Shown: positions 1 to 64,000 of the stretch, piece after piece
Numbering within the stretch: the first letter of the stretch is position 1
Layout: every line of letters begins with the position of its first letter
Translations under genes and position numbers: made by a program
The notes under the pieces: model-generated
What the model saw: the letters and a program-made list of their open reading frames with translations, nothing else
Told to the model about the DNA's origin: nothing
The model's database searches: none
Source of the DNA: a virus
Direction: 5' to 3' (one strand)
IMG/VR virus record: IMGVR_UViG_3300046694_000315
Location: 1 to 64,000 of that record
Length of the DNA stretch: 64,000 nucleotides

Positions 1-108
1 CTTCACCCAGTGAAGACGCTCGCGCACGGTCAACCGGCGAATCTCGCTGAGGCTCCACGCCGGACTTAGTTCGACTAGTTGCTCGTATTCGAAGTACGTG
101 TCGTGGTA
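1..108 (-). CDS. Possible gp51-like extension, +1 frame, cut by window edge
   Basis: An open frame runs leftward off the window edge, +1 relative to the gene ending at 110. It encodes an aromatic, acidic stretch containing YHDTYFEYEQLVEL and LSEIRRLTVRERLHW, which reads like real protein. There is no ATG or GTG with well-placed ribosome binding site at its beginning; the nearest candidate is a GTG about 50 nt inside the upstream gene, with AGGAGG 15 nt before it. It could be made by +1 frameshifting from the upstream frame or by initiation inside that gene. In T4-like phages a gp26-type protein acts with gp51 in baseplate hub assembly; that link is inferred. Confidence 0.5.
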
Positions 109-109
109 G

Positions 110-973
110 TTACAGGCCCTGAAACAGGTCCCCCGCACTGATGAAGAGGGGGACCTCCTTTCCGCACGAGTCGTGCGTGAACTTGACATCATTGTACTGA
201 GGGCCCGGCTGCTTTTCCTCAATGGCATCGAGGATGCGCTTGCGGTCGAGAAGGCCCAGAGCACGGGCGAAGTCGGGATTTCCCGTGACGGCGTTTTCAC
301 TGCCATCGGCCTCGACTACGGAAATGAGGCAGCGGGAAATCAGGAGCGTGTTCTGCTCGGATTCCGTGGCGCGGTCGACGACGGCGAGGACGGCGTCCTG
401 GTCGGCGCCGATGGGAAGCCGGACGTAGGCCTTTCGACCCCTGCGGAGTTCGACTTCGAAGACACGGTCGGCGGGGTCGGCCAATCGCCGTACGGGGATC
501 TCGTCGAGGGTGACGGACAGCCGGAACTCCTCGCCGCAGTGCGGGCAGGAGTAGCGGTCCCAGACGATCTCGTCGCCGTAGGTGGCTCGCCGGATCTCCA
601 GCAGGAGCGTGTCGCGGTCGCCGAGCAGGAGATTGCTGAGCAGGGCGGGGCTGGCCTTCTGGTCTCCCACGGAGACGGTGCCGCTGGCGAGGAGGGTGGA
701 GATGAACTTGCCGATACCGCCGTTGCGGGCCTTGGTGATGGCCTCCTCGTCGCCACCGTTCAGTTCACGTACCTCGGCGTCGTAGCGGGCGTTGGCGAAG
801 TCGTTGCCCGAAACGAAACCGCCCGGCAGGCGGAACTGGCCACCTGCCGGGACTGCGATCTCGGGCTTGGCGACCTCGGCCCCCTGGGAGAGCAATGCAG
901 CGATGGCAGCATTTGCCTGACCAGGGTTGGAGAGAGGGTTGGAGAACCCCTCGGTATGAAGGTCGTTTGCCAC
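110..973 (-). CDS. gp26-like baseplate/tail assembly protein
   Basis: A 287-residue protein starting at GTG with AGGAG upstream. A zinc-knuckle-like SCPHCGEEF sits near residue 143 and a second Cys (DSCGKE) near the C-terminus, as in the T4 gp26-type baseplate assembly family. It is the gene after tail tube and sheath, where tail assembly chaperones usually lie. Residues 5-7 are Leu-His-Thr encoded CTT CAT ACC, one copy of the dispersed motif. The end of the gene overlaps an open +1 frame. Role in tail assembly is inferred from the Cys pattern and position. Confidence 0.6.
   Translation of the reverse strand: MANDLHTEGFSNPLSNPGQANAAIAALLSQGAEVAKPEIAVPAGGQFRLPGGFVSGNDFANARYDAEVRELNGGDEEAITKARNGGIGKFISTLLASGTVSVGDQKASPALLSNLLLGDRDTLLLEIRRATYGDEIVWDRYSCPHCGEEFRLSVTLDEIPVRRLADPADRVFEVELRRGRKAYVRLPIGADQDAVLAVVDRATESEQNTLLISRCLISVVEADGSENAVTGNPDFARALGLLDRKRILDAIEEKQPGPQYNDVKFTHDSCGKEVPLFISAGDLFQGL
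953..961 (-). repeat. Dispersed CTTCATA motif copy
   Basis: CTT CAT ACC, Leu-His-Thr, N-terminus of the gp26-like protein. Confidence 0.8.
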
Positions 974-1009
974 TGGTTTTGCTCCTAGTCGAGTCGGTCG
1001 ATTCCGCTA

Positions 1010-1561
1010 TTAGAAACTAACGGAAGACGAGCCGACACTGTTAGCCAACTTGAACTCGAAACCCTCGTGGGCGAGGGTCATCTGCTGGACGATGATCGCG
1101 TTGGCGCCAGCGTCCAGGTCCGAGAAGGCGACCGCCGTGGGCCACGCGTTGTAGACGCGGAATGCGGCCTTGGCGGGAGTGGTGCCGGAAGTGACCGGGT
1201 GGTCGAGCACCTTGATGTCGACCATGTGCCGGAATTCCGCACCGGCCTTTCCGTTTCCGGTGCCCTGGATGACGGTGAACAACTGCCGCATCCAGTCCAT
1301 CATCTGGGAGTCGCCGACAGCGAGTCCCTTGGAAAGGGTGATGGGGGCGAAGTCGCTCTGCCCCGGCATCTTCTGGGTCGTAGTGTTCATTCCGCCCTCA
1401 CGGTACGGAATCACCTCGGTCGTGACGTTCAGACCCGAGACGGACATGAATCCCATTCGGGCGAAACCCTTGATGCCCGGGTGCTGGATCTGGACCTGGA
1501 ACTTGAAATTCCGCAAGGGATCGGAAGCGATATGTCCGACGGTGGACGTAGTCGTAGCCAT
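1010..1561 (-). CDS. Tail tube protein (gp19-like)
   Basis: A 183-residue protein with the pattern of contractile-phage tail tube monomers: DPLRNFKFQVQI near the N-terminus, then GFMSVSGL and the YREGGMNTTTQKMPG loop, and a C-terminal EGFEFKLANS. It would polymerise as the inner tube of the tail. It follows the sheath gene by 14 nt, the standard sheath-tube order. Confidence 0.9.
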   Translation of the reverse strand: MATTTSTVGHIASDPLRNFKFQVQIQHPGIKGFARMGFMSVSGLNVTTEVIPYREGGMNTTTQKMPGQSDFAPITLSKGLAVGDSQMMDWMRQLFTVIQGTGNGKAGAEFRHMVDIKVLDHPVTSGTTPAKAAFRVYNAWPTAVAFSDLDAGANAIIVQQMTLAHEGFEFKLANSVGSSSVSF

Positions 1562-1575
1562 CAGTGGGTTACCTC

Positions 1576-3120
1576 TCAGGAAGTGGCCGTCGAGTCAGTG
1601 GCGGAGGAACCGCCGCTGTACTGGCCGATCTCGATGACGATGAACTCGGCCGGGGTCTGGAGAGCGACACCGACAGAGATGTTCACGACGCCGTTCGCCA
1701 CCGACGCGACCGTGTTGTTCGTGGAGTCGCAGACCACGAAGAAGGCCTGGTCCGGAGTGGTTCCGGCCAGCACGCCCGTCTGCATCAGGGTGAGCAGGTA
1801 CTGCGAGATGACGGCGTTGACCTGGTCCCACAGGATCTGGTCGTTGGGCTCGAACACCGCGAAGCGGGTGGCGTCGAGGATGCCCTTCTTGACCAGCATC
1901 AGGGACCGGCGCACGGAGATGTACCGGTCCGGCATGCCGACGCTCAGAGTGCGGGCGCCGTAGATGACGAAACCGGTGCCCGGCAGGGACTTGATGACGT
2001 TGATGCCCGCGACGTTCAGCGCGTCCTGGTCCGCGTTGGAGAACCGGAACTGCACGTCGAGTACGCCCCGCAGGACGGTGTCGATACCGGCCGGAGGCTT
2101 CTGCACACCGCGCGAGGCGTCGGTGCGGCTGTACTGGCCCAGGACCGCGCCGCCCGGAGGCAGCAAGCGGGCCGAGCCGGAGGCGGTCGTCGCCGGGTCG
2201 TTGACGATCAGCCACGGGCCGTAGATGGCCGCGTAGGACGACGCGCGGATCGCGGAGCCGCCCGTGGACATTCCCTGGAGGCTCAGCGCGTAGGAGTGTG
2301 CGTTGTCGGCGCTGGAGGGCTTCTGGCCGTCCACAACGACGAAGACGGTGCCCTGGTCCTCGGCCCACTCGATGATCGGGTTGAGGACGGTGGAGTCGGT
2401 CACGCCCGGCACGTTCAGCACCAGGTTGTCCTCGACGACCTCCAGCCGCTGGGTGGCCGTGGCCAGGTCGACGGCCGCCACGCCGTCGGAGCCGCCTGCC
2501 AGCGGGACACCGGTCTGTATCGCCGGGGCGTGGTCGGCCTCCCACGTGGTGGCGAGCAGGCTCTCGACCTGGATGAAGGCGGAGCCGGTGACCGGGGAGT
2601 TGATCAGCGCCTGCGCGTTGCGGGAGTCGGCCGGGTCCAGGGAGACGTCGGTGAACCGCTCCTTGAGGTAGGCGGCCGTGTCCCCGCCGACGTAGACGTA
2701 CAGGTCGAACCGGCCCGAGCCGGAGGAGCCCGCCGTGATGTCGACGAAGACGTTGTTGCCCCAGGAGCCCGGGGAGATCGCCTTGATCTTGAGGGTGTCC
2801 TGCGGGGTCGCCTCGGTGTCGTCCAGGGTGACGGAGGCGGCGACCGCGTCGGAAGCAGCCGCACGCACGATGTAGGCGCTGTTGCCGCCGTTGTTGAAGA
2901 AGGAGTAGACGGCGAACGGGAGCAGGTCGGAGGTGTCCCCGAAGCCGCCGTAGGTGGCCACGTACTGCGACCAGGACGACACCAGGGTGGGGGCGAGCGG
3001 ACCGCCCTGCTTCGAGGTACCGACGAAGGCCGCGACCGAGTCGCCGGGGGTCGTCACCGTCTGCGCGAGCGGCGTCAACGTCTCTCCGATGTACACACCG
3101 GGACGCTTGTAGACAGTCAT
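1576..3120 (-). CDS. Tail sheath protein
   Basis: A 514-residue protein beginning MTVYKRPGVYIGE, a hallmark N-terminus of phage tail sheath proteins, followed by TSKQGGPLAPTLV and, near the C-terminus, the conserved region with ISVRRSLMLVKKGI and FEPNDQILWDQV. It forms the contractile outer sheath and shows that this is a contractile-tailed phage. Start ATG has AGGAGATAACAG upstream. Confidence 0.93.
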   Translation of the reverse strand: MTVYKRPGVYIGETLTPLAQTVTTPGDSVAAFVGTSKQGGPLAPTLVSSWSQYVATYGGFGDTSDLLPFAVYSFFNNGGNSAYIVRAAASDAVAASVTLDDTEATPQDTLKIKAISPGSWGNNVFVDITAGSSGSGRFDLYVYVGGDTAAYLKERFTDVSLDPADSRNAQALINSPVTGSAFIQVESLLATTWEADHAPAIQTGVPLAGGSDGVAAVDLATATQRLEVVEDNLVLNVPGVTDSTVLNPIIEWAEDQGTVFVVVDGQKPSSADNAHSYALSLQGMSTGGSAIRASSYAAIYGPWLIVNDPATTASGSARLLPPGGAVLGQYSRTDASRGVQKPPAGIDTVLRGVLDVQFRFSNADQDALNVAGINVIKSLPGTGFVIYGARTLSVGMPDRYISVRRSLMLVKKGILDATRFAVFEPNDQILWDQVNAVISQYLLTLMQTGVLAGTTPDQAFFVVCDSTNNTVASVANGVVNISVGVALQTPAEFIVIEIGQYSGGSSATDSTATS

Positions 3121-3161
3121 CTGTTATCTCCTGTAAGGGGGTGAATTCCTGGGGCTACGAT

Positions 3162-3812
3162 TCAATGTCCCGGTGTCTGTGGTTCGGTTACGTCTTCCAG
3201 GTAGTACTCGAAGTCCAGCGCCACGGACTGAGCCTGCGCGTAGTGCGAGGCCGTCGCCGGAAGCATTTCGCTGGAAACAGAGATCAGGTACTCGCGACGG
3301 AACAGACGCTTTCCGTCCTCGTCGCGGGTGTCGACCAACTCGGGCCCGCCGAGCAAATCCAGACGGCGCACCGTCCCGTCCTCGGGAATCGAAAGGAACC
3401 CGAAGCGGGCGGGAATCCGGTCGTGCTGGGCGAGAGCCGCAGCGAGCGCCATGTCGTGCCAGTAGGTGCGGGAGAAGACGACGATCCGGTACCGCAGGTC
3501 GTACGGGATGGGGAACTCGACGATGTACGGCGACTTGGTGACGTCGTAGGACGGGTCGTCGGGGTTCCACCACTTCTCGGCGCCCTCTGGCGCGTAGGGA
3601 AGGCGTACGTAGCCTCGGTGTTCACGCTCGTCGGCCTTGTCGATCCCCGCGTGCTCGATGACGATCAGGGGGAACGTCTGCTGGGCCAGCTCGCTCTCCG
3701 GCACGCGATAGCGCACCGCGACAGCACGGCCGTCGGGTGCGTTCACGTCGGTGACGGTGAGGCCCTGGAGTTTCGCCTTTACGGCGCGGTCCTCATTGAT
3801 GAGCCATGGCAT
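3162..3812 (-). CDS. Tail completion or terminator-like structural protein
   Basis: A 216-residue protein with no motif I can name with certainty. It begins MPWLINEDRAVKAKLQGL and has a mixed alpha/beta composition. Its position, just before the sheath gene in transcription order and after head-tail connector genes, suits a tail terminator or completion protein. Function inferred from position only. Confidence 0.5.
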   Translation of the reverse strand: MPWLINEDRAVKAKLQGLTVTDVNAPDGRAVAVRYRVPESELAQQTFPLIVIEHAGIDKADEREHRGYVRLPYAPEGAEKWWNPDDPSYDVTKSPYIVEFPIPYDLRYRIVVFSRTYWHDMALAAALAQHDRIPARFGFLSIPEDGTVRRLDLLGGPELVDTRDEDGKRLFRREYLISVSSEMLPATASHYAQAQSVALDFEYYLEDVTEPQTPGH

Positions 3813-3890
3813 GCAGTGGGCCTCGCGGGATCTCGGAATGCGGATGTCTTCCGCAATTCAGGATCTCAAGAAGGCCGTCGAAGTTTGTAG

Positions 3891-4409
3891 TCAGGACTTC
3901 TGGGACCAGCGCGAGAACTGAGCATCGTTGACCAGCTCGTCCGGTTTCATCTGGACGCATTCCAGGCCGACGATGATGTCCCGGTTCTGGATCTGCCCGA
4001 GGATCGAAATCGACGTGACGCGAAATACCGAGTCGTCGTAGACGATCCGGTCGGTCAGGTACTTCTGGTGGTCGATGTCCTGGTCGGTGAACCCCATCTT
4101 CCGCAGTGCGTCGAAGGACGCGGTGACGGAGAGGTTGTCCACCGTGTACAGGCCCTGGGTCGTGTCGTGGGCCGGGCCCTGGTTGTGGACCACGTGCAGG
4201 GCGGGGATCCGGTAGGGGCCGACGAAGATCTTGCCCTGGCCGGTGCCCTCGTCGTAGAGGTCGTCGCCGTCGGGGTCGGTGTGGGAGAAGCGGTAGTACT
4301 CCACCCGCTCCCCGATCTCCGTCTGGCGCCCGCGCAGGGTCGCCATGATGTCCGTGGTCTCGTAGTTGGCGTTGAAGCGGCCGTGCGTCTTCCAGTCGAG
4401 GCGTCCCAT
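3891..4409 (-). CDS. Head-tail connector-region protein
   Basis: A 172-residue protein starting MGRLDWKTHGRF. Its ATG overlaps the TGA of the preceding gene as TGATG, which decides this start over longer upstream alternatives. No family recognised. The position between connector-type genes and the tail suggests a neck or head-closure role. Confidence 0.6.
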   Translation of the reverse strand: MGRLDWKTHGRFNANYETTDIMATLRGRQTEIGERVEYYRFSHTDPDGDDLYDEGTGQGKIFVGPYRIPALHVVHNQGPAHDTTQGLYTVDNLSVTASFDALRKMGFTDQDIDHQKYLTDRIVYDDSVFRVTSISILGQIQNRDIIVGLECVQMKPDELVNDAQFSRWSQKS

Positions 4410-5224
4410 CAGTAGCCCCAGGATCCGAAGACGCTGGAGGGGATGCCAGACTCGTCGTCGTTCTGGTGGCCGGGGCCGATGGGAGGCAGGATGCGCTGCG
4501 GCAGGGAGTGGTCGTCGTACTCGCGCTCGCGGAAGAGCGGCACGAGGCGGCCGGTCGTGCGGGAGACGCGGCGCAGGTTGGTGACCTCGATCGAGTACAG
4601 GCCGACGCCCAACTTCTCGCACAGGGTCTGGTACCGCTCGGTGAGCATGCCGATCTGCGTCTGGATCTGGGCGAAGCGCTGGCCTCGGTCGACGGAGGTG
4701 CCGTCCGAGGTCTGGACGTTGATGTCGGTGGCCGCGTCGGTGGACAGCGCCCACATGGCCTCGGTGCACGCGAGGAGCACCACGAGGGCGTCCTCCTCGG
4801 CCGGAAGGTTGTCGACTCCCACCGGGGCCTGGTCGTACTTGATGAAGCCGTTGTCGTCCTTGTACCGGGTGGAGATGGTCCGGCCCCGGGTGTGCTGGGC
4901 GACGGCGTCGTTGAGGTAGATGTCCAGTTCGTCGTCGGAGAACAGGCCGTAGGAGGATCCCGACACCAGCAGCAGCGCGTCGAGCGCGAGGGCCTGGGTC
5001 AGGTCGAGGATGCCATTGAGTTCGTCGAGGACGTAGTCGGCGGGGGTGCTCAGCGCGGTCTGCTGGCCCCCCGAGATATGAAGCACTTCGAGGCCGGTCA
5101 CGTTGTTCGCGCTCAGTTCGTACTGTGCGACGTCCCCTGTGCCCCGGATGGTGTCGCGGAACGGCTGGAGCCGGTCGCCCAGCTCGCTGCGTACCCGCGT
5201 GCGCAGTTCTTCGAGAGTTGCCAT
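4409..5224 (-). CDS. Putative head-tail adaptor/connector protein
   Basis: A 271-residue protein beginning MATLEELRTRVRSELGD, rich in predicted helices, with a central DALVVLLACTEAMWAL helix, features often seen in phage head-tail adaptors. It is translationally coupled to the next gene (TGATG). Leu-His-Ile near residue 48 is encoded CTT CAT ATC, a copy of the dispersed motif. The role is inferred from position and helix content. Confidence 0.5.
   Translation of the reverse strand: MATLEELRTRVRSELGDRLQPFRDTIRGTGDVAQYELSANNVTGLEVLHISGGQQTALSTPADYVLDELNGILDLTQALALDALLLVSGSSYGLFSDDELDIYLNDAVAQHTRGRTISTRYKDDNGFIKYDQAPVGVDNLPAEEDALVVLLACTEAMWALSTDAATDINVQTSDGTSVDRGQRFAQIQTQIGMLTERYQTLCEKLGVGLYSIEVTNLRRVSRTTGRLVPLFREREYDDHSLPQRILPPIGPGHQNDDESGIPSSVFGSWGY
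5075..5083 (-). repeat. Dispersed CTTCATA motif copy
   Basis: CTT CAT ATC, Leu-His-Ile, connector-type protein. Confidence 0.75.
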
Positions 5225-5237
5225 CCCGCGACTCCTA

Positions 5238-5657
5238 TCAGGCGTTCAGGGTGAGTGCGCCAGCAGCGATCTGGAGCGATTCGTTGGTGGCGGCTTGCAG
5301 CGGGTCGTCGATGGGCCACACGTAGATGACGTCGCCGGTCGTGCCGGACGCCGTGGTGACCAGGGCCGCGTACTGGGCGGCGTCGACCATGTCTGCGGTG
5401 AACGGGCCGTAGAAGAGCAGGGCGTTGTTCGCTGTGGTCATCGGGGAGCCGGAGGGGGCGGTCCACACCACCTGCTGGCGTGCGTAACCGGCCGTCGTGA
5501 TCTCCGGCAGCGTGGTCATGTCGATCGTGTCGGTGTCACCTCCCGGGTCGGCGATGAGCAGCGCGAGGTAGGTGTTGCGGGGAGCGGTGTAGGCCACCGC
5601 CCGGCCGGTGAGGAAGTCGAGTGCCTTACCGGCGTAGGTCGCGGTCGTACCGGCCAT
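5238..5657 (-). CDS. Small virion structural protein (YLALL...GYARQ type)
   Basis: A 139-residue protein with NTYLALLIADP, AGYARQQVVW and a C-terminal GALTLNA. This is the pattern of a widespread family of small phage structural proteins of unsettled role, often near capsid or tail genes. It may decorate the capsid or sit at the neck. Its ATG overlaps the stop of the previous gene. Confidence 0.5.
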   Translation of the reverse strand: MAGTTATYAGKALDFLTGRAVAYTAPRNTYLALLIADPGGDTDTIDMTTLPEITTAGYARQQVVWTAPSGSPMTTANNALLFYGPFTADMVDAAQYAALVTTASGTTGDVIYVWPIDDPLQAATNESLQIAAGALTLNA

Positions 5658-5956
5658 CAGGCATCAACCTTCTTGAACATGCGCTCGAAGTCGGACAGGT
5701 GGAGGGAGAAGTGCCGAACGGCCTTGCCGGGTGCGTGGCTGCCGTCGTCGGTGATGACGTGGGTGTCGTGCTCGTAGGACAGCAGGACGGAGGCCTCGCC
5801 AGCGTGGCCGACGCCAGCGGTACCGGCCGGGTGCACGTCGACAACGGACACCACGGAGCCGGAGGGGATGTGTCCCAGTCCGGCCCCGTGGCCCTCGGCG
5901 TTCTCCAGCACGTACGACTCGCCCTTGGTCGGGCCGAGCGGCGCGAGAGTCTTCAT
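5657..5956 (-). CDS. Hypothetical structural-cluster protein
   Basis: A 99-residue protein rich in Gly and His, beginning MKTLAPLGPTKGESYVLENAEGHGAG and ending in a charged helix with HLSDFERMFKKVDA. No family recognised. It lies between capsid and connector genes, so a small virion or assembly role is likely. Confidence 0.5.
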   Translation of the reverse strand: MKTLAPLGPTKGESYVLENAEGHGAGLGHIPSGSVVSVVDVHPAGTAGVGHAGEASVLLSYEHDTHVITDDGSHAPGKAVRHFSLHLSDFERMFKKVDA

Positions 5957-5978
5957 GGGATGGGGTCTCCTTGGACCG

Positions 5979-6356
5979 TCAGTGCCAGATGTAGCCGAGG
6001 GAGTCGAGGTGGTCGTAGAGGGCCTTCGGCGCCTTGTAGCGCACGCCCTCCTCGAAGTCGAAGTGGTTGCCGTGGCCGAAGGTCATGTTCTCCAGCGAGG
6101 TGTTCACTCGGAACTCCCGCATGGGGGTCTCGACCTCGACGGCGTCGGACACCTCGATGGCGGCCGGGGCCGGGGCGGGGCGCAGGTCCTTGGGGAGGAC
6201 CTCGTGGACGGTGTCGTCACGCTCGGCTGCGGCCTGGGCGTTGATGAGGGCGATCTCGTTCTCGCGCGCCTTGATCTCCTCGGCGTGCTCCTTGGCGAGG
6301 GCGGCCTTGTTGCGACCGGTCAGGTCACCGGGACGAGCGACATTGCGTGCAGGCAT
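5979..6356 (-). CDS. Hypothetical structural-cluster protein
   Basis: A 125-residue protein with a basic, Ala/Glu-rich N-terminal helix (about residues 15-50), a Pro/Ala linker, and a C-terminal part with FEEGVRYKAPKALYDHLDSL. No family recognised. It is the first gene after the major capsid protein and may be a minor head protein. Confidence 0.5.
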   Translation of the reverse strand: MPARNVARPGDLTGRNKAALAKEHAEEIKARENEIALINAQAAAERDDTVHEVLPKDLRPAPAPAAIEVSDAVEVETPMREFRVNTSLENMTFGHGNHFDFEEGVRYKAPKALYDHLDSLGYIWH

Positions 6357-6415
6357 TATGAATTCTCCGGGTTCGGGACTCGTTTACGTGAAGCGGTACT
6401 ACTCTAACGAGGAAG

Positions 6416-6451
6416 GGGAGCGGTTCTGGTAATCCAGAATCCGCTCCCCTA
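6416..6451 (-). terminator. Hairpin after the major capsid gene
   Basis: GGGGAGCGG-TTCTGG / CCAGAA-TCCGCTCCCC stem with a 4-nt loop, between the capsid gene (ends 6510) and the gene starting at 6356. Confidence 0.75.
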
Positions 6452-6509
6452 ACCTTCGGGATCGCGTGACCGCGAATACCAACTAAGCCATCAGGCAAGG
6501 CTTGAGAGA

Positions 6510-7496
6510 TTAGTTGGTCTCCGCGATCAGAACCGCCTGATCCGTGATCAGGCCGAGGCCCCAGATGGCGTACCAGGCCAAGGCGTGCTCTCGGCCGAAG
6601 TCGAGAATGCCGCCGTCTCGCAATTCCACCGGGAGGGAGATCGCGTGGCCGAATGCGTTGTCGCCCAGGAAGATGGACTGGTAGACCGTCTTGCCGGTGG
6701 CGTTGGTGACCTGCTTGACCTGCGTGGTCTCGATGAACACGACGTCGTTGAGACGCCCGATTTCGCCGAGCATGAAGTTGCCCGGGGCCGCGTACTTGGT
6801 GACCTCGATGAATTCCGGGTCATCACGCAACTTGCGGCTCTGGTGCGGGTGGACGAAGCAGACGTAGGTCTCGCCCAGACGCGGGACGTTCTTCGTGGCG
6901 AGGGTCTCGACCGCGTCCTTGACGAGGGCGGCGGTGAAGTCGAACGTGCCGTCCAGGGTGTCGGTGGAGGTGGCGGCGGTGCCGTGACCGTAGACGCCCA
7001 TGCCGGACATGGCCGACGCGGTGGCGTACTTGTTGTAGCCCCAGATCTTCGAGGAGGCCTGGAGCAGGGTGTCCCGGGCGGAAGCGTCCAGGTAGAGGGC
7101 CATGTTGCGGCCCAGCAGGCGGGAGGCCGACGCCATGACGTCGTCGAAGGAGGCGTTGAGCAGGAGTTCCGAGACGGCGACGGCGTAGCCGTGCTCCGCG
7201 ACCGTGATCGAGAACTGCGAGGCCGACAGGGCGTTGGTCTGCATGCGGACGCCTTCGACCAACTGCGAGGCAGCGCCGAGGTTGTTGTAACGCATGAAGT
7301 TGATCGTCAGACCGGGCTGAACGCCGAGTTCGGTCTTCTTCACCGCGAACTGCTCGAAGCGGAGAATCGGCATGGACTGGAACAAGATCTCCTTGCTCCA
7401 GATGGTCTGGATGGCCGCCCCGAGGGTGGAGTTGGCGCCCGAGTAGTTCGTCGGAGAAGCCGACAGGTTCGGGGTACCAGTGATCGCGCTAGGCAT
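6510..7496 (-). CDS. Major capsid protein (N4 gp56-type)
   Basis: A 328-residue protein with features of the N4-gp56 capsid group: IQTIWSKEILFQSMPILRFE near the N-terminus, LTINFMRYN, GVRMQTNALSASQFS, then YVCFVHPHQSRKLRDD and IGRLNDVVFIETTQV. It forms the icosahedral shell. It follows scaffold and portal genes, the canonical head-gene order, and is followed by a hairpin that probably ends or attenuates the transcript. Confidence 0.88.
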   Translation of the reverse strand: MPSAITGTPNLSASPTNYSGANSTLGAAIQTIWSKEILFQSMPILRFEQFAVKKTELGVQPGLTINFMRYNNLGAASQLVEGVRMQTNALSASQFSITVAEHGYAVAVSELLLNASFDDVMASASRLLGRNMALYLDASARDTLLQASSKIWGYNKYATASAMSGMGVYGHGTAATSTDTLDGTFDFTAALVKDAVETLATKNVPRLGETYVCFVHPHQSRKLRDDPEFIEVTKYAAPGNFMLGEIGRLNDVVFIETTQVKQVTNATGKTVYQSIFLGDNAFGHAISLPVELRDGGILDFGREHALAWYAIWGLGLITDQAVLIAETN

Positions 7497-7518
7497 ACTT
7501 GGATTTCCTTAGTTACGG

Positions 7519-7541
7519 GTACTCGACCGAATTACGAGTAC
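7519..7541 (-). terminator. Small hairpin between scaffold and capsid genes
   Basis: GTACTCG / CGAGTAC stem over the scaffold stop codon. Could modulate capsid gene expression. Confidence 0.4.
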
Positions 7542-8380
7542 AGTCCACGCTGGTTCTGGGCTGCCTGACCGACGCCCAACTGGCCCCGAATCTTGGCGTA
7601 CTCCGACATAGGCATGTTCTGAAGGTCAGAAAGGGAGTACGACTTGTGCCCCGGATCAGTGTCCATAGGTCCGGTGGTGGAATAGCCGGTGGGGCTCACA
7701 CCACGCATGGAGGCTCGCTGCTGAATTGCTGCCTGCTGGACCGACTCCAGGATAGCCTGGGTCTTGGCCTTGACGGTATTGAGCGAGTTCTCCACCTCCT
7801 CCGGCGTATTACCGCCGACGAAGTCGAGAAGTTCCGGAGCGATATTCTCGCTCTCCTCGCCGACCCGTCGCTGGATGTAGGACTGGAGGCTGTTGAACTC
7901 CTGCTCCTTCTGGAACAGAAGTCGCTCCTTCTCGAACTGCTGGAGACGCTGGTTCCACTCCTGCTCCTTGACGGCGAGCAGTTCCTTGGCCGACATGTCT
8001 TCCTCGGCCTTGGCCTTGGCGGCCTCCTGGGCCTGGCGCTGACGCTCGGACTCCTGAGCCTGCGCGGCCTCACGGGCCTTGCGCTGCTCTTCGATCTCGG
8101 CGAGGAAGGTCTTGTTCTGCTCCTCCACGCTCTGGAGGCGCTTGTACAACTTGTCCTTCTCCTCCTGCCGCGCCTTCTGGATGTCCTCGACGGTGAAGCG
8201 AGGCTCAGCGGGCGGGGTGGCAGGCGGCTCAACGACAGCGGCCGGGACGACGATGACGGGGTCGCCACCTTCACCGGGCTGCGGAGCCCCACCTGCGATG
8301 GGGAAGATCGGACGGCCGTCCTTGCGGTGGCCAAGTACGGTGCTGGCGGGCACCGAAATGCCCTGGGTATGAAGCGACAT
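7532..8380 (-). CDS. Capsid scaffold protein
   Basis: A 282-residue protein with a Pro-rich N-terminal third, a long charged Glu/Lys/Gln/Ala coiled coil at about residues 65-160, and a Gln/Gly/Ser-rich tail. This shape and its place between portal and major capsid genes fit a head scaffold. Residues 3-5 are Leu-His-Thr encoded CTT CAT ACC, a copy of the dispersed motif. Confidence 0.75.
   Translation of the reverse strand: MSLHTQGISVPASTVLGHRKDGRPIFPIAGGAPQPGEGGDPVIVVPAAVVEPPATPPAEPRFTVEDIQKARQEEKDKLYKRLQSVEEQNKTFLAEIEEQRKAREAAQAQESERQRQAQEAAKAKAEEDMSAKELLAVKEQEWNQRLQQFEKERLLFQKEQEFNSLQSYIQRRVGEESENIAPELLDFVGGNTPEEVENSLNTVKAKTQAILESVQQAAIQQRASMRGVSPTGYSTTGPMDTDPGHKSYSLSDLQNMPMSEYAKIRGQLGVGQAAQNQRGLYS
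8366..8374 (-). repeat. Dispersed CTTCATA motif copy
   Basis: CTT CAT ACC, Leu-His-Thr, residues 3-5 of the scaffold. Confidence 0.8.
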
Positions 8381-8393
8381 GCGCTCTCGACTC

Positions 8394-10112
8394 CTAGTCG
8401 GTCTGGGTGTCCGGGTCTCGGCGAAGTCCGGCTCGCGGGCCGTACGCCTGTGTCACGATTTCGTTAGTCATCTTCTGAATCTCGGGCGCGGAGACAGTGC
8501 CGAGATCGACACCACCGGGAAGCGTCACCGGATTCGGACCCGCAGGCTGATTGATGGGGTTGCCATCCGCATCAGATTGCGGTGCAGGCGCATCCACCCC
8601 TTCAGGTGGCATTCCCGTCAGTTGCAGAATAGTCGAGTCGATCTGCGTCTTTAGCATTCGCAGAGCGCCCTGCTGCTTGGCGTCCTCGATCTGCTCTTCG
8701 AAGATCTCGCGGACCTTCTCGTCCGGGAACTCCTCGCCCAAGTCGTGGAGGGCTCCGCGCATGGATTCAAGGCCCATGGACATCTTCGCCTGGATCTCAT
8801 TCAACTTGATGAGGGTGTCGACCGGCAGAGGGGCGGGCCATTCACACTCGGTGAAGTAGGCCATTGGGTCGAGGACGTCGATCATCATCGGCTGGTCGTC
8901 CTTCATGATGCCCTCGGTGTTGGGGTCATACAGCCGGGTTTCCGGCTCGAAGGTGAACAGCGTCTTGAGGATCAGTTCGTTGACCTTCTGGAGGCCAACG
9001 GAGTACTGCATCTTCTTCTGGTCGTACCGGGACATCATCGGCCGGTACATGATGGCCAGGGCCACGCCCGACGTATTCGACGCGGGCTGCATCTGACCGA
9101 GCGCCGTTTCCGGAACGCCCGTGAGTTCGTGCATGGAACGCTTGATCATCTCCAGGTACTGGAGTGGTCCCGCGAGGTCGACGCCATTCTCCAAGTTGAA
9201 CACCTGGGCGTCCTTGGGAAGCCCACCCCACACCTTGCGAGGACCCTTCTCAAGGTTGCTCGCTTTCGCGCCCGTGATGATCGTTACGGGGGCGGCGTGG
9301 TAATTGATGATGTCGCTGATGTCGGTCGCCTTCTCGTTGTACTCACGATTCAGGCTGATGATGTCGGCGATATCGGAGAGACCCCACGGAGAGCCGCTGA
9401 CCTGTGAGTTTGCGATGTGAACCACGGGTATGAGACCGAGCGGGTTCGGGCGGGAGTCGATGAGTTCGTCATTGAGGTATTCCTCAATGGTGGAATCCGT
9501 CAGGACCTCGACGTAGGTGTAGACGGAACGTGTCCCGTCCTCGCCGGTAGCCCAGAAACGGTACTTCAACTTGAAGCGGATCAGTCGGTCCCGGTCGTGC
9601 GGGTGCCATTCCGGGAAGCAGAAGGAACTGTTGAGCGGAAGAATGCGCACCTTGCCTGGCTGTGGTTGTCCCAGGTCATCTTCGAATGCAGGCTGATACG
9701 CGACCTTGACAAAGACGTCGCCGGAGACGCCGCCTTGCTGGCCCATCTCCCAGAGCAACTGCTCCTTGCGGTTGTCTACCTCCCACGCCCTCTTCAGGAG
9801 GGTGGGGATGATGTGCTCGTACTGCTTCACGCTCTTGAAGTGGACGCCGCGTCCGAACGTGAAGTTGTTGATGTAGTCGGCGAAGGCCTTCACGTAGTTG
9901 AACGTGATCTGGCTCTCTCCAGCCTCGCGGCGGTATCCCCAGTGATGTCCCAAGTAGTATGCAAAGTTCTGGGAATAGCGGTTGAGGCGCGGGCCGTGTA
10001 CTTCAAACTCCTCGTCGGCCAATTCGACCAGGCCGAGAGGCGAGATCGACACAGTGAGGTCTGATCCCGAAGCCCGCATGCTGGGGCTAGCGAATGAAAT
10101 GGCACCGCTCAT
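8394..10112 (-). CDS. Portal protein
   Basis: A 572-residue protein with portal hallmarks: YSQNFAYYLGHHWGYRR, NFTFGRGVHFKS, a central LIPVVHIANSQVSGSPWGLSD, then SLNREYNEKATDISDIINYH and the helical segment with RSMHELTGVPETALGQMQP. It forms the dodecameric ring through which DNA is packaged. It lies between the small proteins downstream of terminase and the scaffold. Confidence 0.88.
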   Translation of the reverse strand: MSGAISFASPSMRASGSDLTVSISPLGLVELADEEFEVHGPRLNRYSQNFAYYLGHHWGYRREAGESQITFNYVKAFADYINNFTFGRGVHFKSVKQYEHIIPTLLKRAWEVDNRKEQLLWEMGQQGGVSGDVFVKVAYQPAFEDDLGQPQPGKVRILPLNSSFCFPEWHPHDRDRLIRFKLKYRFWATGEDGTRSVYTYVEVLTDSTIEEYLNDELIDSRPNPLGLIPVVHIANSQVSGSPWGLSDIADIISLNREYNEKATDISDIINYHAAPVTIITGAKASNLEKGPRKVWGGLPKDAQVFNLENGVDLAGPLQYLEMIKRSMHELTGVPETALGQMQPASNTSGVALAIMYRPMMSRYDQKKMQYSVGLQKVNELILKTLFTFEPETRLYDPNTEGIMKDDQPMMIDVLDPMAYFTECEWPAPLPVDTLIKLNEIQAKMSMGLESMRGALHDLGEEFPDEKVREIFEEQIEDAKQQGALRMLKTQIDSTILQLTGMPPEGVDAPAPQSDADGNPINQPAGPNPVTLPGGVDLGTVSAPEIQKMTNEIVTQAYGPRAGLRRDPDTQTD

Positions 10113-10129
10113 GGAAAGGGTTCTCCGAC

Positions 10130-10420
10130 TCAGATCTCGATGACGCGAGTGGGCTTGATCTGCCGCGTCTCTCGCTTGGCCTTGGCGCGGCTCTCGAAAG
10201 CCTCTCCGCGCTGGACGACGTTCCCGCTGGGCAGGACCTCATGAAGGACGTACTGTCGCGTGCGGTCGCCCTCCTCGGTCTCCACGGGAATTCCGCGAAC
10301 GAGGTAGCGCCCGTCGATGAGGCTCTTCCCGACCGTGTCGCCCTTTTCGAGCGGAAGGCGGGGAAGAACCTCATCGATAGAGGCGCGGGGGGACCTGCGA
10401 CGGTCGTTGAAGGCGACCAC
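10130..10420 (-). CDS. Hypothetical small structural-cluster protein
   Basis: A 96-residue basic protein starting at GTG, with GAGGA 8-10 nt upstream. A central beta-rich segment includes GRYLVRGIPVETEEGD; the C-terminus is Lys/Arg-rich. Leu-His in YVLHEV is encoded CTT CAT GAG, a near-match to the dispersed motif. No family recognised. Confidence 0.55.
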   Translation of the reverse strand: MVAFNDRRRSPRASIDEVLPRLPLEKGDTVGKSLIDGRYLVRGIPVETEEGDRTRQYVLHEVLPSGNVVQRGEAFESRAKAKRETRQIKPTRVIEI

Positions 10421-10425
10421 AGGGA

Positions 10426-10827
10426 TCAGTCCTCGACGACAGCCGGGGACAGCCGCTCGTACCGGCCGCCGTTGCGGACGACCTCTTCGTAGCGAACCGC
10501 CGCGTAGTCGGTGAACGAGCCCTGAGCGAACTCCCCGAGGTAGGTCGGCGCCTCGACCCAGGAAGCCGAGCCGACGTGGGCCCGCTCCGCCATGGTCTCC
10601 TGCGGCGACTTCTCGTAGACGTTGGCGTTGTGGTTGGGGCGGCCCGGAGCGGTGATGTAGCCCTGGAGCGCACCCTTGGTGAACTCGTTGGGGACATCCG
10701 TGTCCGTTGCCACGCCCTCCTCGAACCGCAGAGGACCACGCCGCACAGCGTTGTCGGCGATCTTTCGCTCGTAGACCGTGCCGACGCGCTCCTGAAACTG
10801 CGGGTCGGGTGCGAGATTTCCAGCCAT
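10426..10827 (-). CDS. Hypothetical structural-cluster protein
   Basis: A 133-residue protein beginning MAGNLAPDPQFQERVGTVYE, with no recognised family. Its start codon lies inside the left arm of a perfect 14-bp inverted repeat (10826-10839 with 10871-10884), so a folded leader could hide the start. Located between the fibre-like and portal genes. Confidence 0.6.
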   Translation of the reverse strand: MAGNLAPDPQFQERVGTVYERKIADNAVRRGPLRFEEGVATDTDVPNEFTKGALQGYITAPGRPNHNANVYEKSPQETMAERAHVGSASWVEAPTYLGEFAQGSFTDYAAVRYEEVVRNGGRYERLSPAVVED

Positions 10828-10884
10828 TCCGTAATCCTCTTCCGATAGCGAGGTAACGCTACAAGCGTATGAGGATTACGGAAT
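10826..10884 (-). promoter_or_regulatory. Start-overlapping hairpin, 14-bp arms
   Basis: Perfect inverted repeat ATTCCGTAATCCTC / GAGGATTACGGAAT with a 31-nt loop that holds an inner hairpin, TAGCG-AGGTAA-CGCTA. The left arm covers the start codon of the gene ending at 10827, and the hairpin lies downstream of the collagen-like gene. Could be a terminator/attenuator or a translational lock. Confidence 0.7.
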
Positions 10885-10904
10885 CGATTGTTAACTAGCG
10901 ATAC

Positions 10905-12815
10905 TCAGGAAAGCGCGCCCCAGACAGTACCGTTCGCCACGTTCGTAATGCTGTTGACCGTGATGGACCCCGGCATCGAGGCAAGGCCCGAGCCATAGGC
11001 GCCGAATCGGTAGTTGGCCGGAGTCAGGTTCACGTTGGTGACACCGGTAACGACGCTGGCTCCACGGGCGACGGACGGCATGGTTGTGCCGCCCGACACG
11101 AGATAGGCAATCCAGTACGCACCCGGTGCGAGCGAGTGCGAGACGGCCATCGGAGCCGACTTCGCGCCGGTCGACTGCATGCTCGTTGAGACGTCGGAAC
11201 TCTGGTCGATGAGCACTCCGGCGCTCGTGTAGAGGCCGATGTACGTACCGGTCAGCGCTGCACCCGCACCCGAGACGACCCACCAGAAGGTGGAGACGGT
11301 CTTCGTCGTGCGCAGGAACACCTTGGACAGAGCCAGCGCGCCGGACGACAGCGTGACTGCCGTAGGGCCGCAGGTGGCCGGGTCCTGAGTCCAGGTGGCC
11401 AGACCGTGGTCGGACGGCAGGGCGAAGCCGCCTGCGGACAGGTCGAGCGCCGAGACGTCTGCGGCGGTCAGCGTGATGCTGGCGCCGCTCTTGCCGTTGA
11501 CCGTGGTCGGGTTTCCCTGGGGCCCGGTCGCTCCTGTAGGGCCTGGGTCTCCCTGCGGGCCCTGGACACCCTGAATGCCCTGCGGACCGGTCGTGCCGGT
11601 ATCGCCCTTGGGACCCTGCGGCCCGGTGGCACCAGCGGGACCTTGTGCTCCCGTAGCCCCGGTGTCTCCGGTGTCGCCCTTCGTCCCTTGCGCTCCCGTA
11701 GGGCCGGGAACGCCCTGCGGCCCCTGGGGGCCCTGCGGACCGGGCACCGTGGAGTCAGCACCTGCCGGGCCTTGTGGACCGGTTGCGCCCTGTGCTCCGG
11801 CCGCTCCGGTGTCACCCTTCAGACCCTGGATACCCTGCGGGCCTTGCGGACCGGGATCACCTTGCGGTCCCTGGGCTCCGGTCGATCCGGTCGCTCCGGT
11901 GTCGCCCTTGACGCCCTGTGCGCCTTGCGGCCCGGTGTCGCCCTGGAGTCCCTGGGGACCGGGGTCACCCTGAATGCCCTGTGGGCCGGGCGCTCCCTGC
12001 GGGCCTGCTGCTCCCGTGTCACCCTTCGGTCCCTGGAGTCCTGCGAGGCCCTGCGGACCTTGCGGTCCGGTCTCCCCTGGGATCCCCTGGTCGCCCTTGG
12101 GTCCGGCGATCCCCTGGATGCCCTGGGGGCCCTGAGCGCCGTCCGCTCCCGTATCGCCCTTTGGCCCCTGGGGCCCGACCTCGCCCTGAAGTCCGGTCGC
12201 GCCTGTGTCACCCTTCGGTCCCTGGATGCCCTGGAGTCCCTGCGGGCCCTGCGGACCGGGCACCGTGGAGTCGGCGCCAGCAGGACCCTGCGGACCGACC
12301 GCACCCTGTGGGCCCTGCGGTCCGGTTACTCCCGGGTCGCCCTTGTCTCCCTTGTCGCCCTTGGGGGCCGGAGGCATGTTCAGCGCGCCCATGGAGGACG
12401 GGACCTTGAGGAGGGATGCCACCTCCACGTTCGGCACGATCGCGGGCAGCCCGACGTCGAACGGCTTCTGCGTCTGGCCGTCCACGATGCCGGTGAACTT
12501 GTAGGTGAAGTTTCGCGGGGAGAGCGAGCCGTTGTCGCTGGCGAGAAGCGTGACGGAGTACCGGCCGTTGAGGAGGTCGATCTCCTTGCGGCGCAGGCGG
12601 ATAACGGCACCTGTCGCGGGGTGCACCAGTTTCGATATGGAGGGGTCGATGTTGATGCGACCGGAGGCGGGCCTGCCGTCGTTGTCGAGGTGATATCCGG
12701 TGACGGTGACCGTGGCGACGTCGTCCGGGAGTTCCGTGGGAGGCACGTATACGCCGCCCTCTGGCCAGTTTTCATTCTGGACGGTGAAGCCCGGAATGGA
12801 CCATGCGTCGTTCAA
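10905..12815 (-). CDS. Collagen-like fibre protein
   Basis: A 636-residue protein in three parts. The N-terminal 150 residues form a beta-rich domain beginning [19 protein letters not shown] collagen-like region follows (about residues 150-445) of Gly-X-Y triplets dominated by GPQGPQG, GPKGDTG and GPAGADS, with internal longer repeats. The C-terminal 190 residues (from [20 protein letters not shown]) look like a carbohydrate- or host-binding head. It would trimerise as a rod. Its place between terminase and portal is unusual for a tail fibre, so a head-attached fibre is possible. Confidence 0.8.
11480..12370 (-). repeat. Collagen Gly-X-Y repeat tract
   Basis: Nearly uninterrupted 9-bp and 18-bp periodic repeats encoding Gly-X-Y triplets, with two long near-duplicates around [14 protein letters not shown] (about 11740 and 12265). 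Such tracts change length easily by slippage or unequal recombination. Confidence 0.85.
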
Positions 12816-12824
12816 GGGAGTTCC

Positions 12825-14399
12825 TTAGCGCTGGAAGGGAGAATTGGAAACCTCGACCTCGGGCATCGTGTAGTCCTTTGTCAGGACACAGGCGAGCGCC
12901 AGGGAATCCGCGTAGTCGTCGTGCGCATCAGCAGCGCGGGGAGCGGCTGCGAGTACGTACGGACCTTCGAAGTGCTTCTCCAGGTCTTCCATCTGCTGCC
13001 GGAAGCGCTTGTACGACTTGAGGCGACGGGTATAGGCGTGCGCGGGCCAGGAGATCAATCCCCGGTTCATGAGTTCCATGAGGTGCTTCCAGCGCTTGGA
13101 CTGTTCCGGGCGCTGGGAAGAAAGGGCCACGATGTCGATGTCGGGCATAAGGACCCTGAGCCGGGATATGACGACGTCGCCGACTCCGCCTTCGTCGACT
13201 GCGATGGCCATGACGTTGTAGTTCCGGACGAACTCGACGATGCGGAAGTACTGGGCTTCCCAGTCCATGCCGCCGAGGTCCATCCAGTTCAGGACCCGGT
13301 GCTCGTAGTTGCCGAACTCGTCGGGCTGGTCCCAGCGGACCCACACGGCCGTGACGATCGTGGAGTCCTGCTTGCGCGCAGGGTCGATGCCGATGACGAT
13401 CGGGCTCTTGTGGTAGGCCGGGACCACCTGCATGGAGACGTCGCCGAGTTCGTCGAGGCGCTCGGTGGTGGTGAACATGCCCTTGTCGAGCAGCCACATG
13501 AGGCGGTACGACAACTTGAATTCGTCGGAGTCCTCACCAATACGGAGGAGTTCCTTCTTGACGAACTTGGCGTAGTTCTCGTTCCACTTCGAGACTTCTT
13601 TCCAGTCCGCGTCGAAGTGGTTCTGCCGGGCGCCGCGCTTTGTTGCGGTCCGCCGGTTGATCTGGATCTGGTTGTAGAAGACGCCCTTTTCGTATGTGGG
13701 CGTGCCGGTGAAGACCATCGTCGCGTTGGTCGAGGCGCCCATCGGGCCGATCGACTTGTTGACCATCTTCTCGTCCGCGCCCTGGCACTCGTCGATGAGG
13801 ATCAGGTGGTAGGTGCGGCCTTCGATGGTGGCGCGGGGGTGGCAGGTCTGCTTACGCACGAGGGAGCCGGAGCGCTTGAGGGAAATGGAGCGGCCCTTGC
13901 CCTGTACGGTGTCGTCGATTTCGGGGTCCGCCATGATTTCCAGGGCGTGGTCACTGGTGAGGCGGGCCACGATTCGGCCGTAGAGGTTGTCGGCCTGCTC
14001 TTCCACCGGGGCAAATGCTCCGACCCACAGACCCTCTTTGAACTTGTCCATCAGGTCGGGAAAGATCTTCGCCAGCCGGGGGAACATGATCATGCAGGCG
14101 GCGACGACATTGGCCACGGTCTCGCTCTTGCCGGACTGGCGGGAGAACAGGGCTGTGAGGGTGGCGCCGTCGTTGATGATCAGCGACTCGATCAGACGAG
14201 CCGCGAAGGGGCGCTGGTAGCCGTAGAGAGGGTGGCCGGATACCTCGTCGACGATGACGAGCATCTTCGCGACGATCTGGTCTACGAATGCCTGCGAGGT
14301 CTGGTCGAGGACCACCTCGGTGTCAATCCGCGCCTGACGCTCTTCATCGGTCTCGTCGCTGATGAACTCGTCGTACTCGACGTCCTCCGTAACAGACAC
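12825..14399 (-). CDS. terL: Terminase large subunit
   Basis: About 524 residues. ATPase part: FSRQSGKSE (Walker A-like, about residue 86-93) and LILIDECQ (Walker B, about 205). Nuclease part: VIGIDPARKQDST with the first catalytic Asp, then AVDEGGVGD and, near the end, DAHDDYADSLALA with acidic residues typical of the RNase H-like fold. It packages DNA into the head. GTG at 14399 is chosen; an in-frame TTG at 14411 is the alternative, and both lie in the arm of an inverted repeat. No small terminase was recognised nearby. Confidence 0.9.
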   Translation of the reverse strand: MSVTEDVEYDEFISDETDEERQARIDTEVVLDQTSQAFVDQIVAKMLVIVDEVSGHPLYGYQRPFAARLIESLIINDGATLTALFSRQSGKSETVANVVAACMIMFPRLAKIFPDLMDKFKEGLWVGAFAPVEEQADNLYGRIVARLTSDHALEIMADPEIDDTVQGKGRSISLKRSGSLVRKQTCHPRATIEGRTYHLILIDECQGADEKMVNKSIGPMGASTNATMVFTGTPTYEKGVFYNQIQINRRTATKRGARQNHFDADWKEVSKWNENYAKFVKKELLRIGEDSDEFKLSYRLMWLLDKGMFTTTERLDELGDVSMQVVPAYHKSPIVIGIDPARKQDSTIVTAVWVRWDQPDEFGNYEHRVLNWMDLGGMDWEAQYFRIVEFVRNYNVMAIAVDEGGVGDVVISRLRVLMPDIDIVALSSQRPEQSKRWKHLMELMNRGLISWPAHAYTRRLKSYKRFRQQMEDLEKHFEGPYVLAAAPRAADAHDDYADSLALACVLTKDYTMPEVEVSNSPFQR

Positions 14400-14443
14400 G
14401 CCTAACCCCAATCCCGTTTTCTCTACGGAATTGAGGTTAGGCG
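14399..14443 (-). promoter_or_regulatory. Start-overlapping hairpin upstream of terL
   Basis: Inverted repeat of 14-nt arms (14399-14412 and 14430-14443, one mismatch) with a 17-nt loop. The left arm covers the possible TTG and GTG starts of terL. Similar placement to the hairpins at 10826 and 21374. Terminator, attenuator or translational control are all possible. Confidence 0.6.
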
Positions 14444-14483
14444 TTTTCTGCTACTGCTTTGTAATTATCGCTTCCGGAAGACT

Positions 14484-14744
14484 TCAGCCGCTACGTCGAA
14501 TGTCCCTCGCGGCGATGATCTGCTGTGCGCGCTGGCGCGTGAAGCCGAACATCCTGCCCAGTACGTCGTAGGTGTAGCGGCCCTTGGCATAGACAGCGGC
14601 CACCAGAGAGTCACGGGCTTCCGTCGTCACCGCCGGATAGTCCTCGAAGCACATCTGGTCGCAGTACAGCGGGGCGTCCTTCTTGGCCACGCCCAGCAGC
14701 CTGCGGCATCCCCGGCAGCGGACATCGACCAGCAAATCACTCAT
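14484..14744 (-). CDS. Small zinc-ribbon plus HTH protein
   Basis: An 86-residue protein. The N-terminus has CRGCRR and, after about 14 residues, CDQMC, a C2C2 zinc ribbon like those of small host-type regulators. The C-terminal half (YDVLGRMFGFTRQRAQQIIAA) looks like a sigma-region-4 type helix-turn-helix. It lies immediately upstream of terL and could be the small terminase or a transcription factor; I cannot decide. Confidence 0.6.
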   Translation of the reverse strand: MSDLLVDVRCRGCRRLLGVAKKDAPLYCDQMCFEDYPAVTTEARDSLVAAVYAKGRYTYDVLGRMFGFTRQRAQQIIAARDIRRSG

Positions 14745-15021
14745 CGACCTGCGCCTCTCCCGTCAGCCGGTCCCGGGTCTCGTCCTCGACGCCACCAGCC
14801 CCGTTCTCGTGCCAGGCGCTCTCGACGCCCTTGAGGAACTCGTCCAGGAGACCGATCGGAAGGGTCAGCCCGCGCCCGTAGGTGTCCAGCGAGGGGATGT
14901 ACTCCCGGCAGTCGATGAACAGGCCGTCCTGGGGGCTCTGAACTGTGGAGACGTGAATCTCCTTGTCGTGCACGTACGCAACCCGGGCGTGGATGGTCCT
15001 GCCCTCAGCGAGATCGTCCAT
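14737..15021 (-). CDS. Hypothetical protein upstream of the zinc/HTH gene
   Basis: A 94-residue acidic protein with GRTIHARVAYVHDKEIHVSTV and LIGLLDEFLKGVESAW-like helix segments. No family recognised. Its 3' end overlaps the next gene by 8 nt, so the pair is probably co-expressed from the promoter at 15049-15078. Confidence 0.6.
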   Translation of the reverse strand: MDDLAEGRTIHARVAYVHDKEIHVSTVQSPQDGLFIDCREYIPSLDTYGRGLTLPIGLLDEFLKGVESAWHENGAGGVEDETRDRLTGEAQVDE

Positions 15022-15048
15022 GGCTTCCTCCGTCGCTCTATGTAAGGC

Positions 15049-15078
15049 ACCCTACACCTGCGCAAGCGGTATCGACAA
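15049..15078 (-). promoter_or_regulatory. Promoter, minus strand
   Basis: TTGTCG and TAGGGT separated by 18 nt, 28 nt upstream of the start at 15021. It overlaps the divergent plus-strand promoter at 15072. Confidence 0.5.
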
Positions 15079-15101
15079 CCCGCTTGACGAGGGAGTAGAG
15101 T
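15072..15101 (+). promoter_or_regulatory. Promoter, plus strand
   Basis: TCGACA and TAGAGT separated by 18 nt, 34 nt before the ATG at 15135. Divergent from the minus-strand promoter it overlaps. Confidence 0.5.
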
Positions 15102-15134
15102 GGGCATCCTTGACAGACGGACGAGGAGCACACC

Positions 15135-15347
15135 ATGGGCATGTACCCGATGCAGGACCCGGAGAAGTGCCCTACATGCGGACGGGACCTTAAAGAAGCG
15201 CCCAAGCCGGAGAGGGTGCAGGTCAAAGACTTTCCGGCCGAGGTAACGTACGCCAGTGATCCGGTCTGCGGGGGGCGCTGGCACGTATGGGACAGAACCT
15301 CTCCGCTGCGGAAGCAGGCTCAACCCTTCGTGGACGGAGAGCAGTGA
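15135..15347 (+). CDS. Small zinc-ribbon protein
   Basis: A 70-residue protein with CPTCGRD near residue 12 and a later Cys in DPVCGGRWHVW, suggesting a metal site. Ribosome binding site GAGGAG precedes the ATG. Its TGA overlaps the next ATG (TGATG). One of few plus-strand genes. Function unknown. Confidence 0.6.
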   Translation: MGMYPMQDPEKCPTCGRDLKEAPKPERVQVKDFPAEVTYASDPVCGGRWHVWDRTSPLRKQAQPFVDGEQ

Positions 15348-15577
15348 TGGACGACTGGCACATCCAAAACGGCATACAGGGCTACGCGCACGACAGCGAA
15401 CTGGACGCCCTTCAGCAGCGCGAACTCCGCTCCGAGCAGATGGAGTTCTACAAGCGCGCCAACACCCCGCCCTTCGAGGGCTTCGGCGGTTGGCAGGGAG
15501 TCAAGGAAGCCGCGACAGGCGTGGGCATCCTCATGATCTTCGGAATGATCCTCAAGTACGGCTTCGGCATCGGCTAG
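15347..15577 (+). CDS. Small protein with C-terminal membrane segment
   Basis: A 76-residue protein, start coupled to the preceding stop. The N-terminal two thirds are hydrophilic; the last 20 or so residues (GVGILMIFGMILKYGFGIG) form one likely membrane helix. It is followed by a strong bidirectional terminator. Function unknown. Confidence 0.6.
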   Translation: MDDWHIQNGIQGYAHDSELDALQQRELRSEQMEFYKRANTPPFEGFGGWQGVKEAATGVGILMIFGMILKYGFGIG

Positions 15578-15584
15578 GCTGCGC

Positions 15585-15627
15585 AGCAGAAAGGCCCCAT
15601 CCGTCTGGCGGGTGGGGCCTTTCTGCT
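15585..15627. terminator. Bidirectional terminator
   Basis: Perfect 15-bp stem AGCAGAAAGGCCCCA / TGGGGCCTTTCTGCT with a 13-nt loop, between the plus-strand pair and the convergent tyrosine integrase gene. Confidence 0.85.
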
Positions 15628-15630
15628 GTC

Positions 15631-16707
15631 CTACTGTGCCCGGCGCAGCGGGACGACGTTCTCCTGGCTGACCATCGCGGTCAGGAAGGCCTTGCCCTTC
15701 ATGGTCTCGTCGCGGCGCCTGCGCTCCGAGGACAGGCCCAGGTAGCGCTCGGTGGTGGCCATGTTCGAGTGGTGCAGCAGGGCCGAGACCGTGCGGAGCC
15801 CGGCGTCGTAGCCCAGTTCCGTGGACAGAGAGTCGAAGTACGCGCGGGCGACCGCCCGGCGGATGGTGTGCGTGCCCTCGTAGCGGGTGGGCAGCCCCAC
15901 GGCCGCGAGCGCGTGCTTGACGATCTTCTCTGTGCGCTGGACAGGCCGGTCTGGGTGCCAGACGAAAGGTGTGCGGACGTAGACCCGCTGGCCGGTCGCC
16001 TCGTCGAGGTAGTGGGTGGAGATGGTGTTCCCCGTGCGGGCAGGGAACAGGTAGTCGTCGGCGCGTAGCGGGCGGCCCAGCAGCTCGGCGTACTCGACCA
16101 GCCACAGGCGCAGCTCGCGCTCCAGGTCGGCCGTCAGCGGCATCTCGTCCTCCTCCCGCGTCTTGACCACGGTCACGAAGACTTCCGACCGCACGAAGTC
16201 GACGTCCCCGACGCGCATGCCCGTGATCTCCGAGGCCCGGCAGGCGGTGTTGATCGCGGTGGCCAGGTAGGCACGGTGCATCGCGCACTCCGCCTGGTCC
16301 AGGAGCTGGAGCAGAAGCGAGGGTGGAGGCTGCTGGCGGCGCTTCTTCGGCTCCGGCAGCGGCTCGACGCCGGTCAGGTAGTTGTCCAGCGCGGTGAATC
16401 CGCTGTTCTTGCAGTAGGTGAAGAACACCTTGAGCCGGGCGCGGTAGTTGTTGTGGGTGCTGGGGCCGACGGCCTCGCGGATCGGCTGGCCCTTGATGCG
16501 GGTGGAGTGGGCGTCCATGATCCCGCCCGGCCCGTAGAAGAAGTCACGCACCTGCTTGGCGGAGAGCTGGGAGAAGTCGGGGTTGCCCAGGTGCTCGGCG
16601 AACCGGGGCAGCAAGGTGGTGTCGACGCGCATGGTGTTGTCGGCCTTGCCGGAGCGCTCCCGGGTCTCCAGGTACTCCTCGACGGCGCTGCGCAGTGCGA
16701 TGGTCAC
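15631..16707 (-). CDS. Tyrosine recombinase/integrase
   Basis: A 358-residue protein with an N-terminal SAM-like core-binding domain (about residues 5-100, IALRSAVEEYLETRE) and a catalytic domain: TACRASEITGMRVGD (Arg I), THTIRRAVARAYF (His-x-x-Arg) and LLHHSNMATTERYLGLS (catalytic Tyr). GTG at 16707 with AGGAGG 4 nt upstream is chosen; the frame is open further but lacks another good start. It would catalyse site-specific integration/excision. No attachment site core was identifiable. Confidence 0.9.
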   Translation of the reverse strand: MTIALRSAVEEYLETRERSGKADNTMRVDTTLLPRFAEHLGNPDFSQLSAKQVRDFFYGPGGIMDAHSTRIKGQPIREAVGPSTHNNYRARLKVFFTYCKNSGFTALDNYLTGVEPLPEPKKRRQQPPPSLLLQLLDQAECAMHRAYLATAINTACRASEITGMRVGDVDFVRSEVFVTVVKTREEDEMPLTADLERELRLWLVEYAELLGRPLRADDYLFPARTGNTISTHYLDEATGQRVYVRTPFVWHPDRPVQRTEKIVKHALAAVGLPTRYEGTHTIRRAVARAYFDSLSTELGYDAGLRTVSALLHHSNMATTERYLGLSSERRRRDETMKGKAFLTAMVSQENVVPLRRAQ

Positions 16708-16738
16708 GCTTCCTCCTTGTGTGGTGGCTGCGGGTCTG

Positions 16739-16767
16739 ACTCTATCGTCGTCAAGTGCATACATCAA
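16739..16767 (-). promoter_or_regulatory. Integrase promoter
   Basis: TTGATG and TAGAGT separated by 17 nt, about 32 nt upstream of the tyrosine integrase start. Confidence 0.6.
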
Positions 16768-16772
16768 GTCGC

Positions 16773-16803
16773 TTGCATAGCGATTCCGAGGAATCGATAG
16801 TAC
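16773..16803 (+). promoter_or_regulatory. Divergent promoter with palindromic operator
   Basis: TTGCAT and TAGTAC (19-nt spacer) lie so close to the ATG at 16813 that the transcript would be leaderless. The spacer contains a perfect palindrome, CGATTCCGAGGAATCG (16781-16796), a likely operator. Confidence 0.55.
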
Positions 16804-16812
16804 GGTTCCCGT

Positions 16813-16959
16813 ATGACGATGACAGAGATCAGCCCGGCACCGCTTCATACTTCCGCCCCGACAGCAGAGGAGGCGTGGCTGGCCGCATGGACGGCCCGAG
16901 CGCCCGTCCTGGAGCCCGAGAAGGCCGACGAGGTCCTGGAGTTGATGGGCCTGCTCTAG
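16813..16959 (+). CDS. Tiny WxAxW protein divergent from tyrosine integrase
   Basis: A 48-residue protein with AWLAAWTARAPVLEPEKADE. The W-hydrophobic-A-x-W-xxx-AP-x-L-xx-E pattern is shared with the tiny gene at 18698, which is divergent from the other integrase. No ribosome binding site; probably leaderless. It has a plus-strand copy of the dispersed motif (CTT CAT ACT, Leu-His-Thr at residues 11-13). A role in integrase control is inferred only from position. Confidence 0.65.
   Translation: MTMTEISPAPLHTSAPTAEEAWLAAWTARAPVLEPEKADEVLELMGLL
16842..16850 (+). repeat. Dispersed CTTCATA motif copy, plus strand
   Basis: CTT CAT ACT, Leu-His-Thr, in the tiny gene at 16813; the only copy in a plus-strand gene and again in sense orientation. 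Confidence 0.8.
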
Positions 16960-16960
16960 A

Positions 16961-16998
16961 CGAAACCCCCGGTCGCCAGTGGCTTCCGGGGGTTTTCG
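16961..16998. terminator. Bidirectional terminator
   Basis: Stem CGAAACCCCCGG / CCGGGGGTTTTCG with a 13-nt loop, between the tiny plus-strand gene and the convergent serine integrase. Confidence 0.85.
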
Positions 16999-17005
16999 CT
17001 GTCTG

Positions 17006-18550
17006 CTACGCGGCGAAGATCGGCTCTATCCTCGCGGGGTCGAAACCGCCGCCCCTCTTACCGTCCCGCGCGGGGTGGATGACCACTGCGGTCAGGACGG
17101 TGCGGGCCACGATGCGCTGACGCTCGACCGACATGCCATCCCAGCCGACGCGCAGCAGCTCGGGAGTGACGGCCCGGACGGCGGCAGGGGCCGAGTAGGC
17201 GCGCAGGGCGCGGAGGTCCTTCTTCTCGGCCTCCAGGTCGTCGAGGGTCGTCATGTAGGTGACGGCCTTGACCTTCTTCGCATCCCACAGGACCTTGATG
17301 TCCTTGATCTCCTGCTCGACCTCGGCCAGTCGGGCCTCCTTCTCCGGCGTCCAGTCGCTGTGAACCTGCTCGGGAACCTTCTTCTCCTTCGTGGACTTCT
17401 CCACGATGTTCCAGATCAGCTTCTTGATGAGTTCGTCGACCCGGGGGCCGGTGACGCCCATCCGCCCGCAGGCGTCGGGGTTGGAGGAGGTCTTGTTGCA
17501 GTTGTAGCCGAAGGAGTCGGACTTCTTTCCCCGGATCCATACGGGCTTTCCGACCATGGGGTATCCGCACCGGCCGCAGCGGCAGATCCGGGACAGGAAG
17601 TACTTCACCGCCACCTTCTGGTCGTAGGCGGCGTAGTTACGCGGCTGGGCCTTCTCTCGCTCCTTCTTCGCGCCCAGGACGGCCTCGTACTTCTCTACCG
17701 GGCAGAGCGGCTCCCACGGGCCCATGACGTAATTGCCTTCGGCGTCGTACTGCACCTCTCCGAGGTATATACGGATCCCGGCGTTGCGCGGTCGCATGAT
17801 GATCGTCTTCACACCGGCCCACGTGTAGGGCTTTCCGGTGTCCTTGTTGAGCACGCCGGAGTCGAGGAAGAACTTGGCGATGGTGGTGTTCTTGTCTCCG
17901 GCGATGTACATGTCCATCGCCTTGTTGACGATGTCCTTGGCTACCGGGTCGACCTTGTCCCTGTCCTCTTCCATCCAGCCGTAGGGGTGCGTGCCGCCGT
18001 GGTAGCGCCCCTTTTCGGCACGGTACTTGTTGTCACGTTTGATTCGCCGGGAGGTGTCCTCGGAGGACTTATTGGCGATGGAGACGTAGAGGCGTGCGGA
18101 GAACCGGCCGTCGGAAGTGGTGAGGTCGAAGTTCTGTCCGGAGAGGGTGTCGAAGACCAGCCGCTTCTTCTTCCTCTCGATGAAGTCCTCGTAGACGTCG
18201 ATGTACTTCTCAAGGTCGCGCGGCTGGCGAGCGAACCGGTCGATGTCGTAGGCGAGGACTCCGGCGATGCGCTCGGCCTTGAGGTCGGCGAGCATGCGGA
18301 GGAAGTCCACGCGCTTGACGTTGCGCTTGAAGGCGGACAGCCGGTGGTCCTCGTACCAGACCACGGTGCGCTCGTGCTTCTCGGCGAGGAAACGCAGGTC
18401 CTCCTTCTGCTTGACAATCGCCTTGCGCTCCTCCTCGGCGGCCTCCTCCTCGGTGATGCGACCGGCCTTCACGGCCCGCCGGAGTTCAGCTACGTCCACG
18501 TCAGAGATGCGGAGGTAGCCCCCCAACGGGCGGTCGTCCCTGATACCCAC
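17006..18550 (-). CDS. Large serine recombinase/integrase
   Basis: About 514 residues. The N-terminal resolvase domain has GGYLRISDVDV (catalytic Ser) and VLAYDIDRFARQPRDLE (Arg-rich active-site segment). The recombinase domain follows (THPYGWMEEDRD), then a zinc ribbon with CRCGRCGYP and later CNKTSSNPDACGR, and a C-terminal coiled coil. GTG at 18550 is chosen; TTG at 18583 is an alternative, and the ribosome binding site is poor for both. A second integrase beside a tyrosine integrase is unusual. Confidence 0.88.
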   Translation of the reverse strand: MGIRDDRPLGGYLRISDVDVAELRRAVKAGRITEEEAAEEERKAIVKQKEDLRFLAEKHERTVVWYEDHRLSAFKRNVKRVDFLRMLADLKAERIAGVLAYDIDRFARQPRDLEKYIDVYEDFIERKKKRLVFDTLSGQNFDLTTSDGRFSARLYVSIANKSSEDTSRRIKRDNKYRAEKGRYHGGTHPYGWMEEDRDKVDPVAKDIVNKAMDMYIAGDKNTTIAKFFLDSGVLNKDTGKPYTWAGVKTIIMRPRNAGIRIYLGEVQYDAEGNYVMGPWEPLCPVEKYEAVLGAKKEREKAQPRNYAAYDQKVAVKYFLSRICRCGRCGYPMVGKPVWIRGKKSDSFGYNCNKTSSNPDACGRMGVTGPRVDELIKKLIWNIVEKSTKEKKVPEQVHSDWTPEKEARLAEVEQEIKDIKVLWDAKKVKAVTYMTTLDDLEAEKKDLRALRAYSAPAAVRAVTPELLRVGWDGMSVERQRIVARTVLTAVVIHPARDGKRGGGFDPARIEPIFAA

Positions 18551-18640
18551 TCCTCGTACCCCAGCTTCAGCTACCCTTGTCAAACGGTCTGGGGTACACC
18601 CTAGACGAAGCGTATGTAGTTCTGTCAAAGTTGGGACATG

Positions 18641-18660
18641 CGGAGTTCGACGTAACTCCG
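18641..18660. promoter_or_regulatory. Inverted repeat in divergent intergenic region
   Basis: CGGAGTT-6 nt-AACTCCG between the serine integrase and the tiny divergent gene. Candidate operator. Confidence 0.45.
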
Positions 18661-18697
18661 TACAGCGGACAGGCAGTCGACAGAGAGGTGACCTGCA

Positions 18698-18823
18698 ATG
18701 ATGACGGACAGCGACTGGATCGCTCACTGGGTGTCAGCGGCCCCGACCCTCAGCTCCGAGGTCCTGGAGACCATCGCCGACGCCGTCGAGGCAGAGGACG
18801 ACGAGGAACTGCTGGCAGCCTGA
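18698..18823 (+). CDS. Tiny WxAxW protein divergent from serine integrase
   Basis: A 41-residue acidic protein with DWIAHWVSAAPTLSSEVLE. It shares the W-hydrophobic-A-x-W-xxx-AP-x-L-xx-E pattern with the gene at 16813. AGAGAGGTG lies about 7 nt before the ATG. Its position relative to integrase and terminator copies that of the other tiny gene. Function unknown. Confidence 0.65.
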   Translation: MMTDSDWIAHWVSAAPTLSSEVLETIADAVEAEDDEELLAA

Positions 18824-18829
18824 CACCAT

Positions 18830-18870
18830 ACGAAAAGGCCCCCACCGGGTGACCGGGAGGGGGCCTTCGT
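18830..18870. terminator. Bidirectional terminator
   Basis: ACGAAAAGGCCCCC / GGGGGCCTTCGT stem between the tiny plus-strand gene and the convergent gene ending at 18870. Confidence 0.8.
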
Positions 18871-19130
18871 CATGCCTCGCGCCTACTCAGGACGTCCAGG
18901 ACGCCGAGGAGGCTCTGCGCCCCCTGGTGGGCCTCCAGCAGGCTCTCGGGGGTCGCCTGCTTGCGGTAGTCGTCCAGGGCCTTGGCGAGGCCACTGCCGA
19001 CCGCGTCGGCCCAGTCGAGCACGTCGACCGTGGACAGCCGGTCCAGCCTCTTGGCCGCCTTCGCCCGGACGGGGTCGACCCGCTCCTCGCCACCGCGAAG
19101 CCGGTTCTTCACATCAGTCCAAGAGCGCAT
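18870..19130 (-). CDS. Hypothetical helical protein
   Basis: An 86-residue, mostly helical protein beginning MRSWTDVKNRLRGG. No family recognised. Its start overlaps the end of the upstream gene by 22 nt, so translation is probably coupled. Confidence 0.55.
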   Translation of the reverse strand: MRSWTDVKNRLRGGEERVDPVRAKAAKRLDRLSTVDVLDWADAVGSGLAKALDDYRKQATPESLLEAHQGAQSLLGVLDVLSRREA

Positions 19131-19228
19131 AGCGCGTCGTACTCCTCGTCCATGTCGTCGGTCTTCTGGGCCACCATCCGCCGGGCCGCTGCCTTCTCTT
19201 CCTCGGTGTTCTCATATGACGAGTTCAT
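19109..19228 (-). CDS. Tiny acidic protein
   Basis: A 39-residue protein, MNSSYENTEEEKAAARRMVA followed by an acidic C-terminal half. Its ATG lies in the end of the preceding gene, overlapping by 17 nt, and its end overlaps the next gene. No function recognised. Confidence 0.5.
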   Translation of the reverse strand: MNSSYENTEEEKAAARRMVAQKTDDMDEEYDALCALGLM

Positions 19229-19514
19229 CGAGGTCCTCATCGAATCGGTGGGCGTTGTCGCGGATATCGTCGGTGGAGAGCGCGTTGCCGTATCCCTGGA
19301 TGGCGGTGTACAGGGCGTCGCTCTCATTCCGGTATGTGTTGCGCCACCGGCCGAGGACGATCCCCTTTCCGGCCCACACCTTGATGATGAGCGACTTCGA
19401 GCGCCGGTAGGGCGGCTCGATTTCGTCAGTGGGCGCGGTATGAAGGAACGGCGCCCCAGGCTTGAGGTTGAGTGTGTGGGTGAAGAAAGGCCCCACCCCA
19501 TGAGTGTTAGGCAT
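19212..19514 (-). CDS. Hypothetical protein with a dispersed-motif copy
   Basis: A 100-residue protein with SLIIKVWAGKGIVLGRW in the middle and an acidic C-terminus. Residues 24-26 are Leu-His-Thr encoded CTT CAT ACC; here the motif lies in the loop of a GGGCGC/GCGCCC stem. No family recognised. Confidence 0.55.
   Translation of the reverse strand: MPNTHGVGPFFTHTLNLKPGAPFLHTAPTDEIEPPYRRSKSLIIKVWAGKGIVLGRWRNTYRNESDALYTAIQGYGNALSTDDIRDNAHRFDEDLDELVI
19437..19445 (-). repeat. Dispersed CTTCATA motif copy
   Basis: CTT CAT ACC, Leu-His-Thr, gene at 19212. Confidence 0.8.
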
Positions 19515-19553
19515 GAGATGGAGCCTATTCTCCGGACGGCCGGAAATGGTAAA

Positions 19554-20021
19554 TCAGTCGACGCCGGTCGGGGAATCGAGGTCGTGCTCGGGCGCGTAGG
19601 AGAAGTTGTTCAGCACCCGGTTGATTCCGCGCCCCGGGGACTTCCAGCGCTTGAAGTTCCGCCAGACATTCGGCGGGACGTTGTAGTACCCGTAGACCTG
19701 CCCATTCCGGAATCGGACCCGCAGCGTCTGAGCATCCCTGTCATAACCTGCGGCAAGAGTCCTCGGGCGCGGCGGATTGATAGACGGAGTCGGCTGGTAG
19801 GGCAGGAGGTCGAAGTCGTCGCCGTCCTTGGCCAACTGGATTGCGTCGGAAGTTTCCTGGCTGAGGATTCGCCGGGATCCTGCTCGGGCGGCGGGGTTGG
19901 CATTGCTGGCGGGTATCTCGACGGCTGGCCTTGGCGGGGTCAGATCCCCGAAGTCGAAGGACAACTGCTCGTAGGCGTTGTTGCGGCCTCTCCCCCCGCC
20001 TCGGGGGTTTCTGGATGCCAC
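19554..20021 (-). CDS. KTSC-domain protein
   Basis: A 155-residue protein. The C-terminal half has AAGYDRDAQTLRVRF, NGQVYGYYNVPPNVW and WKSPGRGINRVL, the pattern of KTSC domains, small folds thought to bind nucleic acid or act with RNA-associated proteins. The N-terminal half is Gly/Arg/Pro-rich and probably disordered. Confidence 0.7.
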   Translation of the reverse strand: MASRNPRGGGRGRNNAYEQLSFDFGDLTPPRPAVEIPASNANPAARAGSRRILSQETSDAIQLAKDGDDFDLLPYQPTPSINPPRPRTLAAGYDRDAQTLRVRFRNGQVYGYYNVPPNVWRNFKRWKSPGRGINRVLNNFSYAPEHDLDSPTGVD

Positions 20022-20039
20022 TGTCTCTCCTTACGCAGC

Positions 20040-20072
20040 AGCCCCTGCCCCGGTGACGGGAAGCAGGGGCTT
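20040..20072 (-). terminator. Terminator
   Basis: AGCCCCTGC / GCAGGGGCT stem after the gene ending at 20087. Confidence 0.7.
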
Positions 20073-20086
20073 TGGGGCTGCTTGGA

Positions 20087-20485
20087 TCAGGCTGGGACGT
20101 TGTCGACCGTGGAGGCCGTCGCCGGGGCCTTGTCACCCGCGCCGGGGGCCGTGGAGGCCGCAGCGTTGATGGTGCCCTCGTAGACGGAGGTACCGGCGAG
20201 ACGGTCGTCGGCCTCGGGGCCACCCGGGTGCTTGGCCGCCTCGTCGTCGCTCAGGACGATGAGACCGGCGTTCGCGGTCGCCGGGTCGATGCCAGCCGCG
20301 ACCTGGAGGGCCGGGACGGGCAACTGCTTGGCGACGAAGACCTGGCCGGGGACCGGGTCGGTGTTCTCGAACTTGACGCCGCTCTGGACGGTCCAGCCGA
20401 GGTTGGGGGCGTCCCAGTCGGACGAACGGCCGGGGACGGGAGCCGGGACGGTGACCTGCTCGGCAGCGCTCTTGGATGCAGCCAC
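20087..20485 (-). CDS. Hypothetical protein, Ala/Pro-rich
   Basis: A 132-residue protein with low-complexity Ala/Thr/Pro ends and a central segment with GQVFVAKQLPVPALQVAAGI. No family recognised. Followed by a terminator. Confidence 0.5.
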   Translation of the reverse strand: MAASKSAAEQVTVPAPVPGRSSDWDAPNLGWTVQSGVKFENTDPVPGQVFVAKQLPVPALQVAAGIDPATANAGLIVLSDDEAAKHPGGPEADDRLAGTSVYEGTINAAASTAPGAGDKAPATASTVDNVPA

Positions 20486-20515
20486 TTTCTTCCTCTTTCG
20501 TACAGGGGTTAAGGG

Positions 20516-20647
20516 TTACCGGTTTTGCTGGACGGTCCAGCCCGGTTCCTTCACCGGACCCTCTTCGTCCTCTGTTTGATTATGAGGGCAATCGGGGCCG
20601 GAATAGACATGCTGACCCTCATGGAAGATGCAGCTTGATACATACAT
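20516..20647 (-). CDS. Tiny Cys/His protein
   Basis: A 43-residue protein, MYVSSCIFHEGQHVYSGPDC, then PHNQTEDEEG and a C-terminal GWTVQQNR. The Cys and His spacing suggests a metal site. AGGAG lies 8 nt before the ATG. Function unknown. Confidence 0.6.
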   Translation of the reverse strand: MYVSSCIFHEGQHVYSGPDCPHNQTEDEEGPVKEPGWTVQQNR

Positions 20648-20657
20648 GGGTGTGCTC

Positions 20658-20846
20658 CTACAGGGAACTGCCTGCCTCGGTAAATGAGCCTACCGGCATT
20701 CCTCCGGGACTTTCCCATGGCTGGGCTCCGGCGAATTGGTCGGCGGAGAGAAGGGCGCTGCGGAAGGGTGAGCCGCCCACGGTGAAGGCGTAGCCTCCGG
20801 CGTAGGCGTCTCCGGTGGCGGGGATGGGCTCAGGTGTCTTGGGCAT
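20658..20846 (-). CDS. Hypothetical short protein
   Basis: A 62-residue, Pro/Gly/Ala-rich protein ending SFTEAGSSL. Its start lies within the end of the upstream gene (17-nt overlap). No family recognised. Confidence 0.45.
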   Translation of the reverse strand: MPKTPEPIPATGDAYAGGYAFTVGGSPFRSALLSADQFAGAQPWESPGGMPVGSFTEAGSSL

Positions 20847-21036
20847 CGGGATCCTCCCGGGCGGCGTCGAAGCCGGAGCGCAGGCGGGCCATCTTGCCCT
20901 TGTAGGTTCGCAGGCGGGACATGTGCTCGCAGGCCGACTCCACGATGGCGCCTACCTCTTCGAGGCAGCGGTCCACCAGGTCTTCGATGTCGGCGATGTC
21001 GTCGCGCGTCTCGCGTGTCTGGGGAAGCAGTGGCAT
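20830..21036 (-). CDS. Hypothetical helical protein
   Basis: A 68-residue charged helical protein (DDIADIEDLVDRCLEEVGAI). It follows the membrane-anchored coiled-coil gene with a one-base overlap, so the two may act together. Confidence 0.5.
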   Translation of the reverse strand: MPLLPQTRETRDDIADIEDLVDRCLEEVGAIVESACEHMSRLRTYKGKMARLRSGFDAAREDPDAQDT

Positions 21037-21377
21037 CAGGGACTCCTCCTCCGGCGAGGCCGGGGCGCCGCGTCGCTCTGGAACAGGTCCAGGACGTCTT
21101 CGAGGACGTCCGTCACGGTTGCCTGTGCGGCGACACTGTCCCTGGTGGCCTGCACCAGGTCTCGGGCGGTGGTGACCATCTGCTCAGCAAGGGGGACGAC
21201 CTTCTCGGTCAGTGCCCGCAGGCGCCTGTTCTCTTCCACCTCACGGCGGTAGGCCTTACCGGAGACGACTACCTCGGTGACGAAAACCGCGAAGATGAAA
21301 GCCGCGATCGGTCCGAGCACGAGTGGGTTGTCGACGGACAGCCCTCCGCTATCGGCCGATGCCAGAAAAACAAACAT
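21036..21377 (-). CDS. Membrane-anchored coiled-coil protein
   Basis: A 113-residue protein with one membrane helix near residues 18-40 (LVLGPIAAFIFAVFVTEVVV), then a charged coiled coil and a basic Pro/Arg tail. Spanin-, holin- or septum-related roles are possible but not shown. Its start codon lies in the left arm of a perfect 14-bp inverted repeat. Confidence 0.6.
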   Translation of the reverse strand: MFVFLASADSGGLSVDNPLVLGPIAAFIFAVFVTEVVVSGKAYRREVEENRRLRALTEKVVPLAEQMVTTARDLVQATRDSVAAQATVTDVLEDVLDLFQSDAAPRPRRRRSP

Positions 21378-21432
21378 CCCGGGTACCGCCCGTCGCTGTA
21401 TTGTGCTTGCGACTTAATGGTACCCGGGATGT
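21374..21432 (-). promoter_or_regulatory. Start-overlapping hairpin, 14-bp arms
   Basis: Perfect repeat ACATCCCGGGTACC / GGTACCCGGGATGT with a 31-nt loop containing an inner GTCGC/GCGAC stem. Same arm length, loop length and start-codon overlap as the hairpin at 10826, but unrelated sequence. Confidence 0.7.
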
Positions 21433-21444
21433 GCTATTCGGTTA

Positions 21445-21690
21445 TTAGTTGATATGAAGTCCGGCCTTCTTAAGCTGATTCTTGGCCTTGACCCAGCCTG
21501 GCGTGGCTCCGGTCAGCCCGCTGATGCAGACCGTGTTTCCGTCCGGGTCGACCCACTTGATGTGGTTCCCTCCAGTTACAGACACCTCCCATCCGTCCTT
21601 GCGGGCCTTCTTGGCCACCTTCTCGATCTCCTTGTCGGCTCCGAGTCGGTCAGAGCCGGTCTTGGCTACTGGCGCTCCCCTGCGGGCCAT
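21445..21690 (-). CDS. HicA-like small protein
   Basis: An 81-residue basic protein. The stretch VTGGNHIKWVDPDGNTVCIS resembles the HicA/dsRBD-like fold, in which a His in a Gly-x-His segment is catalytic. No HicB-like partner is adjacent. The last residues, Leu-His-Ile-Asn, include a motif copy (CTT CAT ATC) just before tandem stops TAATAA. Could be an RNA-binding protein rather than a toxin. Confidence 0.5.
   Translation of the reverse strand: MARRGAPVAKTGSDRLGADKEIEKVAKKARKDGWEVSVTGGNHIKWVDPDGNTVCISGLTGATPGWVKAKNQLKKAGLHIN
21451..21459 (-). repeat. Dispersed CTTCATA motif copy
   Basis: CTT CAT ATC, Leu-His-Ile, near the stop of the HicA-like gene. Confidence 0.75.
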
Positions 21691-21742
21691 CAGGTACTCC
21701 TCGGTGTTCAGTTAGGTTCTGCTCTTTTTGCTCGGTAGGTAC

Positions 21743-21772
21743 AGAGTAGTGTGACGGATTATCAGTTAGCAA
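21743..21772 (-). promoter_or_regulatory. Promoter
   Basis: TTGCTA and TACTCT separated by 18 nt, about 53 nt upstream of the start at 21690. Confidence 0.5.
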
Positions 21773-21908
21773 GCAGTTCCATGGAAGTGCTTGACGTGAC
21801 CTAGGCCACATGTGGGCAGGTAACCCTTGACTCACCTGCCGGTAACACTCGGTTATCCGGACGGATCGTCCCGAGAGTCTCCGGTTACCCGCAGGCACCC
21901 AGCACGAA

Positions 21909-21938
21909 GCCCCGACCGCCAGTGTGGCAGCCGGGGCT
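21909..21938 (-). terminator. Terminator
   Basis: AGCCCCG / CGGGGCT stem just after the gene ending at 21954. The rest of 21691-21953 has only the promoter at 21743. Confidence 0.65.
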
Positions 21939-21953
21939 CGGTACAGCGAGGTA

Positions 21954-23093
21954 CTACCTGCCGACGGTCTTGCGGCGCCGCAGCGGGTCACCGCGCTGGG
22001 CATCGACGGGGACGATCTGCGTGGGCGCGTCCTCACCCTCCGGCAAGTCCTCCAACTTCGTCCAGTACGGCTCGACCCAGGTGGTCGTGGACTGCGTGCG
22101 CTGGCCGGACTTCCCGGGACCGATCCAGACGGTCTTGAAATGACCTGCGCGGTGCTGGGGACCGTACTCCACGCCGGAGGGGATGGAGATGCCGGAGCGG
22201 TTGGTCGAGGCGGCGCGCTGGCGGGCGGTGTGGAGCTGCGGGCCCACGTACCAGCCGACGCGGACCCAGAAGGGGTCGCGGCTGGGCCTGCGGTTCTTGC
22301 CGGTCTTCTTCTTGCGCTGCGCCATCGTCCACTCCGGAGGCTGCTCGATGTCCCGGTTGTCGGTGCACAGGTAGGTCAGGACGGCGAAGGCCTTCTGGAG
22401 GATGGGGCGGAAGGTCTTCACCGCCTCGCTGCGGTCCTTCCCGTCGGCGCTGCCTCCCTGCCACTCCTCGGCGAAGCGGATGGCCTCTTCGGCGGTGAAG
22501 GACTTCTTGTCCATCGGCAGCGGCATGAGGTCGCGGAACCCTCCGGCGACGATCTCCCCCGTGTCCTCGTCGACCACGTCGTAGCAGAAGAGGAGCGCCA
22601 TGCCGTCACGGTCGGGGTCGTTGGAGTTGCACAGCCCCTTGCCGGTGAAGCCGACGATGAAGAAGCAGCGCACGTAGCCCTCCGCCAGACCGCCCCGGCC
22701 CTTTCCGGCGGGCCACGGGTCGGGGAGGACGACCATCGGGTTGATGTGCGGCAGCTTGTTGAACAGGTCGCCGGGGACCTTGGTCATCTTCGAGCGGTAG
22801 AGGGCGTCGGCCAGCTCGTGATGGAGGTCGTAGACGACGCGGCCGTTGCGCTTCCACAGCTCGCAGGCGGCGATCTCGCCCATGAGGTCGCCGGTCCGCT
22901 CCAGCGTCGCCGCGTCGAACTGCTGGCGGTCGGACATGTCCCAGCCCGGGGCGATCCCCCGCATCATCGCGTCGATACGCCGCGAGATCTTCGGGACGCT
23001 GCGCAGCTCCATCGAAGCCTCGGTGAGCTTGTCCACGTGCGCCATGGCCGCCTTGTGCGCTTCGGCCGCGCGACGGGTCCTGTCCTGTGCCAT
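21954..23093 (-). CDS. Large hypothetical protein
   Basis: A 379-residue protein with its own promoter and GGGAGG before the ATG at 23093. It has a helical N-terminal part (SKISRRIDAMM-like segment and WDMSDRQQFDAATLE), a central beta-rich part with YVRCFFIVGFTGKGLC, and a basic C-terminus. No family recognised. It opens a stretch with host-like genes. Confidence 0.65.
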   Translation of the reverse strand: MAQDRTRRAAEAHKAAMAHVDKLTEASMELRSVPKISRRIDAMMRGIAPGWDMSDRQQFDAATLERTGDLMGEIAACELWKRNGRVVYDLHHELADALYRSKMTKVPGDLFNKLPHINPMVVLPDPWPAGKGRGGLAEGYVRCFFIVGFTGKGLCNSNDPDRDGMALLFCYDVVDEDTGEIVAGGFRDLMPLPMDKKSFTAEEAIRFAEEWQGGSADGKDRSEAVKTFRPILQKAFAVLTYLCTDNRDIEQPPEWTMAQRKKKTGKNRRPSRDPFWVRVGWYVGPQLHTARQRAASTNRSGISIPSGVEYGPQHRAGHFKTVWIGPGKSGQRTQSTTTWVEPYWTKLEDLPEGEDAPTQIVPVDAQRGDPLRRRKTVGR

Positions 23094-23128
23094 TGGTCCC
23101 TCCCTGACGTGCAAATCCTACGGGCAAG

Positions 23129-23157
23129 AACCTATGCCGACCGTTACCGCTTGTCAA
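23129..23157 (-). promoter_or_regulatory. Promoter, TTGACA family
   Basis: TTGACA-17 nt-TAGGTT, 36 nt upstream of the start at 23093. Confidence 0.75.
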
Positions 23158-23196
23158 GTTGTTTCATAGATTTACTTGACGAGATGTCCCGGGACG

Positions 23197-23248
23197 CACG
23201 AAACCCCGGCCACTGCCACGGGGGGAGCAGTATTGCCGGGGTTTCGCT
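23197..23248. terminator. Terminator
   Basis: CGAAACCCCGGC / GCCGGGGTTTCG stem after the gene ending at 23301. Confidence 0.75.
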
Positions 23249-23300
23249 TCACCCGCGCCAACCCTCGACCTGTCCAGGGTTGGCAGTTGGCGCGGGGGCT

Positions 23301-23543
23301 TCAGGGGTGTTGCTGCGGTGCGTCCACGTGCCGGGTGACGAGGTAGTAGTTCGTGGTCTGGAGCCGGAAGCCGAAGTGGTGAGTCCTCCCGGCGTGCCGC
23401 ATCGCCCAGTCTTGCGCTTCCGCGATGGGCAGGCACCCGGAGGCCTCGTTGCAGGAGGTGCAGAACATCTCCTCCATGTCGACCTCGGCCTGGGGATCCC
23501 GGCTGATCGAGTGGGTGACGTACCGCATCACCGCCCTCGTCAC
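23301..23543 (-). CDS. DUF7848-like host accessory protein
   Basis: An 80-residue protein with MRYVTHSISRDP, a Cys cluster (MFCTSCNEASGCL) and a C-terminal WAMRHAGRTHHFGFRLQTT. This resembles the small Streptomyces DUF7848 proteins often found beside XRE/DUF397 pairs. GTG overlaps the preceding stop as GTGA; an ATG 15 nt later is an alternative start. Confidence 0.6.
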   Translation of the reverse strand: MTRAVMRYVTHSISRDPQAEVDMEEMFCTSCNEASGCLPIAEAQDWAMRHAGRTHHFGFRLQTTNYYLVTRHVDAPQQHP

Positions 23544-23779
23544 GGGCCCACCGGACGATTCGCGATCTCGCCGTTGATCGCGGCCACGCGAGGGCTCAAC
23601 GTCTCGCTCACGGTCGGACGGCGGATCTGACTCTTCGATCGATCCCACTCCTTGCCGCCACCCTGCGGGTTGCGCAACGTCACGTACGTCAGACCGATCT
23701 CGACGACCTCGGCCACGCACTGCCGGATCGTGTCGTAGGCGAGGTCGTGCTCCTGCGGCTCGAACCACTGCTCACTCAT
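23540..23779 (-). CDS. Hypothetical protein of the regulatory island
   Basis: A 79-residue protein, MSEQWFEPQEHDLAYDTIRQ at the start. No family recognised. It overlaps both neighbours by 4-8 nt, so the three minus-strand genes divergent from the XRE gene form one operon. Confidence 0.55.
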   Translation of the reverse strand: MSEQWFEPQEHDLAYDTIRQCVAEVVEIGLTYVTLRNPQGGGKEWDRSKSQIRRPTVSETLSPRVAAINGEIANRPVGP

Positions 23780-24035
23780 CGGTCTCCTCCGCGATCTTCG
23801 CGCGCAGCGCTACGAGTTCGTCCAGGGCGTCGGCCAGCTTCTCGACGACGTCCGGACGCATGCGCCCCATCTCGACCAGTGGGCAGTCGATGGAGAAGTG
23901 CTCCCTGTCCAGCGACGGGAAGGTGACGCCGATCGCTCCGGAAGCCTTCTTGAGGTGCTCCACGGCGTTTGTGGCATCCGACGTCTTCCAGAACTTCGGA
24001 GGCGAACTCTTCTTGTTGGTTCCGGTATTTGACAT
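23772..24035 (-). CDS. Hypothetical protein of the regulatory island
   Basis: An 87-residue protein with a basic start and an acidic helical C-terminus (VVEKLADALDELVALRAKI). First gene of the operon divergent from the XRE regulator. No family recognised. Confidence 0.55.
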   Translation of the reverse strand: MSNTGTNKKSSPPKFWKTSDATNAVEHLKKASGAIGVTFPSLDREHFSIDCPLVEMGRMRPDVVEKLADALDELVALRAKIAEETDE

Positions 24036-24164
24036 CCGTCCGCCTCTCCTTCGTCTGACGTACCTTCACCCGTCCGCCCGAACAGGCGTTCCACGACGTG
24101 CAGTTGCAGAACGCAGTGACGGCACCACCACGCTCTGCAAGTAGCATCCTCCCGATCGCGCCGT

Positions 24165-24178
24165 CATGCAAGTGCATG
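24165..24178. promoter_or_regulatory. Palindrome in the XRE divergent region
   Basis: CATGCA-AG-TGCATG, a perfect 6-bp inverted repeat between divergent genes; a related ACATGCACG follows 11 nt on. Candidate operator of the XRE protein. Confidence 0.45.
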
Positions 24179-24269
24179 AACTGAGCACATGCACGAAAGA
24201 ATGATGGGTGTCCCGTGCTAAGAGGGGGTGGCAGACTGTGCGGTGGTACCCGCAACCAGGGAGGTCACG

Positions 24270-25127
24270 TTGGCAGCCAGTCCGACCGTGCTGAGGCGCA
24301 GGCTCGGCCAGGAGCTGCGCAACTTGCGTGAGGCGAAGAAACTCACAGCCGCGCAGGTGGCCAAGTCGCTCACGTGGTCCGAGTCCAAGGTGAGCCGGAT
24401 CGAGGGTGGCAAGTCACCGCTGTCCGACAAGGATGCCAAACTCCTGCTCAATGAGTACGGAGTTCAGGATCCCCAGGAGATCCGGCAGTTCGTCGACCTG
24501 GTCCGCCGCAGCCGTCAGAACGGCTGGTGGCACTCCTACGGCGACGCCCTCCCGGAGTGGTTCAAGCCCTACCTCGGGTTCGAGGCCGACGCCGCACAGA
24601 TGCTCATCTACGAGACCGAGCTGGTTCACGGGCTGCTCCAGACGGAGCGCTACGCCCAGGCAGTGATCCGCTCCATGTCTCAGGCCCCGTCGGCCGATGA
24701 AATCGACCGCCGTGCAAGTGCACGGCTCCAGCGGCAGGAAATCCTCACCCGGGATGTTCCCCCGAAAGTGTGGGTGGTCCTCAACGAGGCAGTGATACAC
24801 CGGGTGATCGCCTCCCGCGACGTGATGCGCGAGCAGTTGCACCACCTCGCTGACGTGGTGGAATCGAACCCAAGTGTCACTGTCCAGATTCTGCCTTTTG
24901 AGGCCGGGGCACACGCGAGTATGGGCTACTCGTTCTCGATCCTGTCGTTCGACGACGTCCCAGGATCGCTGGTCTACTCCGAGCAGTTGACGAGCGCGGT
25001 GTACATGGACAAGACCACAGATGTAAGTCGCCACGAGGAGATCTTTCAGCAGCTCGTGGCGGCTTCAACGCGACCGGATAGCTCCGTCGCTTGGTTGAAG
25101 GAAACAGCAGAGAGGTTCGGAAAATGA
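24270..25127 (+). CDS. XRE regulator with DUF5753 domain (WhiJ/AbaA type)
   Basis: A 285-residue protein. The N-terminal helix-turn-helix spans about residues 8-60 (LRRRLGQELRNLREAKKLTA, then SESKVSRIEGG). The rest has the DUF5753 pattern: LIYETELVHGLLQTERYAQAV, RRASARLQRQEIL and ILPFEAGAHASMGYSFSIL. Such proteins regulate development in Streptomyces and partner with a DUF397 protein, which follows here in a 4-nt overlap. TTG at 24270 with GGGAGG upstream is chosen over GTG at 24228. Likely acquired from the host. Confidence 0.88.
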   Translation: MAASPTVLRRRLGQELRNLREAKKLTAAQVAKSLTWSESKVSRIEGGKSPLSDKDAKLLLNEYGVQDPQEIRQFVDLVRRSRQNGWWHSYGDALPEWFKPYLGFEADAAQMLIYETELVHGLLQTERYAQAVIRSMSQAPSADEIDRRASARLQRQEILTRDVPPKVWVVLNEAVIHRVIASRDVMREQLHHLADVVESNPSVTVQILPFEAGAHASMGYSFSILSFDDVPGSLVYSEQLTSAVYMDKTTDVSRHEEIFQQLVAASTRPDSSVAWLKETAERFGK

Positions 25128-25327
25128 ACGAGACGAGCGGCGAGCTGCACTGGTTCACGTCCAGCTACAGCAACGGCGAGGGGAGCTGCGTCGAGTTCGC
25201 CGTTACCCCTGGAGGAGCTGGCGCGGTACGTGACACCAAGGACCGCGAGGTCGGCACGCACGTCTTCACCCCGGCCGGGTGGACGACGTTCCTTGAGGCC
25301 GTGAAGTCCGGCGCGTTCAGCGCCTGA
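25124..25327 (+). CDS. DUF397 protein
   Basis: A 67-residue protein with WFTSSYSNGEGSCVEFA, AVRDTKDRE and WTTFLEAVKSGAF, the complete DUF397 pattern. Paired with the XRE regulator by an ATGA overlap. In Streptomyces such pairs act as regulator plus modulator and have been likened to antitoxin-toxin pairs. Followed by a strong terminator. Confidence 0.9.
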   Translation: MNETSGELHWFTSSYSNGEGSCVEFAVTPGGAGAVRDTKDREVGTHVFTPAGWTTFLEAVKSGAFSA

Positions 25328-25330
25328 CAA

Positions 25331-25371
25331 GCCAGAAGCCCCCGGCTCCGTTGGGAGTCGGGGGCTTCGTC
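25331..25371. terminator. Bidirectional terminator
   Basis: GAAGCCCCCGGCTCC / GGAGTCGGGGGCTTC stem between the DUF397 gene and convergent minus-strand genes. Confidence 0.85.
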
Positions 25372-25375
25372 GTAC

Positions 25376-25477
25376 CTACAGCCAGGTGAAGGGCGAGGCG
25401 AGGGCTTCGAGCGCCGCGAGGAGGAGGCGGATCAGTCCCTCGAAGAAGGCTCCAGCAGCCCGTCGCAGGCGCTTCAC
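25376..25477 (-). CDS. Tiny amphipathic peptide gene
   Basis: A 33-residue peptide, VKRLRRAAGAFFEGLIRLLL then AALEALASPFTWL, one amphipathic or membrane-inserting helix with a basic start. The GTG overlaps the upstream TGA (TGTGA), so it is probably translated by coupling. Function unknown. Confidence 0.5.
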   Translation of the reverse strand: MKRLRRAAGAFFEGLIRLLLAALEALASPFTWL

Positions 25478-25989
25478 AGCCACTCTCCGGTGAGGGCTCC
25501 GTGGACGTCGGCCTCACGGTAGGTGGCGGGCTTGAGGACCTTGCCGTCCTCGCGCCGGATGACCTTGCCGTCGACCACCTTGCTCATGTTCGAGCGATGC
25601 ACTTCGGCGAAGACGGCCTCCAGGGGGATCTCCAGGAGGTCGGCGGTGCCGTAGACGACGTACAGCACGTCGGCGAGTTCCTTGGCCAGGGCCTCGTACC
25701 AGCGCGGTCCCTCGGGTGCCGACTCTCCCCGGCCGGGCAGGAAGTGGCTCGTGGGCGACGACTCGATGAAGTCGTCCATGATCTGGGCCTTGCGGTAGTT
25801 CAGCAGGGCCTCCAGGGCCTCCTGGACCTCCTCGGCGATGAGGGTGGACCGCAGGGCGATCAGGTCGTCTCGTCCGGCCTCGTCGCGCTCGATGAAGGGC
25901 TTCTCCCCCACGGCGCGGTGCCACTGTCCCAGCGCCCGCATGGGGCGGTGGGTGGAGGTATGAAGCAGGGTCTTCGGGATGCTGCTCAA
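25474..25989 (-). CDS. MazG-like nucleotide pyrophosphohydrolase
   Basis: A 171-residue all-helical protein with AEEVQEALEALLNYRKAQIM and LAKELADVLYVVYGTADLL, the acidic EExxE...ExxD metal-binding pattern of MazG/PRA-PH family enzymes that hydrolyse nucleoside triphosphates. TTG at 25989 with AGGAG upstream is chosen. The N-terminal extension has a motif copy, Leu-His-Thr (CTT CAT ACC) at residues 9-11. Confidence 0.75.
   Translation of the reverse strand: MSSIPKTLLHTSTHRPMRALGQWHRAVGEKPFIERDEAGRDDLIALRSTLIAEEVQEALEALLNYRKAQIMDDFIESSPTSHFLPGRGESAPEGPRWYEALAKELADVLYVVYGTADLLEIPLEAVFAEVHRSNMSKVVDGKVIRREDGKVLKPATYREADVHGALTGEWL
25957..25965 (-). repeat. Dispersed CTTCATA motif copy
   Basis: CTT CAT ACC, Leu-His-Thr, MazG-like gene. 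Confidence 0.8.
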
Positions 25990-25997
25990 GGGGTCTC

Positions 25998-26492
25998 CTA
26001 GAAGGTTTCGGCGATGTCGCCGGGGTCGACGGCCAGCGGGAGGCGTCCGTCCTCGAAGAGGTGGATCCCGTTGCGGCTGTAGGCCAGGTCGCACAGTTGC
26101 GCGCACTGGAGCCGGTCCGTTCGGGAGATGCGTTCGGCTACCCAGTCGCTCCAGAAGCCGAAGAAGCGGAGCCCGAGCGCGATGTCGTCGAGCCAGTTGT
26201 AGCCGATGCCCCTGCCGTTGTTGGCCTGGGCGAAGCCGAGGGCGGTCTCCCAGATGGCGAGGCGGGTCTCGTCGGGGATGATGACGTCGGAGTTGTACTT
26301 CGCGTTCGGGTACATCGAGATGTGGCCGAGGCGGGCGCCGCCCGGCTGTGCCTCGACGAGGAGACCGGCCGGGCCGACGATGAAGGCGTGGTTGTACCGA
26401 GAGAAGGTCAGCAGCCGGATGCCCCAGCCGAGGATGCCACCGGTCGCGGTGACGCCGATGGTGCCGATGGGCGGCGGGGTTCCCTTAGCCAT
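25998..26492 (-). CDS. Papain-fold (YiiX/NlpC-like) hydrolase candidate
   Basis: A 164-residue protein with an N-terminal TFSRYNHAFIVGPAGLLVEA, where the His in an NHAFIV context fits permuted papain-fold enzymes, and a later LQCAQLCDLAYSRNG with a Cys that may be the nucleophile. Such proteins cleave amide or ester bonds. Overlaps the upstream gene by 8 nt. Assignment rests on these two segments. Confidence 0.5.
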   Translation of the reverse strand: MAKGTPPPIGTIGVTATGGILGWGIRLLTFSRYNHAFIVGPAGLLVEAQPGGARLGHISMYPNAKYNSDVIIPDETRLAIWETALGFAQANNGRGIGYNWLDDIALGLRFFGFWSDWVAERISRTDRLQCAQLCDLAYSRNGIHLFEDGRLPLAVDPGDIAETF

Positions 26493-26724
26493 TCTGGCCG
26501 TCCTCCTGGTCCGTGGGCTTGCTGCGGCGTCCCAGGTAGTCCCAGGAGAAGTAGGGGCCGTAGCCGTAGGGGCTGAGGCCCTTGGGGAGCGGTACGGGGC
26601 CGTAGGGGTATCCCTCGTCGTCCCGCTCGACCACGGTGGTGATGGTCTTGGAGAACTCGCTCCAGTTGCCGTCCGCGTCCTTCTCGCTGTGGACCACGGT
26701 CGTGGTTGTCGTCTTACGCGACAC
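26485..26724 (-). CDS. Hypothetical protein
   Basis: A 79-residue protein with a Thr-rich N-terminus, a charged middle and a Tyr/Gly/Pro-rich segment (YPYGPVPLPKGLSPYGYGPY). No family recognised. Overlaps neighbours on both sides. Confidence 0.5.
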   Translation of the reverse strand: MSRKTTTTTVVHSEKDADGNWSEFSKTITTVVERDDEGYPYGPVPLPKGLSPYGYGPYFSWDYLGRRSKPTDQEDGQNG

Positions 26725-26908
26725 TGTCTTCCTCCAGGGTGTATTTGCCGTAGAAGTCGATGTGCAGGCTGTCGTTGTTCTGGGCGCGCTCCAGCCAGCG
26801 GTCGGCGAAGACCTGGCGGGCGTAGAAGAAGGTCTTGGCGGTCCAGGTGCCGTCCTTGTGGATCAGCACCCGGACCTTCCACAGGTGGTTGTCCCTAGGC
26901 GTTCGCAC
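26714..26908 (-). CDS. Hypothetical protein
   Basis: A 64-residue protein with HLWKVRVLIHKDGTWTAKTF and ERAQNNDSLHIDFYG, probably a small beta-rich fold. Its Leu-His-Ile is CTG CAC ATC, not the dispersed motif. No family recognised. Confidence 0.5.
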   Translation of the reverse strand: MRTPRDNHLWKVRVLIHKDGTWTAKTFFYARQVFADRWLERAQNNDSLHIDFYGKYTLEEDSVA

Positions 26909-27212
26909 CGGCAGCCCCTCCGGGCAAGATATGAAGCGCGCCGGGCTGGTCGAGGTCCATGAAGGGGTCGGCCAACTGGACGGCGACCTGGGTGAAGGCG
27001 TTGCCGATGATCTCCTGGATGCCTCCGAGGCCCTCCAACTTGTCGGCGAGTTCGAGGAGGGTGCCGACGACGTCCTTGATCGCGACGAAGTACTCGCCGT
27101 CGTCGTCCTGGATGTAGCGGTAGGACGCCTCGTGCTCGGACGCGGTCTCGGTGAGGACGCTCAAGGGGTTCTCCAAGGTCTTGGTGGTGTCAGAGCCAGA
27201 CGCGGTACTCAC
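26895..27212 (-). CDS. Hypothetical protein with a dispersed-motif copy
   Basis: A 105-residue acidic protein with YRYIQDDDGEYFVAIKDVVG. Near the C-terminus Leu-His-Ile is encoded CTT CAT ATC. It overlaps the SbcD-like gene by 23 nt at its start. No family recognised. Confidence 0.5.
   Translation of the reverse strand: MSTASGSDTTKTLENPLSVLTETASEHEASYRYIQDDDGEYFVAIKDVVGTLLELADKLEGLGGIQEIIGNAFTQVAVQLADPFMDLDQPGALHILPGGAAGANA
26928..26936 (-). repeat. Dispersed CTTCATA motif copy
   Basis: CTT CAT ATC, Leu-His-Ile, gene at 26895. Confidence 0.75.
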
Positions 27213-28425
27213 TGGTGACTCGTCCCTTCTCGGGGTTGATGAAGTGCAGGCGCTGGGAGGGGTCTCCCGTGGCCGCGACGAACTCGTGGGCGTAGATGTT
27301 GTCGCTCTCGGGGCTGCCGGTCATGAAGACGGAGCCGCCGTTGGCCAACTGGAGTTGCATCGACTGGTGGTAGTGGCCGATGTAGAGGTCGCGGAAGGCC
27401 GGGAGGACGCCGGAGGCCCACTGGTTGGCCTTGCGGAGGATGCCGTAGGCGGGGATGTTGCCGCCGAAGGACTTGATCTCGTCGCCGTGGATGGCCATGG
27501 CCTTGTAGTTGCCGATGGTGAAGTTCTGGTACCAGCCGCCGTCCGTCTGGAAGCGGGTCAGCCGGTCCTCGTCGGCGAGGCGCTGGCGCACGATGTTGTA
27601 GACCATGCGGTCGACGTTGTCGGAGGCCTTGATGCCGTCGCCCTTGCGGCCGAGACGTCCGTGGTTGCCGTACTCGGCGACGACCTCGACCGTCTCGTAG
27701 GTATGAAGCGCCTGCTTGATCGTCCAGATCATCAGGTCGGCGACGTCGAACATCTGCTCGTAGAGGGTGCCGTCGAGTTCCCACACCTGCCCGGGGAAGA
27801 TCGAGACGCCTTCGACCATGTCTCCGGTGAACAGCAGGACGCCGTGCTTGACCGGGTGGTCGGCGCGCTGGATGTCGGTGATCTCGTTGGCCTTCTCGAC
27901 GTAGCGCATGATGCGGGTCCGCATGATGGTGCGGTCGTACGTCTCGGTCTTCTTGCCGCCCTGCCAGTCCGTGAGGTGCCACAGGGCGACCTCGGACGGC
28001 TTGGTACGGCGGTCACGCGCTGGAGGCTCGACGGGGGTCACTCCGACGTACTGCGCGGCGTCGCTGGCGGCACGGTAGACGGCCTCGATGTACTCGTCGC
28101 CGCGCGCCTTCGCCTTCTTGAACTGCTGGAACAGTCGGCGGTTGTCAGCCTCCAGGGCCTGTATCCGCTCGATCTGCTCCTCGTTCTCGGCCACTGCCTC
28201 GGCCGTGCCCTCCTCGGGCAGGGTATGAAGCCCCTTCTCCTTGCCCGGCTCGACCAGGATGTTGCGCTTGTAGCCGTTGGCCTTGCGCCAGCGCCGGACG
28301 GCGGTCTCGGAGGTCTCCACACCGTTGAAGTTGAGGTCGTCGGAGGCGGCCTGGTGGCCGACGTTGGGGTCCATCAGGATCTCGCGGACCCAGTCGACCT
28401 CGATGTACTCAGCGAGCGTGCTCAA
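27190..28425 (-). CDS. SbcD/Mre11-like metallophosphoesterase
   Basis: A 411-residue protein. After a 130-residue N-terminal part with a coiled coil (EEQIERIQALEADNRRLFQQ), the calcineurin-like domain shows HLTDWQGG, LLFTGDMVEG, EYGNHGR, AIHGDEI and IGHYHQS, the metal-binding motif series of phosphoesterases including DNA-repair nucleases. It may be a nuclease in replication or recombination. It carries two dispersed-motif copies: Leu-His-Thr near residue 66 and again near 237, inside the catalytic domain between GDMVEG and GNHGR. Confidence 0.82.
   Translation of the reverse strand: MSTLAEYIEVDWVREILMDPNVGHQAASDDLNFNGVETSETAVRRWRKANGYKRNILVEPGKEKGLHTLPEEGTAEAVAENEEQIERIQALEADNRRLFQQFKKAKARGDEYIEAVYRAASDAAQYVGVTPVEPPARDRRTKPSEVALWHLTDWQGGKKTETYDRTIMRTRIMRYVEKANEITDIQRADHPVKHGVLLFTGDMVEGVSIFPGQVWELDGTLYEQMFDVADLMIWTIKQALHTYETVEVVAEYGNHGRLGRKGDGIKASDNVDRMVYNIVRQRLADEDRLTRFQTDGGWYQNFTIGNYKAMAIHGDEIKSFGGNIPAYGILRKANQWASGVLPAFRDLYIGHYHQSMQLQLANGGSVFMTGSPESDNIYAHEFVAATGDPSQRLHFINPEKGRVTSEYRVWL
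27700..27708 (-). repeat. Dispersed CTTCATA motif copy
   Basis: CTT CAT ACC, Leu-His-Thr, catalytic domain of the SbcD-like protein. Confidence 0.8.
28222..28230 (-). repeat. Dispersed CTTCATA motif copy
   Basis: CTT CAT ACC, Leu-His-Thr, second copy in the SbcD-like gene. Confidence 0.8.
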
Positions 28426-28636
28426 GGGGTGTTCCTCTCGGAGGAGATGGTGGCCGCCGGACCGTTCCCGGCCCGACTCCGAGTACGGTATCAGGGTTAT
28501 CGCTTCCTAGCAATACTTCACTTCGGAAGTGAGAAGACTTCACCACAGGAGTCAGGCGCCTCCGTCGCTGACGTCCTACCAGGTCAACCGGCATGGACAC
28601 CTAGACTGGAACCCTTCCAAAGCGATAACAAAGAAG

Positions 28637-28665
28637 ACCCCGGCCACTGTTCGTGAGCCGGGGCT
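28637..28665 (+). terminator. Hairpin upstream of plus-strand gene
   Basis: ACCCCGGC / GCCGGGGC stem 20 nt before the ATG at 28683. Probably a terminator for transcripts entering from the left or a leader structure. The rest of 28426-28682 holds a small CACTTC/GAAGTG hairpin near 28520 and no convincing gene. Confidence 0.5.
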
Positions 28666-28682
28666 GAAGCCTGGGGTGGGTC

Positions 28683-28982
28683 ATGTTCTGGTTCTGTGAG
28701 ACGTGCAACGACTGGGGTGTTGCGGACACCGAGGTCGACGTCGTGGTGGACCGCCAGCGGCACATGGGCGCTCACGTCGAGCGGGCCCTGGAGATGACAG
28801 AGCCCCAGGAAGAGTCCGTGGCTGAGGTTGAGGACACTGTCCTCCGCGCCAAATACCTGGCGTGGGGTAGCACGGCTCTGCTGGGGCTACTGTCTGCTCG
28901 TTGGCACGCGCTGGCGGGGGTAGTGCCGTTCGCGGCCTTGCTCGTCTGGGTGGTGACCCAGTCGGGCAATGAGGGTGAATGA
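28683..28982 (+). CDS. Small membrane protein with Cys motif
   Basis: A 99-residue protein. The N-terminus has FCETCNDWG and later His residues (RQRHMGAH), resembling a zinc finger. The C-terminal half has two hydrophobic stretches (AWGSTALLGLLSARW, LAGVVPFAALLVWVV). Its 3' end overlaps the tRNA-His gene on the opposite strand. Function unknown. Confidence 0.6.
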   Translation: MFWFCETCNDWGVADTEVDVVVDRQRHMGAHVERALEMTEPQEESVAEVEDTVLRAKYLAWGSTALLGLLSARWHALAGVVPFAALLVWVVTQSGNEGE

Positions 28983-29059
28983 CGGGGGTTGAACCCGCAC
29001 GCTCCTTTCGGAACACCGGGGTCACAGCCCGGCGCGGCTACCATTTCGCCACACTCACC
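28974..29059 (-). tRNA. tRNA-His (GTG) with long variable arm
   Basis: Acceptor GTGAGTG/CATTCAC, D stem GCG/CGC, anticodon stem CCGGG/CCCGG with loop CTGTGAC (anticodon GTG), T stem GCGGG/CCCGT with loop TTCAACC. The His identity pair G-1:C73 is encoded. The 17-nt variable region can form TCC-GAAA-GGA, which is unusual for tRNA-His. CCA is not encoded. Confidence 0.82.
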
Positions 29060-29134
29060 ATGAGAAGGTCTCGACCACGCGCCACCCACCCGGAATCTCA
29101 CCGGCCTAAGCCTTGTCCGTCGGCCCTTCCCTCG

Positions 29135-29207
29135 CTCCCCGACCTGGATTCGAACCAGGAACCAGCGGATTAACAGTCCGCTGCTCTGCCGATTGAGCTA
29201 TCGAGGA
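29135..29207 (-). tRNA. tRNA-Asn (GTT)
   Basis: Acceptor TCCTCGA/TCGGGGA, anticodon stem GCGGA/TCCGC with loop CTGTTAA (anticodon GTT), T loop TTCGAAT. Discriminator G; CCA not encoded. Confidence 0.93.
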
Positions 29208-29272
29208 ATGCATCAGTGTTTGCACTGACCCTACTGGACTCCACGCCCAGACAGGTAACTGACCCCAGACCG

Positions 29273-29355
29273 TAGCCAAGGTGGGACTCGAACCCACACG
29301 CTCTTACGAGCACCGTCTTTTGAGGACGGCGTGGCTGCCTTTTCACCACTCGGCC
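29273..29355 (-). tRNA. tRNA-Leu (CAA)
   Basis: Acceptor GGCCGAG/CTTGGCT, D stem GTG/CAC, anticodon loop CTCAAAA (anticodon CAA, reads UUG), long variable arm as expected for Leu, T loop TTCGAGT. Discriminator A; CCA not encoded. Confidence 0.9.
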
Positions 29356-29360
29356 TTGCG

Positions 29361-29384
29361 CCGGAGGGTTTTCAGGCCCTCCGG
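29361..29384 (-). terminator. Hairpin after the NlpC/P60 gene
   Basis: CCGGAGGG / CCCTCCGG stem with an 8-nt loop between the cell-wall enzyme gene and tRNA-Leu. Could be a terminator or a processing site. Confidence 0.6.
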
Positions 29385-29401
29385 CCTTTCCTACGTGAAG
29401 C

Positions 29402-29899
29402 CTACTTCACGGTGTAGCGGCCGTAGTAAACGGACTTCGTCCAGGGCTTGTAGTAGTTGACACCCCTGCCCGGCCGCTCGCTTTCCAGCCAGGTGTGGGA
29501 ATTGACGTATATACCGACGTGGTAGACGTAGCCGCGCGAGTCGTGGGCGAAGACGAGGTCCCCGGCCCGGGGGCTCTTGACGTGCAGGCTGTGCCTGTAC
29601 TGGTCGTTCGCGACCCGGGGAATACTCTTCCCCAGCTTCTTCAGGGTGTACTGGGTCAGGCCCGAGCAGTCGAACCCCCTGGACGGCGAGGATCCTCCCC
29701 ACACGTACCGGACTCCCTTGTACTTGGCGCCCTGCTTCACGATCTTCGTTCCGGACGACACCGTAGTGGTGGACTTTACGGCGACCGGTACGGCGATCTT
29801 CGTGGATGCGACCGGCGTATTCGCCTGCGCGCTTGATGTAGCGAGCGGGGAAAATGCCAGGGCCGCAGCGAGCAGAAGTCCAGCGATCCTCTTATTCAT
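29402..29899 (-). CDS. Secreted NlpC/P60 peptidase
   Basis: A 165-residue protein. A signal peptide covers about residues 1-30 (basic MNKR, hydrophobic core, cleavage near SAQA). The NlpC/P60 domain follows: VRYVWGGSSPSRGFDCSGLT (catalytic Cys) and GDLVFAHDSRG, YHVGIYV (catalytic His). It should cut peptidoglycan stem peptides. ATG at 29899 is chosen because the signal peptide begins there. It lies within the tRNA array. Confidence 0.9.
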   Translation of the reverse strand: MNKRIAGLLLAAALAFSPLATSSAQANTPVASTKIAVPVAVKSTTTVSSGTKIVKQGAKYKGVRYVWGGSSPSRGFDCSGLTQYTLKKLGKSIPRVANDQYRHSLHVKSPRAGDLVFAHDSRGYVYHVGIYVNSHTWLESERPGRGVNYYKPWTKSVYYGRYTVK

Positions 29900-30063
29900 G
29901 ACAGCACTCCGCACGCTTACGAGATTAGGTGACGGGCTCGGGTAAGTGCCTTTCCCTACCACAAATAGCTCTGCGGATTCGCCCCAAAAGATTCGGTCTC
30001 CCGCCCCTGTTCAGGGTTGAGTTCAGGATTTGTCCAGGAACAGGGCTCAGCGTCTGGACAAAG

Positions 30064-30136
30064 TGGCCCCCTCTGGAATCGCACCAGAATCTCCCGCTTT
30101 TCAGGCGGGCGCATTAACTGCCTCTGCCAAAGGGCC
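30064..30136 (-). tRNA. tRNA-Phe (GAA)
   Basis: Acceptor GGCCCTT/GGGGGCC (two G-T pairs), anticodon stem CCCGC/GCGGG with loop CTGAAAA (anticodon GAA), T stem TCTGG/CCAGA with an atypical loop TGCGATT. Discriminator A; CCA not encoded. Confidence 0.88.
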
Positions 30137-30142
30137 GTGAAG

Positions 30143-30216
30143 TCTGGACGGCAGGATTTGAACCTGCGATCTCCTGATCCCAAATCAGGCGCGCTACCGG
30201 GCTGCGCTACGTCCAG
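30143..30216 (-). tRNA. tRNA-Pro (TGG)
   Basis: Acceptor CTGGACG/CGTCCAG, anticodon stem CCTGA/TCAGG with loop TTTGGGA (anticodon TGG), T loop TTCAAAT. Discriminator A; CCA not encoded. First tRNA after the promoter at 30232. Confidence 0.93.
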
Positions 30217-30231
30217 AAGTTGATGTCTTCG

Positions 30232-30262
30232 ACACTACCGTATCAGGGATACCCGTTGTCAA
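30232..30262 (-). promoter_or_regulatory. tRNA-array promoter
   Basis: TTGACA with TAGTGT 19 nt further, or GGTAGT at 17 nt, about 16 nt before tRNA-Pro. Confidence 0.55.
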
Positions 30263-30298
30263 GCCACAAACTGAATTAGCTTGCATTGGGCGGGAAGA

Positions 30299-30360
30299 GT
30301 TCCCCGCCGGGTCTTACGCGGTCGCGTCACGGCGACGGCAGCCCGGTCAGGCGGGGAACG
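30299..30360 (-). terminator. Large GC-rich hairpin
   Basis: GTTCCCCGCC / GGCGGGGAAC arms enclose about 40 nt, at the end of the doubtful small gene at 30347. Probable terminator isolating the tRNA array. Confidence 0.55.
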
Positions 30361-30466
30361 GGAAACGGCCGAGGCAGAACGCCTGCAAGGCCGGGATGAG
30401 CGCGGGCATGCTGGCGGAGGGGAGGTGGTTCCCCTGGCCCGGCCGTCGCTCGCTCATCGTGTTCAT
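30347..30466 (-). CDS. Doubtful tiny gene
   Basis: A 39-codon frame, MNTMSERRPGQGNHLPSASM then a hydrophobic Ala/Leu/Phe tail. GC at third positions is high, but the ribosome binding site is weak and the stop lies near a terminator arm. Listed with low confidence. Confidence 0.3.
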   Translation of the reverse strand: MNTMSERRPGQGNHLPSASMPALIPALQAFCLGRFPFPA

Positions 30467-30620
30467 GCATCCATTGAAGCGGATCACGACTACGGGTTTG
30501 TAATCGCTTCCGGCCACTGCCTGAATGCCTCGTGCGAGGCGGGGGGTAGGACACTGTCCGGACATAGCGGAAGGGGCCGGGGGATGTTCTCCCTCGACCC
30601 CTTCGGAACGACAGTCAGCT

Positions 30621-30986
30621 CTACTTGTGCGCGTCCTCGTACTCGCGGATCAGGTCCTCGGGCAGACGCCCCGTGTGGGACACCTCCCGGCCCTGCTCCT
30701 GCAACCACTTCCGCACGTCGGCCGTGGTGAAGGCGCCCCGCTTGCCCCGGATCGCCTTCCGTACCTGGGTTCCGGTGCGCTTCTGAGCTTCATGCGCGAC
30801 AGACGTGAACGGTTCCAGGGCGGCGTGCATCTTGTCGATGTGCTCCTGGCAGAGGTCCATGAGGAAGCGCGTGGTCCCCACCGTGACGGGGGTGGCCTCG
30901 TTGTTCGGCACATCCTGCCCGCACGGGGTCTTGGCGCGGTTGCGCGAGACCTTGAAATCGCACTTCTTCATCACTACGTCTGCCAT
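30621..30986 (-). CDS. Lsr2-like DNA-binding protein
   Basis: A 121-residue protein. The C-terminal 45 residues (FTTADVRKWLQEQGREVSHT, then GRLPEDLIREYEDAH) match the Lsr2 DNA-binding domain, with TGR where host Lsr2 has the AT-hook-like RGR. The N-terminal Lsr2 oligomerisation domain is replaced by a Cys/His-bearing segment (KKCDFKVSRN, TPCGQDV, LCQEHIDKMH) that may bind zinc. It could compete with or mimic the host silencer at AT-rich DNA. Confidence 0.78.
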   Translation of the reverse strand: MADVVMKKCDFKVSRNRAKTPCGQDVPNNEATPVTVGTTRFLMDLCQEHIDKMHAALEPFTSVAHEAQKRTGTQVRKAIRGKRGAFTTADVRKWLQEQGREVSHTGRLPEDLIREYEDAHK

Positions 30987-31047
30987 AACTCACTCCTTAA
31001 CAACGCCACCTCCGGTTGCGCCGCGCAGCAACCTGCCAACGGTCGCA

Positions 31048-31077
31048 ATACTGCTACCTGACTACGGCTTCTGTCAA
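31048..31077 (-). promoter_or_regulatory. Promoter, TTGACA family
   Basis: TTGACA-18 nt-CAGTAT upstream of the Lsr2-like gene. Confidence 0.55.
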
Positions 31078-31119
31078 GCGGATGCACTGTGACGCTCGAC
31101 AAGCCGGATTCAGGAAGCA

Positions 31120-31983
31120 TCAACCTCCAAGGAGGCTGACGACCGGTCCCAGGACGCCGTTGATCACGGTGCCGACTGCTCCGGGGTGGTTCGTTGCCGT
31201 TGCCGACGGGCTGGGCGCCGCAGCGGGCACTTTCACCGTATGCGCCGGAGCCTTGGAGGGCGCGGCGGACGGCGAAGGGGTGGCAGTCACCTTGCGGTGC
31301 TTGCCCGTGGGCGCTGTGGTGGTGGCCTTCTCCGGCTTGGTGGTCGTCTTGGCGTGCTTGCCCTTCGCGCGGGTCTCCTGCGTGTAGGTCGACGCGGCCG
31401 GATGGTCCAGCGGGACGGCGGGGCGGTCGGACATCTCGCGGACGTCGTCGGTATCCACGTCATCGGAGATGAGGTCGGGTCGGTCCACCGGGTGATGGGC
31501 GTGGTGCTCGCCCTCTTCGGCCGCATAGGAGCACAGACCTATGGCGAAGGGGGCCGCCACGGTCGCGGCCAGGGCCAGGAAGGCCCGCTTGAACAGGGGA
31601 CGCTTGGGGCGGCGCCGGGAACCCTTCACCGGCTCCGGCGGGGCGTCAGGTATCTCCAGGGGAAGGTCCGCAGGCTCTTCCTCGGGGAACCAGAAGCCGA
31701 ACTCCTGGCGGTCTTCGAGCCAGCCGAAGCACAGCTCCCCGTCCTCGACCATCTGGAGCAGTTCCTCGGTTACTTCGTCGTCTTCCTCGGAAGCGTTGTC
31801 AAGGCCGTAGAAGTCCGGGAGGGCATCCTCGTGAGGAACGTCTTCCTTGTCGCGGACGAACGGAAGGTAGTCGGGTTCTGGACGCGTGGGGGTGTCGTCC
31901 AGGCTCCTTCCGAATAGGCGGCGCAGTTCGCGGACATCCTGTTCCCCTGTGTCGTCCGCACCGTCGCGCCTAGTGGTGTTCAT
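31120..31983 (-). CDS. Membrane protein with acidic cytoplasmic and Thr/Pro-rich external parts
   Basis: A 287-residue protein. The first 115 residues are strongly acidic (FWFPEEEPADLPLEIPDAPP). A basic stretch (SRRRPKRPLFKR) precedes one membrane helix near residues 132-155. A His-rich segment and a long Thr/Pro/Ala/Lys-rich C-terminal part follow, likely outside the cell. Could be an anti-sigma-like, superinfection or wall-spanning protein; function unknown. Confidence 0.6.
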   Translation of the reverse strand: MNTTRRDGADDTGEQDVRELRRLFGRSLDDTPTRPEPDYLPFVRDKEDVPHEDALPDFYGLDNASEEDDEVTEELLQMVEDGELCFGWLEDRQEFGFWFPEEEPADLPLEIPDAPPEPVKGSRRRPKRPLFKRAFLALAATVAAPFAIGLCSYAAEEGEHHAHHPVDRPDLISDDVDTDDVREMSDRPAVPLDHPAASTYTQETRAKGKHAKTTTKPEKATTTAPTGKHRKVTATPSPSAAPSKAPAHTVKVPAAAPSPSATATNHPGAVGTVINGVLGPVVSLLGG

Positions 31984-32009
31984 GTTCGTTACGTGCCCCT
32001 CCTACCCGG

Positions 32010-32039
32010 ACACACGCGTGGATGAGGGTTCGCGTGTGT
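32010..32039. promoter_or_regulatory. Inverted repeat upstream of the membrane protein gene
   Basis: ACACACGCG-12 nt-CGCGTGTGT, 27 nt before the start at 31983. Candidate operator or attenuator. The rest of 32040-32400 is relatively AT-rich with a TGACCTAGATCACA near-palindrome around 32330 and no convincing gene. Confidence 0.45.
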
Positions 32040-32407
32040 GATCAGCTCGTACCTGGGTGGCAAAGATCACGGATGGAGGCGTTCGAACTGCCTAACAGGC
32101 AGGTCGCGTGGGGACGCTGGCCGTGTGATCGCGGGTCAACCAGTTGTTGAAAGGTAGCACCGGTAACACACAGGAACCAGAGTTCGCACAACTTCGGAAA
32201 CGGTGTTGCTTTACTATTCAACGGCGTTTCTTGGGCGTTTCTTTGCCTCTGCTAGTACAACTCATTGTGTTACCGCAGGTTACCTGCACTAAGCACGTAC
32301 GGTTCGGTATGTGTGAACGTTCAGTGTGGTGACCTAGATCACAGAGTAATTTCGGCCAAGCGGGAAGACCGTGTCGACATCTTGTCAAGCTACCATCAGG
32401 TACGACT

Positions 32408-32441
32408 TGACCCCGCCACGGGATGCCGTAGCGGGGTCAGG
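32408..32441. terminator. Terminator
   Basis: TGACCCCGC / GCGGGGTCA stem downstream of the polynucleotide kinase gene. Confidence 0.75.
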
Positions 32442-32476
32442 AGTCAATACCTCAGATTTCAGATAGTGAACTGCGG

Positions 32477-33403
32477 TCAGAAGGCTCCAGGAGCCACCTG
32501 AAGGCACCGCAGACCGAGCAGGCGCCACATCTCCACGACCTGGTCACGGTCGTCGAGGACGAACCACACGTTGTAGAACGGCTCGATCTTCGCCCGGTAG
32601 ATCTCCTCCTTGACGACCGAGTCCTTGCGCATGTCGTCTGGCGCCCGCATGTGCAGGTACGCCTCCCGCGTCCACTTGCCCACGTGCAGTTCCAGCCAGG
32701 CCCGCGTCTGGTCGTAGCAGCAGCCGTCACGGCCGGACAGGAACACGATCTCCGCGCCGCTGTCCCGCAGGGTGTTCACCAGGTCGATGACCTCGCTGAT
32801 CGGCTCGTCCTCGCCGACCCGGTCCCACTCGAACGGGCTGCGGCCGACCATCCGCGCCAGCGTGCCGTCGATGTCGACCAGGACCATGTTCGGCTTCGCC
32901 GGGTCGTACGGGGGCGCCTCGGCAGGCTTCGGGGCCAGGTACTGGTTGTACATGTCCCGGATGACCTTCTCGCCGACGCTCCGATCCCGCTGGAGGTCAC
33001 GCTTGATGCAGGTATGAAGCGGCACGGCCGTGTGGTCGGAGACCTTGAACTCCGCACCGTGGTACGCGGCCAGCCGCCGCAGTTCCTTCTCGTGGTTGGG
33101 GTTGAGGTTGGTGTCGTCCACGATGACGCTCACGCCGTCGCCCAGGAACGCCTCGACGAGGGCGTTGCGGGCCCGCACGACCCGGCGTTCGTTCTTCCCG
33201 TGCCAGACGCTGTCGTGCAGCATCGTGCGCAGGTCGTCCTTGTTGATCCGGACCAGCGTGCCGGGCTGGGCCTTGGCCACGATCCGCTTCGCCTCGGTGC
33301 TCTTGCCGGAGCCGGGCAGTCCCTTGGTCATGGTCAGCGTCAGCATCGTCACGGGCTTCTCCTTGTTCTTCGGGCCGCAGCACCTGCACTTGTAGGTGCT
33401 CAC
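32477..33403 (-). CDS. Polynucleotide kinase-phosphatase (T4 Pnkp-like)
   Basis: A 308-residue protein. The kinase half has KGLPGSGKST (Walker A) near residue 30 and RVVRARNALVEAFLGDG. The C-terminal HAD phosphatase half has VLVDIDGTLARM (DxDGT) and IVFLSGRDGCCYDQT. It would repair RNA ends left by anticodon nucleases. GTG at 33403 overlaps the upstream stop (GTGA) and adds a CRCCG segment; ATG at 33346 is the alternative. The motif copy Leu-His-Thr in VPLHTCIKRD falls where such kinases typically have another residue pair between Leu and Cys. Confidence 0.88.
   Translation of the reverse strand: MSTYKCRCCGPKNKEKPVTMLTLTMTKGLPGSGKSTEAKRIVAKAQPGTLVRINKDDLRTMLHDSVWHGKNERRVVRARNALVEAFLGDGVSVIVDDTNLNPNHEKELRRLAAYHGAEFKVSDHTAVPLHTCIKRDLQRDRSVGEKVIRDMYNQYLAPKPAEAPPYDPAKPNMVLVDIDGTLARMVGRSPFEWDRVGEDEPISEVIDLVNTLRDSGAEIVFLSGRDGCCYDQTRAWLELHVGKWTREAYLHMRAPDDMRKDSVVKEEIYRAKIEPFYNVWFVLDDRDQVVEMWRLLGLRCLQVAPGAF
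33011..33019 (-). repeat. Dispersed CTTCATA motif copy
   Basis: CTT CAT ACC, Leu-His-Thr, polynucleotide kinase domain. Confidence 0.8.
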
Positions 33404-33699
33404 TGGCAGCACCCGTCGCAGCCGTGCAGGCCCTCGTAGGGGTGGTAGTCCTCGCCCTGGATCAGGCGCTTGTAGGCGAGGTCGTCCGGGTCGGGGTGAC
33501 CCACGCCGTGGGGACAGGTCCGCTCCATCAGCGCCCGGTCCATGCGGAAGTGCTGGGGGAAGGCGGCCATGGAGTGGGCGGAGGGGTTGTGAACGCAGCA
33601 GTGGCGGCCGATGCAGTCCTTGCGGGGGTGGGCGAGGATCTCCTCCCCGCCCACCAGCTCGGCCCGCTCGAACCACCCGCCGAAGTCGTCGGGCTCCAT
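33400..33699 (-). CDS. Cys/His-rich protein between RNA-repair genes
   Basis: A 99-residue protein with many Cys and His: KDCIGRHCCVHNPSAH, TCPHGVGH, GLHGCDGCCQ at the end. Probably binds one or two metal ions. Coupled at both ends to the RNA ligase and kinase genes, so it likely belongs to RNA repair. No family recognised. Confidence 0.6.
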   Translation of the reverse strand: MEPDDFGGWFERAELVGGEEILAHPRKDCIGRHCCVHNPSAHSMAAFPQHFRMDRALMERTCPHGVGHPDPDDLAYKRLIQGEDYHPYEGLHGCDGCCQ

Positions 33700-34799
33700 C
33701 AGGCAGCCGCCTCCGGGACCGACGCGAACGGGACCTCGTAGGCGGGCTTGACCCGCTTCCACACCCGCGAGGTGATGTCCTGGCCGCCGTACAGGCCGAA
33801 CAGGATGTCCCTGTAGGGGCTCTCGCAGGCCAGGAGGGCGAACTCCTTGCGGCGCTTCTGCGCGTCGTCCTCCGGCCTCACCAGGCGGCGCAGGATCCAG
33901 TCGAACTCCTCGCGTGCCTCCACCAGGGTGTCGGTGTAGGCCGCCTGCAAGGCGCTGACCTTCGCGCGGACCCAGTCGTAGAACTCGTCCGGGACGCTGT
34001 CGATGATCGCCTCGATCCCGTCGCCCTCGACCAGCGCCTCCCACAGGGTGAGCGTCGAGGTGTTCGTCAGGATGCGGTGCAGCCGCACGTACTCGTCGAA
34101 CTTGAACTTCACCCGCAGGTCGTGGCCGGGGAAGTGGACGACGAAGCCCTCCTGGTTCTCCTCCTGCGGCGCCGCCAGCACCTCGGAGAGGGACTCGAAG
34201 CCGACCGGCTGGTTGACCGGCCCCGGCCAGTCGTAGGGCCCCCACGGCAGCGAGCGACCGGTCTGGGTGTCGACCACCGCGAGCAGGACCAGGTCGTCCA
34301 GGCCCTTGTAGTCGACGACGATCCGGTTGGACGGGAAGACGATCTCGAAGAGGTACGTCAGACCCAGGATCGGCTCGAACGTCGGGTAGCGCGTCTCCAG
34401 GATCTTGTTCGCGTGCTGCGCCTGCGGGCTGGTGAAGGAGCCCCGCGTGGCGATGCGGAACTCCCCGGTATGAAGCAGGTAGCCGACGCCCAAGGAGCCG
34501 TCCCACTTCACGTACGTCTTGACCGGCTCGTTGATCAGTCGCGCCTGCTGGTCGGCGGGGATCTGCGACCAGTTGAAGAACTTCTCGAACGGCCGGGCCA
34601 CGACCTTCTCGGTGGTCGTGTCGATGATCAGACCCCGGGTCTTCTTGGTGACCTCGTTCCACTCGTTGTCGAACTGCGCCTTGTTCGTGTAGTTGAAGAT
34701 GGCCCGGCTGCCGTCGGGGTGGGTCTGGTGGCGGACGTAGCCCTTGGTGATGTTGTCGAGCAGGGCCTTCTCCGGAAGGACGTCGTACAGGTGCACCAT
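33699..34799 (-). CDS. RNA ligase (T4 Rnl1-like)
   Basis: A 366-residue nucleotidyltransferase. Motif I is KWDGSLG, preceded by FEKFFNW; motif III-like segment is LFEIVFPSNRIVV; motif IV is EGFVVHFPG; motif V is RVKFKFDEYVRLH. It joins RNA ends using ATP, paired with the nearby kinase-phosphatase to restore cut tRNAs. Motif copy: Leu-His-Thr in YLLHTGEFRIATRGSF, within a conserved beta hairpin just after motif I. Confidence 0.88.
   Translation of the reverse strand: MVHLYDVLPEKALLDNITKGYVRHQTHPDGSRAIFNYTNKAQFDNEWNEVTKKTRGLIIDTTTEKVVARPFEKFFNWSQIPADQQARLINEPVKTYVKWDGSLGVGYLLHTGEFRIATRGSFTSPQAQHANKILETRYPTFEPILGLTYLFEIVFPSNRIVVDYKGLDDLVLLAVVDTQTGRSLPWGPYDWPGPVNQPVGFESLSEVLAAPQEENQEGFVVHFPGHDLRVKFKFDEYVRLHRILTNTSTLTLWEALVEGDGIEAIIDSVPDEFYDWVRAKVSALQAAYTDTLVEAREEFDWILRRLVRPEDDAQKRRKEFALLACESPYRDILFGLYGGQDITSRVWKRVKPAYEVPFASVPEAAA
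34467..34475 (-). repeat. Dispersed CTTCATA motif copy
   Basis: CTT CAT ACC, Leu-His-Thr, RNA ligase. Confidence 0.8.
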
Positions 34800-34823
34800 G
34801 TGTGCGCTCCTCGGTGGTGGTGG

Positions 34824-35045
34824 TCAGATGCGCTGGTCGATGGCGGCCACGACGCGCTGGGCGAAGTTCTCGTAGGCGCTGTCCGGCAGGTTCAGTCCGA
34901 ACCACTTCTTCGCCTCAAGGGCGACGATCTCGACGGCGGCCTCGCGCTGCTCTCCCTGGCGCTTGAGCCAGTCCTGGGCGGCGCTCTCGCGGGGGATGAC
35001 GAGGTGGCCGAGGTACATGGTGGGGCGGTCGTCCGTGGCGGTCAT
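34824..35045 (-). CDS. Hypothetical protein
   Basis: A 73-residue helical protein (MTATDDRPTMYLGHLVIPRE, then AAVEIVALEAKKWFGLNL). No family recognised. In the operon upstream of the RNA ligase. Confidence 0.5.
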   Translation of the reverse strand: MTATDDRPTMYLGHLVIPRESAAQDWLKRQGEQREAAVEIVALEAKKWFGLNLPDSAYENFAQRVVAAIDQRI

Positions 35046-35047
35046 GT

Positions 35048-35458
35048 TCAGCCCTTCTTCGCGGCCTTCTTGGCCTTCTTGTTCTTCTTGTTCTTCTTGG
35101 CCTTGCGGTCCCGCTGGTCGAGGTCGGTCTCGACGTCGCTCAGGGCCTCGTCCAACTTCTCGATGAAGAGGTAGACGGCGCCCTTGAGGCGGTCGGCCTT
35201 CGCGCGGGCGTTCTCCAGGTCCTTGCGGAGCTGGTCGCGGTCTTCCTCGGTGTTCGTCTGGCCGTAGACACCGAAGTCGAGAGTCACGCTGCGGGAGCAG
35301 TCCTGTATCTGGAGCGTGGCGCCGAAGTCCAGGTAGTCGTCGCTGGCGTCGCCGTCGTTGATCTCCGCGAGCACCGCGCCGAGGCCGTGGTGGCCCTGGT
35401 TGTTCAGGAACTCGCGGATGTAGAGGCGGCGCTGCTCGTCGGTGGTGGCGGTGCTCAT
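35048..35458 (-). CDS. Hypothetical protein with Lys-rich tail
   Basis: A 136-residue protein; the first 80 residues are beta-rich (ATLQIQDCSRSVTLDFGVYG), followed by a coiled coil and a C-terminal tail of Lys, Asn and Ala (about 20 residues) likely to bind nucleic acid. First gene of the RNA-ligase operon. No family recognised. Confidence 0.55.
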   Translation of the reverse strand: MSTATTDEQRRLYIREFLNNQGHHGLGAVLAEINDGDASDDYLDFGATLQIQDCSRSVTLDFGVYGQTNTEEDRDQLRKDLENARAKADRLKGAVYLFIEKLDEALSDVETDLDQRDRKAKKNKKNKKAKKAAKKG

Positions 35459-35601
35459 GTTGCGGCTCCTAGCAGGTGTTGCTCTAGCGCCGGGTGGGGC
35501 GCCTTCCAATAACCAAGAACCTATAACGAGGAAGACGTAATCGCAAGCGGTTTCGCTCAAGCGATTTACAAGCAACACTATGGCGCGCATCACACAACAC
35601 G

Positions 35602-35640
35602 AAGACCCCCGCCGGGAGGGTGTCCCGAAGGGGGTCTTCG
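35602..35640. terminator. Terminator
   Basis: GAAGACCCCC / AGGGGGTCTTC stem after the nucleotidyltransferase gene ending at 35653. The AT-richer stretch 35500-35590 probably holds the promoter of the operon to its left (TTGCGA and TATAGG-like elements). Confidence 0.75.
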
Positions 35641-35652
35641 CAGGTCAGGCCG

Positions 35653-36306
35653 CTACAGCCGCCGCACGTAGTTGATGAAGTCCTGGAGCCGGTCCGTCCG
35701 AGGCTGCGCTGGAAGGATCCCGACGCGGTCGTTGAAGGTGTCGAAAGCCTTCCAGAACTCCTTCTCGATCTGCTCGGCGGTCATCTCGTCGAACGCCCAG
35801 TAGAACTCCGGGTCCGGCACCTTCACCGTCAGCGTGCCGAAGTCGAGCAACTGCTGGCCCTGCCGCAGCAGACGGAAGCAGTGCCGGGCGTGCTTCGCCA
35901 CACGCTTCTGTCGGCCGTCGTTGGCCAGCTCCTGCTTGATGCGCTTGATCTGACCCATGGCGTACCCGCCGTACGCCGAGCGCACGTAGGGCTCAGAGAG
36001 GAAATCCTCCCGGATGTCGAGGAGCCACTCCCCCTCCCAGGACTGCTGCTCGTACTCCTCCAGGTACATCAGATCAATGACCGTCGGGTTGCACTTCAGC
36101 GCGAGGTTCACGTACTTGCCGACCTCGTGCAGGGTGACGTCCGGAGCCGTGGACACGAGCGAGTCCTGGTGCTTGGCACCAATACGGAAGAACTCCGGAG
36201 TCGGACGGATGAAGATGCCCAGCCGGTCGATGTCCGACCCGGGCCGGGCCAGGCCGAAGGCAGTCGAGCCCACGACCCCGCTCAGCAGAATGTTCGGCGT
36301 CGTCAT
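35653..36306 (-). CDS. RlaP-like nucleotidyltransferase
   Basis: A 217-residue protein starting MTTPNILLSGVVGSTAFGLA and RPGSDIDRLGIFI: the GS and DxD motifs of polymerase-beta type nucleotidyltransferases, in the arrangement of RlaP, a family linked to RNA-repair operons. Its helical C-terminal half has KHARHCFRLLRQGQQLL. The start overlaps the preceding stop (TGATG). Works probably with the kinase and ligase 1-3 kb away. Confidence 0.8.
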   Translation of the reverse strand: MTTPNILLSGVVGSTAFGLARPGSDIDRLGIFIRPTPEFFRIGAKHQDSLVSTAPDVTLHEVGKYVNLALKCNPTVIDLMYLEEYEQQSWEGEWLLDIREDFLSEPYVRSAYGGYAMGQIKRIKQELANDGRQKRVAKHARHCFRLLRQGQQLLDFGTLTVKVPDPEFYWAFDEMTAEQIEKEFWKAFDTFNDRVGILPAQPRTDRLQDFINYVRRL

Positions 36307-36824
36307 CAGAACCAGTAGTCCTCAGACGGGTCGTCGCGGCCGTCGGTCTCCATGGCCTCGGCGGACTCCTCATACGTCGCCAGCGCCTCCTCCAGCGCCC
36401 TTCCCCACGTCTGTCCCTGGTCCTGCTCGACCTGAGCCACGGTGAGCAAGGCGAGCGTCTCGTTGTCGACCCTGAGATGCCCCTCCTCGACCAGGCTCTG
36501 GACCTCCGTGATGGTGCTGTCCGTGGCCGCCAGGTCCTCGTACGTCACGCCCTTGTAGGACAGCACGTAGCCGACCATGCAGGACGGCGCCTTGTCGGCC
36601 GGGCTGAAGTAGACGCACGGATTGGCGCCCGTCTCCGGGTCCAGGGGAGGCGCGTAGACGTAATCCTCCCCGCGCTCCTTCACTGCGCGGCCCAGCAGTT
36701 CCTTCGCCTCGTCCAGGGAGATCTCGACGGTGGCGGGCTTGGGCTTGGGGGTCTCGGCCTCCGGGGTATGAAGCGCGTCGTCGAGGGAGGGAACGGAGTC
36801 GATGATCTCGGTGAAGTTGAGCAT
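36306..36824 (-). CDS. Hypothetical protein with a dispersed-motif copy
   Basis: A 172-residue acidic protein. Residues 17-19 are Leu-His-Thr (CTT CAT ACC) in DDALHTPEAETPKPKP, a linker-like N-terminal part. The middle has ANPCVYFSPADKAPSCMVGY with two Cys. Translationally coupled to the RlaP-like gene. No family recognised. Confidence 0.55.
   Translation of the reverse strand: MLNFTEIIDSVPSLDDALHTPEAETPKPKPATVEISLDEAKELLGRAVKERGEDYVYAPPLDPETGANPCVYFSPADKAPSCMVGYVLSYKGVTYEDLAATDSTITEVQSLVEEGHLRVDNETLALLTVAQVEQDQGQTWGRALEEALATYEESAEAMETDGRDDPSEDYWF
36765..36773 (-). repeat. Dispersed CTTCATA motif copy
   Basis: CTT CAT ACC, Leu-His-Thr, gene at 36306. Confidence 0.8.
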
Positions 36825-36850
36825 GGCGTTCTCGTTTCGTGTGGTGTTGG

Positions 36851-36994
36851 TCAGCCGTTGATGAGGTGGGCCGCGATGTAGAGCCCGGCGGCGACGCACA
36901 GGACGCGGAAGATGACGCGCCCGAGGGACTGGAACCACAGGTCGGCCTTCGACGGCCTCGGGCACGGGGCGTGGTTCTGGTCGAGGTTCTTCAC
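36851..36994 (-). CDS. Small membrane protein
   Basis: A 47-residue protein, MKNLDQNHAPCPRPSKADLW, then one membrane helix (GRVIFRVLCVAAGLYIAAHL). GTG start with AAAGG 7 nt upstream. Function unknown. Confidence 0.55.
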   Translation of the reverse strand: MKNLDQNHAPCPRPSKADLWFQSLGRVIFRVLCVAAGLYIAAHLING

Positions 36995-37004
36995 GGGATG
37001 CCTT

Positions 37005-37124
37005 TCAGGAGCAGTCGAATTCGGGGGCGTCGGTCTCCGGCTCTTCGTCCAGGGCGACGCCGTTGATGAAGATGACGTCGCCGACGTCGATGCCGACGTG
37101 TTCCAGCAGGGAACGGATGCTCAC
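37005..37124 (-). CDS. Tiny acidic protein
   Basis: A 39-residue protein (VSIRSLLEHVGIDVGDVIFI then NGVALDEEPETDAPEFDCS). GTG start with AAGGAGG 4 nt upstream, a strong site. Function unknown. Confidence 0.6.
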   Translation of the reverse strand: MSIRSLLEHVGIDVGDVIFINGVALDEEPETDAPEFDCS

Positions 37125-37176
37125 TGGTCCTCCTTGGGGAGCGGTGGGGCCCGGCGTTCCGAGCCCCACCGAGACG

Positions 37177-37863
37177 TCACAGAGACGCGGGGTTGAACAG
37201 GTTGCGTCCGCTGTCGTCCTTCGAGACAGGGGTGAGTTTGCCCCTGTCGACCCATGTGGTGATCGTGCTCGGACTCACCTCAAGGATCTTGGCCAGCTCC
37301 CTGGCCGTGACCAGGGTGACCTCGCTGCTGTCTCGCCGCTGTCTCAGCACTCCCGCCAGCCGGTGGAAGGTGAGCGCGGCCAGGTGCGTACCGAGCGCGA
37401 TGCAGATGGTCGGGGCGGCCGACGCGAGGATCACGTGCCCCCACGTCGTCGCCGCTGACTGCCCGGTCACCCTGGCGTACGCGGAGCCGTGAGCGACGTT
37501 GAGGACGAGTGAGACAGCGGTGAGACCGACCACCGTGCCGATCGCCCACCGGTATCCCGGGGAGCCGACCAACGCCAGCGAGGCCACCACCCCCAGGCCG
37601 TCGAGACCGTCGATGACCAGAGGGTAGAACTGCCGCACCTCGTGCAGGCCGATCCCATCGGCGGTGTCTCGAAGGGGCACCCAGCTCACCCTCATACCGA
37701 CCAGCGCCACGAACGCCAGCGCCACCAGGATCGTGGTGAACCCGATGACCAGACCGGTCGCGTGCAGGCCCGTGAGCGGGTGAGACGAGGGTGAGACAGC
37801 CCCCGTCTCACGGTTACTCGCACGTCTTGCTCGCCAGCTCTGGATACGATTCGGGAGTCCCAT
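37177..37863 (-). CDS. DUF2637-like membrane protein fused to excisionase-type HTH
   Basis: A 228-residue protein. Four membrane helices lie between about residues 33 and 165 (LVIGFTTILVALAFVALVGM and following), as in the DUF2637/Spd-type membrane proteins of actinobacterial mobile elements. The last 45 residues (LVTARELAKILEVSPSTITT, then WVDRGKLTPVSKDDSGR) are an excisionase/MerR-type winged HTH. A membrane-tethered DNA-binding protein or transfer/excision factor is likely. Confidence 0.7.
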   Translation of the reverse strand: MGLPNRIQSWRARRASNRETGAVSPSSHPLTGLHATGLVIGFTTILVALAFVALVGMRVSWVPLRDTADGIGLHEVRQFYPLVIDGLDGLGVVASLALVGSPGYRWAIGTVVGLTAVSLVLNVAHGSAYARVTGQSAATTWGHVILASAAPTICIALGTHLAALTFHRLAGVLRQRRDSSEVTLVTARELAKILEVSPSTITTWVDRGKLTPVSKDDSGRNLFNPASL

Positions 37864-37888
37864 GGAGAGTCGATACCTCTCGTAGGTG

Positions 37889-37919
37889 GGACAGGTGCCC
37901 AGTGGGATGCACCCCGCTG
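37889..37919. terminator. Hairpin before the DUF2637-like gene
   Basis: GGTGCCCAG / CTGGGCACC arms near 37892 and 37914 between the gene ending at 37937 and the start at 37863. Probable terminator. Confidence 0.55.
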
Positions 37920-37936
37920 GGCACCCGCATACCCGA

Positions 37937-38206
37937 CTAGGTATGAAGCCGTTCACGCTCGTCGAGATAGTCCGAGACGCCGTTGTCCCAGAACGGACCG
38001 AACACGTACTGCGCCGTCGCGTCGTACAGCGCGCTGCTGGCGACCGCCCCGCCATGAGGCAGCAGCTCCTCCGCCTGGACCGAGTTCTGCCGACCGGTGA
38101 GCAACGCCACCAACGCGGCCTCGTCAGCCGACAGCCGGAGCGTCACCGCCTCGGGCGACCCGTCGTCTCGGAACTCGATGCTCTTGACCAAGGCCATCTC
38201 GGCCAT
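37937..38206 (-). CDS. Hypothetical protein ending in Leu-His-Thr
   Basis: An 89-residue protein (LVKSIEFRDDGSPEAVTLRL at the start). Its last three codons are CTT CAT ACC followed by TAG, so the dispersed motif forms the extreme C-terminus. No family recognised. Confidence 0.5.
   Translation of the reverse strand: MAEMALVKSIEFRDDGSPEAVTLRLSADEAALVALLTGRQNSVQAEELLPHGGAVASSALYDATAQYVFGPFWDNGVSDYLDERERLHT
37940..37948 (-). repeat. Dispersed CTTCATA motif copy
   Basis: CTT CAT ACC then stop TAG, gene at 37937. Confidence 0.8.
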
Positions 38207-38299
38207 CTCCTCTTCTTGTGCTCCGTCCGGGACAGCTCCCGGTACCGGTCCAGTACTCGTTGCTCGAACTTGCTCAGGTGTCTCAGCGGCGCTCCCGCC

Positions 38300-38674
38300 T
38301 CATCGGTCGTTCAGGGAGATCTCGATGCTGTTGCCGGACTTCGGGTGGAGAAGCAGGCTGCTGCTGCCGTGGACCGTCAGCCGGTTGTCCTCTTGCAGCG
38401 TCACGTGGAAGTACGACCACCAGTCCGGGTGGCGCTCCGGCTTGTACCGGAACTCGATCGGCGTCCACTGGTCGACCGCGAGGCGGCGCCGGTTCACGCT
38501 GTGCGGGTCGATGACGACGGGGGCGTTCTCCGCGACGTCGTTGTTGAGCAAGGCCCGCACGGAGGCCAGCTCCTGCTCCAGCCGGATGATCCGCTCACCC
38601 CTCGCACGAAGTCGGTCCTTCACCCACTTCGGCAGGCGCTCGAACCTCGGGTCCTCTTCGATCGGCGTGTTCAC
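38300..38674 (-). CDS. Hypothetical protein
   Basis: A 124-residue protein with an N-terminal coiled coil (DRLRARGERIIRLEQELASV) and a C-terminal beta-rich domain (WSYFHVTLQEDNRLTVHGSS). No family recognised. Confidence 0.55.
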   Translation of the reverse strand: MNTPIEEDPRFERLPKWVKDRLRARGERIIRLEQELASVRALLNNDVAENAPVVIDPHSVNRRRLAVDQWTPIEFRYKPERHPDWWSYFHVTLQEDNRLTVHGSSSLLLHPKSGNSIEISLNDR

Positions 38675-38702
38675 GGCTGCTCCTTGTAACGTTGGGCCGG
38701 GC

Positions 38703-38742
38703 CCCGGTGGCCGCCCGCACTAGACCTGCGGACGGCCACCGG
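38703..38742 (-). terminator. Terminator
   Basis: CCCCGGTGGCCG / CGGCCACCGGGG stem after the gene ending at 38752. Confidence 0.8.
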
Positions 38743-38751
38743 GGTTTCCTG

Positions 38752-38907
38752 CTAGCTGCGGTCGGCGCACTTCTCGCCGTTGGGGCACTCCTCGCGCGGG
38801 AAGCCATCCCCGCACAGGCTCGGGTCGATACCGATACCGGCGCCCAGCTCACCCAGTTCCAGCGGGCCTTCGTCCTGCACCCACCGGTCGGCGCTGTTCT
38901 CGTACAT
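38752..38907 (-). CDS. Tiny Cys-containing protein
   Basis: A 51-residue protein with LCGDGFPREECPNGEKCADR, three Cys that could bind metal. Its ATG overlaps the previous stop (TGATG). Function unknown. Confidence 0.6.
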   Translation of the reverse strand: MYENSADRWVQDEGPLELGELGAGIGIDPSLCGDGFPREECPNGEKCADRS

Positions 38908-39164
38908 CAGATGTCCGCCTTCTCCAGTCGCTCCCAGACCGGGCCCCAGCCGTCGCGGGTACCGTCCAGCAGGCCCGAGGCCTTGATGACGTAGTCCCGG
39001 TGCAGGGAGCGGTTCTCCAGGAGGCCATCCTCGGTGAGCACGTCCCCACGCCAGGCGCCGGACGACCCCTGCGTGACCGAGCGGATGATCCCCGGGGCCA
39101 GGGAGTGGTTGTACATGATCGAGACACGGTCGCCGACCCTGTACGGTGCGCGCTGCTGAGCCAT
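38907..39164 (-). CDS. Hypothetical SH3-like protein
   Basis: An 85-residue protein with YRVGDRVSIMYNHSLAPGII and GAWRGDVLTEDG, a beta-barrel-like pattern seen in small SH3-type folds. First gene after the promoter at 39206. Family uncertain. Confidence 0.55.
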   Translation of the reverse strand: MAQQRAPYRVGDRVSIMYNHSLAPGIIRSVTQGSSGAWRGDVLTEDGLLENRSLHRDYVIKASGLLDGTRDGWGPVWERLEKADI

Positions 39165-39205
39165 GGTTCCTCCTTCTGCGTTACTGCTTCCGAAGCAGTA
39201 AGAGG

Positions 39206-39235
39206 AATCTATCCGGCGCCACTACGTCTCGTCAA
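39206..39235 (-). promoter_or_regulatory. Promoter, TTGACA family
   Basis: TTGACG-18 nt-TAGATT, 42 nt upstream of the start at 39164. Confidence 0.7.
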
Positions 39236-39268
39236 GCCATATCGCCAACTGACTTTCCAAGCATGAAG

Positions 39269-39301
39269 AAGGCCCCCACCCGGTCTCCCAGGAAGGGGCC
39301 T
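39269..39301 (-). terminator. Terminator
   Basis: AGGCCCC / GGGGCCT stem after the gene ending at 39319. Confidence 0.65.
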
Positions 39302-39318
39302 ACGACAGCGCTACGTAG

Positions 39319-39483
39319 CTACTCAGTTCGCGTGATCGTGATCCTTGAGGTGACGTCGTCGCTCAGCAGGGACTCCACGGTCTGCGCCACCTGCTCCGGA
39401 GCCTCGACCTCGATCTGGGACGACTGCGCCCGCTGCTGCCCCGGCTTCAGGGGGTGCTGGTACTTGACTACGTACTTCGACAC
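39319..39483 (-). CDS. Tiny hypothetical protein
   Basis: A 54-residue protein, VSKYVVKYQHPLKPGQQRAQ, then SSQIEVEAPEQVAQTVESLL. GTG start with AGGAGG 8 nt upstream. Last gene of a coupled run from 42174. Function unknown. Confidence 0.6.
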   Translation of the reverse strand: MSKYVVKYQHPLKPGQQRAQSSQIEVEAPEQVAQTVESLLSDDVTSRITITRTE

Positions 39484-39484
39484 G

Positions 39485-39916
39485 TCATACCCCTCCTACT
39501 AGTGCCTGCACCACCTTGTTCAGCGCACGCTGCGCCGACCGCTTCCCTGACTCGATGCTGGAGCACGTGAGGAACCGCTCGTCGTCTCCCCCACCGAGGA
39601 ACAGGGAGTAGTTGCACGAGTCCATGGCTGAACTCTCGTATGTGTACCTGAAGACGTCAGCCACCTTCCGGTCGCCGATGTAGCCGACCCACAGTTCCCC
39701 CTTGGGGTGCGCCTCCTGGCGCCACTCGATCGACTGCGCCTTGATGGGGGGCTTCTTCTTGGGCTCCGCTGGATGCCCCCTGCGGACCGCCTCAACCCGA
39801 GTGCATCCCTGATTGTCGATGGCGTGCTGAAGGTCAGCACCAATGCCCCGGTCGTCGTAAACCTCGATCACCGTGGGGCGTGGCTGCTCTGGCTCCCAGT
39901 AACGCAGCTTCCACAT
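39485..39916 (-). CDS. Hypothetical protein
   Basis: A 143-residue protein with RPTVIEVYDDRGIGADL and GELWVGYIGDRKVADVF. No family recognised. Part of the coupled small-gene run. Confidence 0.55.
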   Translation of the reverse strand: MWKLRYWEPEQPRPTVIEVYDDRGIGADLQHAIDNQGCTRVEAVRRGHPAEPKKKPPIKAQSIEWRQEAHPKGELWVGYIGDRKVADVFRYTYESSAMDSCNYSLFLGGGDDERFLTCSSIESGKRSAQRALNKVVQALVGGV

Positions 39917-39917
39917 G

Positions 39918-40535
39918 TCAGTTCTCCCTCGTGGCCAGCTCGGCCGCGCGCTTGTCGAGGTCCTTCTCCAGGTTCTCGGCGACCAGCCGAAGGGTCCGCT
40001 CGATGTCCTCGAAGCCCTGCTTAGGCGTGGCCTCCGCCGCCTTGGCCGCCGCAGCGGCGGACTCCCGCAGGCGCTCGATGGCCCACTCGGTGCCGTCCAG
40101 GTTCTCGCGGATCAGCAGCACGTTCAGCGACATGTCGAAGGAGGCCCGCTGCGCGCTACGTCGGACCCTCCGGCTGATCTCTACCGAGGACACCGGCTTC
40201 TCCGCGCCCCCGTTGGCGCGGTCGGTCCACTCCTTGGCGATCTCGCGCACCCACTCCGGCGCCACGCTGTCCGGCCCCAGCGGCTCCATGAAGGTGACGG
40301 TGTAGTCCCGCTTCGTGGCAACCTGTCCGTCCCGGACCTTGGGGCCTACCACACCTACAGACGACACCTCCCACACGCCCGTCTCCGTGTGCGGGAACAG
40401 GCCCACGCCCATAGCAGTCGGGCGCACCGTCCCGAGGCTGGGAACCTCCGGGTTCGACGTGTCCGGCGCTCCCGTCACGTCCAGCGAGATCTGCCAGTTC
40501 GAGTGATCCCGGACGGTGGACTCCACAGCGCTCAT
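39918..40535 (-). CDS. Hypothetical protein
   Basis: A 205-residue protein: a beta-rich N-terminal half (WQISLDVTGAPDTSNP, YTVTFMEPLG) and a helical Ala/Glu/Arg-rich C-terminal half. No family recognised. Confidence 0.55.
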   Translation of the reverse strand: MSAVESTVRDHSNWQISLDVTGAPDTSNPEVPSLGTVRPTAMGVGLFPHTETGVWEVSSVGVVGPKVRDGQVATKRDYTVTFMEPLGPDSVAPEWVREIAKEWTDRANGGAEKPVSSVEISRRVRRSAQRASFDMSLNVLLIRENLDGTEWAIERLRESAAAAAKAAEATPKQGFEDIERTLRLVAENLEKDLDKRAAELATREN

Positions 40536-40954
40536 CAGTCGTCTTCCTCGTCTTCCTCGTTCATCACGTGCATGTAGTCAATCGCGTCCTGGTCACCGGC
40601 CGCAGCGGCTTTGGCCCACCAGACGCGCGCCACGTCGTCGCCGTGCAGGACCTCCACCAGCTCGGCGATGCGGCGCAACTGACGCGGCTCCGGACCCTCG
40701 ACCGCCAGCAGCTCGGCCAACTCGGGCTCCGTAGTCCGCCCCGGATTTTCAAATGCCTGATATTCGCCGGCGAGTTCCCCCTCGATTCGCCGTCGCGAGT
40801 CCACGATGTCCTGCGGCGTGTAGCCGAAGTTCAGGCGGGCCCGGCTGAGCAGCTCATCGATGGTCGGGGCCGGGCCCGGCCGGGGCCGGGAAGTGTGGGC
40901 GCACTCCCGGCAGCCTTCCTCGGGTTCCGGGTGTTCGTCAGCATGAGAGGTCAC
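40535..40954 (-). CDS. Hypothetical protein
   Basis: A 139-residue protein with an early Cys/His segment (EEGCRECAHT) and a very acidic C-terminus. GTG start overlaps the upstream stop (GTGA). No family recognised. Confidence 0.55.
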   Translation of the reverse strand: MTSHADEHPEPEEGCRECAHTSRPRPGPAPTIDELLSRARLNFGYTPQDIVDSRRRIEGELAGEYQAFENPGRTTEPELAELLAVEGPEPRQLRRIAELVEVLHGDDVARVWWAKAAAAGDQDAIDYMHVMNEEDEEDD

Positions 40955-41061
40955 GACCCGGCGCTCCGCGCCTCCGCCGAACCCTTGAAGAAGGACTCGT
41001 AGCTCTCGAACGCGCGCGAGACCCCGGCCTCCTCGTCGCGGTACCACTTCGGGGCGCTCAT
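40951..41061 (-). CDS. Tiny protein in the coupled run
   Basis: A 36-residue protein, MSAPKWYRDEEAGVSRAFES then YESFFKGSAEARSAGS. Overlaps both neighbours by 4 nt (ATGA and GTGA), the best support that it is real. Function unknown. Confidence 0.6.
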   Translation of the reverse strand: MSAPKWYRDEEAGVSRAFESYESFFKGSAEARSAGS

Positions 41062-41303
41062 CCCTGCGCCCTCCACTTCCGGATCTGGCGCTGGATCTTA
41101 TGGACAGCCGAGGAGTTCGCGTCCCGCGTCATAACGATGTTTCGATCGCCGTCCACGGTCCGGCGCTCCAGTCGCTGCCAGACCTCCTCCCAGTCGATGG
41201 TTCCTGTGGGGAAGTAGCCCGTAATGATGTCCTGGACGTATTCCATAACTCGGGGGGTGACGTCGCCCGCCTCGACGATCCGGTGATCCTCGGTCTCGTT
41301 CAC
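41058..41303 (-). CDS. Hypothetical protein
   Basis: An 81-residue protein with a helical middle (VTPRVMEYVQDIITGYFPTG) and a basic end. GTG start coupled to the upstream stop. No family recognised. Confidence 0.55.
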   Translation of the reverse strand: MNETEDHRIVEAGDVTPRVMEYVQDIITGYFPTGTIDWEEVWQRLERRTVDGDRNIVMTRDANSSAVHKIQRQIRKWRAQG

Positions 41304-41794
41304 TTCTCCCCCTCGCGCAGGTGCTCCGGCAGTTCCAGGCTCCAGCCCAACACGTCCGGGTGCAGCATGCGGGCCGCCTCCGTGAACACCGCACGGCTGG
41401 TCGTCCCACCCTTGGGGGCCGGGGCCTTCGGCGCACGGTCCGCGTTCTTCTGCATGAGTTCGGCGTCCACCCGGGCCTGGTCCCTGCGGGTGTCCGCGAC
41501 GACCGAGTCCAGCAGCCGGATCATCTCGGCCGCCGTGTCCTCGGGATGCCCCACCCGGATCCGCTGCACCAGCATCTCGTAGTCGTTCATCTTCGTCTCC
41601 CCCTCCAGGAGTGCGCGGACCCGCTCAGCCAGCAGCTTGTCCTGCTCCGCCGCAGGCGCCTTGATGTCGTAGCCCGATCCCGGGCACTCGCCGAATCCCT
41701 CGTACTGGTGCTTGCGCAGCACCGACTTCTTAGGACCAACGAGCAGTGGCCGTTCCTGACACAGGTAGTACGGGCATGGCCAGCGCTCCTTCAC
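41300..41794 (-). CDS. Hypothetical protein with Cys pair
   Basis: A 164-residue protein with CPYYLCQERP near the N-terminus and FGECPGSG soon after, a likely zinc site, then a helical body. GTG overlaps the upstream stop (GTGA), which decides the start. No family recognised. Confidence 0.55.
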   Translation of the reverse strand: MKERWPCPYYLCQERPLLVGPKKSVLRKHQYEGFGECPGSGYDIKAPAAEQDKLLAERVRALLEGETKMNDYEMLVQRIRVGHPEDTAAEMIRLLDSVVADTRRDQARVDAELMQKNADRAPKAPAPKGGTTSRAVFTEAARMLHPDVLGWSLELPEHLREGEK

Positions 41795-42174
41795 TTGATC
41801 TCCCCGCGCTCGGCCCGCTCCATCACGTCGAGCAGCGCCTCCAGGACCGCGATCGGCTTCGGCCCGCCGCGCCACACCTCAATACCGTGACGCCGCAGTG
41901 CCTCCTCCAGGGACTCGCGGGACTTCTCGGCCTCGTACGCCTCGCGGGTCATCACCTGGGTGTGGCCGTAGTTGTCGGCGCGCATCCCGTTCTCGATCCG
42001 GTACGTCAGCGTCTTGCCTTCGGGGCTACGCTCGCTCAGCGGGATGTGCAACAGCGTGCGGCCGACCTTCACGACGGTCACCTCCTCGGGCGTCTGCTCC
42101 TTCTCGCGGGCGCCTCCCATCCGCGTCAGCAGCAGCAGCGTGTCCCCGACCTTCACACCCTCAAGACCCGGCAT
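41791..42174 (-). CDS. Hypothetical protein
   Basis: A 127-residue protein with GVKVGDTLLLLTRMGG and VTVVKVGRTLLHIP. The Leu-His-Ile here is TTG CAC ATC, not the dispersed motif. First gene of a run of coupled genes that extends to 39319. Confidence 0.55.
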   Translation of the reverse strand: MPGLEGVKVGDTLLLLTRMGGAREKEQTPEEVTVVKVGRTLLHIPLSERSPEGKTLTYRIENGMRADNYGHTQVMTREAYEAEKSRESLEEALRRHGIEVWRGGPKPIAVLEALLDVMERAERGEIK

Positions 42175-42210
42175 CTCAACTCCCCTTCCGTCGTTCTCAA
42201 TTACGGGATA

Positions 42211-42239
42211 AGACTATGCGCTACCCGACCCCATGTCAA
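42211..42239 (-). promoter_or_regulatory. Promoter, TTGACA family
   Basis: TTGACA-17 nt-TAGTCT, 37 nt upstream of the start at 42174. Confidence 0.75.
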
Positions 42240-42267
42240 GCACTTTCATACACTCGCTTGCGTGGCA

Positions 42268-42282
42268 GGAACCGCTGGTTCC
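42268..42282. promoter_or_regulatory. Palindrome before a plus-strand gene
   Basis: GGAACC-GCT-GGTTCC, 16 nt before the ATG at 42298, between divergent genes. Candidate operator. Confidence 0.45.
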
Positions 42283-42297
42283 GCTTACTCTCAAATC

Positions 42298-42510
42298 ATG
42301 CCGAACCTGCGCGACGCCCTGATGTGGCGTACTACCCGAGCCGCTGCGCTCGCCGAAGCCAAGAAGCTGAAGGCCTCCGCCCGCCGCATGGGCTACGACG
42401 TCGTGGTGCGCAGCACCCTCCGCAGGCTGGGTCCGGACTACACCTTCAAGGGCCCGCCCTACGGCCTGTTCCTCGAACCCCACAGCACCCCGGACTCCTC
42501 GGACTCCTGA
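42298..42510 (+). CDS. Small basic plus-strand protein
   Basis: A 70-residue protein (WRTTRAAALAEAKKLKASAR, then YDVVVRSTLRRLGPDYTF) with a basic helix and a short strand. No ribosome binding site, possibly leaderless. Convergent with the gene at 42515. Function unknown. Confidence 0.55.
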   Translation: MPNLRDALMWRTTRAAALAEAKKLKASARRMGYDVVVRSTLRRLGPDYTFKGPPYGLFLEPHSTPDSSDS

Positions 42511-42514
42511 TCCG

Positions 42515-42655
42515 TCAATCCCCGGGGGTCTCGACCGTCCGCTCGACCAGCGTCTGCTCGTACTCCGGCGGCAGCTCCCCGTGCTCCTCGTAGTACCTCC
42601 GCAGCTTCTCGATGCTCTCGTCCGTCACGCCGTTCGGACCGTGCTCAATCTCCAT
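42515..42655 (-). CDS. Tiny acidic protein
   Basis: A 46-residue protein (MEIEHGPNGVTDESIEKLRR, then YYEEHGELPPEYEQTL). GGGAGG lies 5-6 nt before the ATG. Function unknown. Confidence 0.6.
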   Translation of the reverse strand: MEIEHGPNGVTDESIEKLRRYYEEHGELPPEYEQTLVERTVETPGD

Positions 42656-43291
42656 GCCGACCTCCCTTGAGTCGGTCAATCCTCCCACTCCCCCCGTGCC
42701 CCAATTCCCCAATTCCCCGAATCCCCCGGCCACTGTGACACTGTCCGGTTCCTACATTCGGTGCGCTGCGCGGCTGTCCGGGCCCCCTAGGTCTGGAATT
42801 TATGCGTTTAAGGGTAGGGGGGTGCATATTTATTCATTTGCCAGCACACTTGACAGCCCTTTGTCAACTCGGACACATGGGGCACACCCTAGGCATCGCG
42901 CTTCTGACCAGTATCTGCACCCTTCACCCCTGGAGTGAGGTACGTCACAATGGGGCGCAGCGTGGCCCTATGCACACGGCCGGGCATCTGTCAATAGGCA
43001 GTTTCTATGCATGCCTATTCAGCGTTATTCATGCGCGGCCACTGCCCTATTCACCGAATTGCGCCCCTGTTTATATGTCCCGAGATATGGAGAGCGGGGC
43101 GCGGCTGTAGCAACTCGACAACCAGGGGGCCGGAGAGTTTCACGGCATTGGGTGTGCGGTCGCATGGTGTGAGGTCGCATGGTGTGAGGGGTTGACGTAG
43201 CTGTGTCTCATGTGCAGTAGCCAGCAGTGGGGAGCCTTCCCCCGGCCCCGGATCCCTCGCCTGTTGTCGGCGGCGGGCGCATGCTGGAGGG
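42656..43291. other. Long intergenic region with repeats
   Basis: No convincing gene. It holds CCCAATT/CCCC microrepeats near 42700, an AT-rich stretch with a TTGACA-gccctt-TGTCAA palindrome (42850-42867), and a perfect 15-bp tandem duplication GGTCGCATGGTGTGA (43158-43187) just before a TTGACG. It could be a control region or replication origin; nothing proves either. Confidence 0.5.
43158..43187. repeat. 15-bp tandem repeat, two copies
   Basis: GGTCGCATGGTGTGA twice in direct tandem in the longest intergenic region; a partial copy, GGTGTGC, precedes it. Confidence 0.75.
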
Positions 43292-43618
43292 GTGAGCATC
43301 GGCATGTCGTGGGGCGCGCTAGAGCACGGGCAGGCGTGGGGAGAGTTCCCGGACGTTGAACACTGCGCGCGGGCGCTGAACAGCTCTCTACGGCGCACGC
43401 TGGGCAGGATGCCGCCAGGGTGGCGGGGGTGCTACCTCAAACACTCGGTGCACTCCCTGCGCGTCGCCATGTGCACGGAGGGACTGCACGCGGTGGCGCA
43501 CGGGCGTGCGTGGCGGGGGGAGGCTGGCGGGGTCTGGGTGCGCCTGTATCCACGTGGTGGAGGCAAACACGAGAAACCCCCCACCGGCCCGGTATTGGGT
43601 CGGTGGGGGGCTGCGTAG
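43292..43618 (+). CDS. Possible plus-strand gene
   Basis: A 108-codon frame with high third-position GC over its first 85 codons (MSIGMSWGALEHGQAWGEF at the start). GGAGGG lies upstream of GTG; an ATG 12 nt later has better spacing. The 3' end runs through a strong hairpin at 43571-43606, so the true end or reality of the gene is uncertain. Confidence 0.45.
   Translation: MSIGMSWGALEHGQAWGEFPDVEHCARALNSSLRRTLGRMPPGWRGCYLKHSVHSLRVAMCTEGLHAVAHGRAWRGEAGGVWVRLYPRGGGKHEKPPTGPVLGRWGAA
43571..43606. terminator. Bidirectional terminator
   Basis: CCCCCCACCG / CGGTGGGGGG stem between a possible plus-strand gene and the convergent gene ending at 43637. Confidence 0.75.
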
Positions 43619-43636
43619 GGCCCTGGTGGGGTTAGC

Positions 43637-44047
43637 TCAGAAGCCGGAGCCGGGGACGCGCTTACGGGCCAGGTCGACGAACGCGCGCACGGCGTCCCGG
43701 TCGGCCACGTCGGGGGTGTCGACGTCCCACACGAGCGCGTACCGCTTGACCTCCCACGCGAGCGCGGACGTGACGTAGGGGTACGTGGTGCCGGTGGCCT
43801 CCCACTCCTCCAGGAGCGCGGAGCGGGCGGTGTGGGGGTTCATGACGGGGCAGTCCATGACCGTGTGCGAGTCGGTGACGCTCCGCGCGGAGGGGGCGGG
43901 CGTCTCCACCTTGGGGCGGCGGTCGGCGGGCTCACCCTGGGCGACGGGGAAGGCTGCGCCAGCACGGCCGACGGTGACGCGGGCGGGGTCGGCGAACCGG
44001 GCGCGCTGCGTGCGGTAGGCCTTGACGGAGTGGCGGGCGGTGCTCAT
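43637..44047 (-). CDS. Hypothetical protein
   Basis: A 136-residue protein; basic N-terminal half and a C-terminal half with SALLEEWEATGTTYPYV and DAVRAFVDLARKR. No family recognised. Confidence 0.55.
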   Translation of the reverse strand: MSTARHSVKAYRTQRARFADPARVTVGRAGAAFPVAQGEPADRRPKVETPAPSARSVTDSHTVMDCPVMNPHTARSALLEEWEATGTTYPYVTSALAWEVKRYALVWDVDTPDVADRDAVRAFVDLARKRVPGSGF

Positions 44048-44086
44048 TCGGGGTGCCTCCTGATGCGGTGCGGCTGGTGTGGTCGG

Positions 44087-44419
44087 TCAGTGCTGCGGGC
44101 GGCGGATCATGGTTTCCTGTGTGCCGTAGTCGCGGGTGCGGCCCTTGTTGGGCGCGAATCCGAACCGGCCGTAGAAGCGGCGCAGGCGGGCCACGCTGCC
44201 GCCAAAATCGGCGCTGGGCGTAGTGGCCAGGGGCAGGCCGTGCGCGTCGGCGTAGGCGGCCAGCGTGGCCATAACGGCGGAGCCGGTGCCGTCGTTGCGC
44301 TCACCCTTGGGGACGACCAGCCGGGACAGGATCACGAACCCGGCCGCGTTGGTCTCCAGGGAGACGCGGACGCCGGGGAAGGTGTCGGCGATGTGCTGGG
44401 CGAGGGTGTCGACGCTCAC
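44087..44419 (-). CDS. Small GNAT-like acetyltransferase
   Basis: A 110-residue protein with FVILSRLVVPKGERNDGTGSAVMATL: the beta strand, V-x-P and G-x-G loop of the acetyl-CoA site of GNAT enzymes, then LRRFYGRFGFAPN, the typical final helix-strand. It is shorter than most GNATs, perhaps a minimal form. GTG start behind the repeated leader at 44428. Confidence 0.65.
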   Translation of the reverse strand: MSVDTLAQHIADTFPGVRVSLETNAAGFVILSRLVVPKGERNDGTGSAVMATLAAYADAHGLPLATTPSADFGGSVARLRRFYGRFGFAPNKGRTRDYGTQETMIRRPQH

Positions 44420-44427
44420 GGGGGTTG

Positions 44428-44453
44428 CCTCCTGGTGTGGGGCGGTTGGTGTG
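44428..44453 (-). repeat. Start-associated leader repeat
   Basis: Copy of the repeated leader, plus-strand CCTCCTGGTGTGGGGCGGTT followed by GGTGTG; on the minus strand it ends in AGGAGG before the start at 44419. Confidence 0.75.
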
Positions 44454-44463
44454 TGGTGGGGGG

Positions 44464-44637
44464 TTAGGCGGACGGCGGAATGATCAGCTTCGCGTCGGTG
44501 ACGGGGATCAGGCACTCGGGGTAGAACGGCTGGTCGTCGCGGGTGACGTCGAGCAGGCGCAGGAACGGGCCCTCCACCTTGATTTCGGCCGCGTTCAGCC
44601 ATCCCCAGTTGCCGGAATTGATCTTGTAAGCGTTCAT
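44464..44637 (-). CDS. Tiny hypothetical protein
   Basis: A 57-residue protein (MNAYKINSGNWGWLNAAEIK then FLRLLDVTRDDQPF). GGAGG lies 8 nt before the ATG. Function unknown. Confidence 0.6.
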   Translation of the reverse strand: MNAYKINSGNWGWLNAAEIKVEGPFLRLLDVTRDDQPFYPECLIPVTDAKLIIPPSA

Positions 44638-44711
44638 GGTGTTGCCCTCCTGGGCGGTGTGGTGGAGGGGGCCGGAGCGTTCCCCCGGCCCCCGGGGATG
44701 TGGGGCGGGTG

Positions 44712-45455
44712 CTACTCGGCGAGGCCCTGCGCGGCGTGCATGGCGGCGGCCTGCTTGAGCGTGGCGCGGTACTCGGCGAGCGTGGCCGGGCGGACCGCTT
44801 CGAAGTCGCGGGCCCACTTCGGGAGGACTGCAACCTTCTGGTCCTGGAAGACTCCACCGGCCGCGATCATCGCGTGATTCTGGCCGCGCGTCTCCGTGGC
44901 CAGCGCCTTACGGGCGAGGGGGGAGAACATCAGGGAGTGCTTGCGGTAGGCCGCTTCCTCCCCGTGGCGGTCGACGCCGCGACCGGTGCCCGCGTGGCCG
45001 AAGACGTCGTGCACGGCGCGGAACATGTCGTTCACGTCGTCGGAGAAGAAGAAGTGCGAGCCGGTAACGGCGGTGGACAGGACGCGCATTCGACCGGCGG
45101 CGACGTCGTCGAAGAACGCGCGGGTTCCCTGGGCGCTCATGTCGTAGGGGTCGGCGTCCTCGACGCTCACGGAGATGCCCAGACCGCCGCGCGACGCGGG
45201 GGCCGTCATGAACTCGAACTGTCGGGCGACTTCCTGGGCCATGGCACGCCACGCGGCCGGGGCGGTGTTGTCGATGAACGGGAGAGCGTTGTACGCCTCC
45301 GCGACCTTGGCGACGGCCGACGGGGCGACCACAACGCGGGAGTAGTCCCAGTGGTCGCGGGTGGTGAGGCCGTGGCGGGCGTTGAAGCGGCGCGCACCTT
45401 CGGCGACGGCGACGACGGGGCGGAGGGACAGGGCGGGGATGTTGGCGGTGCGCAT
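44712..45455 (-). CDS. Conserved actinophage-type protein with HDVFGHA motif
   Basis: A 247-residue protein with a central GSHFFFSDDVNDMFRAVHDV followed by FGHAGTGRGVDRHGEE and AAYRKHS. The His/Asp/Glu-rich segment suggests a metal-binding enzyme. I recall similar proteins in actinobacteriophages without assigned function. Own promoter at 45501. Confidence 0.65.
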   Translation of the reverse strand: MRTANIPALSLRPVVAVAEGARRFNARHGLTTRDHWDYSRVVVAPSAVAKVAEAYNALPFIDNTAPAAWRAMAQEVARQFEFMTAPASRGGLGISVSVEDADPYDMSAQGTRAFFDDVAAGRMRVLSTAVTGSHFFFSDDVNDMFRAVHDVFGHAGTGRGVDRHGEEAAYRKHSLMFSPLARKALATETRGQNHAMIAAGGVFQDQKVAVLPKWARDFEAVRPATLAEYRATLKQAAAMHAAQGLAE

Positions 45456-45461
45456 TGGGGG

Positions 45462-45487
45462 CCTCCTGGTGTGGGGCGGTTGGTGTG
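45462..45487 (-). repeat. Start-associated leader repeat
   Basis: Full copy of the leader repeat, between the promoter at 45501 and the start at 45455. Confidence 0.75.
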
Positions 45488-45500
45488 TTGTTGTGTGGCC

Positions 45501-45528
45501 AACGTACCCCGGGGTTACGGCTTGTAAA
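45501..45528 (-). promoter_or_regulatory. Promoter, TTGACA family
   Basis: TTTACA-16 nt-TACGTT upstream of the leader repeat at 45462. Confidence 0.6.
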
Positions 45529-45581
45529 GCCAGTTTCCGGGATTGCTGGACAAGTCTTTATAAAGATGTGACCTAGGGCCC

Positions 45582-45611
45582 TCCCCCGGCCCGCGTGGGC
45601 CGAGGGGGTGC
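45582..45611 (-). terminator. Terminator
   Basis: CCCCCGGCCC / GGGCCGAGGGGG stem after the gene ending at 45620. Confidence 0.7.
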
Positions 45612-45619
45612 CAGGCGGG

Positions 45620-45802
45620 CTAGAGGGTGCCGAACGACCGCACGGCCAGCACGTCCACGCCACGGGCGGCGTAGGCGGCACGTAGGGCCGTCTCGGCGTC
45701 GGCCAGGGTGGCGGCCCGCACGTTGCGGACGCTGGCCAGCGGGCGGGGTGTGGTGCTGCCCGGCCGGAGGGGGAAGAGCACTTGCAGCGCGTACGTGTGC
45801 AC
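45620..45802 (-). CDS. Hypothetical short protein
   Basis: A 60-residue protein: a beta strand pair and a helix (ATLADAETALRAAYAARG), ferredoxin-like in pattern. Preceded by a leader repeat. Function unknown. Confidence 0.5.
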   Translation of the reverse strand: MHTYALQVLFPLRPGSTTPRPLASVRNVRAATLADAETALRAAYAARGVDVLAVRSFGTL

Positions 45803-45809
45803 GGCGCGG

Positions 45810-45828
45810 CCTCCTGGTGTGGGGCGGG
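45810..45828 (-). repeat. Start-associated leader repeat
   Basis: Shorter copy (CCTCCTGGTGTGGGGCGGG) before the start at 45802. Confidence 0.7.
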
Positions 45829-45834
45829 TGCTGG

Positions 45835-46812
45835 CTAGCGGGCGGTGGAGACGTTGCGGAAGTGGGGAACGGCGCGGGCGTCGGCCAGGAAGCAGGCGAC
45901 GCGGGCGGGGTCGCCGTTGGGCACGTGGGCGTAGTTGATGCGCTCCCCGCTCTCCGTGGTCGCCCAGACGGTGACGGGGGCCGGGGCGGCCTCCTGGGGG
46001 GCCTCCTGGGCCTCCTGGGCCTCCTTGGCGAAGCGGCCGACGGCGTGGACGACGGTGTGAACGTCGGTCCAGTTGCGGCCGACCGTGTCGAAGTGCTCCG
46101 GGGTGCGGTCGATGCGGATCACCTCACCGGCCCCGACCGTGTCGACGATGCCCCGGCAGTACTGCTCGGCGGAGCCGTTCGTGCGGCGGAACTCCGCATC
46201 GGCGTACGGGCCCACGACGTGCCCGGCGTGGTTGCGGTAGCTCCAGAGAGTGCGGTACTCGGCGGCCCACACGTACCCGGTCACGTACTGACGCACGAAC
46301 GCGAGAAGGTCGGCGCTGCCTTCAATGCCAGCGGGCATGTCCCCGTCGTAAATCGTCTCGGTGCCAAGGAAGACGTACAGGTCACGCCCGCCGTTCTCCA
46401 CGATGGCGGAGACGCGGCGGCCGTCCCGGTACATCGGGTGCGCCGTGGCCAGCGAGCGTGCGCCTTCCTCGTTCGGGTAGTACGTGGCGTCATCCGGGCG
46501 GGCCTGCTCCTCGGCGGCGAGGGCGTCCTCCTCGGCCGCAGCCGCAACGATGCTCGCGACGGTGTCCAGTCGGGGCAGGTAGTCCGGCAGGTCGGTGATA
46601 GCGCGGACGGTGTACCCGGCGCGGGTGAGCACGTGCTGTCCTTCGATCTCCTCGGCCAGGCCCAGGCGGACCAGGGACGCGACGGTGTTCGTGCGGGCGC
46701 TGATGACCATGTGACCGCGCAGGGCGTCCGTGGGGCGCAGCAGCTCTTCCGGCAGCTCTTCCGCGTTGCGGAGGGCGATGGCCTGCGGGCGGGTGATCGT
46801 CTTGTTGTTCAT
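45835..46812 (-). CDS. Hypothetical two-part protein
   Basis: A 325-residue protein. The N-terminal 85 residues resemble a winged-helix region (NTVASLVRLGLAEEIEGQHV). The middle has VSAIVENGGRDLYVFLGTET; the C-terminal 80 residues are a Glu/Ala linker and a short beta domain (VTVWATTESGERINYAHV). Family unknown. Confidence 0.55.
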   Translation of the reverse strand: MNNKTITRPQAIALRNAEELPEELLRPTDALRGHMVISARTNTVASLVRLGLAEEIEGQHVLTRAGYTVRAITDLPDYLPRLDTVASIVAAAAEEDALAAEEQARPDDATYYPNEEGARSLATAHPMYRDGRRVSAIVENGGRDLYVFLGTETIYDGDMPAGIEGSADLLAFVRQYVTGYVWAAEYRTLWSYRNHAGHVVGPYADAEFRRTNGSAEQYCRGIVDTVGAGEVIRIDRTPEHFDTVGRNWTDVHTVVHAVGRFAKEAQEAQEAPQEAAPAPVTVWATTESGERINYAHVPNGDPARVACFLADARAVPHFRNVSTAR

Positions 46813-46850
46813 GTCGTGCGCTCCTTCGTGCGGGTGTGTTGGGAGGGCTG

Positions 46851-46879
46851 ATCTTTCCGAAGGGGGGAACCCTTGTCAA
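46851..46879 (-). promoter_or_regulatory. Promoter, TTGACA family
   Basis: TTGACA-17 nt-AAAGAT before the gene starting at 46812. The only intergenic TATGAAG in the window lies 31 nt upstream (46910-46916). Confidence 0.65.
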
Positions 46880-46960
46880 GCCCTTTCGGCACAACGATTT
46901 ACAAGACGTTATGAAGCTGTGACCGGCGGCCGGGGCAGGCCGTGTTCCCATGGATGCCGA

Positions 46961-47000
46961 AGGGCCCCCACCGGCCAGCGGTACGCGGTGGGGGCCTTTT
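46961..47000. terminator. Terminator
   Basis: AGGGCCCCCACCGG / CGGTGGGGGCCTTTT stem after the gene ending at 47013. Its stem sequence closely matches the terminator at 48800. Confidence 0.8.
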
Positions 47001-47012
47001 GCATGCCCGAGG

Positions 47013-48689
47013 TCAGACGGTGGGCGCGGGGGCGTCACGGCCGACGGCCAGCAGCAGACCGCCCCAACGGGCGGCACCGATGCCGTCGTTGTCCAGCCAG
47101 TCGGCACCCTCGGCGTAGGCCGTGCCGAGCAGGTCGTAGGAGTCGGCCAGGGTCATGCGCTCGACATCGTCACCGAGGCGCACCCACGCGTACTTGGAAT
47201 CCATCACCGCGCGGAACCGGCTTTCCTCCTCGGCGTTCTCCGCCATGAGCCGGACGATTCCGACCGCTCCACCGTCGAAGTACTCCAGCGGATTCCGGCC
47301 GTCGTTGCGGCTGTTGTCCGCCGCAGAATCCGACTCGCTGTTCTGCGGGGCCTCCTCGGCGATTTCCGGGGCAATCTCCTCGACGACGGGCGCGGGGGCC
47401 GGGGTCTCCTCGACGGGGGCCGGGGCGGGCGTCTCCGCCTTCTTGCGGGGGGTGCGCGGCTTCTTGGCCGGGTCGATCTCGTAGGCCTTGGGCTCCGGCA
47501 CGGCGGTCTCAACCAGGGTGCAGCGGGTGAGGACGGTGGCCTTGATGCCCTTGTACTCGTCGTGCTCCTTGACCGTGCCACGGAAGGTGACGCGCACGCC
47601 CGTGTTCTCGCCGAGGGCGTTGTTGGACGCGAACCACTTCACGATGACGCCGGACAGTTCGTCGCGGACCTGGTAGATGGTGGTCGCGCCGTACAGGCCG
47701 TCGGTGTAGCGGATGGACTCGATCATGCCGGTGAAGGTGATCCGGGAGCCCTTGATGCCCTTGGCCTTGTCGGGCACGGTGCCGATCCACTCGGAGGGCT
47801 TCTCGTTGCGCGCCTTACGGATCAGGGTCTGCTCGTTGAAGCGGGCCCAGGCCTGCGGAGCGCTCACGAGGATGCCGAAGTTGCGCGAGGAGACGCGCTT
47901 GCCGCCAGCGATGGCCTTCAGGTTGAGGACGTACTCAGACGTGCCGCTGAAGTCGTCGGAGAGGATGAACGCGCGGATCTCGGCGGCCTTGCCCTTGGCC
48001 TCGGCAGCGAGCGGGCGCATGGCGTCGGCGAACTCCTTGTCGCGGCGGGCCTTGCCGGGGTTGATGGCGTTGCGCACGAGCGTCACGGTGGGGGTGGCGT
48101 GGTAGTCCTGGGAGCGGACGAAGCCGAAGGCCTTGACGCACGCCCAGGCGTAGGCGAGGACGGTCTCGGTGGACACGTCGCGGTCGCCTCCGCCGAAGCC
48201 GAAGAACTCCTTCTCCTCGTCGTCGTCGGCGGGGGTGGAGGGCCACGAGATGCCGGTATCCCAGCCGAGGAAGTCCTTGATGCACTGGCGGCCGATCTGC
48301 TTCTCCTCGCCGGTCTCCTCGTTCTTGACGAGGAAGGTCTCGCGGCGCATGCGCTTCTTCTGGCAGTGGTCGCACCAGCCCTCGCGCAGGCCGTCGCGGT
48401 CGACGGAGTGGACGCCGGGCGCGGTGCGTACGATCAGGCCCGCGTTCTCGTCCCAGTCCAGGGTGGCGAGGAAGGTCCAGCCGTTGTGCTTGGGGGCCTC
48501 GCCCGTGAACTCGACGTCGTACATGATCTCGACGACCTCGAAGCCCATGTCGTCCTTGCTCTTGACCTCGACCTCGGTGACCTTCAGGTCCAGGCGGCCG
48601 GTCAGTCCCTTCTTCGACGCGCGGGCGTTGATCTTCTCGATCTTCTCCAGCGTGTTGGTGAGCTGGAAGTGGTCGATGCGAGCAGTCAC
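47013..48689 (-). CDS. Large zinc-finger/OB-fold-like phage protein
   Basis: A 558-residue protein. WCDHCQKKRMRRETFLVKN and, after about 12 residues, GRQCIKDFLG form a treble-clef-like site (residues 105-142). A later region with GIKGSRITFTGMIESIRY and GVRVTFRGTVKEHDEYKGIK reads like an OB fold. A Pro/Ala/Glu linker and a short C-terminal domain follow. Similar proteins are common in actinophages, function unproven; single-strand nucleic-acid binding is plausible. Confidence 0.65.
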   Translation of the reverse strand: MTARIDHFQLTNTLEKIEKINARASKKGLTGRLDLKVTEVEVKSKDDMGFEVVEIMYDVEFTGEAPKHNGWTFLATLDWDENAGLIVRTAPGVHSVDRDGLREGWCDHCQKKRMRRETFLVKNEETGEEKQIGRQCIKDFLGWDTGISWPSTPADDDEEKEFFGFGGGDRDVSTETVLAYAWACVKAFGFVRSQDYHATPTVTLVRNAINPGKARRDKEFADAMRPLAAEAKGKAAEIRAFILSDDFSGTSEYVLNLKAIAGGKRVSSRNFGILVSAPQAWARFNEQTLIRKARNEKPSEWIGTVPDKAKGIKGSRITFTGMIESIRYTDGLYGATTIYQVRDELSGVIVKWFASNNALGENTGVRVTFRGTVKEHDEYKGIKATVLTRCTLVETAVPEPKAYEIDPAKKPRTPRKKAETPAPAPVEETPAPAPVVEEIAPEIAEEAPQNSESDSAADNSRNDGRNPLEYFDGGAVGIVRLMAENAEEESRFRAVMDSKYAWVRLGDDVERMTLADSYDLLGTAYAEGADWLDNDGIGAARWGGLLLAVGRDAPAPTV

Positions 48690-48695
48690 GGGGGG

Positions 48696-48720
48696 CCTCC
48701 TGTTGCGGGGCGGTTGTTGA
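48696..48720 (-). repeat. Start-associated leader repeat
   Basis: Variant copy (CCTCCTGTTGCGGGGCGGTT) between the promoter at 48729 and the start at 48689. Confidence 0.7.
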
Positions 48721-48728
48721 CGGGCACG

Positions 48729-48757
48729 ACGTTACGGGTACGCATACCGCTTGTCAA
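48729..48757 (-). promoter_or_regulatory. Promoter, TTGACA family
   Basis: TTGACA-17 nt-TAACGT. Confidence 0.8.
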
Positions 48758-48801
48758 CCGCTTCCGCTCAACGGCTTTCCATGCTTCTATTTGCGGACAC
48801 G

Positions 48802-48842
48802 AAAGGCCCCCACCGGCCAGCTCGACACGGTGGGGGCCTTTT
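48802..48842. terminator. Terminator
   Basis: AAGGCCCCCACCGG / CGGTGGGGGCCTTTT stem after the gene ending at 48856. Confidence 0.8.
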
Positions 48843-48855
48843 GCATGCCCGGGGA

Positions 48856-49347
48856 CTACTCGACCCGATACAGCGACCCGCTGATGTTGCGGCGCACGAG
48901 GCGTTGCAGGTGACGCCAGCCGGTGATCCTGTCCTGCGGGGCAGGGACGGCGTGGGCGGCCTCCCACACCGTCTGAGTGCGCCGGGCCAGCGCGGACCAC
49001 TGGTTTGCGTCGATCAGCGGAGCGCAGTCCGGGCAGGCGGCCCAGTCATCCTTGTAGGCCTGCATCCGACCGGTCCTCGGGTCGATCCCGGCGAGAAATT
49101 CCGACACGGGCAGGAACCAGATTTCCGTCTCCAGATCCGTGTTGCAGAAGTCGCAGCGGCCCAGCAGTTTTCCGGTTTTCGCGTTGACCGGAACCGCCTT
49201 ATGGCCCACCAGCGAATCCTGCGCGAAGTGCTCCCAGGATTCCGATCCGTCCTTGGCCTTGATGAACGCCAGCGCCCGGTGGCAGATCTTGCAGACCATG
49301 CTCTCGTCGGGCGCGGTGTCCAGCATCCGCCGCTCTTCCTCGGTCAC
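48856..49347 (-). CDS. Zinc-binding protein with three Cys pairs
   Basis: A 163-residue protein with MVCKICHRAL, RCDFCNTDL and AACPDCAPL, three CxxC knuckles likely to bind two zinc ions. GTG overlaps the upstream stop (GTGA). A nucleic-acid or protein-binding role is likely; family unknown. Confidence 0.6.
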   Translation of the reverse strand: MTEEERRMLDTAPDESMVCKICHRALAFIKAKDGSESWEHFAQDSLVGHKAVPVNAKTGKLLGRCDFCNTDLETEIWFLPVSEFLAGIDPRTGRMQAYKDDWAACPDCAPLIDANQWSALARRTQTVWEAAHAVPAPQDRITGWRHLQRLVRRNISGSLYRVE

Positions 49348-49751
49348 CGGGTGATCTCCTGGCCCGGCTTGAGGATGCGGAACTGGGTGCCGTCCTCGGC
49401 CATCAGCTCCTCGCCGTTCTCCATGTCGGTGATGTGCGCGGCCAGCTCGCCGTAGCGGAAGTCCCGGCGCTGCATCTCGTTGGTGAGGGCGCCCCAGGCG
49501 GCGTCGTGGCCGCTCTTCTCCGAGGTGCCCACCGTGCGCCATCCGGCGCCCTCGTGGTTGTCCTTGATCTGGGCCCAGTGCACCGGGGCGGTGCTCGGCG
49601 CGTTGTCGAGGTACCAGCTCCTGGCGTCCTGGAACAGCTTGGTCGTGAAGTCGGAGCTGTCCAGCGTCGGGAACTTCTCGCGGTGGCCGTCGATCAGCAG
49701 GGCGGAGACCTGCGCGAGGGTGAGGCTGATGTCGAACGTCGGCTCGCTCAT
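49344..49751 (-). CDS. Hypothetical protein
   Basis: A 135-residue protein, MSEPTFDISLTLAQVSALLI, then YGELAAHITDMENGEELM. No family recognised. First gene after the promoter at 49794. Confidence 0.55.
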   Translation of the reverse strand: MSEPTFDISLTLAQVSALLIDGHREKFPTLDSSDFTTKLFQDARSWYLDNAPSTAPVHWAQIKDNHEGAGWRTVGTSEKSGHDAAWGALTNEMQRRDFRYGELAAHITDMENGEELMAEDGTQFRILKPGQEITR

Positions 49752-49793
49752 CGTTCGCTCCTTGTTAGGGCGGGGTGGTTGGTGACGAGGACG

Positions 49794-49822
49794 AACCTAG
49801 TCACTGCAATACGCATTGTCAA
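49794..49822 (-). promoter_or_regulatory. Promoter, TTGACA family
   Basis: TTGACA-17 nt-TAGGTT, 42 nt upstream of the start at 49751. Confidence 0.8.
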
Positions 49823-49836
49823 GCGATCTCGTAAAA

Positions 49837-50055
49837 CTACTTGTCAGCGGTGTACTTCCGGCGCACGATTCGGACCGGGGGCTTCTGCACGACCATGACG
49901 TCCTGGCCGGGCTTGACGGCGACGGTCTCGACGTCCGTGGCACCGTCGGCCCGGAGCTGGTCGACGCGGTGCTGGGCGCTGGCCTTGTCGTAGCCGCATA
50001 CGGACACATGCCGTACGCCCGTGGTGTCGGTCCACAGGACCTTGATGTTGATCAC
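49837..50055 (-). CDS. Hypothetical short protein
   Basis: A 72-residue protein with alternating strand-helix-strand pattern (INIKVLWTDTTGVRHVSVCG, KASAQHRVDQLRADG). Function unknown. Confidence 0.55.
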   Translation of the reverse strand: MINIKVLWTDTTGVRHVSVCGYDKASAQHRVDQLRADGATDVETVAVKPGQDVMVVQKPPVRIVRRKYTADK

Positions 50056-50070
50056 GGAGTGCTCTCCTGC

Positions 50071-50475
50071 TCAAGTGGTCTTGGACCAGCGGGTGTTCGA
50101 GTAGCGCTGGTACTCCTCGGGGGTCAGCCGCTCCTCGATGCGGTTGTATCCCTTGGTGCCCACCTGGGTGAAGTCGATGACCCACTCCAGGCCCTCGCGG
50201 ATCAATTTCTCGCGGGTGGACACACCTCTGATGATCAGGCTGTTGGCCGTCCGGTGCCCGAGCGCGTCGTGGCCGAGGAGGTCGTGCAGCTCGGTGCCAG
50301 CGCACGAGGAACAACCGGCGTCGGACACGTACTGCTGCTCGGCCATCTGCTCGCGGATGCGCGGGGCGAGGAAGTCGAACCACATGTGGGCTTGCGCTTT
50401 GGCCTTGGGCCTGCTCCAGCCGTGCGCAACCATGTACGCGCGCAGCTCCTCGACGATCTCAGCGTCGGTGGCCAT
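50071..50475 (-). CDS. Hypothetical protein
   Basis: A 134-residue helical protein with DAGCSSCAGTELHDLLGHDA, a Cys pair and His. Its Leu-His is CTG CAC. No family recognised. Confidence 0.55.
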   Translation of the reverse strand: MATDAEIVEELRAYMVAHGWSRPKAKAQAHMWFDFLAPRIREQMAEQQYVSDAGCSSCAGTELHDLLGHDALGHRTANSLIIRGVSTREKLIREGLEWVIDFTQVGTKGYNRIEERLTPEEYQRYSNTRWSKTT

Positions 50476-50488
50476 GATGTGCTCCTGC

Positions 50489-50731
50489 TCAGACAAGGGT
50501 GGTGGCGTTGGCGACGTGCGGGCAGCCCTGCGCAATGTAGTCCTGCCAACTGACAATGTTGTTCCGCGTGGCCTGGATGCGGGTCATGAACAGCCGCTGC
50601 TTGCGGGCGGTCTTCTCTCCGCGCCAGCGGCGCTCCAGGGCGGCCAGTTCGCATGTGCGCTGGGAGATCAGCTTGTCCGCTGCCTTCTGCCGGTCGGCGA
50701 GGCGGTGGGAACGGAACGGGCTGGTGGCCAT
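50489..50731 (-). CDS. Basic helical protein
   Basis: An 80-residue basic protein (KLISQRTCELAALERRWRGE, KTARKQRLFMTRIQATRN) likely to bind nucleic acid. Preceded by a leader repeat. Function unknown. Confidence 0.55.
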   Translation of the reverse strand: MATSPFRSHRLADRQKAADKLISQRTCELAALERRWRGEKTARKQRLFMTRIQATRNNIVSWQDYIAQGCPHVANATTLV

Positions 50732-50739
50732 CTGCGGCG

Positions 50740-50754
50740 CCTCCTGGTGTGGGG
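50740..50754 (-). repeat. Start-associated leader repeat
   Basis: Short copy (CCTCCTGGTGTGGGG) between the promoter at 50771 and the start at 50731. Confidence 0.7.
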
Positions 50755-50770
50755 TGCTCTTGCAGGAGAA

Positions 50771-50799
50771 ACGCTAAGGGGACCGCTTGAGGTTGTCAA
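50771..50799 (-). promoter_or_regulatory. Promoter, TTGACA family
   Basis: TTGACA-17 nt-TAGCGT. Confidence 0.8.
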
Positions 50800-50822
50800 G
50801 CGATCCCCTGATATTGCTTGCG

Positions 50823-51146
50823 TCAGTTGCCGACCAGCCTTGCGCGTGCCTCCAGCGCTCGCTGGAGCAGTGCCTGCTCGCCTTCGTCGACCATCTGCTG
50901 TTCCGCGATGAGTTGCTCAAGGGGCGGAAGCGCCAGCCGGATGCCGTCCGGCAGGCCGTCGGTCAGCTCCTTGAGCGGGGCGCCTTCGAGCGGGATCCGA
51001 ACGTTGAGCCCCACGTCGGCGACGGTGATATCGAAGGACAGCACGTCGGTCAAGTAGACCGAGACGGTGCCCCCTGTGGACAGCAATTCGGTCAGCTCGT
51101 CCGTGGTGAGTTCGACCTGATCGAACTCTTCGTCGTCCGGCATCAC
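50823..51146 (-). CDS. Hypothetical acidic protein
   Basis: A 107-residue protein with TGGTVSVYLTDVLSFDITVA and a helical C-terminal half. Overlaps the upstream gene by 4 nt. No family recognised. Confidence 0.55.
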   Translation of the reverse strand: MMPDDEEFDQVELTTDELTELLSTGGTVSVYLTDVLSFDITVADVGLNVRIPLEGAPLKELTDGLPDGIRLALPPLEQLIAEQQMVDEGEQALLQRALEARARLVGN

Positions 51147-51481
51147 TCGCTCATCAGTTGTTCGGTCTCGTCGACCGTCTCGCTGACGGCGTCGAAGGCG
51201 GCCGTCCAGGCGGCGTTGACGGCCTCGTAGGGCAGCGGGTGGTCCGCGAGGTCGACGCCGGGGGGAACGGGGCCGTCAAGGGCGAACGTGCCGTCCAGCG
51301 GGTCCCACTTCAGCCCGGCCGCCGCCAGCTCCGCGTTGAACCGTGCGGAGTGCTGTCGGGCCAGCTCAGCGACCAGGGCGGCCGGAGGGCTGTCGTACCC
51401 CGCCTGGGTCTCCAGGAAGCCCGTCCACTCCTGCTGGAGGGTGGGGAGGTCGAAGCCGGGGAGTTGGTGGTTGATGCTCAT
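51143..51481 (-). CDS. Hypothetical protein
   Basis: A 112-residue protein (MSINHQLPGFDLPTLQQEWT) with helical ends. Coupled to the downstream gene. No family recognised. Confidence 0.55.
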   Translation of the reverse strand: MSINHQLPGFDLPTLQQEWTGFLETQAGYDSPPAALVAELARQHSARFNAELAAAGLKWDPLDGTFALDGPVPPGVDLADHPLPYEAVNAAWTAAFDAVSETVDETEQLMSE

Positions 51482-51483
51482 GG

Positions 51484-51726
51484 TCAGTAGTCCTCATCCC
51501 ATCGCTCCCCCGCGTACGTGGGGTCGAAGCCTGCCGGGGGCACGTCGGAGAAGGGGGCGTACTTGCGTACGATCTCCTCCTGCTTCTTCAGCCGCGCCGT
51601 CCAGTGGGTGGCGCAGCGCGGGAAGGACTGGCCGGTGCCGGACAGCGGGTCGCGGTACTCCACGGGGCCGCTGCACTCGCCCGTGTGGTCCTCCAGGCAC
51701 TTCGGCTCTTCGTGCTGCTCGCTCAC
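51484..51726 (-). CDS. Hypothetical Cys-containing protein
   Basis: An 80-residue protein with PKCLEDHTGECSGPVEYRD and FPRCATHWTARL, three Cys and two His that could hold a metal. GTG overlaps the upstream stop (GTGA). Similar short proteins occur in actinobacteria and phages; function unknown. Confidence 0.6.
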   Translation of the reverse strand: MSEQHEEPKCLEDHTGECSGPVEYRDPLSGTGQSFPRCATHWTARLKKQEEIVRKYAPFSDVPPAGFDPTYAGERWDEDY

Positions 51727-51965
51727 TTCGGCTCCGTCTCGCGCAGGTGCTGCTCTCCGGCCGCGACGTCGCCCCACTGGGCACCGTTCTCGGCGTGGGC
51801 CAGGATCTCCTCGGCGGGGGCGTAGCCGGTCTGCTCGTCCACGCTCTTGAAGACGCCCGCGTTGTCCAACGTCTCCAGTGCGGTGATGGCGCGCTCGCTG
51901 TTGTCGCCGTCCCAGCCCTTGCGCAGCCAGGCCAGCGCCTCGATGACGTCGTTGCTGTATGTCAT
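51723..51965 (-). CDS. Hypothetical protein
   Basis: An 80-residue acidic helical protein (VIEALAWLRKGWDGDNSERA). No family recognised. Coupled to the next gene. Confidence 0.55.
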   Translation of the reverse strand: MTYSNDVIEALAWLRKGWDGDNSERAITALETLDNAGVFKSVDEQTGYAPAEEILAHAENGAQWGDVAAGEQHLRETEPK

Positions 51966-51967
51966 GG

Positions 51968-52372
51968 TCAGTTCTCCTCGTCGATGATCTCGATGACGTC
52001 CGTGCGGGACAGCATCTTCGTCGCCGCGTTGTGTCGGGCGTTCGCCTGTACCTGCACGATGCCGCCGTTCTCGACGCGGGACGTACGCAGCCAGGAGAAG
52101 GTGTCTCCGCGTACCTTGCGAACGGCCGCGAGGAACGCGTCGAAGCCGACCTGCTCCAGGGTGCCTCCGGCGGCGTCGCGGATCTCCAGGAACGCCACTG
52201 CGGTCGCTTCGGCGTTGGTGACGGCGTCCAGCACGTGCGGGGAGGTCATGCGGCTGCCGATGTTGAGCGGCGCGCGCAGCAGCTCAGCGAAGTCGTTGCG
52301 GGCCTTCTCGGCCTCCTTGACGGCGTCGCTGATGGTCCGCTCGATGTACCCGGCGGTGGCCTTGGCGTCCAT
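51968..52372 (-). CDS. Hypothetical helical protein
   Basis: A 134-residue protein with IERTISDAVKEAEKARNDFA and a C-terminal WLRTSRVENGGIVQVQANAR. No family recognised. Confidence 0.55.
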   Translation of the reverse strand: MDAKATAGYIERTISDAVKEAEKARNDFAELLRAPLNIGSRMTSPHVLDAVTNAEATAVAFLEIRDAAGGTLEQVGFDAFLAAVRKVRGDTFSWLRTSRVENGGIVQVQANARHNAATKMLSRTDVIEIIDEEN

Positions 52373-52375
52373 GGG

Positions 52376-52519
52376 TTACTCCTGGTCTCGTATCGCTGCG
52401 TGCTTGGCAGTCTTGCGGGTGCGCTGCTTGCGGGGGCGGGAATCGTGTCCTCCGGCCGCTCCGCTGCGCCGACGTTCCTGCACGGCGCGGATGTGCTCGG
52501 GGTCCTGCTGGGCGTGCAT
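52376..52519 (-). CDS. Tiny basic protein
   Basis: A 47-residue Arg/Lys-rich protein (AVQERRRSGAAGGHDSRPRK), likely nucleic-acid binding. AGGAGGCACC precedes the ATG. Function unknown. Confidence 0.55.
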   Translation of the reverse strand: MHAQQDPEHIRAVQERRRSGAAGGHDSRPRKQRTRKTAKHAAIRDQE

Positions 52520-52588
52520 GGGTGCCTCCTGGGGCTGGTACGGGAGATACCAGGTTATTGGTCCTCCCGTACCGCTTCCCAACTACGG

Positions 52589-53455
52589 CTACCTGCGGTC
52601 GGCGCGCTTCTTGGCCTCGGCGAGGACGGTCTCGGTGTCCTTGCCCTCCTTGTGGGCGACGGCCTTGGCGACGTCGTCCAGGGACTCCTTGCGGTAGGAG
52701 GGGTGCGCGCCGCCCTTGTTCCAGAAGTAGTAGTCCGTGAGCCAGCCACGGGCCGCGTGCAGGGTCTCCAGGGTGTCGTACGCGTCGTGGGCCGGGTGGA
52801 CCTTGACGACCACGCCGTTGCGGACGACCTGGCGCTCGGGGTAGTGGCCCTTGAAGACCTTCAGCGGGGTGCCGTCGGGGTTGGCGATGGCCTTGGCGGC
52901 CTTCTTCGCCTCGCGCTCGGCCTTCTTGGCTTCGCGCTCCAGGCGGGCAGCCTTCTTGTCGACGGACTCCAGCCGGGTCTTGCGCTTGAGGGTGTCGGTG
53001 GGGGCCCAGGGGAAGCAGCGGGTGCATGCCTTCTCCCCGGCCAGCTCGACGAGGTCCTCGGCCGTCATGCCGGACTGCTCGACCAGCCACGCGTACTGGG
53101 TGGTGGGGAAGCAGGTGTCGCAGTACTGGTCCTTGTGGACGTGGCCGTTGGTGTTGTCGACGAGGTAGTACCGGGTCCAGCGGCGCGAGTGGTACCTGGC
53201 CTCGCGGGGGTAGATCTCGCCCTGGAGGATCTCCTGGATGCGCTCCTGGAGGGTCTCGATCTCGGCGACCAGCTCGGCGCGGCGCTCCGGCGAGCGGCTC
53301 GGCAGGAGGGAGTCGTAGGAGCCGGGCTCGGTGTCGTCGATGATGTTGATGAACTGCTGGGCGCGGTGCTGCTGGGCGGTCAGGTCGGCGGTCTTGACGT
53401 AGGCCGCGTACAGCGCGGTGTCGATCTCGGCCGGGGTGGCGTTGGTGAGGTCCAT
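52589..53455 (-). CDS. Conserved phage protein with CxxC pairs
   Basis: A 288-residue protein. Two Cys pairs, KDQYCDTCFPTTQY and EKACTRCFPWAP (about residues 112-150), form a likely zinc site, followed by a Lys/Glu/Ala coiled coil and a C-terminal domain. I recall similar proteins in actinophage early regions, no known function. Own promoter and leader. Confidence 0.65.
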   Translation of the reverse strand: MDLTNATPAEIDTALYAAYVKTADLTAQQHRAQQFINIIDDTEPGSYDSLLPSRSPERRAELVAEIETLQERIQEILQGEIYPREARYHSRRWTRYYLVDNTNGHVHKDQYCDTCFPTTQYAWLVEQSGMTAEDLVELAGEKACTRCFPWAPTDTLKRKTRLESVDKKAARLEREAKKAEREAKKAAKAIANPDGTPLKVFKGHYPERQVVRNGVVVKVHPAHDAYDTLETLHAARGWLTDYYFWNKGGAHPSYRKESLDDVAKAVAHKEGKDTETVLAEAKKRADRR

Positions 53456-53462
53456 CGTGTTG

Positions 53463-53486
53463 CCTCCTGGTGTGGAGCGGTTGGTG
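53463..53486 (-). repeat. Start-associated leader repeat
   Basis: Copy CCTCCTGGTGTGGAGCGGTT then GGTG, before the start at 53455. Confidence 0.75.
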
Positions 53487-53495
53487 ACAGGTACG

Positions 53496-53524
53496 ACCTT
53501 ACGGGGGCGCCTACTGCTTGTCAA
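53496..53524 (-). promoter_or_regulatory. Promoter, TTGACA family
   Basis: TTGACA-17 nt-TAAGGT; its -35 lies inside the last codons of the upstream gene. Confidence 0.8.
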
Positions 53525-53846
53525 GCGAAATGGGGTTACCGCTTGCGTCGATGTACTGCTCGATGTCGTAGCCCATGTTCAGGCTGTTCAGCCGCTTCGC
53601 GCCGATCGACTTCACGCGCAGTTCCAGGCGCTTGGTCCAGTCGGCGACGTCGGCCGGGGAGACCGGACCGATCTCGCACTGGCGCAGCCAGAGGATGGGG
53701 TCGAAGCGGTCGCTGGTGCCGGTGAGGGCGTCGGCGATGTTGTAGGCGATGTTGCGGCGGGCGTTGAAGTCCTGGTCGTCGGAGTCGGCGATGGCTGCGG
53801 ACAGGGTCTCGTAGTCGCTGCGGCTCATGTTGCGGGGCGCGGGCAT
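53511..53846 (-). CDS. Hypothetical protein
   Basis: A 111-residue protein (MSRSDYETLSAAIADSDDQD near the start). The C-terminal codons contain the -35 of the next promoter. No family recognised. Confidence 0.55.
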   Translation of the reverse strand: MPAPRNMSRSDYETLSAAIADSDDQDFNARRNIAYNIADALTGTSDRFDPILWLRQCEIGPVSPADVADWTKRLELRVKSIGAKRLNSLNMGYDIEQYIDASGNPISLDKQ

Positions 53847-53854
53847 GGCGGGCT

Positions 53855-53869
53855 CCTCCTGGTGCGGGG
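53855..53869 (-). repeat. Start-associated leader repeat
   Basis: Short copy (CCTCCTGGTGCGGGG) before the start at 53846. Confidence 0.65.
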
Positions 53870-53949
53870 ATTGATGTTCGCGGGAACAGTACGGGCCGCC
53901 CGGCTCAGGTGTCGAGTCGGACGGCCCGTACGCAGGGGGTGCGTATGGA

Positions 53950-54183
53950 TCACGTGGTGGGGCGGGTCAGGTGGTAGAACTTGCTGCCGTGGACGCGGAT
54001 GGTGTACCGGGTCGCGTCGGAGGACTCCACGAGCCGCGCCCTGTCGTAGATGGCGAGGTCCTTCCATGCCTGCTCGGCATCGGCCGGGACCATCTGGGCC
54101 GAGCTGGGGTCGTAGCCCAGGATCTCGGTGAACTCTGCCTTGATCTGGAGCATCTTCTTCGAGCCCCGGGGGATGGTGCGCAT
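53950..54183 (-). CDS. Hypothetical basic protein
   Basis: A 77-residue protein (MRTIPRGSKKMLQIKAEFTE, then RYTIRVHGSKFYHLTRP). Possible small nucleic-acid-binding fold. Function unknown. Confidence 0.55.
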   Translation of the reverse strand: MRTIPRGSKKMLQIKAEFTEILGYDPSSAQMVPADAEQAWKDLAIYDRARLVESSDATRYTIRVHGSKFYHLTRPTT

Positions 54184-54200
54184 GGGTGTCTCCTGTCTGT

Positions 54201-55055
54201 TCAGGCGGCGATGCGGGTGCGGCTGCCACCGATGGCGTGCTGGCTGCTGAGGCGGGCGGACTGCGCGGCGCTGTCTCCGGCGCGGCGGGCGGAGGTGCTG
54301 TAGGTGGTGCTGTTGGCGCCCTTCCAGGAGCCACGGGCCCTGGAGGTCTTCGAGTAGTAGTCGTGGACCTCCTTCTGCTTGTCCGCGAGGACGAGGGCGG
54401 CGGAGACCTCGATCTCGTACTCGACGCCGTTGTCCTTGCCGATGCTGGGGACGGTGTAGGTGTTCTTCTTGGCCTCCTCCAGGGCCTCCTGGCGGGCCGA
54501 CCACAGGCGGGAGGAGATGCGGCGGGTGAAGGCGTCGTAGAAGTTGGCGCGGGCGGTGCGGCCGTCCATGGGCTTGGTGACGGTCTGGTAGTCCCACTCG
54601 CCCCAGTACGCGTCCCAGACCTTCTTCTTGCCGGTCACCTGCTCCTTCTTGTACTCGCCGGTCTTCAGCCAGGCGTTGGCGGACTCGGTCATCTGCACGA
54701 GCAGGGAGGCGTAGAGGGCCTCGACGACCTCGATGTCGCTGGGCATCCCGAAGGCGATGACGTAGGTGGAGTTCATCGCGATGTTCAACTGGACGTCGTT
54801 GTTGTCGGCGACGGCCATGAACAGTTCGACCAGGCGGGCGTTGTTGTTCTTGCGGGGCTGGCCGATGGTGATGCGCTTGTGGGTGGGCTGCTCGCGCTGC
54901 TCCCGCTTGGCGGTGTGCTGGCGGGCTACGGCCAGGTCGATGCTGGTGAGGGTGGCCATGGCCTGCGCCTTGCGCATGTAGGCCTCGGCCTCTTCGGGGG
55001 TGGAGGCGTTCTCGGCCTTGTTGAGGATCTTGGCCAGCTTGTCGAGGGTGCTCAT
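54201..55055 (-). CDS. DUF2786-type protein
   Basis: A 284-residue protein. The N-terminus (LDKLAKILNKAENASTPEEA, then EAYMRKAQAMATLTSIDL) matches DUF2786, a domain common in actinobacteria and their phages. The following part (DAFTRRISSRLWSARQEALE) corresponds to the usual C-terminal extension. Function unknown. Confidence 0.82.
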   Translation of the reverse strand: MSTLDKLAKILNKAENASTPEEAEAYMRKAQAMATLTSIDLAVARQHTAKREQREQPTHKRITIGQPRKNNNARLVELFMAVADNNDVQLNIAMNSTYVIAFGMPSDIEVVEALYASLLVQMTESANAWLKTGEYKKEQVTGKKKVWDAYWGEWDYQTVTKPMDGRTARANFYDAFTRRISSRLWSARQEALEEAKKNTYTVPSIGKDNGVEYEIEVSAALVLADKQKEVHDYYSKTSRARGSWKGANSTTYSTSARRAGDSAAQSARLSSQHAIGGSRTRIAA

Positions 55056-55063
55056 GTGGTGCT

Positions 55064-55089
55064 CCTCCTGGTGTGAGGCGGTTGGTGTG
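55064..55089 (-). repeat. Start-associated leader repeat
   Basis: Copy CCTCCTGGTGTGAGGCGGTT then GGTGTG, before the DUF2786 gene. Confidence 0.75.
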
Positions 55090-55095
55090 TGGTGA

Positions 55096-55124
55096 ACGCT
55101 ACGGGCTCGGGGAACCCTTGTCAA
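55096..55124 (-). promoter_or_regulatory. Promoter, TTGACA family
   Basis: TTGACA-17 nt-TAGCGT. Confidence 0.8.
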
Positions 55125-55143
55125 GCGATTCCCCGAAGTCGTT

Positions 55144-55659
55144 TTACACGCTGGCGAGGCTGCCGAAGCGGACGCCGTGCTGGGCGTACGAGTCGGTGAG
55201 CAGGAGGCCGACCTCGGGGCCCATGACCTCGCGCACCATGTGCAGGAAGGTGCTGGCGAACGCGGGGCCGTGGGCCTCGCCGTGGTTGGCCAGGTGGTGG
55301 CTCAGTTCGTGCAGGATGACGATCTCCCGCAGGGCCCAGCCGCTGCTGTTCGTGCGGTCGGGGATGGCCAGGGTGCGGGTCAGGGGCTCGTAGTGGGCGA
55401 AGCGCCGTCCCGCCCGGCGTCGCACGTGGACCGGCAGGACGGTGCGCTCGGGCCACATGTCCTTGACCCAGTTGAGGCCGAGGACGGCGTCGATGTAGCG
55501 CTGGATGGACTCCAGGTCGCCGAACTTGCGCTCCAGGGGCACCAGCAGGCTGGAGCCGTAGAAGTCGAAGGTGGGCACGTCGGCCTTGGCGAGGGATTCG
55601 AGGATGTCGCGGACGAAGTACTCGGCGTCGTAGACGCGCTGGCGCTGGTTGTCTCGCAT
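55144..55659 (-). CDS. Zinc metallohydrolase (TIGR04338-like)
   Basis: A 171-residue protein with RDNQRQRVYDAEYFVRDIL at the start and IVILHELSHHLANHGEAHGP, an HExxHH zinc-peptidase motif with a third ligand candidate nearby. The arrangement resembles the TIGR04338 metallohydrolase family of actinobacteria. Its Leu-His pairs use CTG CAC, unlike the dispersed motif. Substrate unknown. Confidence 0.78.
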   Translation of the reverse strand: MRDNQRQRVYDAEYFVRDILESLAKADVPTFDFYGSSLLVPLERKFGDLESIQRYIDAVLGLNWVKDMWPERTVLPVHVRRRAGRRFAHYEPLTRTLAIPDRTNSSGWALREIVILHELSHHLANHGEAHGPAFASTFLHMVREVMGPEVGLLLTDSYAQHGVRFGSLASV

Positions 55660-55661
55660 GG

Positions 55662-56015
55662 TCAGACCTCCTTGCCGGTGAGGGCGGCGAGGACCCGGCG
55701 CTTGGCCTCGGCGAGGCCGTGCTGGAATCCCTCGGCGCGGATCACGGCACCGATGCGCGCGGCTTCGCGGCGGGCGCTGCGCTCGGGCATGCCTCCGTCC
55801 TCCAGCCGGACGGCGAGGTCGTTGATCTCCAACTGGGCGGTGCGGCCGTTGAGGCCGACGACGGGGCGGCCCTTGTCGCGGCCCGCGTTGTAGACGTCGT
55901 CGAGGGCGCGGCGCAGGTCGTCCATGTTGAGGTCGTCGCCCTGGCCCACGAGGTTGAAGACCTCGGTGTACTTGGCTTCGAGGGCGAGGTAGTCGCGGAC
56001 GCTGCTGTCGGCCAT
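55662..56015 (-). CDS. Hypothetical helical protein
   Basis: A 117-residue protein (SVRDYLALEAKYTEVFNLVG, then GLAEAKRRVLAALTG). No family recognised. Upstream of the metallohydrolase in one operon. Confidence 0.55.
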   Translation of the reverse strand: MADSSVRDYLALEAKYTEVFNLVGQGDDLNMDDLRRALDDVYNAGRDKGRPVVGLNGRTAQLEINDLAVRLEDGGMPERSARREAARIGAVIRAEGFQHGLAEAKRRVLAALTGKEV

Positions 56016-56023
56016 GTCGTGCT

Positions 56024-56048
56024 CCTCCTGTTGGGGGCGGTTGGTGTT
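56024..56048 (-). repeat. Start-associated leader repeat
   Basis: Variant copy (CCTCCTGTTGGGGGCGGTTG) before the start at 56015. Confidence 0.7.
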
Positions 56049-56060
56049 TCGACATGGGAA

Positions 56061-56088
56061 ACAATACTCAGGAAGCGATACTCGTCAA
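56061..56088 (-). promoter_or_regulatory. Promoter, TTGACA family
   Basis: TTGACG-16 nt-TATTGT. The leftmost-reading operon boundary of the early region. Confidence 0.7.
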
Positions 56089-56106
56089 GCCGTATCCGGG
56101 AAGCAG

Positions 56107-56143
56107 TAAGCCGTGAGCTGCGTCACACGCGGCCCACGGCTTA
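56107..56143. terminator. Terminator
   Basis: TAAGCCGTG / CACGGCTTA perfect arms after the gene ending at 56166, separating it from the promoter at 56061. Confidence 0.75.
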
Positions 56144-56165
56144 ACCTGGTTGACTTGCTCTGGAA

Positions 56166-56564
56166 TTACTTGCTAGATGTTGGCGTTTCCGTGACCGTTT
56201 CCTTCGGGCACGGAATCTTGACCTGCACGGAATGCGTGTGCGCCAGCCCGTATACGGGGGCGTACGGCGTGGCCGAGGACGTAGGTGCGGGCACTGCGGG
56301 CGAAGGCCCGACCACGAGCGATACCTTGCACGTGCCCGGGGATTCCGGCTTCGTTGCTTCCGGTGTCGGCTCGGGCAGATACCTGGTCACCGTTGACACG
56401 GGCTGCGGCGAGGAATCCCCTTCGTATTCCGGAGAATCCGACTGGGAATTCTCGGTATGAAGCCCGGGGAAATCCGACTGGGCAACCGCTGAGATCCCGA
56501 ATGCCGGTACGGCGAGAATTCCGATTGCCGCAAGGGCGACTTTGATGCGCTGGATTCCGTTCAT
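56166..56564 (-). CDS. Secreted Pro/Ser/Thr-rich protein
   Basis: A 132-residue protein with a signal peptide (RIKVALAAIGILAVPAFGIS) and a mature part rich in Pro, Ser, Thr. Motif copy: Leu-His-Thr in GLHTENSQ just after the predicted cleavage site. No enzymatic domain. Possibly a surface or lysis-related protein. Confidence 0.6.
   Translation of the reverse strand: MNGIQRIKVALAAIGILAVPAFGISAVAQSDFPGLHTENSQSDSPEYEGDSSPQPVSTVTRYLPEPTPEATKPESPGTCKVSLVVGPSPAVPAPTSSATPYAPVYGLAHTHSVQVKIPCPKETVTETPTSSK
56454..56462 (-). repeat. Dispersed CTTCATA motif copy
   Basis: CTT CAT ACC, Leu-His-Thr, secreted protein at 56166. Confidence 0.8.
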
Positions 56565-56710
56565 ACCAGCACCGTACCGAAGCCCTCGCAGTGGACACAG
56601 TCGGCGCCGTCGCGGTCTTCACCGGACCCGTAGCACCTCTTGCAGTCGATCTCCTCTGCCGCGCCCTCGCCGGTTTCGGCGGGAGACACTGCATGCACGT
56701 GTGCGCTCAT
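56561..56710 (-). CDS. Tiny DnaJ-like zinc-finger protein
   Basis: A 49-residue protein with IDCKRCYGSGEDRDGADCVH and CEGFGTV: two CxxCxGxG-like knuckles, as in the DnaJ central domain. Its stop overlaps the next start. Function unknown. Confidence 0.65.
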   Translation of the reverse strand: MSAHVHAVSPAETGEGAAEEIDCKRCYGSGEDRDGADCVHCEGFGTVLV

Positions 56711-56722
56711 GAGAAGTACTAA

Positions 56723-58261
56723 CTAACCTTCCTGGTTGATGTAAGTTGGTACGTCGACGATTTCGGCGTCGATGAAACCGGTAGAGGCTTCGATCATCCG
56801 GTCCGCCGAGAGAGGCCTGTCGAGCGCTGTCATCTGTTCCCCGGCGTCCCGGCCGAAGATACGGCTGATCATACCGGCCCCGCCGCCATTCCCCTTAGCC
56901 TCCAGTTTCACGGAGAAGGAGTCCTGCTCCAGTTCCGTCTTCACCTTCACGAGTTTCTGGAGCCGGTCGATCTCGCCGGAGAGGTTCGGATCCGCGTAGC
57001 CACCGGTCATATCCTCGACCATCTTCATGAAGAGGACCCGCTGCGCCTGCATCTCGATGAGCGAGTTCTGGAGCGACTGCATCTGCTGCTTGCTCTTCAC
57101 TTCGACCGGGATGTCGTACGCGCAGTTGGCATTCTGGTCGAAGGCCGGGCACTTCGAGGACAGGAAGCAGGACGAGCAGGCGCGCATGGACTGGCTGCGC
57201 ACGGTCAGGAGGGGGATGTCCCGCTCCTTGTTCACGCCGTCCTCGGGGTCGGTGTAGACCTCCTTCTCCTGCACCAGGCCGATGACCGGCAAGTTGGTAC
57301 GCGGGCGGTCTCTGCGGACGGCCGGAGTTGTCACCGGGTTGAGCGTTTTTCCGTCCTCCGTACCAACTTCGGTGCCCTGCATTTGAGAGAAACTCGAAAG
57401 TACCCCTCCGGCAGAAGTAGTAACTGCTTGGGCTTCCTGCGGCCGGTGCTGGTCGATCGAGGCCGCCAACTGCTGCCACGACCAGATGGTGAACCGCAGG
57501 ACCTCGTCGTTCTCTCCGGCCTCGATACGGTCGGCGTCGAAGCCCGCTTCGGTGAACAGAGTGCGGTGCCTTTTCCGCGCCTGGTCCTTGTACTTCTTCG
57601 GGTAGCGCTTCAATTCCCGGCCGGTCCACACAATGGTGTCACCGTACTGGGAAGGGGAAAGCCAGGACGTCGAGGCGACGCTGTCCCAGTTCACGGCAGC
57701 CATTTCCGCAGGCTTAGTCATGGCCACTCCGTGGAGTAGCGTGCCGTATTTCCGGGTGATCTCGTTGAGAACCGGGGTGAGATTCCGGCCGTCGAGATCC
57801 GTCTGCGTCACACCGACCCGCTTATACCTCTGGGCGAGTTTATCGAGTTCGTCGACTCCCCATTCCGAATGCCATATCGGAAGGAACTTGTCTTCCGGCA
57901 GGTCCTCGTAGAAGTCCTCTCGCCGGGCCTCGATCCATTCCCGTCCGAGAACGACAGCGTCGAACTCGGACACCATATGAAGGGAATCGATATTCTGCTG
58001 GACGAACGCTTCGTAATGCGCGGCGATGTCCTTCAGTTCGCCGATCGAGTACTTGTCGTCGTCGGCCTTGTTGACCGTGTAGGCGCCGGAGTCCAGGAAC
58101 ACCTTCTGGTTTTCGAGGTAGTTGTCCTCGATCAGCCAGGGGCGGGTGAACTTGGTCCGGCGCCGCAGGCCCATGTACGAGAGGGAGACGGTTTCGACGC
58201 CTTCCTCGGCCAGCATCTTGCGCCAGCCGGGAATCTCGGATCCGCCGAGGAAGAGGTGCAC
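56723..58261 (-). CDS. TG transglycosylase-like (TGT/DpdA-type) barrel protein, tentative
   Basis: A 512-residue protein. The first 250 residues read like a TIM barrel of the tRNA-guanine transglycosylase/DpdA kind: MHLFLGGSEIPGW, KVFLDSGAYTVNK (candidate catalytic Asp), VSEFDAVVLGREW and LLHGVAMTKP. The second half has a linker, then CSSCFLSSKCPAFDQNANCA, four Cys fit for zinc or an iron-sulfur cluster, and coiled coil. DpdA enzymes put 7-deazaguanines into DNA. Leu-His-Met near residue 94 is encoded CTT CAT ATG, a motif variant. Confidence 0.45.
   Translation of the reverse strand: MHLFLGGSEIPGWRKMLAEEGVETVSLSYMGLRRRTKFTRPWLIEDNYLENQKVFLDSGAYTVNKADDDKYSIGELKDIAAHYEAFVQQNIDSLHMVSEFDAVVLGREWIEARREDFYEDLPEDKFLPIWHSEWGVDELDKLAQRYKRVGVTQTDLDGRNLTPVLNEITRKYGTLLHGVAMTKPAEMAAVNWDSVASTSWLSPSQYGDTIVWTGRELKRYPKKYKDQARKRHRTLFTEAGFDADRIEAGENDEVLRFTIWSWQQLAASIDQHRPQEAQAVTTSAGGVLSSFSQMQGTEVGTEDGKTLNPVTTPAVRRDRPRTNLPVIGLVQEKEVYTDPEDGVNKERDIPLLTVRSQSMRACSSCFLSSKCPAFDQNANCAYDIPVEVKSKQQMQSLQNSLIEMQAQRVLFMKMVEDMTGGYADPNLSGEIDRLQKLVKVKTELEQDSFSVKLEAKGNGGGAGMISRIFGRDAGEQMTALDRPLSADRMIEASTGFIDAEIVDVPTYINQEG
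57974..57982 (-). repeat. Dispersed CTTCATA motif copy
   Basis: CTT CAT ATG, Leu-His-Met, TGT-like protein. Confidence 0.7.
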
Positions 58262-58287
58262 GGTTTGGTTCTCCGAATCTGCTTGGG

Positions 58288-58971
58288 TTACTTCGGGGGC
58301 TGGACGGCGCTCTTGGGGAAGAGGCCGGGCTGGGTGACGCGGGGCTTCTTGGCGGCCGGAGCGCCTGCGGCGGGCTTCTGCCGGGGGCCCGGCGACGCGG
58401 CCATCCCGAACTGCTGCGGGGAGCGGACCTGGCTCGGGCCGAACAGTCCGGCCTGGACCACGCGCTGCGGCTTGGCGGCCGGTGGCGGCGTCTGCGGGGC
58501 CGACTGGACGGGGGTGCCAGAGGTGCTGGCGTGGGTGCCGAACGCGGAGTGGAAGTCGTCCCAGGCCCCGCCGGAGGGCTTGCTCTGCGCCTGGATGCCG
58601 TTCATCCGGGCGTTGAAGGTATGAAGGAGGTCGGAGGCCGCGCCGGAGTGCTGGGCATGCCAGGCGTCGAGGCTGGAGGAGTGGTCCTCGCGCACCCGCT
58701 GGATGTCGGCCTGGTTCTTGATGCCGTTGGCGATTCCCTCGCGGCTCATCACGCGAGCGTGCATGCTGCTGTCCTGGGCCGGGGCGCTCTGCTGGCCCTG
58801 TCCCTTGACGCGGATCTTGATGCGGGAGTTGGCGGGCTGCTGGCCGTTCTTGGCGTTCTCCAGGTCGCTGACGCGCTGCTCGACGCTGCGGCGCGAGCCG
58901 GGGAACTGGAGGGGCTGGAGGTAGCGGTCGCGGATCTGGGTCGCGATGGAATGGAAGACGGAGCCACTCAT
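58288..58971 (-). CDS. Hypothetical low-complexity protein
   Basis: A 227-residue protein with a helical first half and a C-terminal half rich in Pro, Ala, Gln, Lys with repeated QAGLFG/QPGLFP segments, probably disordered binding motifs. Motif copy: Leu-His-Thr in DLLHTFNARM. ATG overlaps the upstream stop (ATGA). Confidence 0.55.
   Translation of the reverse strand: MSGSVFHSIATQIRDRYLQPLQFPGSRRSVEQRVSDLENAKNGQQPANSRIKIRVKGQGQQSAPAQDSSMHARVMSREGIANGIKNQADIQRVREDHSSSLDAWHAQHSGAASDLLHTFNARMNGIQAQSKPSGGAWDDFHSAFGTHASTSGTPVQSAPQTPPPAAKPQRVVQAGLFGPSQVRSPQQFGMAASPGPRQKPAAGAPAAKKPRVTQPGLFPKSAVQPPK
58618..58626 (-). repeat. Dispersed CTTCATA motif copy
   Basis: CTT CAT ACC, Leu-His-Thr, gene at 58288. 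Confidence 0.8.
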
Positions 58972-59267
58972 GGCCGTATGTCCCTTCTCAGGAAGTAGAG
59001 GTAGCGGTGTCCGGCCACGAAGGAGGCCAGGAAGCCGACGCTGATCAGCGACCGCGCGGACGTGCTCGACGCCAGGAACACGGCGGTGAAGACGGTCACG
59101 TTGGTGCTGTAGACGAAGAGGGTGGCGGCGAGCCATCGCTCTGCGGCGCCGAGCTGGCGCCAGGCGGGGATCGTCGCGCGCAGAAGCAGGGCCGCGAACG
59201 CTGCTCCGGTGAGGACGGAGAGGATGCGGGCGATGCCGATGAACAGGACATAGCCGTTGCTGGTCAC
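58968..59267 (-). CDS. Holin-like membrane protein
   Basis: A 99-residue protein with three membrane helices (YVLFIGIARILSVLTGAAFA; AAERWLAATLFVYSTNVTVF; SLISVGFLASFVAGHRYLYF) and a charged end with RRDIRP. Size and topology fit a holin. GTG overlaps the upstream stop. It lies near lysin genes. Confidence 0.55.
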   Translation of the reverse strand: MTSNGYVLFIGIARILSVLTGAAFAALLLRATIPAWRQLGAAERWLAATLFVYSTNVTVFTAVFLASSTSARSLISVGFLASFVAGHRYLYFLRRDIRP

Positions 59268-59758
59268 AGGATCTCCATGTGTGGGCGCTGATCTTCTTCG
59301 CGTAGTGCTCGCTGCCTCTCCACTTCGTCCACCAGGGCCGACCAGGGGGTGACGCTCTCCTGGTAGTCGGGGCGGAAGCGTGGGGAGGAGTAGTTGGGGT
59401 GTAGGTAGTTGAGGACCCCGACCCCGTGGGCCATGACGTGGGCGGCGATCTCCGGGTCGGGCTCGATCAGCAGCTCGACGTGGCATCCGGCCTGCCGTAG
59501 CCGGGAGATCTGGCGCATCCTTCGTTCGGCCGGGTCCTCGGGATCCCGCAGGTGCGCGGGGATGAGGTAGGGGTGCTTGTTGAAGCCGTTGACGCGCAGC
59601 CAGTGCTTGACCGGCTCGACGTCGGTGTTGTCGGTGATGAGGGCGACCCGGTAGGTCTCCATCAGGCCCCAGTACAGGCGCTGGCCCTGGTGGATGACGG
59701 CTTCGCCGACCTCCTTGGACAGCACGCCCTCAACGACGATGGCGACGGTTGCAGTCAT
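59264..59758 (-). CDS. HAD-like protein
   Basis: A 164-residue protein with VAIVVEGVLS at the N-terminus and TYRVALITDNTDVEPVKHWL, like the first and second motifs of HAD phosphatases, though the DxD of motif I is replaced by VEG. Probably a degenerate or divergent HAD fold. Coupled to the holin-like gene. Confidence 0.5.
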   Translation of the reverse strand: MTATVAIVVEGVLSKEVGEAVIHQGQRLYWGLMETYRVALITDNTDVEPVKHWLRVNGFNKHPYLIPAHLRDPEDPAERRMRQISRLRQAGCHVELLIEPDPEIAAHVMAHGVGVLNYLHPNYSSPRFRPDYQESVTPWSALVDEVERQRALREEDQRPHMEIL

Positions 59759-59764
59759 CGTCGA

Positions 59765-60625
59765 TCACCCGTGCCGGTGTTCGATCAGGCCCTCACGGTG
59801 GGCCTTCTCATGGGCGCGGACGGCCTTGCGCTGGTCGTGCTCCAGGAAGCGGGGACTCATCCCGTGGGCCTGGATCAGGTGCTCGTGCACGGCGTCGAGG
59901 TTGGTGTGGGTCTTGATCTTGGGTTCGACGGGGGCGGTCTTCTCGAACTGGTCGAGGTTGAGGACGTGGGCCCCGACATGGGTGTCTCCCCGGCCGCGCG
60001 CTTCGGCGAGCCGGTGGTGCGCGTCGGCGACGTACGGTGTGCCGCCCTGGATGACCACCTTCACGTGCGGGTGGTCGGGGGCCAGCGGGCCGGTGATGTA
60101 GGAGTGTGAGCCGGTCTCGTACGAGGTCTGGCCGGTGTGCAGGACGGCGCTGGTGCTGATGCTCTGGAACTTGGCGTGCTTGTTCCAGAAGGCCTCGTTG
60201 CCGTGGCTCATCTGCGGGCCGTGCTTCTCGTACCACTTGTCGTCGATCTTGGTGTCGACGACGTTGCCGTGCCCGTCGAGGTGCCCGAACTGCTGCGGGG
60301 AGTGCGGCGGGCCCATGACCATCTGCCCCTCGGACTGGGGGTAGTTGGTGCGCTCCTCGTCATGGATGAGCGTCTCGTCACGGGCGGCGCCGAGCGAGGT
60401 GACCTTGGTGAACATCCCGCCGCTGTGAGGCGTGGGATGCCCGATATGAAGTGCGCCGGGCTTGGCCTGGAGATGCAGCGGCGTGTCCTTGGTCAGGTGG
60501 TAGGCCGCGCGGAGCGCGGTCTGCTTCTGGCCTTGGGCGGAGACCCTGCTGCCCAGGGGGACCGGGAGGGCGGTCTGCTCGAACTGTGGACCGGCGGTGT
60601 CCGGCTTACTGCGGGAAGGTGCCAT
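59765..60625 (-). CDS. ParB-like nuclease-fold protein
   Basis: A 286-residue protein. The stretch VVIQGGTPYVADAHHRLAEA resembles the ParB/Srx Gly-rich and DGxHR region. Motif copy: Leu-His-Ile (CTT CAT ATC) near residue 60, while another Leu-His-Thr near residue 165 uses CTG CAC ACC. ATG at 60625 overlaps the upstream stop; GTG at 60628 is possible. Could act on DNA or nucleotides; uncertain. Confidence 0.55.
   Translation of the reverse strand: MAPSRSKPDTAGPQFEQTALPVPLGSRVSAQGQKQTALRAAYHLTKDTPLHLQAKPGALHIGHPTPHSGGMFTKVTSLGAARDETLIHDEERTNYPQSEGQMVMGPPHSPQQFGHLDGHGNVVDTKIDDKWYEKHGPQMSHGNEAFWNKHAKFQSISTSAVLHTGQTSYETGSHSYITGPLAPDHPHVKVVIQGGTPYVADAHHRLAEARGRGDTHVGAHVLNLDQFEKTAPVEPKIKTHTNLDAVHEHLIQAHGMSPRFLEHDQRKAVRAHEKAHREGLIEHRHG
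60443..60451 (-). repeat. Dispersed CTTCATA motif copy
   Basis: CTT CAT ATC, Leu-His-Ile, ParB-like gene. Confidence 0.75.
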
Positions 60626-61617
60626 CACGCTCTCCTGTAGGGGGTGTTCCAGAGGGCCGCCTTGGCCAGGGCCACGGCAGCGTCATCGAGGGGAGCCCCG
60701 TACAGATCCGTTTCTTGTGCTTTGCGGGCCTCGGTCTCCGCCGTGGCGAGGGCGCTCAGGGCCTGGACGGTCCCGGCTTCCTTGTGTGCCTGCCAGCGGA
60801 AGTTGTAGTAGTCGCCGTAGCCCTCGCCGGTCCCGGAGAAGGCCATGCGGCGGCTGAGGTGGATGTCGTCGAAGAGGGCCTTGGCCTGCTCGGTGACGAT
60901 GCGCTGGGAGTCCATGGCGTTCTTCCAGGCCGGGCTGTTCTCCACGGACTGGGCGGCCTGGGAGCGCAGCAGGCCGTAGCGCTTGACGAGCAGCTCGGCC
61001 TGCTTCTGCTCGGCTTCGACGGCGGTCTTCCACTCGGCCGGGTAGAGGCTGCGCGGGTCGTCCGGCAGCTCGGGCGGGGTGATGTCCCAGCGGTCGGCGG
61101 TGAGGTTGTAGGCCGCGTAGGGGTGAATTGCGGCGATGCTGTGCGAGGTCGTACCCGGGTTCAGGTAGTAGGTGACCTCGTACGTCTGGCCGTGGAAGTT
61201 CGTGTTCGCGGTGGACGGCCACAGGTTCCGCTTGAGGTCTGTGTTCAGGAGGTCCGCGAATTCCGTTTCGCTGATTCCCTGGAAGGTGGGATTGGCCTCG
61301 TAGAACTTCGGGAAGTCGACGCCGAAGAGGACGTCGAGGTCGCCGTTTCCTCGGTCTCCGGCCCACTGGTAGGAGATGCCGGAGCCTGCGAGCCAGGCCG
61401 CTGACCAGGTGCGGGCGCCCTTGTAGCGGGCGTCGAGGAAGTTGTTCAGGATGCCGAGGATGTGGTCGCGAACGTCGGGCTTGATGTGCTTGCCGTCGAA
61501 GATGTGCGGGTCCAGTCCGCGCTGCGGCGTGCTGAAATAGCCGGATGCCCCCGCGTGAATGTCGGGCTGTGCTCCCTGGCTTACTGCTCGATTGAGGTAG
61601 AACTCGTATCCGGCCAT
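60625..61617 (-). CDS. Nucleotidyltransferase-like protein
   Basis: A 330-residue protein with WLAGSGISYQWAGDRGNGDL directly followed by DVLFGVDF: the GS and DLDV motifs of polymerase-beta type nucleotidyltransferases. The C-terminal half is helical. Unlike the RlaP-like protein at 35653 it is not near RNA-repair genes. It could modify RNA, protein or a small molecule. Confidence 0.6.
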   Translation of the reverse strand: MAGYEFYLNRAVSQGAQPDIHAGASGYFSTPQRGLDPHIFDGKHIKPDVRDHILGILNNFLDARYKGARTWSAAWLAGSGISYQWAGDRGNGDLDVLFGVDFPKFYEANPTFQGISETEFADLLNTDLKRNLWPSTANTNFHGQTYEVTYYLNPGTTSHSIAAIHPYAAYNLTADRWDITPPELPDDPRSLYPAEWKTAVEAEQKQAELLVKRYGLLRSQAAQSVENSPAWKNAMDSQRIVTEQAKALFDDIHLSRRMAFSGTGEGYGDYYNFRWQAHKEAGTVQALSALATAETEARKAQETDLYGAPLDDAAVALAKAALWNTPYRRA

Positions 61618-61642
61618 GGTTTCGATTCTAGCTGGAATAGGG

Positions 61643-61678
61643 AAAGCCCCCGATTCTGCAATTGAATCGGGGGCTTTA
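61643..61678 (-). terminator. Terminator
   Basis: AAAGCCCCCGATTC / GAATCGGGGGCTTT perfect stem, 7-nt loop, with T-rich flank, between the nucleotidyltransferase-like gene and the gene ending at 61695. Confidence 0.85.
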
Positions 61679-61694
61679 GTAGTTGCTATTTCTC

Positions 61695-62084
61695 TCAGAG
61701 TTTGAGAGAAGCGCGGAGTTGGGCCTCCTGGGCCTGCCGCTGCATCGCCTGTCCGACCATCATCATCTGCTGCTGGGTGCGCTGGGCCGTCTCCATGACG
61801 GTGAGGTCCTTCTGGACCACGGCGACGGCGCCGTAGATGTCGTCGGGGGTGGCTCCTCGCCGGGGGACGAACTTCTGGGTCAGGTCGCTGGTGGCGACGA
61901 CTGCGCCGTCCAGGCCGACCGCGACGAGGAACGCCGTGGTGACCGGGGTGCCGATCTCGTCTTCGGCGGGCGGGTGCTCGTCCGCCATCTTGGCCAGGGC
62001 CTCACGCTGCTCGGGCGTGAGGTCGTCAGTATGAAGCGCGCTGCTGTCGCTGCTGGGGGTCTGGCCGAGGATCGGGATGCTCAT
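61695..62084 (-). CDS. Hypothetical protein with a dispersed-motif copy
   Basis: A 129-residue protein; the centre (TTAFLVAVGLDGAVVATSDL) is beta-rich, the C-terminus is a Gln/Met/Ala coiled coil. Residues 17-19 are Leu-His-Thr (CTT CAT ACT). No family recognised. Confidence 0.55.
   Translation of the reverse strand: MSIPILGQTPSSDSSALHTDDLTPEQREALAKMADEHPPAEDEIGTPVTTAFLVAVGLDGAVVATSDLTQKFVPRRGATPDDIYGAVAVVQKDLTVMETAQRTQQQMMMVGQAMQRQAQEAQLRASLKL
62028..62036 (-). repeat. Dispersed CTTCATA motif copy
   Basis: CTT CAT ACT, Leu-His-Thr, gene at 61695. Confidence 0.8.
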
Positions 62085-62112
62085 GTGTGCTCCAGGTATG
62101 TGTCGGGTGGGG

Positions 62113-62598
62113 TTACTTGTAGAGTCCGGCCTTCTCGCGGGCGCTCTGCACGACGAGGGAGTGGACCGGGCAGAACTCGCAGAGGTAGCGGTCCTGGGCG
62201 GACTTGTACTTCGGCAGGCCTGCCGCCTTGCGCTCGGCTGCGGTGTCCGGCGTGAGGCGCTTGGAGCCGGTCTTGTAGTCGCCGCAGCCGGGGTTGCGGG
62301 CGTGGGCCTTCCAGCAGGCGTGGGCGTCTTCCTGGAAGGTGTTCTTCGCCTCGTAGAAGGTGGTGTCGAAGCCGGTGTGGCCGGTCTTGTCCCTGATCTG
62401 GGCGATGATCGCGTCGCGGGTGCTGGGGCTGTCCCAGTGCTTCTTCTCCACGCGAAGCATCGGGTGCGCGACGTGGTTGGGGTGCTTCTGCACGAGTGCT
62501 TCCAGGAGGAAGTCGGCGCGGGGGTCGCCCTCGTAGTCGGGCAGTTCCTCCATCGTGCCGCAGGTCTTGCAGAGAAGAAGCCGTATGTGCTCGGCCAT
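62113..62598 (-). CDS. Zinc-binding protein with split Cys pairs
   Basis: A 161-residue protein with LLLCKTCGTMEE at the start, ACWKAHARNPGCGD in the middle and YLCEFCPVHS near the end. The outer pairs may form one zinc site. No family recognised. Confidence 0.55.
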   Translation of the reverse strand: MAEHIRLLLCKTCGTMEELPDYEGDPRADFLLEALVQKHPNHVAHPMLRVEKKHWDSPSTRDAIIAQIRDKTGHTGFDTTFYEAKNTFQEDAHACWKAHARNPGCGDYKTGSKRLTPDTAAERKAAGLPKYKSAQDRYLCEFCPVHSLVVQSAREKAGLYK

Positions 62599-62612
62599 GG
62601 TGTCCCTTCGAA

Positions 62613-63218
62613 TCAGTACCAGTTAGTGGCCTGGGAGTGTGCCCAGGCGGTGCAGGGTGTCCCGTATACCGCCTCGATGTATCCGAGTCCCCATCGTATC
62701 TGGGTTATTGCATTGGTTTGCCAATCCGAACCGGCGGAAGCCATCTTCGAGGCCGGTAGTGCCTGGGGTATTCCGTAGGCGCCGGAGGAGGGGTTGGTGG
62801 CGGTGACGCGCCAGTTGGACTCCTTCTCCCACAGCAGGTCCAGGCAGGCGAACTGGGTGGCTCCGACCTTGGCGAGGGCGTAGGCCTTCGGGGAGGTCGT
62901 GGCGACGACGGTGTGCGTCGGCGTTGGGGACGCGCGGGGCGTCTTCGTCGGTTTTGGCTGGTGGGAGTGGGTGGCGCTGGCGGTCGGCTTGGGGGTCTTG
63001 GTGACCTTGGGGGTGGGCGCCGGAGCCGCCGAGGTATGAAGCGAGGGACGCGTCAGGGACCGGTTGGCGGTGTCCGGAGCTGCTCGGGTGACGGTCGGCG
63101 CTGCGGCGATGCCGCTGTAGTCGACGGGCTGGCCCTGGCCGGTGATGGAGATGGCCGATACGACGGAAGCCGTAACGAGGATGGCGGACGCTGCTGCTGC
63201 TGCGACGCGGTAGCGCAT
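62613..63218 (-). CDS. Secreted lytic transglycosylase-like protein
   Basis: A 201-residue protein: signal peptide (residues 1-25), a long Thr/Pro/Lys/Ser linker, and a C-terminal SLT/Rpf-like domain with LDLLWEKESNWRVTATNPSS (catalytic Glu) and GAYGIPQALP. It should cleave peptidoglycan glycan strands. Motif copy: Leu-His-Thr in the linker. ATG at 63218 chosen for its GAGG site. Confidence 0.85.
   Translation of the reverse strand: MRYRVAAAAASAILVTASVVSAISITGQGQPVDYSGIAAAPTVTRAAPDTANRSLTRPSLHTSAAPAPTPKVTKTPKPTASATHSHQPKPTKTPRASPTPTHTVVATTSPKAYALAKVGATQFACLDLLWEKESNWRVTATNPSSGAYGIPQALPASKMASAGSDWQTNAITQIRWGLGYIEAVYGTPCTAWAHSQATNWY
63033..63041 (-). repeat. Dispersed CTTCATA motif copy
   Basis: CTT CAT ACC, Leu-His-Thr, linker of the transglycosylase. 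Confidence 0.8.
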
Positions 63219-63310
63219 GCGGTGCCTCACTTTCGGGGACGTTCTTGCTCTTAGAACGTAACATCCCCACTACGGCATTGGAAGCCGTAATGGGGATGAC
63301 GTTGTTCAGA

Positions 63311-64000
63311 TCACGCCTTGACGGTGAACAGACCGCTGGCCTTGGCCAACTTCGTCAGCGATGCCAGGCCCGGAGCACCCTTGGCGTCGTCGCCCGTGTA
63401 GCCGCTCTTCCGGCGGAAGAGGTCGTAGCCGTCCTGCGTCTTGGTGCCCCAGGAGCCGTCCACCCACCGCGCGTCGAGGTAGCCCAGCGCCGACAGCGCC
63501 TTCTCGACGAGCAGCACGTCCGCCTTGTGGGTCGTGTGGCCGGTGGCCGCCGGGAGGTCCGCCTTGCGGGCCGCGACGACGTTGGAGACGTCCACGACCG
63601 GCTTCGCAGCGGGCTTCGGAGCCGGAGCCGGGGCGGCCGGAGCCGCCGGGGTATGAAGCGAAGGGTTCTGCGACTTCCACGCCGGGTCGGCCGACTCGAT
63701 GCCGTCCGGGTATTCCGGGTAGCCATATCCGTAGACATGCGCGTCGGTCCGGACGTGGGTCTTGGCGTAAACGCCATCCCCCTCTGCCGAACCGTTTATG
63801 TTCGTATTGCCTTCTACGCTGAAGACGTGAGTCGCGTCGAATCCGATAACGACCCCGGTGTGCTCACCTCCGCCCGGCCCGTAGAAGATTTGACTGCCGA
63901 TCGCGGGGTACGCACTGAATCGCTTCCGGGCCTTGTACCAGGAAACGCCGGTCGCGCACGAGGCGGTAACCGGGTAGGAGCCCTTCGGCAGGCCCGCCGT
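63311..64000 (-). CDS. CHAP-type endolysin, 5' end cut by window
   Basis: The last 229 residues of a protein running off the right edge. Its first part has ASCATGVSWYKARKRF, GSQIFYGPGGGEHTGVVIGF and THVFSVEGNTN, like a CHAP/NlpC-type peptidase with the catalytic Cys and His. A Pro/Ala linker holds a motif copy (Leu-His-Thr, CTT CAT ACC). The C-terminus (LVEKALSALGYLDARWVDGS, then WGTKTQDGY) is a peptidoglycan-binding domain. It is the likely endolysin. Confidence 0.8.
   Translation of the reverse strand, partial: TAGLPKGSYPVTASCATGVSWYKARKRFSAYPAIGSQIFYGPGGGEHTGVVIGFDATHVFSVEGNTNINGSAEGDGVYAKTHVRTDAHVYGYGYPEYPDGIESADPAWKSQNPSLHTPAAPAAPAPAPKPAAKPVVDVSNVVAARKADLPAATGHTTHKADVLLVEKALSALGYLDARWVDGSWGTKTQDGYDLFRRKSGYTGDDAKGAPGLASLTKLAKASGLFTVKA
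63650..63658 (-). repeat. Dispersed CTTCATA motif copy
   Basis: CTT CAT ACC, Leu-His-Thr, linker of the endolysin. Confidence 0.8.

Follow-up and report, generated by a model that had tools for sequence, protein, structure and literature searches.

A short word beginning with the codons CTT CAT recurs in frame in the genes of a viral genome and is probably an in-frame mRNA target of a trans-acting phage factor, most likely the putative RNase encoded by the HicA-like gene at 21445-21690. The window analysed here is a stretch of 64,000 nucleotides (positions 1 to 64,000 of IMG/VR record IMGVR_UViG_3300046694_000315); the full record comprises 106 kb. Genome comparison shows that the word is nucleotide-specific, sense-oriented, frame-locked, kept by selection and read in trans, and that its type follows the type of the HicA-like gene. 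The group consists of soil phages with Streptomyces as the probable host. A megablast search of cultured phages with 22 kb of the window as the query gave no match, and the same word was not found in Streptomyces prophages L201-L205 or in more distant relatives.

CTTCATA occurs 22 times in the window; 21 of these matches lie on the minus strand, and the only plus-strand match is at 16843. The preliminary description had counted 21 intragenic copies, and this number stands; the remaining match is non-genic and incomplete, and was left out of the set (Table 1). Every genic copy of the window is in frame 0, including the copy in the plus-strand gene, as had been described, with ACC, ACT, ATC or ATG as the third codon; ACG is seen as well in the comparison with relatives. 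A recount of exact GGTATGAAG matches on the plus strand of the window again gives 14. In the full record, CTTCATA occurs 43 times on the gene-rich minus strand and once on the plus strand, inside a plus-strand gene. The pattern GCTTCATACC occurs 21 times on the minus strand and never on the plus strand of the record, and its reversed-pattern control gives 0 matches there. The copies show no regular spacing (CV of the gaps 1.28 vs 0.96 for random placement). Their density is 0.87 per kb in the replication region and 0.14-0.21 per kb in the structural blocks, and a small-gene block of 18 kb contains none.

Table 1. Word copies and associated features of the window. G005 is a sister phage; "switched" refers to the CAT-to-AAT change.
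Feature	Position	Strand	Remark
CTT CAT ACC, codon 5 of baseplate hub gene 110-973	953..961	-	CTT AAT ACC in G005
CTT CAT ATC, codon 48 of 4409-5224	5075..5083	-	
CTT CAT ACC, codon 3 of 7532-8380, flanked by portal and major capsid genes	8366..8374	-	switched in G005
CTT CAT ACT, codon 11 of plus-strand gene 16813-16959	16843..16851	+	sole plus-strand copy
CTT CAT ACC, codon 18 of 19212-19496	19437..19445	-	
HicA-like gene product (81 aa), proposed to read the word	21445..21690	-	last codons GGA CTT CAT ATC AAC TAA
CTT CAT ATC, codon 78/81 of HicA-like gene	21451..21459	-	kept in all CAT phages
CTT CAT ACC, codon 9 of nucleotide pyrophosphohydrolase 25474-25989	25957..25965	-	switched in G005
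CTT CAT ATC, codon 93 of 26895-27212	26928..26936	-	switched in G005
CTT CAT ACC, codon 240 of exonuclease 27190-28425	27700..27708	-	
CTT CAT ACC, codon 66 of exonuclease 27190-28425	28222..28230	-	switched in G005
CTT CAT ACC, codon 129 of polynucleotide kinase 32477-33403	33011..33019	-	switched in G005
CTT CAT ACC, codon 109 of RNA ligase 33699-34799	34467..34475	-	switched in G005
CTT CAT ACC, codon 18 of 36306-36824	36765..36773	-	switched in G005
RNA hairpin, CATACC of the word paired with GGTATG, then second stem	37892..37945	-	ahead of next gene's start
CTT CAT ACC, adjoins stop codon of 37937-38206	37940..37948	-	
CTTCATAAC, non-genic, incomplete word	46908..46916	-	left out of set
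CTT CAT ACC, frame 0, codon 35 of ORF 56166-56564	56454..56462	-	ORF not picked by gene caller; kept in relatives
CTT CAT ATG, codon 94 of queuine tRNA-ribosyltransferase-like 56723-58261	57974..57982	-	CTT AAT ATG in G005
CTT CAT ACC, codon 116 of 58288-58971	58618..58626	-	
CTT CAT ATC, codon 59 of 59765-60625	60443..60451	-	CTT AAT ATC in G005
CTT CAT ACT, codon 17 of 61695-62084	62028..62036	-	switched in G005
CTT CAT ACC, codon 60 of 62613-63218	63033..63041	-	
CTT CAT ACC, codon 174 of 63311-64177	63650..63658	-	

The excess holds against codon-preserving nulls, and the pattern is stronger than first described. The called genes of the record, all from a home-made gene caller, contain 39 copies of CTTCATA, compared with a mean of 0.87 after synonymous-codon shuffling with the proteins kept (maximum 5 in 400 shuffles) and a mean of 0.67 after shuffling of codon order within genes (maximum 5). 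These shuffles, together with the codon-usage frame null given below, rule out chance and codon bias. The CTT-CAT dicodon is observed 41 times vs 0.36 expected and makes up 41 of the 85 Leu-His pairs, where codon usage predicts 0.57. Leu-His-Thr itself occurs 34 times vs 3.7 expected, and other codons for this tripeptide show no excess. The translation is always Leu-[His/Asn]-[Thr/Ile/Met], as it would be if the tripeptide were selected as a protein processing or sorting tag; codon identity rules out this reading, which we consider scarcely credible, and the third codon varies and is free in a distant relative (G065).

The frame lock points to reading at translation. In ten related genomes, all 303 copies within called genes (193 CAT, 110 AAT) are in the sense orientation and in frame 0, and none of these genic copies is in frame 1, in frame 2 or antisense. 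The preliminary description had regarded the lock as partly explained by rare codons in the other frames, which proves wrong in sign: under a codon-usage null, frame 1 would receive 81-86% of the copies and frame 0 would receive 8-11%. Copies located between called genes behave in the same way, with 27 of the 27 printed copies having a frame-0 ATG or GTG upstream without an intervening stop, compared with 6 of 27 for each other frame; several are tiny ORFs overlapping the next gene, for example MRLHTYGGPC*. An RNA-level target, bound by a protein or an antisense RNA independently of translation, with the frame lock being a coding constraint, is therefore quite improbable, because CTTCATACC should then be mostly in frame 1, where 0 of 193 copies are found, although the three frames offer similar amino-acid opportunities (36, 29 and 47); in addition, the between-gene copies occupy tiny ORFs with starts. 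For CTTAATACC, the form of the word in sister phages, a frame lock is expected, because reading it out of frame yields TAA or TTA-ATA. The RNA-level reading is also favoured by one hairpin (37892..37945), which covaries with word type over eight genomes, with a C-G pair in the four CAT genomes (CATACC/GGTATG) and an A-U pair in the four AAT genomes (AATACC/GGTATT). Apart from this local hairpin with GGTATG or GGTATT, no perfect complement is present beyond the sites themselves, no CTTCATACC lies on the plus strand, and an Rfam scan found tRNAs and one riboswitch only; the earlier suggestion of a small-RNA target thus loses its phage-written complementary RNA, which is absent from the record.

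Programmed pausing, in which the CAT or AAT codon matches a phage tRNA-His or tRNA-Asn, is very improbable. Phages G000, G003 and G004 carry tRNA-His, and AAT phages lack it and carry tRNA-Asn, but tRNA-His is missing from G006 and G025, which are CAT phages and carry tRNA-Asn too. A DNA signal or replication-strand signal is rejected, as the orientation goes with the gene and not with the strand; specifically, the lone opposite-strand copy is located in an opposite-strand gene, in frame, in five of five genomes (the record and four relatives). An insertion element or a proliferating selfish sequence is rejected as well, as the sites are substitutions within alignable proteins, gained, lost and switched in place. 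Among the classes of explanation offered in the preliminary description, the target of a sequence-specific RNase now has the most support, provided that translation phase is made part of it, and the DNA signal and the selfish sequence drop out.

Sister phages lack CTTCATACC and carry CTTAATACC (Leu-Asn-Thr) instead, often at the same codons. In one of them (G005, whose IMG number suggests an isolate genome), about 25 aligned sites have undergone a concerted CAT-to-AAT switch. CAT and AAT genomes are intermixed in the capsid and DnaB trees. Genes that have their closest relative in a phage of the other type contain 23 words of their own genome's type and 0 of the other type, although the other-type partners of these exchanged genes carry 20 words, often at the same codon. 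Because exchanged genes carry only the word type of the resident genome, reading of the word takes place at translation and in trans.

A single gene, the stand-alone HicA-like gene, tracks both word presence and word type. It has the largest CAT-AAT identity gap among 108 shared genes (31.6 points, compared with a median of 2.1), and its type equals the word type in every gene-carrying record of the two-type clade. It contains its own copy of the word in five of the five main genomes compared; in AAT phages this copy reads CTT AAT ACC or CTT AAT CTC. The distant relative G065, which has a HicA homologue, contains 11 in-frame CTT-CAT dicodons vs 0.22 expected, and HicA is its sole gene that is common to the word-bearing phages and missing from 14 word-free records; G047 is a fragment of the G065 phage (100% identity), which slightly reduces the independence of this word-free set. 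The same criterion picks out HicA alone among the genes that G065 has in common with a second distant relative, G066. The CTT-CTA word of G066 is no more than suggestive, because that genome has a broader preference for N[AT]T-CTA. Relatives without a close HicA homologue have no such word; on the opposing side, G067 has a very remote HicA-like gene (42% over 50 aa) and no word, and G054 gives a marginal HMM match to HicA (E 0.1).

It is unlikely, though conceivable, that a different host or phage factor reads the word in frame and that the HicA-like gene co-travels by descent. The link to HicA is purely comparative, the terminase and HicA trees both split CAT from AAT, and the DnaC loader and 26714-26908 likewise show large CAT-AAT gaps; moreover, HicA and word may have switched together only once, which leaves lineage-linked genes confounded. 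Against this reading, HicA is the gene singled out by the comparison with G065 and G066, the HicA gene contains the word in the five main genomes, and the HicA gap far exceeds that of the next gene. We favour the HicA-like protein as the reader.

The HicA assignment of this protein rests on fold and on a conserved histidine. The HicA_toxin family (PF07927) scores 23.7 bits, below the Pfam cutoff of 27, and is matched (E<0.01) by only 4 of 12 aligned HicA-like members. A fold comparison was needed because a PDB sequence search with the HicA profile gave no meaningful match. The AF2 model (mean pLDDT 73) is predicted to adopt an alpha-beta-beta-beta-alpha, dsRBD-like fold, with helices at residues 20-31 and 64-76 and strands at 35-39, 43-47 and 53-58. 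A Foldseek search with this model gave 1whz as the best match (probability 0.98), as well as 6g26 (HicAB) and 4p78 (HicA3), with weak E-values (best 0.036). His43, in a GNH motif at the second strand, is invariant in 12 sequences. A tblastn search found no HicA homologues in cultured phages or plasmids. For HicB, a Pfam scan of the neighbouring gene 21954-23093 matched nothing, and the neighbour 21036-21320 was covered by reading its sequence.

On the mRNA, the target would be CUU-CAU-A[CU][CU], or CUU-AAU-ACC in the sister phages. The phage HicA may recognise CUU-[C/A]AU(-AYY) during translation and cut at or near the word. Cutting would lower the expression of replication, nucleotide and RNA-repair genes, which contain most copies, and the copy in the last codons of the HicA gene may allow HicA to restrict its own production. 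This could happen in either of two settings. In the lytic cycle, middle genes would be shut off at a set time, resembling the action of T4 RegB on early genes; alternatively, lytic genes would be silenced in the prophage and against superinfection, resembling the action of stoperators at the DNA level. The first is slightly ahead, and the second would account for the difference in word between sister phages. The data suggest that a private word in coding sequence lets phages control their own genes during translation. A family of systems with CTT as the common first codon is suggested by G065, with CTT-CAT alone, and perhaps by G066, with CTT-CTA. With a little less than even confidence, we propose a phage-wide in-frame code that would be read only by the phage's own HicA-type RNase on translating ribosomes and would serve stoperator-like control or immunity, with word and reader changing together.

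If so, phage genes would be controlled at a further, new level, through a genome-wide word set by codons and reading frame, and the switch in specificity would resemble heteroimmunity. HicA RNases are widespread, and both their in vivo target and their translation dependence are under debate. In these phages a HicA target seems to have evolved in dozens of copies and to have been changed once, which offers a testable 6-9 nt in-frame recognition word for HicA. Frame-locked rare codon pairs would provide a simple computational signature for finding similar systems.

A search of open-access papers for such in-frame words found nothing. The phage protein resembles HicA toxins in fold, size and the catalytic-type histidine at the start of the second strand. 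E. coli HicA cleavage is codon-phased, mostly ahead of the first base of the codon (PMC8546651), a bias that parallels the frame lock of the word, although E. coli HicA is elsewhere described as translation-independent. Unlike HicAB modules, the phage HicA has no HicB recognised in the neighbouring genes covered, and it has a long private word in its carrier's own genes; no HicA consensus of such length is known (PMC7180214). In its inferred role it resembles T4 RegB, a sequence-specific phage RNase with targets dispersed over the phage's own mRNAs, whose own transcript is cut, possibly with involvement of the ribosome, and both T4 and the word phage have polynucleotide kinase (PMC3014915). 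RegB has a RelE-like fold, whereas the phage protein is HicA-like, and RegB recognises GGAG, mostly in Shine-Dalgarno regions and without frame lock, whereas the phage word is CTT-[CA]AT-AYY inside genes. No concerted genome-wide target change is described for RegB in PMC3014915, whereas the phage word has switched between sisters. Chi, KOPS and uptake sequences are likewise overrepresented, oriented short words, but they follow the replication strand or DNA processing, whereas the phage word follows gene and frame. Stoperators are repressor-bound DNA sites that stop transcription, and they are mostly non-coding and frame-independent. Those of cluster A mycobacteriophages (L5, Bxb1; PMC9283540, PMC6550527) are also short, asymmetric and present in many copies genome-wide, are oriented with transcription, and differ in specificity between relatives. 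The phage word differs from them in being genic, with 303 of 303 genic copies in frame 0 and the copies between called genes in small ORFs.

The word CTT CAT A.. is strongly overrepresented. CTTCATA occurs 22 times in the window (21 minus-strand copies, a single plus-strand one), and 14 of the window's copies read GGTATGAAG on the plus strand, reproducing the 14 exact opposite-strand matches of the preliminary description. The whole record (106,046 bases) contains 43 minus-strand copies and one plus-strand copy, GCTTCATACC is present 21 times, all on one strand, and a reversed control pattern has no copy in it. Within called genes of the record there are 39 copies, all 39 in frame 0. The excess also withstands the codon-preserving shuffle proposed earlier: synonymous-codon shuffles that keep the proteins give a mean of 0.87 and a maximum of 5 copies (400 shuffles), and codon-order shuffles within genes give 0.67 on average. 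Specifically, the CTT-CAT dicodon occurs 41 times vs 0.36 expected, with runner-up dicodons far lower, and Leu-His-Thr occurs 34 times vs 3.7, hardly any of it written with other codons.

The lone opposite-strand copy is in frame 0 as well, near the start of a small opposite-strand gene, in each of the compared genomes G000, G003, G004, G006 and G005. In the called genes of ten genomes, the strict words (193 of the CAT type and 110 of the AAT type, CTT AAT A..) are in frame 0 throughout, and none is antisense. The reported frame lock thus holds for all genic copies, but rare codons do not partly explain it as had been proposed, since a codon-usage null places ~10% of CTTCATAYY in frame 0 and >80% in frame 1. 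Positions able to reach the word by synonymous change, counted over eight word-free relatives, are similar in number in the three frames (36, 29 and 47). For CTTAATACC the lock carries less information, because its other frames hold TAA or TTA-ATA. Copies between called genes have a nearby start codon in frame (27 of 27 listed cases), and some of them form tiny ORFs, the word plus little else (MRLHTYGGPC*, MRLHTRAVA*, VRRLNT*), which overlap the following gene. Orientation with the gene, the frame-0 lock and these in-frame ORFs together place recognition of the word at translation.

Relatives collected via RNR and terminase proteins have either CTTCATACC (CAT phages; 24-39 strict copies per larger record) or CTTAATACC (AAT phages; G005 and about 17 further records), and none has both in number. 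At ~25 aligned positions CAT phages have CTT CAT A.. and G005 has CTT AAT A..; other word positions are gained or lost. Where the word falls in aligned RNR genes, the codons of relatives without it are unrelated (CTG CGC ACC). Gene exchange between the two types is visible in the capsid and DnaB trees. Genes with their nearest relative in the other type contain 23 words of their own genome's type vs 0 of the other, and their partners hold 20, several at the identical codon. That exchanged genes bear only the resident genome's word argues that the word is dictated by a trans-acting factor of that genome. We regard it as nearly certain that the word is frame-locked and read in trans.

The candidate reader is a HicA-like gene. 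Its CAT-AAT identity gap of 31.6 points exceeds that of every other gene among 108 shared ones (median 2.1, runner-up 18.8). The scan started from G006, a CAT phage roughly equidistant from both types, and was partly dependent in that the gene had been nominated beforehand for its divergence in G005. HicA type equals word type in all clade records carrying the gene, and the gene's last codons contain the word of the matching type. In topology the protein is a HicA, and the His at its beta 2 is invariant; among solved structures it comes closest to 1whz and to HicA chains from HicAB complexes, and its Pfam HicA_toxin match is under the cutoff. The AAT-type protein has a 14-residue insertion and an altered second half. 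Judged from these comparisons, the HicA-like protein is probably the reader. Its assignment is less certain than the word, because the CAT/AAT split may be a single historical event, the gene boundaries are computed with a home-made gene caller and the phages are almost entirely metagenomic.

Beyond the clade, the only terminase relatives with a clear HicA homologue are the more distant G065 (E 4e-32) and G066. The top in-frame dicodon of G065 is CTT-CAT (11 vs 0.22), with a free third codon, and of its 20 widely shared genes only HicA has no counterpart in any of the 14 word-free records. HicA is among three such shared genes in G066, and it is the sole overlap of the two sets. CTT-CTA in G066 (48 vs 2.1), chiefly a matter of synonymous choice, is only suggestive of a word-HicA link, because it belongs to a more general N[AT]T-CTA preference (L296-L300): CTA is preferred after AT-/TT-ending codons (CTT, GAT, CAT, GTT, AAT), most strongly after CTT. 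A comparable rare-codon word is absent from G009, G011, G015, G052, G054, G055, G059, G063 and the Streptomyces phage BRock.

Words are densest in the replication block (0.87 per kb), followed by the nucleotide and RNA-repair blocks (0.6) and the structural blocks (0.14-0.21); 18 kb of small variable genes hold none. Within genes, the first 20 codons are favoured 2.6-fold (90 vs 34). One leader comprises a short ORF whose last sense codons are the word, a hairpin of the word with complementary GGTATG, and a second GC-rich stem, and looks like an attenuator. The hairpin pair covaries with type (four CAT genomes have C-G, four AAT genomes have A-U), which shows that the word is paired in the RNA at this single site; the hairpin perhaps hides the word when untranslated. 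Separately, CTTCATAAC was rejected as a copy, being non-coding and not the word, and is possibly a promoter-linked element.

Features of the window
Feature	Position	Strand	Remarks
Tyrosine integrase and large serine recombinase	15631-16707 and 17006-18550	-	adjoining
HicA-like gene	21445-21690	-	81 aa
tRNA-His (gtg)	28973-29058	-	long variable arm, apparent G-1:C73 pair
Small secreted-looking protein gene	29402-29899	-	directly downstream of c-di-AMP riboswitch
c-di-AMP riboswitch	29900-30033	-	RF00379, 68 bits; inside phage tRNA cluster
Attenuator-like leader	37892-37948	-	conserved; upstream of predicted membrane-protein gene
CTTCATAAC, conserved non-coding	46908-46916	-	also in G004 (13753), similar flanks

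The record encodes a contractile tail, baseplate proteins, RNR, UvsX, DNA polymerase, DnaB and RNA ligases; its closest DNA polymerase relatives are Streptomyces phages such as BRock (52%). Among the genomes scanned, G000, G003 and G004 have the tRNA-His (gtg), and the other word-bearing ones are without it. The product of the gene below the riboswitch is read as a putative NlpC/P60-type cell-wall hydrolase; a lysis or wall gene under riboswitch control would be unusual for a phage. In most phages of the group the dicodons GAA CTC, GAA CTG, AAA CTC and CAG TTG are overrepresented, as if AGCT-containing junctions (GAGCTC, GAGCTG, CAGCTG) were avoided, possibly reflecting restriction avoidance.

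The likeliest reading, with cleavage, timing and direction predicted from sequence, is that the HicA-like RNase acts sequence-specifically on phage mRNA under translation, which would lower middle-gene expression and that of its own gene. An alternative setting is immunity, in which the word would be a stoperator equivalent that works during translation; the integrase and recombinase, and the difference in word between sister phages, favour it. The serine recombinase has no homologue among the relatives first compared. For the candidate RNase acting on the phage's own messages, T4 RegB, a phage RNase that targets its own messages, its own transcript included (PMC3014915), is a functional precedent. 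E. coli HicA has no reported consensus according to a review (PMC7180214); its cuts are strongly biased to before the first base of codons, a codon-phase bias that led the authors to doubt its independence of translation (PMC8546651).

Follow-up and report, generated by a model that had tools for sequence, protein, structure and literature searches.

In a 64,000-nt stretch (hereafter the window) of the 106,046-base virus record IMGVR_UViG_3300046694_000315, a large serine integrase gene lies between two tiny, mutually related genes, W1 and W2, and the three form one mobile integration module. We hold, with about even confidence, that W1 and W2 are paralogous partners of this integrase and that, most likely, at least one of them is its recombination directionality factor. 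The homology of the two genes, their linkage to the serine integrase, a conserved control region and a provirus that breaks on the W2 side are observed directly; from these we infer contact with the integrase and a role in directionality.

A serine integrase flanked by two tiny genes

The serine integrase (17006-18550, minus strand, GTG start, 514 aa) carries Resolvase, Recombinase and zinc ribbon domains in Pfam (PF00239, PF07508 and PF13408) and falls in PHROG 95. W1 (16813-16959, plus strand, 48 aa) is convergent with its 3' end, and W2 (18698-18823, plus strand, 41 aa) is divergent from it; both encode acidic proteins predicted to contain two helices. A tyrosine integrase gene (15631-16707, minus strand, GTG start; PF00589, E = 5e-15) is a neighbour outside the conserved module. 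Pfam and PHROGs agree on the family of both integrases, and the two integrases and two tiny genes sit where the original prediction, made from the sequence of the window, had placed them. That prediction also put a terminator past each tiny gene. Hairpins with 16-nt arms of 88% complementarity do lie there, one common to the convergent W1 and serine integrase (16963-16995, arms starting at 16963 and 16980) and one 3' of W2 (18835-18867, arms starting at 18835 and 18852), but neither was called by a consensus terminator scanner, and we refer to them as terminator-like.

W1 and W2 are real genes related to each other

W1 and W2 are real genes, conserved, under purifying selection and mutually related. 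Among the 244 open reading frames of 30-60 aa in the window, each is the top-scoring match of the other, with a Smith-Waterman score of 47 that was reached in 11 of 5000 shuffles (shuffled mean 24.6). When the set of W1 proteins was compared with the set of W2 proteins by hhalign, the probability was 91.5 (E = 8.6e-7), and none of 200 column-permuted controls matched the profile score. The similarity, first noticed as the shared motif W-[LI]-A-x-W-xxx-AP-x-L-xx-E, thus survives profile comparison. The window holds only these two copies, and a regular-expression search for the motif found no further copy in the other 42 kb of the record.

W1 is kept in the relatives L002-L007, L010-L012, L047, L049 and L050 and in Streptomyces phage Ibantik, where it is gp6 and annotated as hypothetical. 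W2, which has no annotation in Ibantik, lies beside the serine integrase in every relative whose record holds that sequence. In the nearest subgroup, amino-acid changes are fewer than silent changes in both genes, with pN/pS values of 0.14-0.29 for W1 and, from few silent differences, 0.35-0.55 for W2.

Neither protein matched Pfam or NCBIfam, and PHROGs returned nothing confident or above chance. AlphaFold2 models predict helices at residues 18-29 and 35-44 of W1 (pLDDT 81) and at residues 4-14 and 20-40 of W2 (pLDDT 85). A fold search of the W2 model against the PDB gave no match, and a PDB sequence search gave only repeat-like or chance matches. Both proteins are strongly acidic (pI about 4.1), which makes protein contact likelier than DNA binding.

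W1 and W2 go with the serine integrase

Each integrase had been predicted to have its own tiny gene. In the subgroup of the window this layout is found: the relatives L002-L007 (73-100% identity) retain all four genes, the tyrosine integrase is present in L006 and L007, and W1 is divergent from it in the window and in these two records. Outside this subgroup, the serine integrase is the one that W1 and W2 flank. In Ibantik and in the metagenomic and proviral records L010-L012, L047, L049 and L050, the serine integrase is 57-62% identical to that of the window (58% in Ibantik), W1 lies at its 3' side in all of them, the W2 frame lies at its 5' side in all that hold the sequence, and no tyrosine integrase adjoins it. 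A combined W1 and W2 profile found two copies and no more, one on each side of the serine integrase, in nine of ten phage records; the tenth, G001, has one copy, and its record stops at the integrase. Three further integrases (57-59% identity) have W1 and W2 alongside; in one of these, L047, the W2 frame (near position 312, minus strand) is conserved, and its ATG ATG start reads ACT ACT with no usual start codon nearby.

Because W1, the integrase and W2 stay together with no adjoining tyrosine integrase, both tiny genes are assigned to the serine enzyme; the tyrosine integrase adjoins the module in just one subgroup. It is very improbable that W1 serves the tyrosine integrase as its own regulator, despite the divergent arrangement of the two genes: W1 persists where that integrase is not adjoining, and the palindrome between them (16778-16799) has no conserved counterpart in the two nearest relatives. 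On the same persistence, W1 was rejected as a tyrosine integrase excisionase. The predicted new family of integrase-linked proteins holds as regards its lack of confident matches to known families and its linkage to an integrase, but not as regards a link to both integrases.

The tyrosine integrase, which gives the phage a second integrase, is itself unusual: it has an intact frame, 74-90% conserved in two relatives, yet a tblastn search of 50,697 phage records at E 1e-5 found no match to it.

The module is shared with an unrelated phage

The window phage encodes a contractile tail sheath; the tail of Ibantik is of the tape-measure kind, and the Ibantik genome is 56 kb long. When the whole window record was compared with the whole Ibantik genome, the sole nucleotide-level match was window 17013-18520, within the integrase. 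Translated similarity at the module extends over 16982-18775, and the other translated matches are short and scattered. W1, just outside the nucleotide match, is recognised as a protein in Ibantik (53% identical). Since the only shared DNA is the integrase region and W1 is recognised beside it, the unit common to these unrelated phages is W1, the integrase and W2.

A conserved control region and the probable placement of attP

The interval between W2 and the serine integrase contains the palindrome CGGAGTT-N6-AACTCCG (18641-18660), whose arms are exact in the window. Its left half is present in all nine aligned members and both halves in most, and it is probably an operator between W2 and the integrase promoter. 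After it, on the integrase strand, comes a promoter-like region (18603-18635, minus strand) in which TTTGAC, then GTAC and CTA, are conserved alignment columns; judged from these motifs, the region may act as the serine integrase promoter. Of the palindromes predicted in both divergent regions, this one is conserved; the one beside the tyrosine integrase was rejected as a functional site for want of conservation. That the tiny proteins bind the palindromes, a point originally put forward for testing, is unlikely, given their pI and the lack of conservation of one of the two sites, and we rejected the W proteins as DNA-binding regulators of these elements because both are acidic.

The same region bears on another reading, in which W1 and W2 control integrase expression or another step, as anti-repressors, anti-activators or through antisense timing, rather than recombination itself. 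In its favour, the conserved palindrome and promoter-like region are situated between W2 and the integrase, a convergent W1 sharing a terminator with the integrase would suit transcription control, and the acidity of both proteins is in line with anti-factors, which are often acidic. However, proteins this acidic would be unlikely to bind the palindrome, and the module encodes no partner regulator. We regard expression control as possible, if on the doubtful side.

Just upstream of the integrase start lie the arms GTACCCCAG-N24-CTGGGGTAC (18556-18597), a 9-nt perfect inverted repeat retained in the close relatives L044 and L051. The provirus G001, which is Ibantik-like and circularly permuted, has its break next to the integrase, on the side of W2. 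Relative to Ibantik, it starts at gp2, continues across the junction of the genome ends and finishes where the integrase gene starts, and the trimmed record is without W2, gp4 and gp3. Its record number is of the kind that IMG assigns to sequenced isolates, and it looks like a provirus trimmed to gene ends. G001 behaves as a circularised, integrated phage, and in this single provirus the break falls between the integrase 5' end, from which W2 is divergent, and gp2. Because G001 is linearised there, attP most likely lies on the W2 side of the integrase, and the arms at 18556-18597 are a candidate for its exact position. A search of bacterial genomes with low-complexity integrase peptide patterns returned only an unrelated Lachnospiraceae locus, and no attB or chromosomal copies.

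Related genes at the integrases of Streptomyces phages

R4-like Streptomyces phages have a small gene convergent on the 3' end of the serine integrase, whose GTG start usually overlaps the stop codon of the gene before it (ThyX or a small gene). It is unannotated in Yosif, Celia, Nanodon, Conan, Provolone, Saftant and Dexers, and annotated as hypothetical in Speedwell, VieEnRose, phiScoe3 and phiCAM. More members were placed at the integrase by coordinate comparison or direct reading in Pavo, Sitrop, phiScoe10, phiScoe25, phiScoe45, phiScoe54, Kamino, Itza and Urza. W-related small genes thus lie at the serine integrase of 20 Streptomyces phages besides Ibantik, mostly R4-like and many of them unannotated. 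The R4-like profile matched the combined W1 and W2 profile in hhalign with a probability of 92, and none of 200 permuted controls was as good. The R4-like proteins are basic (pI 10-11), in contrast to the pI of about 4.1 of W1 and W2, and thus differ from them in physical character. For this reason, homology, suggested by the profile match, and a common function are proposed tentatively, and a single common mechanism is not assured.

In 17 whole phage genomes, matches to the R4-like profile were confined to the integrase 3' site, with two exceptions. One is phiCAM gp048 (L060, 704-928), a second W-like copy directly upstream of the serine integrase that resembles the genes 3' of other integrases, so that phiCAM has one copy on each side. 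The other is a marginal match (E = 0.007) within a 745-residue frame of Nanodon. Across the 50,697 phage records, all matches in Streptomyces phages lay next to a serine integrase; the refuting case, W genes in phages with no link to integrases, was not found among them, and non-Streptomyces matches were at chance level (E of 0.6 or worse). PHROG 24177, a functionally unannotated family of 48 positions, is weakly matched by the Speedwell and phiCAM gp048 members (E = 0.002-0.003), but not by W1 or W2.

We compared W, integrase and backbone (ThyX) identities among nine R4-like phages. W identity correlated with integrase identity (r = 0.85) and not with ThyX identity (r = -0.02), and none of 20000 permutations in a Mantel test reached the observed W-integrase value. 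In phages of the Yosif class, the last part of W lies antisense to the integrase gene; with the antisense-coded residues left out, r was 0.73 for the integrase and -0.21 for ThyX, and the Mantel test again gave 0 of 20000. Speedwell and phiCAM illustrate the pattern, with ThyX 99% identical, integrases 31% and W 38%.

Physical closeness alone could account for this co-segregation, or for part of it. The W genes may accordingly be passengers, terminal genes of an early operon with an unrelated job, carried beside a recombination-prone integrase. W1 starts with a GTGA overlap on the preceding early gene in Ibantik-like and R4-like phages, the gene is absent at the integrase site of R4, phiELB20, Puginator and phiJoe, and adjacency by itself would yield co-segregation. 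Passengers would not be expected, however, to stay with one integrase as two paralogs on opposite sides across unrelated phages, to occur on both sides of the integrase in phiCAM, or to have no copies found elsewhere in Streptomyces phages. We consider this explanation rather unlikely.

Proposed role and comparison with known directionality factors

On the preferred reading, that W1 and W2 are partners of the serine integrase, the two paralogous proteins would act by protein contact. Binding of W1, W2 or both to the integrase would permit attL x attR recombination, and the prophage would be excised on induction. The first directionality-factor candidate would be W2, since its gene and the integrase gene diverge and attP most likely lies between the two, the arrangement of phiJoe. 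W1, the last gene of the early lytic operon in relatives such as Ibantik, would be the second. Directionality factors are commonly, though not universally, encoded on the same element and tied to the integrase type, and the W genes show this trait. Against the role, two W copies per integrase exceed what a directionality factor needs, and known directionality factors may be unrelated proteins encoded elsewhere.

The nearest parallel in layout is phiJoe gp52, a tested directionality factor of 62 aa that is encoded divergently from int, with attP in the interval, and accompanies only phiJoe-like integrases (PMC5311408). The W2 arrangement resembles it in having a very small gene that diverges from a serine integrase, with attP most likely in between, and that is restricted to its own integrase type and is not a late gene; by this analogy, the predicted directionality-factor role would be compatible with the gene layout. 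The differences are that gp52 is basic, has a predicted beta element and is present in one copy, unlike the pair W1 and W2. Only weak local alignments link gp52 to the W proteins, and gp52 matches PHROG 11213, which the W proteins do not; homology was therefore rejected.

The directionality factors of phiRv1, SPbeta and TP901-1 are, like W1 and W2, very small proteins, and are compared here by description. The phiJoe report places the genes of phiRv1 and SPbeta one or two genes at most from the serine integrase, and its passages on the three systems describe no paralogous pair flanking the integrase (PMC5311408). Likewise, phiC31 gp3 and Bxb1 gp47 have the task proposed here, for large serine integrases, but are listed there as much larger than W1 and W2 (PMC5311408).

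A small gene adjoining an integrase also recalls the Xis excisionases. Xis proteins bind DNA, many through a winged helix; W1 and W2 are acidic and have two predicted helices only, and Xis models in Pfam, PHROGs and NCBIfam did not match them. The W proteins thus lack the character of a basic DNA-binding protein serving a tyrosine integrase.

More speculatively, and with less than even confidence by some way, the serine integrase may have two tiny paralogous cofactors, encoded on either side of its gene, that set recombination direction together or in opposition and represent an unrecognised, mostly unannotated directionality-factor family in Streptomyces phages. Directionality factors are hard to find, having no common sequence, size or place, and the phiJoe paper, in its discussion of them, holds that no sound generalisation exists (PMC5311408). 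A tiny family that recurs at the integrases of 21 named Streptomyces phages would provide a simple rule by which to pick out candidates for many uncharacterised integrases, and many of its genes are so small that they escape current annotation. The W genes are specific targets for experiments, and would supply small, orthogonal on/off partners for the integrases used in genome engineering.

Other features of the window

A collagen-like tail fibre gene lies at 10905-12815 (minus strand), and its repeats give rise to a long, probably spurious open frame on the plus strand (11406-14405). Five tRNA genes (His, Asn, Leu, Phe and Pro) are clustered at 28973-30216 (minus strand), near a polynucleotide kinase gene at 32477-33676 (minus strand; PHROG 505, E = 2e-95). 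A queuine tRNA-ribosyltransferase-like protein, encoded at 56723-58261 (minus strand; PHROG 887, E = 2e-75), is possibly part of a DNA base modification system.
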